24,352 nt of DNA from a virus. The DNA is taken from positions 1 to 24,352 of IMG/VR virus record IMGVR_UViG_3300025785_000092, one strand, 5' to 3'. Below are positions 1 to 24,352 of the stretch, piece after piece; the first letter of the stretch is position 1; the number at the start of each line of letters is the position of its first letter. The translations under genes and the position numbers were made by a program. The notes below the pieces were generated by a model that saw nothing but the letters and a program-made list of their open reading frames with translations, had not been told where the DNA came from and searched no databases.

Positions 1-134
1 GCCATACAGACACCTCGCTCAATGAAAGCGCACTTAAATACATGCGCCACCTTTGAGCCCTTGATGTAGATGATGTCCCCAGCCTTGAGGCCGTTCCATT
101 CAAAGACGCACTCTCCGACTTGAGTGTTAGTCAT
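1..134 (-). CDS. hypothetical small protein, 3' end cut off by window edge
   Basis: The first 44 codons of a gene that runs off the left edge. Translation starts MTNTQVGECVFEWNGLKAGD, followed by a stretch with several beta-type segments (IIYIKG, VAHVFKC). The Gly/Asp turn followed by hydrophobic strands resembles small SH3-like phage proteins, but this is only an impression and no function can be given. The start is supported by an AAGGAG Shine-Dalgarno sequence seven bases upstream. That ribosome site lies over the stop of the preceding 68-residue gene, with a gap of only two bases between the genes, so the two are probably one transcription unit fed by the promoter at 415-443. Confidence 0.7.
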   Translation of the reverse strand, partial: MTNTQVGECVFEWNGLKAGDIIYIKGSKVAHVFKCAFIERGVCM

Positions 135-136
135 AG

Positions 137-343
137 TTATTCTCCTTGGCTTTGGGGAAAGTCTTCCGGTTGTGGCAAGCCCTCGCCCAAGAGCTGCAAG
201 GCGCGTATCTCGCGCTCTTGCTCTTCCATCATCTCTGCGAACGCATCGTCCGAGCAGATGAAGTCAACTACGTTCTCGTAGAAACCGTAGGTGTATTTTT
301 TGCAAACTCGGCAGATGCCGTAGCAAGCGGTTGTGTCACTCAT
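137..343 (-). CDS. small acidic protein with N-terminal Cys cluster
   Basis: A 68-residue protein not recognised as a named family. Near the N terminus it has C7, C11 and C14 (CxxxCxxC) and a further C30, a spacing that could bind zinc, although it does not match a classical zinc ribbon. Residues 33-50 are strongly acidic and predicted helical (EMMEEQEREIRAL), and the C terminus is Pro/Gln-rich. Start choice is firm: GGAGG lies seven bases before the ATG. It is the first gene after the promoter/operator region at 376-453 and is followed after two bases by another small gene. Position and size suggest an early or regulatory small protein, but that is inference. Confidence 0.75.
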   Translation of the reverse strand: MSDTTACYGICRVCKKYTYGFYENVVDFICSDDAFAEMMEEQEREIRALQLLGEGLPQPEDFPQSQGE

Positions 344-376
344 TACTACCTCCTATGTAGTTGTTCTAATAGTACT

Positions 377-391
377 GTCCAAACGCTGGAC
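377..391. promoter_or_regulatory. operator-like palindrome 2 (GTCCAAACGCTGGAC)
   Basis: The same 15-base pattern as 439-453 (GTCCA-N5-TGGAC). Here the palindrome extends by one base on each side to TGTCCA-N5-TGGACA (376-392). It lies downstream of the predicted start of transcription near 408, and also between weaker promoter-like hexamers TTGCAT and TACTAT (18-base spacer) on the minus strand. A protein on both sites could block or loop the promoter region. Confidence 0.55.
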
Positions 392-414
392 AATGCAACT
401 TTAGAAACCTTGCA

Positions 415-443
415 ATTAAAGGGTTGTAGAGAGAACTTGTCCA
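415..443 (-). promoter_or_regulatory. sigma-70-type promoter driving the leftward small genes
   Basis: Read on the minus strand there is TGGACA (438-443, five of six bases of the -35 consensus), a 17-base spacer, and TTTAAT (415-420, five of six of the -10 consensus). The predicted transcription start is near 408, about 65 bases before the 68-residue gene. The -35 box overlaps the palindrome at 439-453, so a bound protein would block RNA polymerase. This is the best promoter I see in the window. Confidence 0.6.
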
Positions 444-453
444 AGAGTTGGAC
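439..453. promoter_or_regulatory. operator-like palindrome 1 (GTCCAA-GAG-TTGGAC)
   Basis: A perfect inverted repeat with six-base arms around a three-base centre, overlapping the -35 box of the promoter at 415-443. A near-identical palindrome lies at 377-391, with centres 62 bases apart, close to six helical turns. The pair has the look of a repressor operator set, and the bound protein would be encoded outside the window. Confidence 0.6.
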
Positions 454-466
454 TAAAAACCTAAGA

Positions 467-502
467 AAAACGCCACCTGGGTAAGGAGCCAAGTGGCGTT
501 TT
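467..502 (-). terminator. Rho-independent terminator, probably bidirectional
   Basis: Perfect ten-base inverted repeat AAAACGCCAC / GTGGCGTTTT (467-476 and 493-502) with a 16-base loop. Read on the minus strand the stem ends in GCGTTTTTCTT, a good U-tract. It closes the transcription unit ending with the cysteine-peptidase-like gene at 550 and insulates it from the promoter at 415-443. The plus-strand side also ends in TTTT, so it could work in both directions. Confidence 0.8.
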
Positions 503-549
503 CCCTTTAAGCGGGAGGTCGTCAATGAATGACAGATTTAGTGTATCAG

Positions 550-1146
550 TTAGCAGTCGTGGCCGGTGAGTGCCACCCATACCTGAGCAGGGGTTGGGGT
601 GTAGATGTCACCAAAGTTTGAGGCCGGAGTGAACCAGCCCGCAGCCCGAAGACCCTCGGCGGTCAAGGCTGAACAGATCCATGAACCGTCTCGTCGTAGC
701 GAGGGGAACCAGTTGCCGGTCACTAAGTCGGTGGCGATGCACAGAATCGAGAGCACCCCGTAAGACGAGCCCAACTGAGCCTTTTGGAACTCGACCAGCC
801 GCTTAACGTCGACCCCAGCAGGAGGCGCGATAACAGCGTGGTCGGGGTACTTGTTTAGTGGTGACTCGACTACGCCCTTGAGAGTTGCCTCGATGACGTA
901 GACCTCGCCTTTGCTAACTCGGCTGACTACGCAAGCGTGGTTCCACCGTGAGGCGCGTTCTTGCCAGCGCAGACGCTCGCCCAGGCGAATCAGTCGCCCG
1001 AGCGTTCCCTTGGTGTGAGCGAAGACAATGTCTCCAGCTCGAGGCTTGCGCTTCAAGTTAGGCCGCTGGGGTTGTTGGAGGAGTCTCAACAGTTGCCGTT
1101 GCCGACGCTGTGACAGTCGCTTGTGCAGGTGCTGGGGCAGGGGCAT
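550..1146 (-). CDS. permuted papain-like (YiiX/NlpC-P60 clan) cysteine peptidase or amidase
   Basis: Residues 37-195 read as a circularly permuted NlpC/P60 fold of the YiiX/YebB type: an opening RAGDIVFAH strand, a His-bearing strand WNHACVV (H70), VYVIEA with E86, then GSWICSALTAEGL with the putative nucleophile C158. His before Cys is the order expected for the permuted group. Members hydrolyse amide or ester bonds in cell-wall or lipid substrates, so a lysis role is possible. No signal peptide is visible. The start is uncertain: the ATG at 1146 has only a weak AAGG and would overlap the upstream gene by 89 bases, and residues 1-30 look like out-of-frame reading of that gene's Ala/Pro tail. 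A TTG codon right after the upstream TAA (about 1054) is a likely alternative. It pairs with the small membrane protein at 1058-1366. Confidence 0.75.
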   Translation of the reverse strand: MPLPQHLHKRLSQRRQRQLLRLLQQPQRPNLKRKPRAGDIVFAHTKGTLGRLIRLGERLRWQERASRWNHACVVSRVSKGEVYVIEATLKGVVESPLNKYPDHAVIAPPAGVDVKRLVEFQKAQLGSSYGVLSILCIATDLVTGNWFPSLRRDGSWICSALTAEGLRAAGWFTPASNFGDIYTPTPAQVWVALTGHDC

Positions 1147-1366
1147 CGGTGGCCTTAACAGGTAGTGCGCCGAGGAGCCAGGACAACTTTGGGTACTTGG
1201 TCTCGAGGGTGCGGATGAGTGAGTAGTAAGCGGTGGTGACGATTGGAAACAGGACTGCCGTTTCGCTTGGGGTCAGGTTGGCTTTAGCCTTGGCGATTAC
1301 AGAAGCAACCGCGCCGACTACTGAGGGGACTGCGGTGCGAACAATGTTCTTGAGTACAGGGTTCAT
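1058..1366 (-). CDS. small membrane protein, holin candidate
   Basis: A 102-residue protein with a charged start (MNPVLKNIVR), hydrophobic stretches at about 9-26 and 35-53, the sequence LSWLLGALP at 61-69, and a disordered Ala/Pro/Thr tail. Similar small proteins with a 'tyP..gWLLG' segment are common near lysins in actinobacteriophages and are usually annotated as membrane protein or putative holin; I recognise the style, not a proven function. The ATG has a GAAAGG ribosome site. A possible -10 box TAAAAT lies at 1391-1396, but no good -35 was found. It is followed by a cysteine-peptidase-like gene, so the two may form a second lysis pair. Confidence 0.7.
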   Translation of the reverse strand: MNPVLKNIVRTAVPSVVGAVASVIAKAKANLTPSETAVLFPIVTTAYYSLIRTLETKYPKLSWLLGALPVKATDAPAPAPAQATVTASATATVETPPTTPAA

Positions 1367-1418
1367 GATTACCTTTCGTTGGGTAATCGCATTTTAGGTT
1401 ATGCGTGTAAAAAGCAAA

Positions 1419-1456
1419 AGACCCGAGCCTAAGAAGAAGTAGAAGGGCTCGGGTCT
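1419..1456 (-). terminator. Rho-independent terminator after the metallophosphoesterase gene
   Basis: Perfect 11-base inverted repeat AGACCCGAGCC / GGCTCGGGTCT (1419-1429 and 1446-1456) with a 16-base loop. On the minus strand it is followed by TTTTGCTTTTT, a convincing U-tract. It separates the metallophosphoesterase gene from the membrane protein/peptidase pair. Confidence 0.85.
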
Positions 1457-1489
1457 AGTGCTGTCCGCAGGGGGGATAGCGGCACGATG

Positions 1490-2701
1490 TCAGACTATCA
1501 GCAAATCGCTCCATCCGCGAGCACCTGTGTCAGCGCCCACCAAAAGAGTGACCATTCCAGCCTGAGAGGATTGGCCCGAGGTGGCGGTGAACCACTTAGA
1601 TCCACCGTCCATCGCTGGAACCTGCAGGATTGTCCGGCCAGTTCCCTCGCTCATTACAAAGTGGTGAAAGTGGCCCGAGCATAAGAGCTCAGCGTCAGAG
1701 ACCTGAGTGCGCCCAAGTGCCTGTGCTTTCCACCAGCCCTCCATCTTGCCCTGGCTGTTTGCGCCCGAGCGGAGTTGGTGTCCGTGAATGAATGAGACCG
1801 GCACTCCCTCTAGGTCGAGAGTCAGGCTTAGTTCATCCTCGTTCAGATTGGTCGGCATTGAGACGTGACCGTATCGAGCGGGGTTCTGCGCAATGATTTC
1901 CGAGACAGTCTCAAAGGCGGTCAGGTCGCGGTTGTCGGACCAGTCCGTGAATGACTTACCGGCTCGGCGGTTCTCTCCGTGGTTGCCTGGCACTCCCGCA
2001 GCAATGATGGGGAGTCCAAAGTCAACAAAGGTGTCGATGGCTGTAAGCACCAGTCGGCGAGCGACGCGGTCTTGCTCTCGGTCGTTTAGATCCGCAATCC
2101 AAGTTTGGTTTGCGTACCAGTCACCTGAACATCCCTCAACCAAGTCACCTAGTCCGATTAGGTAAATGGAACTCGGGGTCTTGCCAACCTTGATGAGTTC
2201 CCTTAGGCGTTGAGCGGACTGCTCATAGGCGCGCATGATGCGCTCGACGGTCTCGGTAGTCCCGCCTCGAATCTCACAGCCCTTACCGATTTGCCAGTCG
2301 CTCAACAAAACAAGAAACGCCCGCTTCGTACCGTTGACTTCAACGGCCTTGGCGGGCTTGCGCTTCATTATCTCTGAGCAAAGCAAATCAACGTCGGCGC
2401 GTTCAACGCCACCAACTCGGGGTGCAATGGTGCATCGGTAATACTTCATGCGCACGACTTCGCCGTTGCCAGCGTTAGAGTCCCATGCGCGGATTTGGAG
2501 GCTACCGTCCACGACCATTGTTTGTCGTGGGTCTAGTCCCCAGTCCTCGATGAGCTGCGCCCAAACTGCATCGTCAGGTTCGCTGGCTAATGCGGCGGTA
2601 ATGGTTCCGGTCTTTCCGTCCCATTGGATACCAGGCTCAAAGCCTTTAGGGTGAGTTTGTTTCGCCCGAGACTTAAACTCGAACTCGCCTAGATCAGTCA
2701 C
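1490..2701 (-). CDS. calcineurin-like metallophosphoesterase
   Basis: A 403-residue protein. The second part carries the metallophosphoesterase motifs in order: SDWQIGKG (D135, Q137), GLGDLVEG (D186), PGNHGE (N240, H241, E243), IHGHQ (H306, H308) and SGHFHH (H344, H346). In motif I the usual DxH is DxQ, which is seen in other phage and nuclease members of the fold. Residues 1-125 form a separate N-terminal region with WDGKTGTITAALA and a beta-rich stretch, perhaps for nucleic acid binding. Phage members are usually annotated as phosphoesterase or SbcD-like nuclease, and the substrate cannot be told here. It starts with GTG and overlaps the HTH-like gene upstream by eight bases, so they are coupled. 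It ends just before the terminator at 1419-1456. Confidence 0.85.
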   Translation of the reverse strand: MTDLGEFEFKSRAKQTHPKGFEPGIQWDGKTGTITAALASEPDDAVWAQLIEDWGLDPRQTMVVDGSLQIRAWDSNAGNGEVVRMKYYRCTIAPRVGGVERADVDLLCSEIMKRKPAKAVEVNGTKRAFLVLLSDWQIGKGCEIRGGTTETVERIMRAYEQSAQRLRELIKVGKTPSSIYLIGLGDLVEGCSGDWYANQTWIADLNDREQDRVARRLVLTAIDTFVDFGLPIIAAGVPGNHGENRRAGKSFTDWSDNRDLTAFETVSEIIAQNPARYGHVSMPTNLNEDELSLTLDLEGVPVSFIHGHQLRSGANSQGKMEGWWKAQALGRTQVSDAELLCSGHFHHFVMSEGTGRTILQVPAMDGGSKWFTATSGQSSQAGMVTLLVGADTGARGWSDLLIV

Positions 2702-2927
2702 AAGCGCACTTCCCTAATCGGTGCAACCTGAGCGTGGGGTTCTTCGACACCTCGCCAGTCTTGCTACTAAGCCAGTCGCAGATGGCTTGAGATGAGATAG
2801 TTGGCTCTGCTAAAGCGGCCTCTATCTTTTCCTTGTCCTCTGCCGACAGTTTGCCAATTAGTTGTGAGGTTCGACAAACGGTTTTCTTGACCTTGCGAAA
2901 CTCTGATAAATCAACAGTCTTTGACAT
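2694..2927 (-). CDS. small HTH-like DNA-binding protein candidate
   Basis: A 77-residue basic protein. Residues 28-58 (KLSAEDKEKIEAALAEPTIS followed by SQAICDWLSS) suggest a helix-turn-helix of the kind used to choose targets, and the end LRLHRLGKCACD matches a recurring 'RHRrGkCxC' ending of small actinobacteriophage proteins. I recognise the pattern but not a defined function. The ATG has a GGGAG ribosome site six bases upstream. Its last bases overlap the GTG start of the metallophosphoesterase gene, suggesting the two proteins are made together. The 65-base gap before it holds two GTTATAA copies (2944-2950 and 2963-2969 on the plus strand as TTATAAC), which may be part of a promoter. Confidence 0.7.
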   Translation of the reverse strand: MSKTVDLSEFRKVKKTVCRTSQLIGKLSAEDKEKIEAALAEPTISSQAICDWLSSKTGEVSKNPTLRLHRLGKCACD

Positions 2928-2992
2928 TCATTTCTCCCTTGACTTATAACGTCATTGGGAGTTTATAACAGGTTTGTCAACAAGTAAAGGAT

Positions 2993-3349
2993 TTAGTAAT
3001 TCGTCATGTCGTTGGCTAGGACGCTGACTACGCCCTCAACTGCGACTGCGGTGTGGGTCGTGTCCAGCCCGCTCGCTCCAGGTGCGCCAGCCCAGCGCCA
3101 AGTCCATTGCCCGACCTTGCCGGTGGTGGCAATGTCCGCGTGGTAAGTGCCGGTGGCAGTCCGTACAATCGTGTTAGTTGGGTCGCCTGAGCCGTTGGTG
3201 TAGGTAAAGGCCACAGGTGCGGTGTTTGGCAGGACGTATTGAAAGGTGACAACGTCGGGGTCGACCACGGTTCCGCTAATGCTGGTGAAAGGGGTCGAGG
3301 TGTAGAACCGGATGGTGGTTCCCTCGTTGACTGCTGGATTAACGGCCAT
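2993..3349 (-). CDS. Ig-like beta-sandwich structural protein
   Basis: A 118-residue protein made almost wholly of beta-type segments: TIRFYTSTPF, VVTFQYVLP, PVAFTYTNG, TGTYHADIATTG, GQWTWRWAGA, then AVAVEGVVSVL. The layout (something like 'value, context, YHadi.t...G.wtyRw.gtG...a..eg.f.V') is that of Ig-like proteins found next to tail or fibre genes. It is probably a virion accessory protein, but no binding partner is visible. Its ATG overlaps the stop of the repeat protein upstream as TAATG, so translation is coupled. Confidence 0.7.
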   Translation of the reverse strand: MAVNPAVNEGTTIRFYTSTPFTSISGTVVDPDVVTFQYVLPNTAPVAFTYTNGSGDPTNTIVRTATGTYHADIATTGKVGQWTWRWAGAPGASGLDTTHTAVAVEGVVSVLANDMTNY

Positions 3350-4473
3350 TAGATTGCTCCTTGCAAAATCTCTAGTTCAATAGTAAGCGACCCTGTCTCA
3401 AAGGCTCCGGCTAGTTGCGCGAGCTCGATGTCTCCGGCCAAGGTTGCGGTTTTGTATGCGCTCATTAGTTGTCCAGTCTCTATAGATCCGACCACGGTGG
3501 CGGTTTCGTAGGACCCCTTGACCGTTCCAGGCTGTGAGGGGTAGACCACGGTGGCTCGACCCGAGGCCGAGTAAGTACCGTTGACCGAAGCCGTGGCTGG
3601 GAAGATGAGGTAGGCGTAAGCGTTCGAAGTGAACGAGCCGGTGAGCGCACCAGTCGCCGTGATTGGCGCGATAATGATTCCCGCTGCACTTGCCGAGAAC
3701 GAAGAGGAGGTCGAAGCCGTTGCGGGGACTGTGACCGAGCCGTCTGCGTTGCTGTCAAAGGTCGACGTTAGTGAGCCGGTGGCTGGGTAGGTGATTTGAC
3801 CAAAGGCATTTGCCGAGAAGTCATACGCGCCTCGGGCTGTGCCTGGCTCGTCAACTATTCCTGACGCGCTGGCCGAGAAAGAGCTCGAGAGCGAACCGCT
3901 GGCCTGAATCGGTGGCGTGGCAGTTCCGGTAGCCGTTCCCTCAAAGTCAAATGATGCCGAGCCGGTGGCGGAAGTTGGAACCGTAATAGATCCGGTTGCG
4001 CTGGCGCTGAAACTTGCGATTAGGTATCCGCTGGCCGAAGCAACGGTTGTTCCGGTGGCGCTCGCAGAGAACGAACCCGAGAGTGAGCCGGTGGCGGGAT
4101 TAACTACTGAGCCAGTAGCACTCGCCGAGAACGTTGCGCTCGCTGAGGCCGTTGCTGGGACTAAGGGTAGTCCAGTACCACTCGCACTAAAAGAAGCGCT
4201 TAGAGAGCCTTGTGAGGGCTCTGAGACGGTTCCAGTAGCACTAGCGGAGAATGACCCCGAGAGGGTTCCCGATGCGCTGACCGGACTAATTGGCGTTCCG
4301 GTTGCCGAGCCTGTAAAGGTTGCGCTTGTAGATCCGGTAGCGGGGACCGTGACCGTTCCAACAGCCGAGGCCGAGAACGAGGCGTTGAGGCTACCAGAGC
4401 CAGAGGTTATGACCGATGGGGTTCCGTAGGCTTGACCTAGGTAGGGCAGACCAAGATAGTTTGCACCGAGCAT
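3349..4473 (-). CDS. Gly/Ser/Ala repeat protein, probable fibre or surface protein
   Basis: A 374-residue protein with about sixteen degenerate repeats of 19-23 residues from residue 25 to the end. The core is roughly 'xGSLSxSFSASATGTVxxPA', alternating beta-prone and small residues with a Pro at each junction. The last three units drift to KGSYETATVVGSIE-like forms rich in Glu. The N terminus MLGANYLGLPYLGQAYG is a short Gly/Leu/Tyr head that may anchor it to the virion. A beta-solenoid or extended fibre is likely. It sits between the tail fibre and the Ig-like protein, so a host-adhesion role is reasonable but unproven. AAGGA lies seven bases before the ATG. The repeat DNA also creates a long spurious reading frame on the plus strand. 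Confidence 0.75.
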   Translation of the reverse strand: MLGANYLGLPYLGQAYGTPSVITSGSGSLNASFSASAVGTVTVPATGSTSATFTGSATGTPISPVSASGTLSGSFSASATGTVSEPSQGSLSASFSASGTGLPLVPATASASATFSASATGSVVNPATGSLSGSFSASATGTTVASASGYLIASFSASATGSITVPTSATGSASFDFEGTATGTATPPIQASGSLSSSFSASASGIVDEPGTARGAYDFSANAFGQITYPATGSLTSTFDSNADGSVTVPATASTSSSFSASAAGIIIAPITATGALTGSFTSNAYAYLIFPATASVNGTYSASGRATVVYPSQPGTVKGSYETATVVGSIETGQLMSAYKTATLAGDIELAQLAGAFETGSLTIELEILQGAI

Positions 4474-4483
4474 TGGCTAGTCC

Positions 4484-6388
4484 TTAGTTCAGCGTGGCAA
4501 AAAATTGATAAGCGTTGAACGTTGGCGTAAATCCTGTCACCGTAGCAGGCGTTGTGTTCAGCGTAGTTCCCCAGTTTGAAGTTCGACCAGTAAGCGTGTT
4601 GGCTGTAGGCGTTTGGTTGAAGTTCATAATTGCGGCGGCGTTGGCTGTTCCGTTGCCTGAACTGTCACCAACAACGTTGAAAGTTGGAGCCGTTGTCGTG
4701 CTTGTGCCAATTTGGAAAACAACGAAGTAGTCAGTATCTGCAGATAAAGCAAGACCGGTCACTGCTGTCAAAGTCACAGTTTGATAAGTGTTAGCAACTA
4801 AAGATGGAAGCGCACCATAACCACGAACGTTGCCTGCGCTGTCGTATAAAGAAACGTAAGAGTTGGCGATTCCAGCACCGACACCTGAACAAGCAAAACC
4901 AATAGTTGCAATTGTTGCGCCTGTGGTCAAGTGAATGCGTGTTGCGTAAGCCACGCCTTTAGTTGGCGTAAAGTTGTATCCAGCAAAAGTCACAGCAGGG
5001 TCAAATGTCCAAGCCTTGACGTTGTGTGCAGTGGGAAACACTGCGGCTGGCGTTATACCTAGAGTTCCACGAGCCGCTGATGCGGTAGCTGCCCCAGTTC
5101 CACCTGAAATAATTGGTACCGTTCCGACTGCAGAATTTAGTGATGCTACGCCAATTTCTGTCCAAACGCCTGAGTTATAAACGAAACGCTTACCGCCGTT
5201 GCCAAATGCCGAAACAGAGGTTGCGCCACTAAGTGTAGAACCTTGCGAAATGTAAGTAATTGTGTCGGTTCCACCCCTTGCAACAAAGAATACGTTTCCG
5301 GTACTGCTTATCGTATTTACGGTTCCGTTTGGTGGTGCGGTGGGAAGTGTGATGGTAAGCGAACTGTTGTTAGAAATTGAGGTTTCGTTAGGTAAAGCCG
5401 TTCCACTTGCGGAGTAAAACACGACTGGCCCTGCGCCGGTGTTGGCGTATTGCAGACCAGTTGCGCCAGAGTTCACTACGAGAGACTGACCAGCGGTTCC
5501 GATTGTGGATAGACCAGTTCCACCGCCTGTGACCGCAAGTGGCAGTCCACCCATCTTGTTGATGTCGGTGGTCGTAAAGCAGAACCAGACACCGCCGGAG
5601 TAGACAAAGGTGTAGGCGGCGTTCAGAGGAATGGTGTAGGGGGTCGCAGCTCCGTAGACGGTTCCCGAGACCGAGATGGAGTTAGTCCCACCAAGGATGT
5701 TGACGGTGTAGGGGGATAGGTTCTTGATCTGATAAATAGAACCATTGACTGCGGTTGCTGGCAAAGTAATCGTCTGCCCTGATGTGCCGGTAGTACCGAA
5801 GATGGTGAACTCACCAGTACCGGCGGTGGCAGTTGCCGAACGTACTACGAGCGAGTTAGGTACTACGTTCACCCACGTTCCAGGTGTCCCTGCGGTGGTG
5901 CAGAACCAGATAGTTGCGGTCTGGTCGATGACCATGTCGCCAACTGCGAACGTACCTGATACTGGTGGACCGGAGGTGGTCGTACCGACGAGGCGTGAGC
6001 TCGAGGCTGTGGCTCCGGTTAGACCAGTTATCTTGAGGTCGGGAACGACTACTTCGCCTGTGAACGTTGCGCCCGAGAGTGGTGCAAGTTGGTTAAGCAA
6101 GTTGGCGTCAACGGTCTGTGCAATTTGGTAGCCAACAGCGATGCTCTGCGCGGTGGTTCCGTACTGTGCGCGAGTAATCGTGAATGTGTCAGTCGCTACT
6201 GCGGTGACGCGGACTATCTCGGCGTTGGAGTTTGTGGGCTGGACACCAGCGGGCCAAATGGTCGCGTCAAAAGGAATAGCAGGAAAGTATGAACCTTGAC
6301 CAGCGGTGACTACTAAAGATGTTCCGGACGTGGCGGGGCTAGGCGCTGTGGCAACTAGCGAATACGCAAAGTTTTTTAATGCGTCCAT
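4484..6388 (-). CDS. tail fibre / receptor-binding protein
   Basis: A 634-residue protein. Residues 1-110 form a beta-rich head (SLVVTAGQGSYFP, AEIVRVTAVATDTFTITRAQ, IAQTVDANLLNQL) typical of the virion-proximal part of phage fibres. The middle has fibre motifs LSGATFTGEV, TATIWFCTTAGTPGTWVNV, VTGGGTGLSTIGTAGQSL and IISGGTGAATA, the GGTG units being common in trimeric fibres. The C-terminal 170 residues (AWTFDPAVTFAGYNF onward) look like a galactose-binding-like or jelly-roll domain, the likely receptor-binding tip. Sampled GC is lower across the part encoding the tip (about 48% around 4800-4980) than in the head (about 56% near 5600), consistent with exchange of the tip. The ATG overlaps the stop of a 24-codon micro-gene as TAATG. 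Confidence 0.85.
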   Translation of the reverse strand: MDALKNFAYSLVATAPSPATSGTSLVVTAGQGSYFPAIPFDATIWPAGVQPTNSNAEIVRVTAVATDTFTITRAQYGTTAQSIAVGYQIAQTVDANLLNQLAPLSGATFTGEVVVPDLKITGLTGATASSSRLVGTTTSGPPVSGTFAVGDMVIDQTATIWFCTTAGTPGTWVNVVPNSLVVRSATATAGTGEFTIFGTTGTSGQTITLPATAVNGSIYQIKNLSPYTVNILGGTNSISVSGTVYGAATPYTIPLNAAYTFVYSGGVWFCFTTTDINKMGGLPLAVTGGGTGLSTIGTAGQSLVVNSGATGLQYANTGAGPVVFYSASGTALPNETSISNNSSLTITLPTAPPNGTVNTISSTGNVFFVARGGTDTITYISQGSTLSGATSVSAFGNGGKRFVYNSGVWTEIGVASLNSAVGTVPIISGGTGAATASAARGTLGITPAAVFPTAHNVKAWTFDPAVTFAGYNFTPTKGVAYATRIHLTTGATIATIGFACSGVGAGIANSYVSLYDSAGNVRGYGALPSLVANTYQTVTLTAVTGLALSADTDYFVVFQIGTSTTTAPTFNVVGDSSGNGTANAAAIMNFNQTPTANTLTGRTSNWGTTLNTTPATVTGFTPTFNAYQFFATLN

Positions 6389-6462
6389 TACTCATCCTCA
6401 AGCTCGTCGGGTGTGATTACGGTTCCCTCGGCGTGGGCCGAGAACTCCTGCTGGGTTCCCAT
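6388..6462 (-). CDS. 24-residue micro-gene between two TAATG junctions
   Basis: A very short frame begins MGTQQEFSAHAEGTVITP and ends in an acidic tail. Its ATG overlaps the stop of the 124-residue gene (TAATG at 6460-6464) and its TAA overlaps the ATG of the tail fibre (TAATG at 6386-6390). This arrangement means ribosomes can pass from one gene to the next by termination-reinitiation. Either the peptide is real or the frame serves to carry ribosomes to the fibre start. A CAGGAG sequence lies within it but too far from the fibre ATG to be its only ribosome site. No family is recognised. Confidence 0.5.
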   Translation of the reverse strand: MGTQQEFSAHAEGTVITPDELEDE

Positions 6463-6836
6463 TACGAGAGTGAGGTCGTGACCGCACCAATAGCAAAAGC
6501 AACCGTTGAACCGGCTGGGATAGATCCGCTCAAGCCTGTGGTCGTTCCGCCTCCGAGGTAAGTTCCACCTGAAGCGGCGGTGAACAAACCGAAGTAGGGA
6601 ACGCCTGAAGCCTCAAGTGGCATGAGGGTAAAGTTCTGCGCGTTGGTCGAAGCCTGTGAGCCAGCCGAAGCCGAGCCGAATGTGATGGCCTGACGAGCGT
6701 ACGAACCGCCGGTCACTTCACCTGATGCGCCTGATGTGCCAGGGTCGCTAGTGAAGAGTGCGAGGTAGTAGGTCGTCGAGGGAACGAACATGGCGTTGAG
6801 TCCAGCGTTCTCTTGTGCAGCGGGTAAGCGTGACAT
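6462..6836 (-). CDS. small tail/fibre-associated structural protein
   Basis: A 124-residue protein with the pattern YYLALFTSDPGTSG - EVTGGSYARQAITFGSAS - PYFGLFTAASGGTYLGGG - IPAGSTVAFAIGAV. This is a recognisable family found beside tail fibre genes of many actinobacterial and other phages, usually annotated as a minor tail or hypothetical structural protein, with a beta-sandwich likely. The ATG has an AAAGGA ribosome site. It is the first gene after a 52-base AT-rich gap holding a possible extended -10 promoter, and its stop overlaps the next start (TAATG). Confidence 0.75.
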   Translation of the reverse strand: MSRLPAAQENAGLNAMFVPSTTYYLALFTSDPGTSGASGEVTGGSYARQAITFGSASAGSQASTNAQNFTLMPLEASGVPYFGLFTAASGGTYLGGGTTTGLSGSIPAGSTVAFAIGAVTTSLS

Positions 6837-6862
6837 TAAGATTCCTTTGAATTAGTCGGTTA

Positions 6863-6871
6863 ATTTTACCA
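6863..6871 (-). promoter_or_regulatory. possible extended -10 promoter for the fibre genes
   Basis: On the minus strand TGGTAAAAT gives a TGn extension directly before TAAAAT (five of six -10 bases), in the AT-rich gap 6837-6888. No match to a -35 box is found at 16-18 bases. A direct repeat of TCGTTAT (two copies separated by one base, about 6869-6884) lies immediately upstream and could be a regulator site. It would start transcription about 30 bases before the 124-residue gene. Confidence 0.35.
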
Positions 6872-6888
6872 TAACGAAATAACGATTT

Positions 6889-7371
6889 TTATTCCGCTTT
6901 GGGGAAATGCTTGTCTTTCATGTAGTCGAGTTCAGCCATGATGTGATGTATGTCGAGCATGAGTAGCCTGAGGTTCTCGAGCTCGTCATTTGATACTTGA
7001 CTTACCTCTAGGTGATAGGCGGCAAGTTCGGCGGCAATACGGTCAGCGCGCTTGGCGGCGATTAGCAGGATTGCGCCCTGGAGCCCAGCCAAAGTGGAGA
7101 GCATGAGGTTGAGCAGGATGTAGGGGAATGGGTCGAACGGCTTATTGGTGGAGGCGTTGTAGACCATCCATACAGCCATGAATCCAATGAAGCCAAAAAC
7201 GAACGGCCACGAGCCCATTCCGTGACGCATGGCATCGGCGGCCTTTTCGCCTATGGTGCGCTCGTCACCGGATCTAACGTTGGGGTGAAACTCCCAATGG
7301 CTAGTCCTCTTGGCGCGCTTCCAAACCCTCGTGATACCCGAGGTGGCGAATGACTTCTGATTCCAGGACAT
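6889..7371 (-). CDS. DUF1003-like membrane protein
   Basis: A 160-residue protein. The core RSGDERTIGEKAADAMRHGM, then GSWPFVFGFIGFMAVWMVYN (transmembrane segment about 54-72) and FDPFPYILLNLMLSTLAGLQ (segment about 83-105) matches the DUF1003 layout of two membrane helices joined by a short loop with 'FDPyPfillNl.Ls..A'. The C-terminal part is a charged helix that faces the cytoplasm in models of this family. The family's function is not known; in this position it may act in lysis as a holin, pinholin or spanin-like partner. The ATG at 7371 overlaps the preceding gene by 71 bases; the next in-frame ATG (codon 48) would cut into the conserved region, so the longer start is preferred. Confidence 0.8.
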   Translation of the reverse strand: MSWNQKSFATSGITRVWKRAKRTSHWEFHPNVRSGDERTIGEKAADAMRHGMGSWPFVFGFIGFMAVWMVYNASTNKPFDPFPYILLNLMLSTLAGLQGAILLIAAKRADRIAAELAAYHLEVSQVSNDELENLRLLMLDIHHIMAELDYMKDKHFPKAE

Positions 7372-7597
7372 CTAGTTTCTTCTCGATTCGGTCGATAGCG
7401 TCTCGGAGAGAACCGCCACCGTTGGGGACTGTTTGCTTTTTGATTTCCCCAATTTCTTCTGCGAGTCTGTCGCTAACTGATTTAGCCAAGAGGTTGTGAA
7501 TCCAGCGTACGACAGCCCAAGCGAAACCGCCGAGGAATCCGAGCGAGGCTAGAAACTGAACCCAAAAGTTTGAGGTGTTAAGCGATAAGGCGAACAT
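7301..7597 (-). CDS. DUF2746-like single-span membrane protein, holin candidate
   Basis: A 98-residue protein with one membrane segment (about residues 11-31, WVQFLASLGFLGGFAWAVV) followed by a long charged helix with TVPNGGGSLRDAIDRIEKKL and an ending RHLGYHEGLEARQED. The 'PNGG.SLRDAIdrIE...' segment is characteristic of small actinobacteriophage proteins filed as DUF2746 or holin. Its ATG overlaps the stop of the NlpC/P60 gene as TAATG, and its 3' end overlaps the DUF1003-like gene. The three therefore form a tightly coupled lysis-type cassette. One-span topology with a long cytoplasmic coil fits a class III holin or a small accessory of the lysin, which is inference. Confidence 0.75.
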   Translation of the reverse strand: MFALSLNTSNFWVQFLASLGFLGGFAWAVVRWIHNLLAKSVSDRLAEEIGEIKKQTVPNGGGSLRDAIDRIEKKLDVLESEVIRHLGYHEGLEARQED

Positions 7598-8121
7598 TAT
7601 GCAAGCGGAACCGGCTTGGCAGGTGTGACCTGCTTTTGGCTAGGACGGAGGAATGTCTGCGGGGTGCGACCATCGACAGGGATTCCCTTTGAGTCACCGT
7701 GAGGGGCATTGACCCAGCAGTAGATAGCGCCGTTGTTGTCGCCGTAGGAGACGGTCATGATGTCGGGTCCGTTGACCTCAATCACGATGGCCGTGTGCTC
7801 GCCAACTCCGCCACCGTAGACCACGAGGTCTCCAGGCTGAACTTGGTCGGCTGGGATGTGGTGGTTCGCCACGTTCGAGAGCAGTGTGCCGGTGTAGCCG
7901 GTGTGGTTGTAGTGGCAGTTGTTGGGGTCGGGCAGTCCGGCCAGCCAGTACAGGAGAGTGACGAAGCCTGAGCAGTCTGAGTTAATTGGCGTGACGAGTG
8001 GCCAGCGACCAATCTCGTCCATGCGCTTTGCGCCCTCGGTGTAGACCTCTTGAGTTGACTTGGAGTGCTTCTGGAACCAATGCGCCCAGTCGACTAAGTG
8101 CTGTTGCTGTGGTGTGTTCAT
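7597..8121 (-). CDS. NlpC/P60-type cell-wall peptidase, endolysin candidate
   Basis: A 174-residue protein with the NlpC/P60 order: nucleophile C50 in INSDCSGFVTLLYWLAG, then VQPGDLVVYGGGVGEHTAIVI with H109, and VSYGDNNG further on. Such enzymes cut peptide links in peptidoglycan. There is no signal peptide and no clear cell-wall-binding domain, and the last 25 residues are a Pro/Lys-rich tail. It is followed by two membrane proteins, which supports a lysis role, though its place right after the tail genes also allows a virion-associated role in cell entry. AAGGA lies eight bases before the ATG. Confidence 0.85.
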   Translation of the reverse strand: MNTPQQQHLVDWAHWFQKHSKSTQEVYTEGAKRMDEIGRWPLVTPINSDCSGFVTLLYWLAGLPDPNNCHYNHTGYTGTLLSNVANHHIPADQVQPGDLVVYGGGVGEHTAIVIEVNGPDIMTVSYGDNNGAIYCWVNAPHGDSKGIPVDGRTPQTFLRPSQKQVTPAKPVPLA

Positions 8122-8132
8122 TTCTTATTTCC

Positions 8133-8747
8133 TTAGATAGATCCGGTGGATGCGCCCAAGTATTCGAGCTGCGCGAATGTGGTGGTTGAGCTAAGAGGTA
8201 GCGAGTTTCCGTTGACAGTCTGAGTAGCGGATGTGAGCAGGTTAAACGAAACCGAGTTGGGGTAAGTTCCACCGCCACCCTGCATTGGGATAACGAATGA
8301 GCCGGTAGACCAAGTCGGAGCCGTGGACGAGGTGGTGACTCGGCTTGTGTAGACAACATGGTTGTTTGCCGCTGAACCACCAGCGAATGTTGCGCTCATG
8401 GCGTAGACGCTTGAGGTGGCGTTTAGAGCGCAGGAGACAAACATAGTCACTCGGAAAAGACCCGAACCGATACCGGCAGGGATAGTGATGGTGTTTCCTG
8501 AAAACGTGATTGAACCAGCGAGCGAAGCGGGGCTATTGGTAATCGTGTTTGGTGCGCCCGAGGTGAAGATTGCAGCACCGTTGGAAAGGCTTTGGTTTGT
8601 GGAGTTAACGACCATGATGTATGGACGCGCGTACATCAGCGAAAGGTTGTTGACGATTTGGTTGTACTGGGTCGAGGTGGCCGCTTCGCCTGAGTTGAAC
8701 TCTTGAGCGGTTGACCAAGAAGTGATGGATGTTGGATTGTGTGGCAT
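8133..8747 (-). CDS. minor tail protein, beta-rich (C1q/TNF-like style)
   Basis: A 204-residue protein. The N-terminal segment TSITSWSTAQEFNSGEAATS followed by TQYNQIVNNL resembles the 'W..GE..Ta..fN.iv.nl' entry motif of phage tail-tip proteins. The rest is beta-rich with ITIPAGIGSGLFRVTMFVSC, SATFAGGSAANN and FAQLEYLGA, in the style of C1q/TNF-like or carbohydrate-binding jelly rolls that often sit on tail tips. It is encoded eight bases after the large tail-tip protein. GGGA precedes the ATG. Its last codons include one copy of the TAGATCC heptamer. Confidence 0.7.
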   Translation of the reverse strand: MPHNPTSITSWSTAQEFNSGEAATSTQYNQIVNNLSLMYARPYIMVVNSTNQSLSNGAAIFTSGAPNTITNSPASLAGSITFSGNTITIPAGIGSGLFRVTMFVSCALNATSSVYAMSATFAGGSAANNHVVYTSRVTTSSTAPTWSTGSFVIPMQGGGGTYPNSVSFNLLTSATQTVNGNSLPLSSTTTFAQLEYLGASTGSI

Positions 8748-8755
8748 TTTGTCCC

Positions 8756-10747
8756 TTAGAGGTAGTCGTTGTTGGAGTCAAAAACTCCGTAGGTTGCGTC
8801 ATCAAATAGCATAAAGAACGTTTGTGGCGTTGAGTTCTGCCCGCGCTTGGGATACGGATCTAGCGTAAAGGACGAATGCCAATAGCCAGGGTCGGCTTGG
8901 AAGTCGTGTCGAACGCTCTCGATGACCATCGTTGAACTAATCGAACCGGCCGTGGATGCGCCGTTAGGGGTTCGCTTGAGCAAGACCACGTCATCGACAT
9001 AGCGGACCAGCATCTCGGGCAGGTTTGCGCCGTTGTTGGTTTCGCTTCGCAGCTCGACGTTGCCGATGCGGGGCAGAGGGCTTTGGTAGAGGTTGCCGAG
9101 GTAAATGGCCTCTTGATTGGCTTGCTCGTTGGTCACAGAAACGACGTTGCTCTTGGTCAAAGTCGAGAAGCCATAGAGCGGTTCGTTGGCGGTGTTTTCG
9201 TAGGTCTGAACCGTACCGTTTTGAGCCGTGATTTTCACCGTGGTCCAAACGTCCGCGTCATCGCGAAGCACCTGGAGAGTGGTGGGCTCGTAGAACGTAG
9301 TCACAGAACCGCCAGCGGTGTCGCTCCAAACATCTGCGCCCGAGGGGGTCGCATTGTTCGTGGGGTTGTAGAGGTAAGCCTGAGTGTCGAACTCTAGGGT
9401 TCCGTCAGGCTTTTGGTAGAACGCGCCAACGTCGGTGTCGGTGACTTGCTGGATTAGGTCTAGGGCCGTCGAGCTTGTGACCGCTGTTTGGAATCCCTGA
9501 ACAAAGAACGCGCCAGCGTTAGCCGACCAAGCCACGTCATTGACGTAGTAGTTAGTAGGCACGATTGCGCCAGCCGTAATAGATCCATAACCAGCCAAGA
9601 CCAAGACCTCGGCAATGCGGTCTCCCGAAGAAATGACGTTCTTGAGTAGCGAGCCAGCGGCGAACCGTTGCTTGATTTCAGCCTGAATTGTGGCCAGCGC
9701 CGATACGCCTTGAGTGATTACGATTTCGTCGATGTAGTAGTTGGCAGGTTGCCAGGACAAAGTTCCGGCGTTGTAGTTGCCAATTTGGAGCGAGTAAGTA
9801 CCCGCAGCCAAAGGTAGTGCGCGAGTGCCGTGGGAGAAGTATTGGCCGTCGACATAGATGTAAGTCGGGTAAGCGCCACCGAGCGTTTGAGTCCATTGGA
9901 CTACGCCGATGTGATGCCAGTTGCCGTCAGCGATTTGGATGAGCGTGTCTTGGGTGTTTCCGCTCACGTCCGTATAGGCGAGAGTTCCGTTCGGTGAGAC
10001 ATAGAACTGAAAGCCCAAAGACAGGGTGCTGATGATGAAGTTGGTCTGCGAGGAATTGCCAATAAACCAAAAGTCAATGCCATTGACCTGAGTGGAGAGC
10101 GAGCCGAGGACCTTGGGGTTGCTCAATTGCAGGTAAGCAACGTTTGTGCCGTTGGTCTGACCGTTGGTGAGGTCGATAGCCGTGTCCACGTCATAGAGCA
10201 AAGTTCCGGCGGTGTTCAGAACCGCGCCCGAAACCTGACCGTTGTAGGTGCTGATTTGGTCGGGCATGGCTCCGATACCGTCGCAGCGATACCACGAAAG
10301 AGCGTTGGCAGACTTGGCGTACTGTGACCAAAACTGCGGACGGTTCATGTACAGCAACGACAGGTACTTGGTGTTGTCCGTTGCCGTGAGGATGATGTCT
10401 TGGTTCAACTGGTCGGCGGTGCGCTCTTCGGCGGCTTCGGTCAGTCCCCAAAAGATGGGGTAGGTCGTTGCTCCGACTGTGGCCGTGACCTTGATAGGCA
10501 AGCGAGTTCGGATCACCGCGCCTGTGCCGTTGGTCGTTCCGTTGAGGAAGTAGCCGGTGCGGTTGTCCAGGGTCATGCGGATAGTGCTGGACTCGATGCG
10601 GTCGAGGAAGTGCTGACGGCCTGAGCTCGTGGAGAAGTCGCGCACCCATTGGGTCACGTCTGTCCAGGTCTGCGTAAGGGTCTGCAGGTTGGTCGGGTTA
10701 AAGGCGATTTGAACGCTGAGCGTAGGAAGCGAGGCTAGAGCGGTCAC
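8756..10747 (-). CDS. tail-tip / baseplate protein with laminin-G-like insertion
   Basis: A 663-residue protein. Residues 1-135 (LSVQIAFNPTN, WTDVTQWVRDFST, RIESSTIRMTLDNRTGYF, FWGLTEAAEE, IILTATDNTKYLSLL) match the N-terminal region of siphovirus tail-tip proteins related to distal tail and hub proteins. Residues about 150-355 look like a laminin-G/concanavalin-like domain, with DGNWHHIGVVQW, TYIYVDGQYFSHGTRA and YYIDEIVITQGVSA. The rest (LLKNVISSGDRIAEVLVLAG, ALDLIQQVTDTDVGAFYQKP, VESVRHDFQADPGYWHSSFT) returns to a hub-like fold. It probably forms the tail tip and binds surface glycans. It starts with GTG overlapping the previous TGA (GTGA), so translation is coupled. Confidence 0.8.
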   Translation of the reverse strand: MTALASLPTLSVQIAFNPTNLQTLTQTWTDVTQWVRDFSTSSGRQHFLDRIESSTIRMTLDNRTGYFLNGTTNGTGAVIRTRLPIKVTATVGATTYPIFWGLTEAAEERTADQLNQDIILTATDNTKYLSLLYMNRPQFWSQYAKSANALSWYRCDGIGAMPDQISTYNGQVSGAVLNTAGTLLYDVDTAIDLTNGQTNGTNVAYLQLSNPKVLGSLSTQVNGIDFWFIGNSSQTNFIISTLSLGFQFYVSPNGTLAYTDVSGNTQDTLIQIADGNWHHIGVVQWTQTLGGAYPTYIYVDGQYFSHGTRALPLAAGTYSLQIGNYNAGTLSWQPANYYIDEIVITQGVSALATIQAEIKQRFAAGSLLKNVISSGDRIAEVLVLAGYGSITAGAIVPTNYYVNDVAWSANAGAFFVQGFQTAVTSSTALDLIQQVTDTDVGAFYQKPDGTLEFDTQAYLYNPTNNATPSGADVWSDTAGGSVTTFYEPTTLQVLRDDADVWTTVKITAQNGTVQTYENTANEPLYGFSTLTKSNVVSVTNEQANQEAIYLGNLYQSPLPRIGNVELRSETNNGANLPEMLVRYVDDVVLLKRTPNGASTAGSISSTMVIESVRHDFQADPGYWHSSFTLDPYPKRGQNSTPQTFFMLFDDATYGVFDSNNDYL

Positions 10748-10941
10748 TTGTTAGTTCCTCCCCATTGAGCGAACAAGGTCTTCATGGTGCGCACGTCTTT
10801 GAGCATTTGGTTGCGGACAGCCTTGGCTACTGCGTCGATGAACTTTTGGTTTTGCAGGAGCGCACCGGCAAGAGCCTGAATGTCGATTTCAATGTCAATG
10901 TCGCTGACCGGCTCGCCGTTGAAAGATGCCTCGCCCGCCAT
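10744..10941 (-). CDS. small tail-region protein of unknown function
   Basis: A 65-residue protein: an acidic beginning (SDIDIEIDIQALAGALLQN) and a helical second half ending MKTLFAQWGGTNK. No family recognised. It is coupled on both sides, TAATG with the tape measure and GTGA with the tail-tip gene, so it is surely translated with them. A linker or chaperone at the tail tip would fit its position, but there is no direct sign of that. Confidence 0.7.
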   Translation of the reverse strand: MAGEASFNGEPVSDIDIEIDIQALAGALLQNQKFIDAVAKAVRNQMLKDVRTMKTLFAQWGGTNK

Positions 10942-12503
10942 TAGTTAGTGACCCTAACTCGAACGCTGTTGCGCTGGGCAATGCTGTTTTGGGCTTGGCT
11001 GAATGGAGCTACATAACCGCCACCACGTTTGGAGATTCCTCGACCGACCTCTTGGAGTCCACGCTTTTTTAGAGCGGCGTCTCCGTAGGCTCCGAATGCG
11101 AGTCCGCCAAGAGCTGCAAGAGCAAAGCCCGCGGCCATAGCAGGAGCAAACTTGCCGTACTTGAATACGTCAGCAGCAAGACCTCCGCCTCCACCTCCCT
11201 TACCGAGCAAAACTGCGGTGTTCTCTTGGAGGGCTACTGTGTTGGCGTCGGTAGCAACTACCTGAGCAGTCTTGCCGAACAGCCCAGCAATGCCCTTGAC
11301 GAGGTTGGCAATCTTGAGGCCGACTGATGCAGCGAAAGCCGCGCCAAGGGTAATTCCGACAGCCTCGACTGCGCCCTTGTCCTTGAAGAAACCGTTGAGC
11401 CCCGAGAGCAACTTAGAAAGCGCGGGGAGGACTACCTGACCAACAGAGATGAGAGCGTTGGTGAGGTTCGCCTCGAAGATTTTGAGTTGTGGGCTGAGTT
11501 GCTTAGCGGCATCTGCGAACGAGCCTGCCAGCGAGGTAGCGCCACCGCCAGCGACCTGCTGTTGGACCTTGACTACGTCCTTGAGGTTCTTGATAAGGAC
11601 CGAGGCCGCACCACCACCACCAGATCCGAAGACGGCGTTGGTGTATTGGCTGAGTGGTCCGCCACCCTTGATGGCTTGCTCGTTGATGTCCTTGAGCAAC
11701 TGAACGACGTTGCCTGAGCGCACGTCTTTGCCAAGTTGAGCCGCGTTGAGTCCGACCTTGGCAAGTCCGGCAGCATAAGCCTTGGTGGGCTGTTCGACCT
11801 TGCCTAGGGCGTTAGTGAATGATGCAACGGAACGCGAGGGAAGTCCGACCTTGGCAAACTCAGCACCAAGGGGAATGATTTGGCTGAGCTTGAGGCCGTA
11901 GTTGGCGAGGGCTACTCCGACTCGACCTTTGAGCATTTGCTCTTCGGCTTGGAGGCCACCAACAAACGACTTAGATCCGGCAACCAGTTTGCCGGTAAGG
12001 GTGGTGATGTCCATTCCCTTTGCGATTTGCAAAGCCTGAACAGAGACAATGGCCTGAGTTGTGGAGACTACGTCTGAGTTAGTAATGACCGCAGCCTTAG
12101 CCGCGTCGTTGAGCAACTTGTAGGACTGAGCGCCGGTGATTCCCGCTTGGCTGGTGATGAGCGCAGCCTTAGCGAGTTGGTCTGCGCTGATACCTGTTTG
12201 GTTCGAGGTGTCAATGATGTGACCGCGTAGTTTTTCAATCTGTACGTCAGTCAGGTTGGACTGGTTCTTGACCGCGTCCAGAGACTCGTTGAGCTTCATC
12301 GCGGCATCTACGCCATAGCCAATCGCAGCGATGCCGAAGCCAATCATGGCTGTTGAGGCTTTGTTGGCGAATGCCTGGGTCTTAGACGAAGCAACGTCGG
12401 CGGACTTGCCGAATCCGAGCATCTTGCCCTCGGCTTTGTCCATCTTCTCCATGTACTCTTTGGTTTCGGCAAAGAGGGTGACGATTACTTTGCTTAGATC
12501 CAT
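10941..12503 (-). CDS. tail tape measure protein
   Basis: A 520-residue, mostly helical, Ala/Lys/Gln/Gly-rich protein. It begins MDLSKVIVTLFAETKEYMEK with a 'GFGKSAD...' region, and has SLDAVKNQSNLTDVQIEKLRG, TGISADQLAKAALITSQAGI and two hydrophobic stretches (about 52-66, and FAPAMAAGFALAALGGLAFG near 450-470) as usual in tape measures. The 'isadqLa.aA..tsqAGit' block is a known tape-measure core. At about 1.5 angstroms of tail per residue, a length of 520 predicts a tail of roughly 80 nm; this uses the general rule, not a measurement. It follows the frameshifted chaperones and a gp10-like gene and overlaps both neighbours as TAATG. Confidence 0.88.
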   Translation of the reverse strand: MDLSKVIVTLFAETKEYMEKMDKAEGKMLGFGKSADVASSKTQAFANKASTAMIGFGIAAIGYGVDAAMKLNESLDAVKNQSNLTDVQIEKLRGHIIDTSNQTGISADQLAKAALITSQAGITGAQSYKLLNDAAKAAVITNSDVVSTTQAIVSVQALQIAKGMDITTLTGKLVAGSKSFVGGLQAEEQMLKGRVGVALANYGLKLSQIIPLGAEFAKVGLPSRSVASFTNALGKVEQPTKAYAAGLAKVGLNAAQLGKDVRSGNVVQLLKDINEQAIKGGGPLSQYTNAVFGSGGGGAASVLIKNLKDVVKVQQQVAGGGATSLAGSFADAAKQLSPQLKIFEANLTNALISVGQVVLPALSKLLSGLNGFFKDKGAVEAVGITLGAAFAASVGLKIANLVKGIAGLFGKTAQVVATDANTVALQENTAVLLGKGGGGGGLAADVFKYGKFAPAMAAGFALAALGGLAFGAYGDAALKKRGLQEVGRGISKRGGGYVAPFSQAQNSIAQRNSVRVRVTN

Positions 12504-12964
12504 TAGGCGTCTTGTGCCTTTCTAAAGAGTTCTTGTGCGAGGTTATTCAGGCGGGGCAGAATGCGGGCCACGCCATCTTCGGCGAATGGGAACTTACGAG
12601 AACGCGATGTGCCGTAATCGACATAAGGCGCGTACTTAATGTAGGTTCCGGTTTCCGACTTGTAGCCGGTGGCCGTTCTTTGGGTATTGCGATAAACGAA
12701 TGAGTTGCGGAGGTTGCCGGTGCGCTGGGTCGGCCTTGGAGGGGTCGCTGGTCCGACGTAGTAGGTTCGTCCTGACTTAGATACGCGCTGGGAGCCAGCA
12801 GGACGTGGGTTAAACCCCTCGGCCTTGACGTTCGCTTCGAGCATCAGACCGCCTTGGGTCACGAATAGTCGAGCGGCTTCTAGGGATGCGGCTTTAATGT
12901 CAGCAATTTTGGCGATGAAGAGTTTGTCATCTACTTCAATTTTCACGCCGACTGAACTAGCCAT
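12503..12964 (-). CDS. HK97 gp10-like tail completion protein
   Basis: A 153-residue protein: VKIEVDDKLFIAKIADIKAA at the start, then RTGNLRNSFVYRNT, GTYIKYAPYVDYGTSRSRKF and an ending helix ARILPRLNNLAQELFRKA. 'RTGnLr...', 'YApyVdyGTS' and a Pro/Phe before the last helix are the hallmark of HK97 gp10-like head-tail or tail completion proteins. It is out of the usual place, lying after the tail chaperones and before the tape measure rather than before the major tail protein. GGAG lies seven bases before the ATG, inside the end of the GT frame. Confidence 0.8.
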   Translation of the reverse strand: MASSVGVKIEVDDKLFIAKIADIKAASLEAARLFVTQGGLMLEANVKAEGFNPRPAGSQRVSKSGRTYYVGPATPPRPTQRTGNLRNSFVYRNTQRTATGYKSETGTYIKYAPYVDYGTSRSRKFPFAEDGVARILPRLNNLAQELFRKAQDA

Positions 12965-13549
12965 TTGAGAGCTCCGAGTTTAAGTTGTCCAGGGCAGTCA
13001 TCCACTCAACGATGTAGACCGGCTCGTCGAGATACTGCTCATGGGTGACGCCGAACTTTGTCCTGAACTGATACTCACGCCATAGCGCAAACAGTTCGGG
13101 GTCGGGTTCGACTTCTTTGCCTCTAAGTGCCTCCGCTAACCGATTCAGTCGGCGATAGGCGCTTTTGGGTCTTTGACTCCATCGGGTCCGAACTCTTGAG
13201 TGCGGTTGTACTCATCAGCGCAAGCCTCTGATAGTTGGTCAAAGGTGGCTTTGGGTAGATCTAGAACCGAGTCGTCAGTCGGGAGGTCCCCGAGGGTCCA
13301 CGATGAAACCATGGCAACGATTAACGCAGCCTGATACGCCGTGAGACCCTCTTGGTCCTCTTCCGATAGATTGCCGATGACCCCCCATGTGCCAGGGTTC
13401 TTGTCATCGAAGCCAAGTTCAGCGAGTTTGACGGCTGAGGTCGCAGCTCGAAGATACGCTTTGGAGACCACGCGAGATTGACGCTCGGTGATTTCCTCTC
13501 GGTTTTTGATGACTGCGCTCTGTCCGTTTGGTAGTTCGATGAGTGGCAT
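12957..13549 (-). CDS. tail assembly chaperone, frameshifted long form (GT)
   Basis: After a -1 shift at 13163-13169, translation continues in the next frame for 68 codons to TAG at 12957-12959. The product has 197 residues: 129 shared with the short form, then SAYRRLNRLAEALRGKEVEP, ELFALWREYQFRTKFGVTHE and ending MTALDNLNSELSNG. The extension has no start codon near its beginning and no ribosome site, and it covers an otherwise empty 180-base stretch; both facts favour frameshifting over a separate gene. The GT extension normally contacts the tape measure protein. Its stop overlaps the start of the gp10-like gene by eight bases. Confidence 0.85.
13145..13549 (-). CDS. tail assembly chaperone, short form (G)
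   Basis: A 134-residue protein with MPLIELPNGQSAVIKNREEI, a helical middle (KAYLRAATSAVKLAELGFDD), AALIVAMVSSWTLGDLPTDD and LPKATFDQLSEACADEYNR. This is the usual layout of siphovirus G chaperones, which keep the tape measure soluble while the tail tube assembles. It lies between the major tail protein and the tape measure as expected. Near its end is a perfect slippery heptamer in the right frame, from which a longer GT form is made. A GGGGA ribosome site precedes the ATG. A short stretch of the gene, PGTWGVIGNL, is atypical but does not affect the call. Confidence 0.85.
   Translation of the reverse strand: MPLIELPNGQSAVIKNREEITERQSRVVSKAYLRAATSAVKLAELGFDDKNPGTWGVIGNLSEEDQEGLTAYQAALIVAMVSSWTLGDLPTDDSVLDLPKATFDQLSEACADEYNRTQEFGPDGVKDPKAPIAD
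13163..13169 (-). other. -1 programmed frameshift slippery site CCCAAAA
   Basis: The minus strand reads GAC CCA AAA GCG in the chaperone frame. C CCA AAA is a perfect X XXY YYZ heptamer, so both tRNAs can re-pair after slipping back one base (CCC AAA). The zero-frame stop TGA is 16 bases further on, at 13147-13145. The -1 frame then stays open to 12957. Confidence 0.85.
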
Positions 13550-13570
13550 TGTGTCCCCTTTCTAGGTGGC

Positions 13571-14575
13571 TTAGTAGCCTGTTTGATACGCGGTTGAAAC
13601 GCCGTTGATAGTGGTCGTTGCGATTGGGCTGTAGCCAGTCGAAGCGTCCGTAGCGTTGGCGTTTGCCGTAAATGATACTTCAACCTCGGTGTATTCCTTA
13701 CCGCGGGTGCGCTTAACGTCGTGGAACTGAACGCTGGTCATGGTGACTGCGAATGAGTGTCCGGTGTCGTTAGGGTCGGTCATCGTGATTACAACAGCCT
13801 GAGGTGAGCGGGTCAAAGCGTAGGCGCTAGATCCAGTTGACCAGGTGTCGGCGTTGCTGTCGACTACTGCGGTGAACTTTCCGGTCACTTCGAGCGGTCC
13901 AGCGAAGTTGACGTGAGGAGCCTGAGTACCCATCGTGAAGATTGGGGCAGTCTTGCGAGCCAAGGTCAACTCACCAGTTGAGATGTAGTTGTAGGTGGTT
14001 CCGCCAACTGAAATGGTGGTGTCCCAAGCAGGAATCATGTGCTCAGTCGAAAGGCTCAAGCTTGTGAATGGGCTTGGGGCAGTAGTGGCTGAGGTGTAAG
14101 GGTTAGCGAAGAACTTGACAGTCGCTTCGGCTGCGGCTTCGGCTCCAAAGGTGATGCCAAGGCTGTCGGCCTGAGCGCCGGTCATGGTGAAGTAGTTCGC
14201 ACCGTCAAAGTCCATGATGGAGAATGAGCGGGGCTGTGAACCGTTAGTCGCGTTGTTGTACAACTTGATGACGTGGGTGTACGGACCAGCACCGGAGATG
14301 GTGTCGTTTCCACCGAGGACTGAGGTCACTAACCAAGGGAATGTGTCAGCGTAGAGGTAGAACTTCGCGTCGTATTCATCGTGACGGACACCCTGAACTT
14401 GGTCATAAACAACCGTTGGTGATCCACGCAAAGCCTCGTCGCGCAAGAACGTCTGCATTGGAGTCACCTGTGGCGAAAATACAGGGATGTAGACCGGAGT
14501 ACCGGCTGGAGGGGTTGTGCCTCGGGTGGTCTCTTGCAAGAGTCCGAGATAACTGTTGGCTACTAAAAAGGCCAT
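13571..14575 (-). CDS. major tail protein
   Basis: A 334-residue protein starting MAFLVANSYLGLLQETTRGT with a 'P.gTPvyiPv' segment, then DEALRGSPTVVYDQVQGVRH, YADTFPWLVTSVLGG, a beta-rich middle, SVQFHDVKRTRGKEYTEVEV and a final Thr/Ser-rich strand. 'gl..et.rGt...gt..yiPv...' and 'D..lrgs......qg....' are typical of actinobacteriophage tail tube subunits, which polymerise into the tail tube. It lies just before the G/GT chaperones. An AAAGGAG ribosome site is eight bases before the ATG, fitting high expression. Confidence 0.85.
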   Translation of the reverse strand: MAFLVANSYLGLLQETTRGTTPPAGTPVYIPVFSPQVTPMQTFLRDEALRGSPTVVYDQVQGVRHDEYDAKFYLYADTFPWLVTSVLGGNDTISGAGPYTHVIKLYNNATNGSQPRSFSIMDFDGANYFTMTGAQADSLGITFGAEAAAEATVKFFANPYTSATTAPSPFTSLSLSTEHMIPAWDTTISVGGTTYNYISTGELTLARKTAPIFTMGTQAPHVNFAGPLEVTGKFTAVVDSNADTWSTGSSAYALTRSPQAVVITMTDPNDTGHSFAVTMTSVQFHDVKRTRGKEYTEVEVSFTANANATDASTGYSPIATTTINGVSTAYQTGY

Positions 14576-14607
14576 TTAAGGCGCTCCTTTGGGTTGTGGG
14601 GGTTGGG

Positions 14608-14811
14608 TTAGGCGGTTGGGTTTGCGGGCTCTACAGGGGCTTCTGTGGGCTCTACAGGGGTGTCTACGGTCTTGGGGGCGGTGAAGCCACTCCAACGAGC
14701 GTCGGGTGCTTCGCTGATGTCGTAAGTCTCACCTGGTACGGCCTCGAGGCTTGCGCCGTCGATGTCGGAATAGATGAGAGTCTCGTCACCGTTGAATGTG
14801 AACTTAGCCAT
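14608..14811 (-). CDS. small acidic protein before the major tail protein
   Basis: A 67-residue protein starting MAKFTFNGDETLIYSDIDGA, then PGETYDISEAPDARWSGFTA and a Pro/Val/Glu tail (TPVEPTEAPVEP). The 'f.G.e...y.d..g.tl..vPGe.y.l.eapd.rW' pattern is common in phage neck or tail regions and probably a small beta barrel; its role is not known. The frame stays open upstream to 14964, but AAGGAG lies just four bases before the ATG at 14811 and the longer part would overlap the tail terminator gene with an unlikely Arg/Pro-rich sequence, so the short start is chosen. Confidence 0.7.
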   Translation of the reverse strand: MAKFTFNGDETLIYSDIDGASLEAVPGETYDISEAPDARWSGFTAPKTVDTPVEPTEAPVEPANPTA

Positions 14812-14819
14812 GATGCTCC

Positions 14820-15338
14820 TTATGAGTCGATTTCTTCCAGCACCATTACGCGGATGTTGGAATAGGTTTGGGTGAGTTGCGAACCTGCTTTGAGGTTGCG
14901 CGGGTAATACGAAGTGACCTCGATGTCCGGGCCGTTGCCTTGGGGGTGTGGACCCTCTCCCCATACAAAGACCACTCCAGGCGCACCGGCGTTTCGGTCT
15001 GCGCGAATGGCTGCGATGAGGCTGTCGAGAAAGGCTTCGTTCTGAGCTGCGGCATCTTCGGCCTGAGGCTCAACGGATCTAAAGTAGCAATCGAGGATAA
15101 ACGAGTATTCCACTACCTTGCGACCATTGTGCGCTCCACCTAGAGCGATGCGGTTTTCGCGCTCGGTTTCAATCCATAAAAAGATGATGCAACCCGAGGT
15201 GTGGTTAGGGTCAGCACCGTTGTAGAACTCGCCCTCCAAAGTCAGTTTGGGTGGGAACGGCTTCACGCTGGTTAGGTACTCGATGTTGGCGTTCTCTAGG
15301 TAAGAGGTAATCGCCTGACGGACTGTGGCCCGAGACAT
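14820..15338 (-). CDS. tail terminator-like protein
   Basis: A 172-residue protein: MSRATVRQAITSYLENANIE, a region on residue conservation CIIFLWIETERENRIALGG, RKVVEYSFILDCYFRS, then AFLDSLIAAIRADRNAG and VFVWGEG, ending YSNIRVMVLEEIDS. An N-terminal helix, beta sheet with 'kvveYsf.ld', and a helix 'fldsLiaaIRaD' match the gpU-like tail terminator fold that caps the tail tube and joins it to the head. I chose the ATG at 15338 because it overlaps the upstream stop as TAATG; an ATG 15 bases earlier is in frame but has no better ribosome site. Confidence 0.7.
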   Translation of the reverse strand: MSRATVRQAITSYLENANIEYLTSVKPFPPKLTLEGEFYNGADPNHTSGCIIFLWIETERENRIALGGAHNGRKVVEYSFILDCYFRSVEPQAEDAAAQNEAFLDSLIAAIRADRNAGAPGVVFVWGEGPHPQGNGPDIEVTSYYPRNLKAGSQLTQTYSNIRVMVLEEIDS

Positions 15339-16270
15339 TACGCACGACCCCAAACTTGGATGAAGTCATCGAGCAGGTCATAACCGGCTGCTTCGTCGTA
15401 TGCCTGAGAGACGGTTGCCGAGGATGTTGCGACTGGCTCGCCGAGTTCGTTGATGACCAGTCCACCGGCTCCGCGCTCTTTGGCCATAGCCACGATGAAG
15501 TGGATGACCGCTTGCTTAACGGTGGCGGGCATGGTCGAGACGTTGGTGTCTGTGGTGTGGCTGTAAATCAGCGGGCTAACGGTCGGGATAGTGAGACTAG
15601 ATCCGTTCCATGAGCTTGAGATGACGAACTGCTCGTCCTTGGCTCCGTCCCAAATCGTGACGGTCATGCCAGGGTAAAGTCCAACGGCCGAGTCCACGAT
15701 CAGCGAGGTGTCCCCTGCGGTAATCGCGGCTGAGGTGAATGTGTTGGCAAAGCCGTTGACGTAGGTGTACTGGCAGAACTGCATCTGACCTGCACCCCAC
15801 GCGCCTCCGACCATGTTGAGTCCGCCAATAGAGGTGGCTTGGCTCAGGCCGTACTGGTTGGTGATGATGAACTGATAACGCTCAATCGAGGTGTTCGAGT
15901 CGTTGAGTGGAACGTTGTTCATGCCCGACCCTGGCGCATAGCCGAACTCGAAACTCTTCAGCTCGAGGATGGGCCAAAAGTAGGGCTGGATAACGAACTG
16001 CCCGAGGCGGTTGGCTGAGTAGCGTCCGTTCTCGGTGTTGACCGTGGCGCAGAGTGTTCCGAGTGCTCCGAGGCAGTAGTTGTCAGCCTTGGCTGATGCC
16101 TTGACGATGAGGTCTTGGAGAGCGATAGTCTGAGCGTTGAGGCTGGCGTTTGGAACCAAGTTGGTGAAGTCCACCGATGAGGCTGTGGCCGAGTTAAGAA
16201 CCTCAGTCACGCTGACGTAGGGGGAGATGATTCCCTCGGTCTTGATAAACGGTGCGACTACTCCTGGCAT
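15338..16270 (-). CDS. head-tail connector (adaptor-like) protein
   Basis: A 310-residue protein. Helices near the start (LQDLIVKASAKADNYCLGAL) and end (TVKQAVIHFIVAMAKERGAG, then QAYDEAAGYDLLDDFIQVWG) frame a long beta-rich insertion (residues about 85-240, with FVIQPYFWPILELKSFEFGY and ITAGDTSLIVDSAVGLYPGM). This is the layout of HK97 gp6/SPP1 gp15-like adaptors with an insertion, although adaptors without one are only about 100 residues long. 'aGdtsl.vdsa.gl.pGm.v.i.dG' is a short domain that recurs in phage neck proteins. It lies between the zinc-ribbon protein and the tail terminator, as expected for a neck protein. Confidence 0.7.
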   Translation of the reverse strand: MPGVVAPFIKTEGIISPYVSVTEVLNSATASSVDFTNLVPNASLNAQTIALQDLIVKASAKADNYCLGALGTLCATVNTENGRYSANRLGQFVIQPYFWPILELKSFEFGYAPGSGMNNVPLNDSNTSIERYQFIITNQYGLSQATSIGGLNMVGGAWGAGQMQFCQYTYVNGFANTFTSAAITAGDTSLIVDSAVGLYPGMTVTIWDGAKDEQFVISSSWNGSSLTIPTVSPLIYSHTTDTNVSTMPATVKQAVIHFIVAMAKERGAGGLVINELGEPVATSSATVSQAYDEAAGYDLLDDFIQVWGRA

Positions 16271-16273
16271 GAC

Positions 16274-16534
16274 TTATTCCTCTGGCGTTAGATCTGTTGA
16301 ACCGCACTTACCGCATTTGTCACGGAAGAGCGATGTGAAGTAGCACGAATTGCAGACGTAGCCTCTAGCGCCTCGGAACGTGGTTCCGGTGGCTGCGTAG
16401 TCGCCAGTCTTGACGAGTTTCTTACCCAATGCGTCGTCGACGTGGAACGTGCCGTCCTTGTCGCGCTTCTTGATTGGGCCGTCTTCTCCGAGTTGGATTT
16501 CTTGGAGACCTGGGTTTGAACCGAGGATTTTCAT
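16274..16534 (-). CDS. small zinc-ribbon protein in the head-tail region
   Basis: An 86-residue protein with KILGSNPGLQEIQLGEDGPI at the start and a C-terminal zinc ribbon: C61-x2-C64 and C74-x2-C77 in YVCNSCYFTSLFRDKCGKCG. Between them is a basic segment. Small zinc-ribbon proteins occur between capsid and connector genes of some actinobacteriophages, where they are thought to be structural or assembly factors; the role here is not shown. An AAGGGAG ribosome site precedes the ATG. It is separated from the capsid gene by a 107-base gap with a strong hairpin. Confidence 0.75.
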   Translation of the reverse strand: MKILGSNPGLQEIQLGEDGPIKKRDKDGTFHVDDALGKKLVKTGDYAATGTTFRGARGYVCNSCYFTSLFRDKCGKCGSTDLTPEE

Positions 16535-16561
16535 TTAATGCTCCCTTTGCGAAGTGGCGGG

Positions 16562-16598
16562 GAGCCGGTCAGGAGAAAGGGGAAACTCTGACCGGCTC
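16562..16598 (-). terminator. strong hairpin without U-tract downstream of the major capsid gene
   Basis: Perfect 11-base inverted repeat GAGCCGGTCAG / CTGACCGGCTC (16562-16572, 16588-16598) with a 15-base loop, in the gap between the capsid gene and the zinc-ribbon gene. Minus-strand bases after the stem are CCGCCACTTC, so there is no U-tract. It may be a partial terminator, an RNA-end protector or a processing site that keeps capsid mRNA above connector mRNA. A second smaller hairpin (TCCTCT/AGAGGA, 16634-16649) includes the capsid stop codon. Confidence 0.5.
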
Positions 16599-16641
16599 AA
16601 CCCGCGATGGCTAGTTATTCACTAGCGAGTGAGTCCTCTGT

Positions 16642-18303
16642 TTAGAGGATTCCGGTGATGATTCCGGACCACGCTGGAGCGTGGAACGCAAGCGTACCGT
16701 AGGTGTAGGTCGACAGGTCGTACGACATGCCAATCTGTGGCCACTCGATGACCATCTGGTCAACAACGTTGTTTGCCGTGACGGTCGTGCTTACGCCCGA
16801 GTCAGGGAAAGGCAACTGAGTGGAGTGGATGATGGCTACGCCGCTGGGGCAAAATCTGTGCGCCATGACATCGACTAGTTTGCCCGTCGCTTCGTTAGCG
16901 ATAGCGCCAACTACTGAACCGATGCCTACGCCGTCAGCGCCGCTCTCCAACGTGAGGCGGTAGCCCTGAGTTGAAGCGTTGCTCTGAATGGTCTTGCTCA
17001 ACTCGCGGCGAACTGCAGCCGTGGTCAAGATCCAGTCGGGGTCAGCCTGAACGCTGTTGAACAGCGAGACGAAAGCCGACTGGAAGTCTCCACCAGGCTC
17101 GGAGGTCGACAACGTGCCGTTGAGGGCGTTGATGTATCCCGAGTAGGTAGGGTTGGTCAACTCTGAAACGAAGCCGTCGTAGCCTGAGGTTCCGAGGGTC
17201 GTTCCACCGAAGACGTTTCCGTTAGCGGAACCGTTGTCGGCTGAAGTTGATGGGGCAACGGTGACAACTGAGAAGTTGGCTGGGCTTGCGCCTACAGCGT
17301 TCACAGGGGTCGAACCCTTGTACAACGAACCACCAACGGTGACGTACACGTTGATTCCGATGCAACCGGCAGGGGTTGAGCTCAAAGCCGAAACCTTGAT
17401 TCCCTGACCAGCAACTGCGGTGACTGAGCCCGATGGCACGATGGCCTGTGACTCACCAGCCGCGCTGGAGAACGTGATGTATGGCGATGACACAGCACCG
17501 GCAGGAAGACCTGAACCGGAAACAGTTGCGTCAAGGGCGATGGTTGCGGTCACGCCGGAGACTGACAAAGCAGTCGAAACAGCGTTCAGCATGTTGTTCT
17601 CTTCACCGAGCATGTGTGACCAGATCGCGGCGGTGTGGCTCAACTGACGGAGGTCAGCGTAGCCCTTACCAGCGAACTCAGCCTGGAGGCTCACGGAGTC
17701 CGAGATACCCTGCTCAACGAAAGGCTTGACGATACGGTCAGCCGAGTATGAGATGAGGTTTGGACGGTTAAGAGTGACACCGTTGAATGACTGGGTGTTG
17801 GTGTTGGAGTTGAAGAATGTGTTCAGGTTGCCAACGCCGCCGGTGCGGGAGTTAGAAACACCGAGGATTCGACGGAATTCCAAAGCCTGACCAACTGCAC
17901 CAACGCGGGCGATGCTGTTGCGAAGAATGAAAGTCTTCGGAACGAGCATTTCCAATGCTGGCTGGAGGTCGTAGGGAACCAAACCGATGTTGGTGTATGG
18001 AGCACCCGAAAGTGGGTTGGTAAGGGTCCATTCCTTGACGATGTCAGTACCGGCGAGTGCAGACTCAACGGCGGCCAACTGGTCGGCGGATACGGACTTG
18101 CTGAGGTCGTCACGAAGACGTGCGCCAGCAGACTTGACGATTCCAACGCCGCGCTCAAATGAGGCTTCGCCTCGAGCTGCTTCTACACGGCCACGAGTCT
18201 GGCAAGCGGACAAAGCCGACTTGTAAGCCTCGAAGCGGTCTAGGCGCTGTTCCTTTGGCAGTCCGCCAAAGAGTTCGTCAATGGAGGGGGCAGTAATTGC
18301 CAT
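16642..18303 (-). CDS. major capsid protein, HK97 fold with an inserted domain
   Basis: A 553-residue protein, long for an HK97-fold capsid (usually 300-400). Residues 1-90 are helical, as in a delta-domain/N-arm. LVPYDLQPALEMLVPKTFIL, RRILGVSNSRTGGVG and SDSVSLQAEFAGKGYADLRQ are typical of the E-loop and spine helix side, and DWILTTAAVRRELSKTIQSN and DVMAHRFCPSGVAIIHSTQL are typical of the P/A domain. Residues about 247-372 look like an added beta-sandwich (ITFSSAAGESQ, GINVYVTVGGSLYKGS, NFSVVTVAPS), probably on the capsid surface. A GGAGAG ribosome site precedes the ATG. It follows the protease-scaffold gene as expected. Confidence 0.9.
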   Translation of the reverse strand: MAITAPSIDELFGGLPKEQRLDRFEAYKSALSACQTRGRVEAARGEASFERGVGIVKSAGARLRDDLSKSVSADQLAAVESALAGTDIVKEWTLTNPLSGAPYTNIGLVPYDLQPALEMLVPKTFILRNSIARVGAVGQALEFRRILGVSNSRTGGVGNLNTFFNSNTNTQSFNGVTLNRPNLISYSADRIVKPFVEQGISDSVSLQAEFAGKGYADLRQLSHTAAIWSHMLGEENNMLNAVSTALSVSGVTATIALDATVSGSGLPAGAVSSPYITFSSAAGESQAIVPSGSVTAVAGQGIKVSALSSTPAGCIGINVYVTVGGSLYKGSTPVNAVGASPANFSVVTVAPSTSADNGSANGNVFGGTTLGTSGYDGFVSELTNPTYSGYINALNGTLSTSEPGGDFQSAFVSLFNSVQADPDWILTTAAVRRELSKTIQSNASTQGYRLTLESGADGVGIGSVVGAIANEATGKLVDVMAHRFCPSGVAIIHSTQLPFPDSGVSTTVTANNVVDQMVIEWPQIGMSYDLSTYTYGTLAFHAPAWSGIITGIL

Positions 18304-18346
18304 GATTTTTCTCTCCTATGAGATGGTTAGTGGGTTAGGGGTACTG

Positions 18347-19516
18347 CTAGTTCTTCGCGATTGCGTCTGCGTCTTGCTCTAACTTGAGAGCCTTTTCGAC
18401 GTAAGCGTTGCGAAGACCCGAGTCGATTACCTGCGATGCGGTGCGACGGTAGCGATCCGCCTCTGCGCGCAGTTGGTCAACCTGGGCTGATTTGGTGGCT
18501 TGGTTCTGCGACATGCGCAGGCTTGGGCCACCTGGTACTGCCATCTCCTTGACTGCAGCGAGGTCGGCCTTTAGGAGTTCGAGCTCCTCTTTTGCCTCCG
18601 CCAGCGCGGTCTTGGTGGTGGTGTCGTCAAGGCCGAGTGCCTTTACGATTTCTGAACGCAACTCAGCGCGAACCTCTTCGGTCGCCTCTGGTGCGCTTGC
18701 TGACTTGATTAGGTCGGCTGATACGCCGAGTCCCATGTATGACATCATGTCGTAGTCCTTGTCTTCGTCCCATCCGGTGAATGGGGCTTCGGTTTCATTT
18801 TCGCTGGCTTCATCGGTCCACCAGTCGAGGAAAATCTGTAGTGAGCAGAGTAGTTCGCTCACGTCGCAAATCTCGTCCTCGTCGCCGTTGAGCATCTCGT
18901 CGAGCTCAGCCTTGATGAGGGCAATGAGTGACGCGCGTACAGCGTTGAGGTCTGCGAGGTTGTGCTGGTTGTCGTCGGCCTTTTCAACGTCTGCTTCGGT
19001 CGACTTAGTCCAGTCTTCGGGAATCATTGACTCCTTGCCCATAGCCTTAGCGCGGGCAATGATGTGAGCCTTAACCTTGGCTGGGTCCTTGGCGCGTCCG
19101 AATGACTGGATGGCGTTCTTTAGATCTCCAACAGTCTTGATTGGGTACGAGCCGTCAGGCAGGGCTTGACCAGCCTCGGCCATGTCCTTGCGCTCAGCGT
19201 CGGTGAACTCGCGCTTCTCGACCTCTGGCTCGTCTGCCTTGGGAGCGTCGGTAATGCCGGTGTCCTGGCGCAGGTTGGCTGCAGGGTGTGAGGGGTCTTC
19301 CTGGATGATGTCGATTGGGCTGTTCTCGGGGCGGAGTCCAGTTCCACCGCACATCTCGCAGGTGAGCCACTCGTTGTTGTTGGTGTGGACTTTGCCCTCG
19401 CCTGAGCAGTCGGTGCAAACGAGGTTTGCGTCCTCGTTGGTGCGACCCTCGGCGGCAGGAGCCTCGGTCATAACGGCTTCTTGCAGGATGTCGTCGGCCT
19501 TAGCGATTTCGGTCAT
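18347..19516 (-). CDS. possible nested scaffold-only product (internal start)
   Basis: In frame within the protease-scaffold gene, ATG at 19516 (codon 158) is preceded by GGAG eight bases upstream, in GGAGAACTAACAATG. It would give a 389-residue protein that lacks the protease but keeps the zinc motif, the following small domain and the coiled-coil scaffold. Lambda makes its scaffold from an internal start inside the protease gene in this way. The start lies at the natural boundary after the protease domain, which supports it. Confidence 0.45.
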   Translation of the reverse strand: MTEIAKADDILQEAVMTEAPAAEGRTNEDANLVCTDCSGEGKVHTNNNEWLTCEMCGGTGLRPENSPIDIIQEDPSHPAANLRQDTGITDAPKADEPEVEKREFTDAERKDMAEAGQALPDGSYPIKTVGDLKNAIQSFGRAKDPAKVKAHIIARAKAMGKESMIPEDWTKSTEADVEKADDNQHNLADLNAVRASLIALIKAELDEMLNGDEDEICDVSELLCSLQIFLDWWTDEASENETEAPFTGWDEDKDYDMMSYMGLGVSADLIKSASAPEATEEVRAELRSEIVKALGLDDTTTKTALAEAKEELELLKADLAAVKEMAVPGGPSLRMSQNQATKSAQVDQLRAEADRYRRTASQVIDSGLRNAYVEKALKLEQDADAIAKN

Positions 19517-19987
19517 TGTTAGTTCTCCATTTACGGACTTGGCGATTTCGATTCGCGCTGATGGGTTGGCTGGCCGGTCGACCAATGATACTTCTACGAT
19601 GTTGCCTCCAACGATGACACCGTTTGGGGCCTCGTCAGACTTCATCACTTGGGCTTGCTTGATGCCGATTGAGTAGCCCTTGAGGACTCCCTTGCGGACC
19701 TTGGTCGCGGTGACTGGATCTACTACTTCGGACTTGAGCATCCACTTGTCGCCATCGGCGTTGAGCTCGATGCCTACACCGGCTGCGATAGCCGAGTGCT
19801 GTTCGCGGACATTCGCACCAGTCTTGAACCATTGGGGCATGGCGGTCTTCAACCAGCCTGGGTCGCAAATCTGCTGGTCGAGGTCCAGCGTTGGGTCGGT
19901 GGCTAGACCGTAGACGTACAAAGAACCGTCTTCGGCTTCCTTGTAGGTCAGGTCTCCAATGCCAACGTAGGTAATGTCTTGGGCCAT
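18347..19987 (-). CDS. prohead protease-scaffold fusion with DnaJ-type zinc motif
   Basis: A 546-residue protein. Residues 1-150 are a prohead protease of the HK97/XkdF type (NVREQHSAIAAG with H64, LKGYSIGIKQ with S106, VEVSLVDRPANPSARI), which trims capsid and scaffold during maturation. Residues 191-218 hold two CxxCxGxG motifs (CTDCSGEG, C191/C194; CEMCGGTG, C210/C213), as in the zinc finger of DnaJ. Residues about 258-326 (REFTDAERKDMAEAGQALPDG through HIIARAKAMG) are a known small domain of phage proteases. The C-terminal part is acidic and then coiled-coil (ALAEAKEELELLKADLAAVK), as in scaffolds. The ATG at 19987 follows the portal stop by four bases; the in-frame ATG at 20068 would overlap the portal gene and is not preferred. 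An internal ribosome site at 19516 may give a scaffold-only product. Confidence 0.85.
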   Translation of the reverse strand: MAQDITYVGIGDLTYKEAEDGSLYVYGLATDPTLDLDQQICDPGWLKTAMPQWFKTGANVREQHSAIAAGVGIELNADGDKWMLKSEVVDPVTATKVRKGVLKGYSIGIKQAQVMKSDEAPNGVIVGGNIVEVSLVDRPANPSARIEIAKSVNGELTMTEIAKADDILQEAVMTEAPAAEGRTNEDANLVCTDCSGEGKVHTNNNEWLTCEMCGGTGLRPENSPIDIIQEDPSHPAANLRQDTGITDAPKADEPEVEKREFTDAERKDMAEAGQALPDGSYPIKTVGDLKNAIQSFGRAKDPAKVKAHIIARAKAMGKESMIPEDWTKSTEADVEKADDNQHNLADLNAVRASLIALIKAELDEMLNGDEDEICDVSELLCSLQIFLDWWTDEASENETEAPFTGWDEDKDYDMMSYMGLGVSADLIKSASAPEATEEVRAELRSEIVKALGLDDTTTKTALAEAKEELELLKADLAAVKEMAVPGGPSLRMSQNQATKSAQVDQLRAEADRYRRTASQVIDSGLRNAYVEKALKLEQDADAIAKN

Positions 19988-19991
19988 TTTG

Positions 19992-22682
19992 TTATTCTCC
20001 TGGTAAGGGTGAGATGGTGCAACGACAGTTCGGGTGTGAACTGTCGCTAGGTACGTCTGTGTCGTCAATCGGGTGCGGGTTCGCCGCTTCTGCGTCTAGG
20101 CAGATTTGGCAAGCGTCGTCATAAGCCAGCCAATACCAGTCGGTCAGACCGGCTTCGGTATAGGTGTCGAGAGCACCGGCGTTGTAGGCGGTGTTTGTCT
20201 CTGTAATAGCAATCATGTCGGCGCGGTAGGGGTCGGCTATGACTGCGTTGATTTGGTCGGCAATGTCCGAGGCACTAGATCCGTTAGCCACGCCGTCGAC
20301 GATGGCGGTGCGGATTCGGGTCAGGCTGGTGTCGCCAATTCCCTTAGTGACTGCGTCAATGTTGAGCAGTCGGGATTGGAGTTGGTCGCCAATCTTGGTC
20401 AAAGGAATGCGCTGGACTTGAGCCGAGCCACCGATGTTGCCGAGTTGTCCGGCATCTTTAATCAGAGCCTCTAGAGCCTTTGCCATTGGCGCGGGGTCGA
20501 GGGTGACGTTCTGAGCAACGGCCAAGTTGGTAGCCGACAGAATTGCGTCAGCGTTTCCTGCAACGTGGACCGAAGCCAAGGTTTGGTCGATGGCTTTCTT
20601 CACGCCCTTAACGCCAGCGCCGAGAGCTGAAAAAATTGCAGCGTGGTGCTTCTTTTCGTTCTTTACGCGGGCCTCGTAGCCTGGTAGGTCTTCGGCCTTG
20701 CGCTTAGTAAGCGAATGTCCTTTTGGGGTATCGCTTATCTCTGCTTTCCCTAAGTGAAAGTCGGCAACTTGAGCCTTTAGGACTGCGGCCTCTTCGGGGG
20801 TGTGGAAAACAAACTCAAACTCACGGCCTCGGGGCTTGCGGGAAAAGACCTTGTAAGCCTTTGCCTCTGCAGCCTTTTGTCCGAGAACGTCGGTCATCTC
20901 TTTGGCGGTCTGATTCTGTGGAGCCTCTAGACCAGTTTGCGGATTTTTGCCTTGACCGTTATCTTCGCGTGGGCTTTGCGCACCGACTTGTGGGAGTGCT
21001 TCTTGTGCGCCTTGTGGGTTCGTTTCACTTGGTTGTCCAATCGTTTCTCCGCCAGTCGTGACGGCTAGTTGTCCTTTGAGGAATACCGGACCCTGGGGGG
21101 TCATGATGAATGGCTCGTCCGCTTCGGGCATGTCGTAGAGGGGCTGGCCCATCTCGCCGCGAATGTCGTTCAAGGTCAGCACTCCGCTTGAGAGCGAGGT
21201 CTGATAAGCCTTGGCCTGAACCTCTTCGTTCTCGCTGGAGGTGTCGTAGTTCAGGTTGAACGTGAGGTTGGTGTCCATGCCGAGGTAGCGACGGCAGAGT
21301 GAGTTGATGCACTCAACGATGTAGTTCTCCATCGGACGGCTTGAAACCGTCTCGGCGGACATCTCTTCGCCGTCGTGCGCTCCCTTACCGCCACCAAGAC
21401 CAGCGCGGGCAATTACTCCGAGTTGGCTGGGGGCTACTCCGAAGATGCTTGCGATGCGCTTGATGATGAACTCGTCATACTCAGGCTTGTAGCGTTCGGA
21501 CATGCTCGGGGCCACGATGGGGTCGAAGCCCTTAGGCAGAACCTTGACCTTGTGGCGCTCTTCGCTAGATCCGACAAGCTTGTCGTTAAACACGCGCTCG
21601 AACTCAGCCAACTTGAGGTGGTTCAGTTCGGTCGAGTCGGTCTTCATAAAGGTCATTGGCATAGTGCCAGCCTGGAAGTCCTCAATCATCCAACGCTGAC
21701 GCTCTAGGTAGAGGGTCGCTGCAGGGATGGCTTGCTCGACTGCCGAGAATCCGTAGACCGAGTAGGTGCGACGGTTCTGAATAAAGTACGAGAGTTGGTC
21801 GGTCTTGTACGAAGCGTCAGAGTTAACGCCGGTGTAGTACTCGCCGTTGACATCTGAGTCAGGTGAGGCCGTGAACTCCCCTCGAGGGAAACCCCAAAGG
21901 ATTTGCTGGAACGCGGGTGCTGGTGGACGTGGTGTGTCGCCTCGGTCATCCAACAGAATCTTGATAGTCGAGGGGTCGATGATGTCAAAGCCAATGACCT
22001 TGCCACCGAGGTTGTACTTGGGGTAGATGCACCAGCCGTCAAAGGTGAGGATGTTCCAGGCTGATTCGCTAATCCATTGGTTCCAGCCCTTGTCGGACTG
22101 TGGGTAGGGGTTGCGCCAAAAGGCTGTGAGCTCGTCAATCTTCTCACCGAAACGCTCGCGACCAATCTTTGCCGCTTTAGCGTGGCTGACGTTTTCCTCG
22201 GTCATGATGCGCTGGATAGCGTCAGGTGACAAAGTGAACGACCACTCCATCTTGGAGATGTCAGCGGTGCGAATGGTGATGGCGCGAGAGATGATGTCGC
22301 ATTGCTCAGCGAGCGAGCGCAGAACTGACCATGGAACCTCTTGCTGGGTCAGGTTTAAGTTGTAAGCAACTTGGTACTGAAACTTGCGAGGCTCGGCGCG
22401 ACCTGTAAGCTCAGAGACAGGGTCAATCGGGCTTGGCAGGAGTGGCGCGGCTGGCCCGAGCATAGATCCGAAAGCATCACCTGGACGTGGCAGGGCAACG
22501 GCCTCCCAACCTGATTGCTGGGCTAGGCCCTGTCCGCCAACTGGCTGAGCGGGAACGACGTTGGCATAACCGGCTTGGTTGTACATGGGGGTTCCCATGA
22601 GGCTTTGCGCAGCCTTTTCAACCGCTTGGGTGATGTACTTTTCAATGTCGGCGTTGCGGTCTTTGCGACTAAAGAGTGCCAT
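19992..22682 (-). CDS. portal protein fused to MuF-like head morphogenesis protein
   Basis: An 896-residue protein. The first 540 residues are a phage portal: LNLTQQEVPWSVLRSLAEQC, SKMEWSFTLSPDA, NPYPQSDKGWNQWISESAWN, VIGFDIIDPSTIKILLDDRG, YGFSAVEQAIPAATLYLERQ and IASIFGVAPSQLGV. Residues about 560-640 are a Gln/Pro-rich linker. The last 250 residues are helical and end in a MuF/SPP1 gp7-like domain: MIAITETNTAYNAGALDTY, TDWYWLAYDDACQICLDAEA and SSHPNCRCTISPLPGE, the Cys/His/Cys set being typical. Portal (the DNA entry ring) and MuF (a minor capsid protein bound to it) are usually separate genes, so this is a natural fusion. AAGGA precedes the ATG, right after the terminase stop. Confidence 0.88.
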   Translation of the reverse strand: MALFSRKDRNADIEKYITQAVEKAAQSLMGTPMYNQAGYANVVPAQPVGGQGLAQQSGWEAVALPRPGDAFGSMLGPAAPLLPSPIDPVSELTGRAEPRKFQYQVAYNLNLTQQEVPWSVLRSLAEQCDIISRAITIRTADISKMEWSFTLSPDAIQRIMTEENVSHAKAAKIGRERFGEKIDELTAFWRNPYPQSDKGWNQWISESAWNILTFDGWCIYPKYNLGGKVIGFDIIDPSTIKILLDDRGDTPRPPAPAFQQILWGFPRGEFTASPDSDVNGEYYTGVNSDASYKTDQLSYFIQNRRTYSVYGFSAVEQAIPAATLYLERQRWMIEDFQAGTMPMTFMKTDSTELNHLKLAEFERVFNDKLVGSSEERHKVKVLPKGFDPIVAPSMSERYKPEYDEFIIKRIASIFGVAPSQLGVIARAGLGGGKGAHDGEEMSAETVSSRPMENYIVECINSLCRRYLGMDTNLTFNLNYDTSSENEEVQAKAYQTSLSSGVLTLNDIRGEMGQPLYDMPEADEPFIMTPQGPVFLKGQLAVTTGGETIGQPSETNPQGAQEALPQVGAQSPREDNGQGKNPQTGLEAPQNQTAKEMTDVLGQKAAEAKAYKVFSRKPRGREFEFVFHTPEEAAVLKAQVADFHLGKAEISDTPKGHSLTKRKAEDLPGYEARVKNEKKHHAAIFSALGAGVKGVKKAIDQTLASVHVAGNADAILSATNLAVAQNVTLDPAPMAKALEALIKDAGQLGNIGGSAQVQRIPLTKIGDQLQSRLLNIDAVTKGIGDTSLTRIRTAIVDGVANGSSASDIADQINAVIADPYRADMIAITETNTAYNAGALDTYTEAGLTDWYWLAYDDACQICLDAEAANPHPIDDTDVPSDSSHPNCRCTISPLPGE

Positions 22683-22688
22683 GAGTCC

Positions 22689-24188
22689 TTAAACGGTAGG
22701 AAAGCCGATAGAGGCTTCGTTAATAGTAGTCGGCGTGGTGTCGCTCAAAGGTTGGACCTGAGCGAATGCGGCGGATGTTCCACCTGGCAAGCCGTTGATG
22801 TTCATGCCACAGTTGCGACAGTTAGGCGCATCGTAGGCAACAGGGAATCCGCACTTGGAACAAGCCGGTGCGAGTGAGTCAAAGAATCGGTCAGCGTCAG
22901 AGCCGTAGGTAAGTCCGAGCTCGACAATGGCGTGGACTAGGGCGTCAAGGCGGTCAGGGGACTTCATACCTAGGTCAGGGACCCAAGTGGTCATTTCCTC
23001 TTCCAGTTCCTTAAACTCGCCAATGTGGGAAACACGACCCTGTTCGTACAACGCGGACACAGGCTCGGCTCGGAGTTTCTTTCCAACGCGCGCTGTAATG
23101 CCGGTGTAAGCGACATTGCGGTCGATGGCTCGGAGGGTTGCTTCGATGAAGTCTCCGCCTTGGTTCTTTTCAGCCACGACACGGTCTGCTCCGAACTCTT
23201 GGTAAGTGTTGATAACTCGTTGAGCCCAGCCCGAGGGGGTGTCTCTGCACGATCTATCAGCCAGGACATAAGCCCTGCCGAGTGCGTCTTTGCCGACTAC
23301 GACGATTCCGGTGAGGTCTGAATCCTCCCCGCTGGTGACGGCTGGGTCTACGGCCACGACCACTCTCACCAGTTCAGGCGCAGAGTTGAGTCGGGTCTTG
23401 TCAATTAAGTCTTGCGTAAATAAAGCACCCTCGATGTTCTCGAGGACTTCCCCATATAGTTCTTGCCGACCAATCCGAGTTCCCTCATATCTGGCCCTCA
23501 ACTCACGAAGAGCTGCGGGGGATAAATTGGCGGCATTGTCAAAAGTTGAGCCTCTAGTGATGACTGTTGAACCGTCGGTGCGGTTAATGAACTCTTTGAT
23601 AAGTTTCGTCGGGCGGGGCGTCGTAGTGATGACAACTTGGGGCGTTTGACCAATACGCAGGGCGGGAATAAGTCCCTCAGTCCAAGTCTCGTCATAACGC
23701 CAGGCGGCGAACTCGTCGAGCCAAGCGTAGGACAGGTTTAGTCCTCGGGCGCGGTCGGGCTCATCTGCCGAAATCATATGTATCTTTGAGCCGTTGGTTA
23801 GGTTTATCTGGCCATTGGATCTATTGAAGAATCTGAGCGCACCTTTGGGGAGGCTCTTGAGTATGCCCGATGGACCCTCGACACAGGTTCGTCTAACGTC
23901 GGTGTAGGTCGGGGCTACTACTGCGCACTCGATGTTGGGCTCGGACAGGGCTTTCTCGATAAGCCAACCGGCTCCGGTAAAGGTCTTGCCCCAGCCTCGG
24001 CCACTCAGAATTACCCAGGCAAACCAATCGCCGTCGGGTGGGAGTTGCTCTGGTCTGGCACTAGCGCGGTAGCGGGAGTCTTTTAGCCCCGCTTGTATCT
24101 CGGCTTCTTTGGTCTTAGCCTCCTCGAGCTGCAATCGCTCAAGGGCTTTCAGTTCCGCCAGTTTCTGCTTCAAGAGCATCGAGTTCAT
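22689..24188 (-). CDS. terL: large terminase subunit, with added C-terminal zinc ribbon
   Basis: A 499-residue ATPase-nuclease that packages DNA into the prohead. ATPase: Walker A SGRGWGKTF (62-70), Walker B LSYAWLDEF with D158/E159, and a coupling motif at VVITTTPRP. RNase H-like nuclease: VVVAVDPA (D281), VVAEKNQGG (E340) and SPDRLDALVHAI (D415). The N-terminal 35 residues form a charged coiled coil. At the C-terminal end C443-x2-C446 and C457-x2-C460 (ACSKCGFPV..NCRNCGM) make a zinc ribbon not found in most large terminases, followed by a Thr/Pro-rich tail. GGGGA lies before the ATG at 24188. The start overlaps the small subunit gene by 50 bases. Confidence 0.92.
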   Translation of the reverse strand: MNSMLLKQKLAELKALERLQLEEAKTKEAEIQAGLKDSRYRASARPEQLPPDGDWFAWVILSGRGWGKTFTGAGWLIEKALSEPNIECAVVAPTYTDVRRTCVEGPSGILKSLPKGALRFFNRSNGQINLTNGSKIHMISADEPDRARGLNLSYAWLDEFAAWRYDETWTEGLIPALRIGQTPQVVITTTPRPTKLIKEFINRTDGSTVITRGSTFDNAANLSPAALRELRARYEGTRIGRQELYGEVLENIEGALFTQDLIDKTRLNSAPELVRVVVAVDPAVTSGEDSDLTGIVVVGKDALGRAYVLADRSCRDTPSGWAQRVINTYQEFGADRVVAEKNQGGDFIEATLRAIDRNVAYTGITARVGKKLRAEPVSALYEQGRVSHIGEFKELEEEMTTWVPDLGMKSPDRLDALVHAIVELGLTYGSDADRFFDSLAPACSKCGFPVAYDAPNCRNCGMNINGLPGGTSAAFAQVQPLSDTTPTTINEASIGFPTV

Positions 24189-24352
24189 CTAATTTCCCCA
24201 ATTCGGCTTCTATGCGCCTAATCTCCATCTGTACGGAGTCGAGTGTAATGACCTCATGTTTGGTCGGGGCATTTAGGCCGAGTAATTTGGCTCTGCGGTC
24301 TGCCACTTTGAGCAGTCCGTCGATTGCTTTCATGACCGGCGAATCGTCCTCA
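24139..24352 (-). CDS. terS: small terminase subunit, C-terminal part (5' end outside window)
   Basis: The frame is open to the window edge (codons E D D S P V before the first visible Met), so the ATG at 24333 is probably internal and the gene starts outside. The visible part, LLKVADRRAKLLGLNAPTKH then a helix IRRIEAELGKLDELDALEAE, matches the end of HTH-type small terminases, where 'L.i.eRRakLlGLdaPtkhev' is a familiar ending. This subunit recognises the phage DNA for packaging, and its C-terminal helix contacts the large subunit. The stop lies 50 bases inside the large subunit gene, indicating coupled translation. Confidence 0.75.
   Translation of the reverse strand, partial: EDDSPVMKAIDGLLKVADRRAKLLGLNAPTKHEVITLDSVQMEIRRIEAELGKLDELDALEAETGGTESP

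Follow-up and report, generated by a model that had tools for sequence, protein, structure and literature searches.

The closest described counterparts of the pattern reported here are HIP1 and the alternate HIPs of cyanobacteria (GCGATCGC; PMC4390886), which are iterated palindromic words of the methyltransferase type, one of them with a GATC core. They occur roughly once per kilobase, positive selection on them has been argued, and they have been proposed as repair marks with a reach of about 1 kb (PMC4390886). In phages, a genome with GATC sites can be mismatch-repaired, and the phiX174 case, with zero GATC, illustrates how the number of GATC sites determines whether a host process with a limited range can act on a phage genome (PMC5014478). 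The two words that concern us, GATC (m6A) and AGCT (m4C), also form a known, conserved methylation pair in lake Thaumarchaeota, for which no partner nuclease was reported (PMC6329791). Finally, restriction-site avoidance keeps short palindromes below expectation in phages (PMC12707154), and GATC and AGCT are known restriction/modification words; avoidance alone predicts loss, however, and would not lead to regular spacing, an enriched context or compensating gains.

The window, that is, the whole 24,352-nt stretch of DNA analyzed, compares with these systems only in part. HIPs are over-represented octamers of bacterial chromosomes that have cognate methyltransferases (PMC4390886), whereas the words of this phage family are two bare 4-mers that are below expectation overall but regularly spaced, and one of them has a lineage-specific heptamer context. 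Unlike phiX174, the family keeps a minimal covering set of GATC. The hosts are also different from the Thaumarchaeota. The sites and the two genes referred to below are as follows; the heptamer and the other GATC sites come from exact counts.

1597..1603, plus strand, GATC array site in heptamer TAGATCC
2087..2093, plus strand, GATC array site in TAGATCC
3483..3489, plus strand, GATC array site in TAGATCC
3987..3993, plus strand, GATC array site in TAGATCC
4329..4335, plus strand, GATC array site in TAGATCC
6521..6527, plus strand, GATC array site in TAGATCC
7270..7276, minus strand, GATC array site in TAGATCC
8138..8144, plus strand, GATC array site in TAGATCC
8856..8862, minus strand, GATC array site in TAGATCC
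9580..9586, plus strand, GATC array site in TAGATCC
11972..11978, plus strand, GATC array site in TAGATCC
12495..12501, plus strand, GATC array site in TAGATCC
13828..13834, plus strand, GATC array site in TAGATCC
15075..15081, minus strand, GATC array site in TAGATCC
15598..15604, plus strand, GATC array site in TAGATCC; missing in relative L011, whose GATC matches 15566 instead
19716..19722, minus strand, GATC array site in TAGATCC
20276..20282, plus strand, GATC array site in TAGATCC; missing in relative L013, where one lies at 20617
21566..21572, plus strand, GATC array site in TAGATCC
22463..22469, plus strand, GATC array site in TAGATCC
23817..23823, minus strand, GATC array site in TAGATCC; six relatives have a GATC 30 bp off (23788) instead
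676..679, no strand, GATC array site in another context
2692..2695, no strand, GATC array site in another context
5726..5729, no strand, GATC array site in another context
10511..10514, no strand, GATC array site in another context
11623..11626, no strand, GATC array site in another context
13258..13261, no strand, GATC array site (TAGATCTA)
14421..14424, no strand, GATC array site in another context
15698..15701, no strand, GATC site of the only close pair (98 bp from 15600); missing in L011
16291..16294, no strand, GATC array site in another context
17029..17032, no strand, GATC array site in another context
17623..17626, no strand, GATC array site in another context
18454..18457, no strand, GATC array site in another context
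19123..19126, no strand, GATC array site in another context
23251..23254, no strand, GATC array site in another context
192..24130, no strand, second, independent array of 38 AGCT sites (192, 1036, 1686, ... 23511, 24127)
22689..24188, minus strand, terminase large subunit, which served to find the phage family
19992..22682, minus strand, portal protein fused to a minor head domain, with three array sites within

Exact counting gave 34 GATC sites in the window, in agreement with the depletion noted in the preliminary description, whose positions match ours within 2 bases. Its heptamer share, 20 of 34 sites in TAGATCC/GGATCTA (15 on the plus and 5 on the minus strand), and its share of 25 of 34 in TAGATC/GATCTA were likewise reproduced identically. 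Base composition predicts 91 GATC sites and a Markov model 76, while 2,000 synonymous codon permutations, in which all proteins and codon counts were preserved, gave 78.5 ± 7.2, so that the palindromic word stands at 0.43 times expectation. The same permutations yielded 1.0 ± 1.0 heptamers, with a maximum of 6, against the 20 observed. Several other 7-mers are 5 to 6 times above their base-composition expectation for codon reasons; the raw heptamer ratio alone is thus unconvincing, and its significance comes from the codon-aware null. Of the three words GATC, AGCT and the nonpalindromic heptamer, only the last is enriched, the two palindromes being below expectation. In addition, an A follows the codon pair GGA TCT in 13 of 14 cases but TCT overall in only 24 of 71, indicating that the word reaches past the codons, and the sites, with a core of 4 bp, lie inside genes in all three frames and both orientations. 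Synonymous shuffling thus rules out an artifact of codon usage or composition. The preliminary description had proposed that its claim would fall if a model preserving codon and dinucleotide use predicted the counts; this test did not refute it, and the codon null, the context past the codons and the compensating turnover described below lend strong support to selection acting on the DNA word as such.

The 34 sites are evenly spaced. Their gaps have a mean of 701 bp and a coefficient of variation (CV) of 0.36, compared to about 0.97 at random, and none of 200,000 random placements reached this evenness. When all 4-mers in the window are ranked by CV, GATC comes lowest and AGCT second lowest, and the regularity runs across gene boundaries. 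The 20 heptamer sites alone are not evenly spaced (CV, 0.78), and the 14 others fill gaps of the same array; the heptamer was therefore dropped as the true unit, and the ruler is bare GATC. The even spacing, like the similar behavior of AGCT, had been overlooked in the preliminary description, and a search of the literature gave no direct precedent for such GATC spacing in phages.

AGCT occurs 38 times in the window versus 112 expected (about 0.34 times expectation), with a mean gap of 647 bp and a CV of 0.48, mostly in a GAGCT/AGCTC context. It is also depleted against the codon-aware null (35 versus 103.9 in the coding set). The two arrays are mutually independent and show no positional relation, which rules out a single joint ruler; since they ignore each other, GATC and AGCT are not interchangeable marks for one process.

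Both arrays are kept in relatives of the window, at mostly different positions. The family is uncultured, and its hosts appear to be lake actinobacteria. When family contigs 9 kb or longer were examined, 25 of 34 had even GATC spacing and 12 of 29 even AGCT spacing, compared to none for 14 other palindromes and 0.4% for nonpalindromic 4-mers. The evenly spaced GATC/AGCT pattern is well supported in this family. The mean GATC gap in relatives is mostly 500 to 830 bp, and a GATC was gained within 100 bp of a lost site in 40% of cases versus 14% expected. Sites left over from restriction-site avoidance would lie at random positions and go unreplaced, contrary to this turnover and to the CV of the window. 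The density near one per kilobase, with its compensating turnover, is reached by selection. Even spacing with almost no depletion is seen in L055, L056 and L038, all low in G+C, whose observed/expected (O/E) ratios are about 0.7 to 1.06, showing that spacing, and not depletion, is conserved. GATC in L170 is even (CV, 0.53) without depletion (O/E, 0.99). In G003, a cassette of unshared genes (5.5 to 12.8 kb) has dense and irregular GATC, while the array is intact on both flanks; the cassette is a recent import, and release of the array by a phage methyltransferase was rejected because only the imported DNA is without it.

Flanking preference differs between relatives. Since the array includes 14 sites in other contexts and is present without heptamer enrichment in G002 and G005, TAGATCC is a lineage-specific form of the array site. 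A polar binding site, suggested earlier from the strand bias of the heptamer, is weakly supported, as the bias recurs in G001, where the coding strand has 14 of the sites and the other strand 2, whereas G002 shows none (4:4). Other words are avoided completely or nearly so, namely, CATG (0) and CGCG (3) in G001 and AGCT (0) in G004, and many other bog-lake phage contigs have neither GATC nor AGCT. Still other phages use AGCT, CCGG or GGCC as evenly spaced words, all of them methyltransferase/restriction words; their matches to cultured relatives are essentially to their methyltransferases only. A single genome-contig scan returned a distant Ignavibacteriales match and nothing else. The GATC/AGCT ruler is not universal: it was not seen in Escherichia coli K-12 (50 kb), lambda, DSL-LC01, a Microcystis phage, phiC31 or the Arthrobacter, Curtobacterium, Mycobacterium and Roseobacter phages tested.

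These data constrain the possible explanations. That the array arose by chance or simply follows from base composition or codon usage is highly improbable: the codon-driven enrichment of other 7-mers speaks for it, but it is already refuted by the codon-aware null, no random placement reached the observed evenness, and the array is common to the family while missing in lambda, E. coli and all actinophages tested. Evasion of an enzyme that targets GATC in other contexts, as put forward in the preliminary description, may contribute but cannot account for everything, as it predicts loss rather than 20-fold enrichment, even spacing and gap closing, and the words that these phages simply avoid drop to zero; ordinary restriction avoidance is insufficient on its own. 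A more elaborate version, to which we give a rather low probability, is a host nuclease that cuts only close pairs of sites (Type IIE-like, or McrBC-like on methylated sites), so that pairs are purged and the remainder looks even. Such site-pair requirements are documented (PMC12707154), the absence of both words from many other bog-lake contigs shows that there is restriction pressure on exactly these words there, and when the AGCT gaps of the whole family are pooled, pair-repulsion alone is the best fit, although in the window and in G001, each alone, the fuller model is favored. Two-site avoidance should, however, leave exponential long gaps at the natural rate, and long GATC gaps are too rare: a model in which surplus sites are removed and long gaps closed beats one with pair-repulsion alone (dAIC of 100 pooled and 19 in the window), the gaps peak at about 650 bp, and for gaps beyond 500 bp the model implies a site activity of about 1 per 40 bp compared to a natural 1 per 320. 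Nor does it explain the 20-fold heptamer enrichment, the evenness without depletion of L170 and L038 or new sites near lost ones.

A binding array for a DNA-organizing or regulatory protein, encoded by phage or host and with TAGATCC as its best site, in the manner of stoperators or of a nucleoid protein, would fit the extended polar word, its 15:5 and 14:2 biases, the regular spacing and the placement within genes whatever the frame. We regard it as unlikely, because the evenly spaced unit is bare GATC with 14 sites outside the heptamer, the flanking preference shifts between relatives, two independent words would need two proteins and other phages use words of the methyltransferase/restriction type; stoperators, moreover, would be long asymmetric motifs, mostly intergenic and in one orientation, which the array sites are not. 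Marks made by the phage's own methyltransferases for self-protection are likewise an unlikely source. Many family contigs that extend far enough do carry such a gene, and nonorthologous predicted enzymes (PF05869 Dam type or DPPY N6/N4 type) swap in one slot just before the terminase genes. Nevertheless, no methyltransferase common to all array carriers was found among the family contigs, L024 and L050 being without one across about 10 kb upstream, and it was rejected as the cause of the array on this ground; phages that have neither GATC nor AGCT also encode homologues of the G001 enzyme, and self-protection gives no reason for closing long gaps.

Even spacing with surplus sites removed and lost ones replaced nearby suggests that the DNA carries spaced marks that some cell process must find within a short distance. 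The best explanation, which we hold tentatively, is that GATC and, separately, AGCT are maintained as spaced recognition marks, in what we read as a HIP-like array whose sites are probably targets of a host DNA methyltransferase. Surplus sites are removed and long gaps closed, leaving about one site per 600 to 700 bases; each word would be the target of one sequence-specific enzyme, most likely an actinobacterial-host methyltransferase, and the marks would be read by a process reaching a few hundred bases to each side, so that DNA farther than roughly 1 kb from a mark would carry a fitness cost. Surplus sites would be costly, probably because the same words are restriction targets in other hosts, and TAGATCC would presumably be the context best handled by the enzyme of the window lineage. 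The best single candidate process is the discrimination of strands during replication or repair, a role also proposed for cyanobacterial HIP1. The likely hosts are not known to have MutHLS, unlike in the phiX174 case, and Actinobacteria generally are without MutS and MutL, so that textbook methyl-directed repair does not apply. The mean spacing is close to the value expected if marks guide repair across about 1 kb (PMC4390886). Seven actinobacterial drafts from another lake showed no methylated motifs (PMC6329791). It is possible, if doubtful, that many phages keep selected rulers of short methyltransferase words, each word independently (GATC, AGCT and elsewhere CCGG or GGCC, at about 0.3 to 0.8 kb), for an undescribed host process that needs a mark no farther than a few hundred bases away, and that phages sharing such hosts either carry a ruler or erase the word fully.

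In sum, selection in phage genomes appears to act on the spacing of restriction/methylation words and not just on their frequency. Even word spacing is a readable trace of a distance-limited process on DNA, and a short script is enough to test for it in the genome of any phage or host. If the marks serve actinobacterial repair or self-recognition, they would bear on how old and new strands are discriminated in bacteria without MutH and on why HIP sites exist.

The window, a phage contig of 24,352 bases from IMG/VR, has its genes on the minus strand, running from those for terminase and portal to those for the tail. It holds 34 GATC sites, 15 TAGATCC and 5 GGATCTA, the exact counts agreeing with those of the preliminary description, which had claimed selection on the DNA word itself. 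As a check, we ran 2,000 synonymous codon permutations, preserving each protein and all codon counts, which gave 78.5 ± 7.2 GATC and 1.0 ± 1.0 heptamers, against the 34 and 20 observed. GATC and heptamer sites occurred in all three reading frames. In addition, GGA TCT encoded Gly-Ser 14 times in the window and was followed by A in 13 cases, whereas A followed TCT in only one third of all cases. Taken together, these data establish selection on a GATC-containing word, as had been claimed.

A feature that had escaped the preliminary description is that the GATC sites are evenly spaced.

GATC gaps in the window (bp)
Gaps 1 to 16: 923, 490, 603, 793, 504, 342, 1395, 797, 748, 869, 717, 725, 929, 1112, 351, 523
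Gaps 17 to 33: 761, 572, 591, 655, 524, 98, 593, 738, 594, 831, 669, 594, 561, 1290, 897, 786, 567

The gaps averaged 701 bp with a coefficient of variation (CV) of 0.36, an evenness matched by none of 200,000 random placements and present in each third of the window separately; a largest gap as small was found in 45 of 200,000. Among all 4-mers in the window, GATC had the lowest CV and AGCT the next (38 sites between 192 and 24127, 112 expected; CV 0.48). AGCT is thus a second array, independent of the first, no positional relation between the two having been found in the window. None of 589 degenerate palindromes scanned there showed comparable evenness beyond these words. The AGCT sites are mostly GAGCT, and CAGCTG is absent (expectation in the coding set, 9.3). 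The tail/lysis region also encodes a family-conserved DUF1003 membrane protein (6889-7371).

A related terminase was carried by 78 viral contigs, whose prefixes are mostly those of JGI metagenomes, the majority of which probably come from freshwater lakes, bog lakes among them. Among the 34 contigs or loci of the family that reach 9 kb or more, which are related fragments, some overlapping and hence not all independent, spacing was significantly even for GATC in 25 and for AGCT in 12 of 29 testable, the tested words not being preregistered and GATC itself stemming from the preliminary description. The other 14 palindromic 4-mers were never significantly even in this set, and 0.4% of the tests on non-palindromic 4-mers crossed that threshold. 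In all six larger relatives analysed whole (G001 to G006), the GATC CV was lowest or second lowest among all 4-mers. Low-G+C members (L055, L056 and L038) have a natural GATC density of about 1 per 400 to 460 bp and are evenly spaced although only slightly depleted. It follows that what is conserved is the spacing, with depletion as a side effect. Plain avoidance also occurs: in the 38-kb G001, CATG (0; 84 expected) and CGCG (3; 178 expected) are completely avoided, in contrast to the evenly spaced GATC and AGCT, and G004 has 0 AGCT, 0 CCGG and 1 CGCG.

Under any rule that penalizes close neighbours alone, gap decay beyond its range cannot exceed the natural site density, but the long-gap decay of GATC implies a density of about 1/40 bp compared to a natural 1/320 (Markov estimate). 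A fuller model that both strips out surplus sites and closes gaps longer than some limit, with a peak near 650 bp, was preferred over pair-repulsion for GATC by a ΔAIC of 100 (344 pooled gaps) and of 19 in the window alone. Pooled AGCT gaps favoured pair-repulsion, while AGCT taken individually in the window, G001, L132 and L165 favoured the fuller model. Long-gap closing thus has strong support for GATC, while the AGCT evidence is mixed.

When the window is compared with relatives 82 to 98% identical to it, single sites are gained and lost and the spacing is restored. Six relatives have lost GATC 23818, and each carries a new GATC at a distance of 30 bp, a change that they probably share through inheritance of a single event; in L011 a GATC at 15566 stands in place of those at 15600 and 15698, and in L013 one at 20617 in place of 20278. 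Over 499 aligned pairs from the family, which are not independent and were judged by contrast with control palindromes rather than by a p-value, 40% of lost GATC had a gained GATC within 100 bp (14% under random gains) and 33% of lost AGCT a gained AGCT (15%), the six controls lying at 0.6 to 1.6 times expectation, CTAG highest. G003 appeared to be an exception (GATC observed/expected, O/E, 0.87), but its flanks retain both arrays, and a cassette at 5500-12800, mostly of genes without family homologues, differs in word pattern, with 27 irregular GATC (O/E 1.26). This cassette is probably a recent import, and such newly acquired DNA is without the ruler. Right beside the cassette, a C5 methyltransferase is broken into two ORFs (13068-14221). 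GATC was ordinary throughout two contigs, L042 and L103, the second of which had been found by way of its methyltransferase.

Among 59 non-family viral contigs, chosen for a related methyltransferase or distant terminase, only AGCT, CCGG, GATC, GGCC and, once, ACGT were even. The sister contigs L129 and L132, unrelated to the window, carry CCGG, GGCC and AGCT rulers (CV 0.32 to 0.57) with ordinary GATC, and L170 has a GATC ruler (CV 0.53) without depletion (O/E 0.99); CCWGG in L170 is also rather even. Both GATC and AGCT are absent over 7.6 to 20 kb from L107 to L110, L116, L118, L121, L124, L143 and L172, and L106 has one GATC and no AGCT, so that environment probably has enzymes for each of the two words. 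Neither a GATC nor an AGCT ruler was seen in ten comparators that are cultured or named, among them E. coli and several actinophages; CCWGG and GGCC were weakly even in the environmental record MW202482.

Relatives encode WhiB proteins, a marker of actinobacterial hosts; G001 (L087+L088) has two overlapping WhiB-family genes in tandem (L088:9695-10500). The slot just before the terminase genes, examined upstream of terL in L043, L056, L072, L079 and L080 and in L054 and L081, holds alternative, unrelated methyltransferases of PF05869 Dam type or DPPY N6/N4 type, ending about 530 to 670 bp before the large subunit, and a third type lies elsewhere. The array carriers L024 and L050 have no such enzyme over roughly 10 kb upstream, and phages without GATC or AGCT also carry the enzyme of G001 type. 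The array is thus independent of known phage enzymes, which points to the host.

GATC and AGCT sites may be methylation marks set at intervals, which a process of short reach would read; strand discrimination is the most plausible such process, and restriction in other hosts may remove the surplus. The mutual independence of the two arrays counts against this mechanism, as does the absence, to our knowledge, of MutHLS in actinobacteria. The closest published idea is that of Elhai for HIP1, an iterated palindromic word of cyanobacteria, in which repair is directed by methylated palindromes that must lie no more than about 1 kb away, and their accumulation stops near one per kb, since extra sites add nothing (PMC4390886); this predicts the observed gap limit. 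In phiX174, GATC content controls the access of the phage genome to repair (PMC5014478), and lake Thaumarchaeota methylate GATC (m6A) and AGCT (m4C) as a pair (PMC6329791). On these grounds we prefer spaced methylation marks; while the even spacing itself is close to certain, the mechanism as a whole, with its short-reach reader and restriction of surplus sites elsewhere, is a tentative proposal that we rate somewhat below an even chance.
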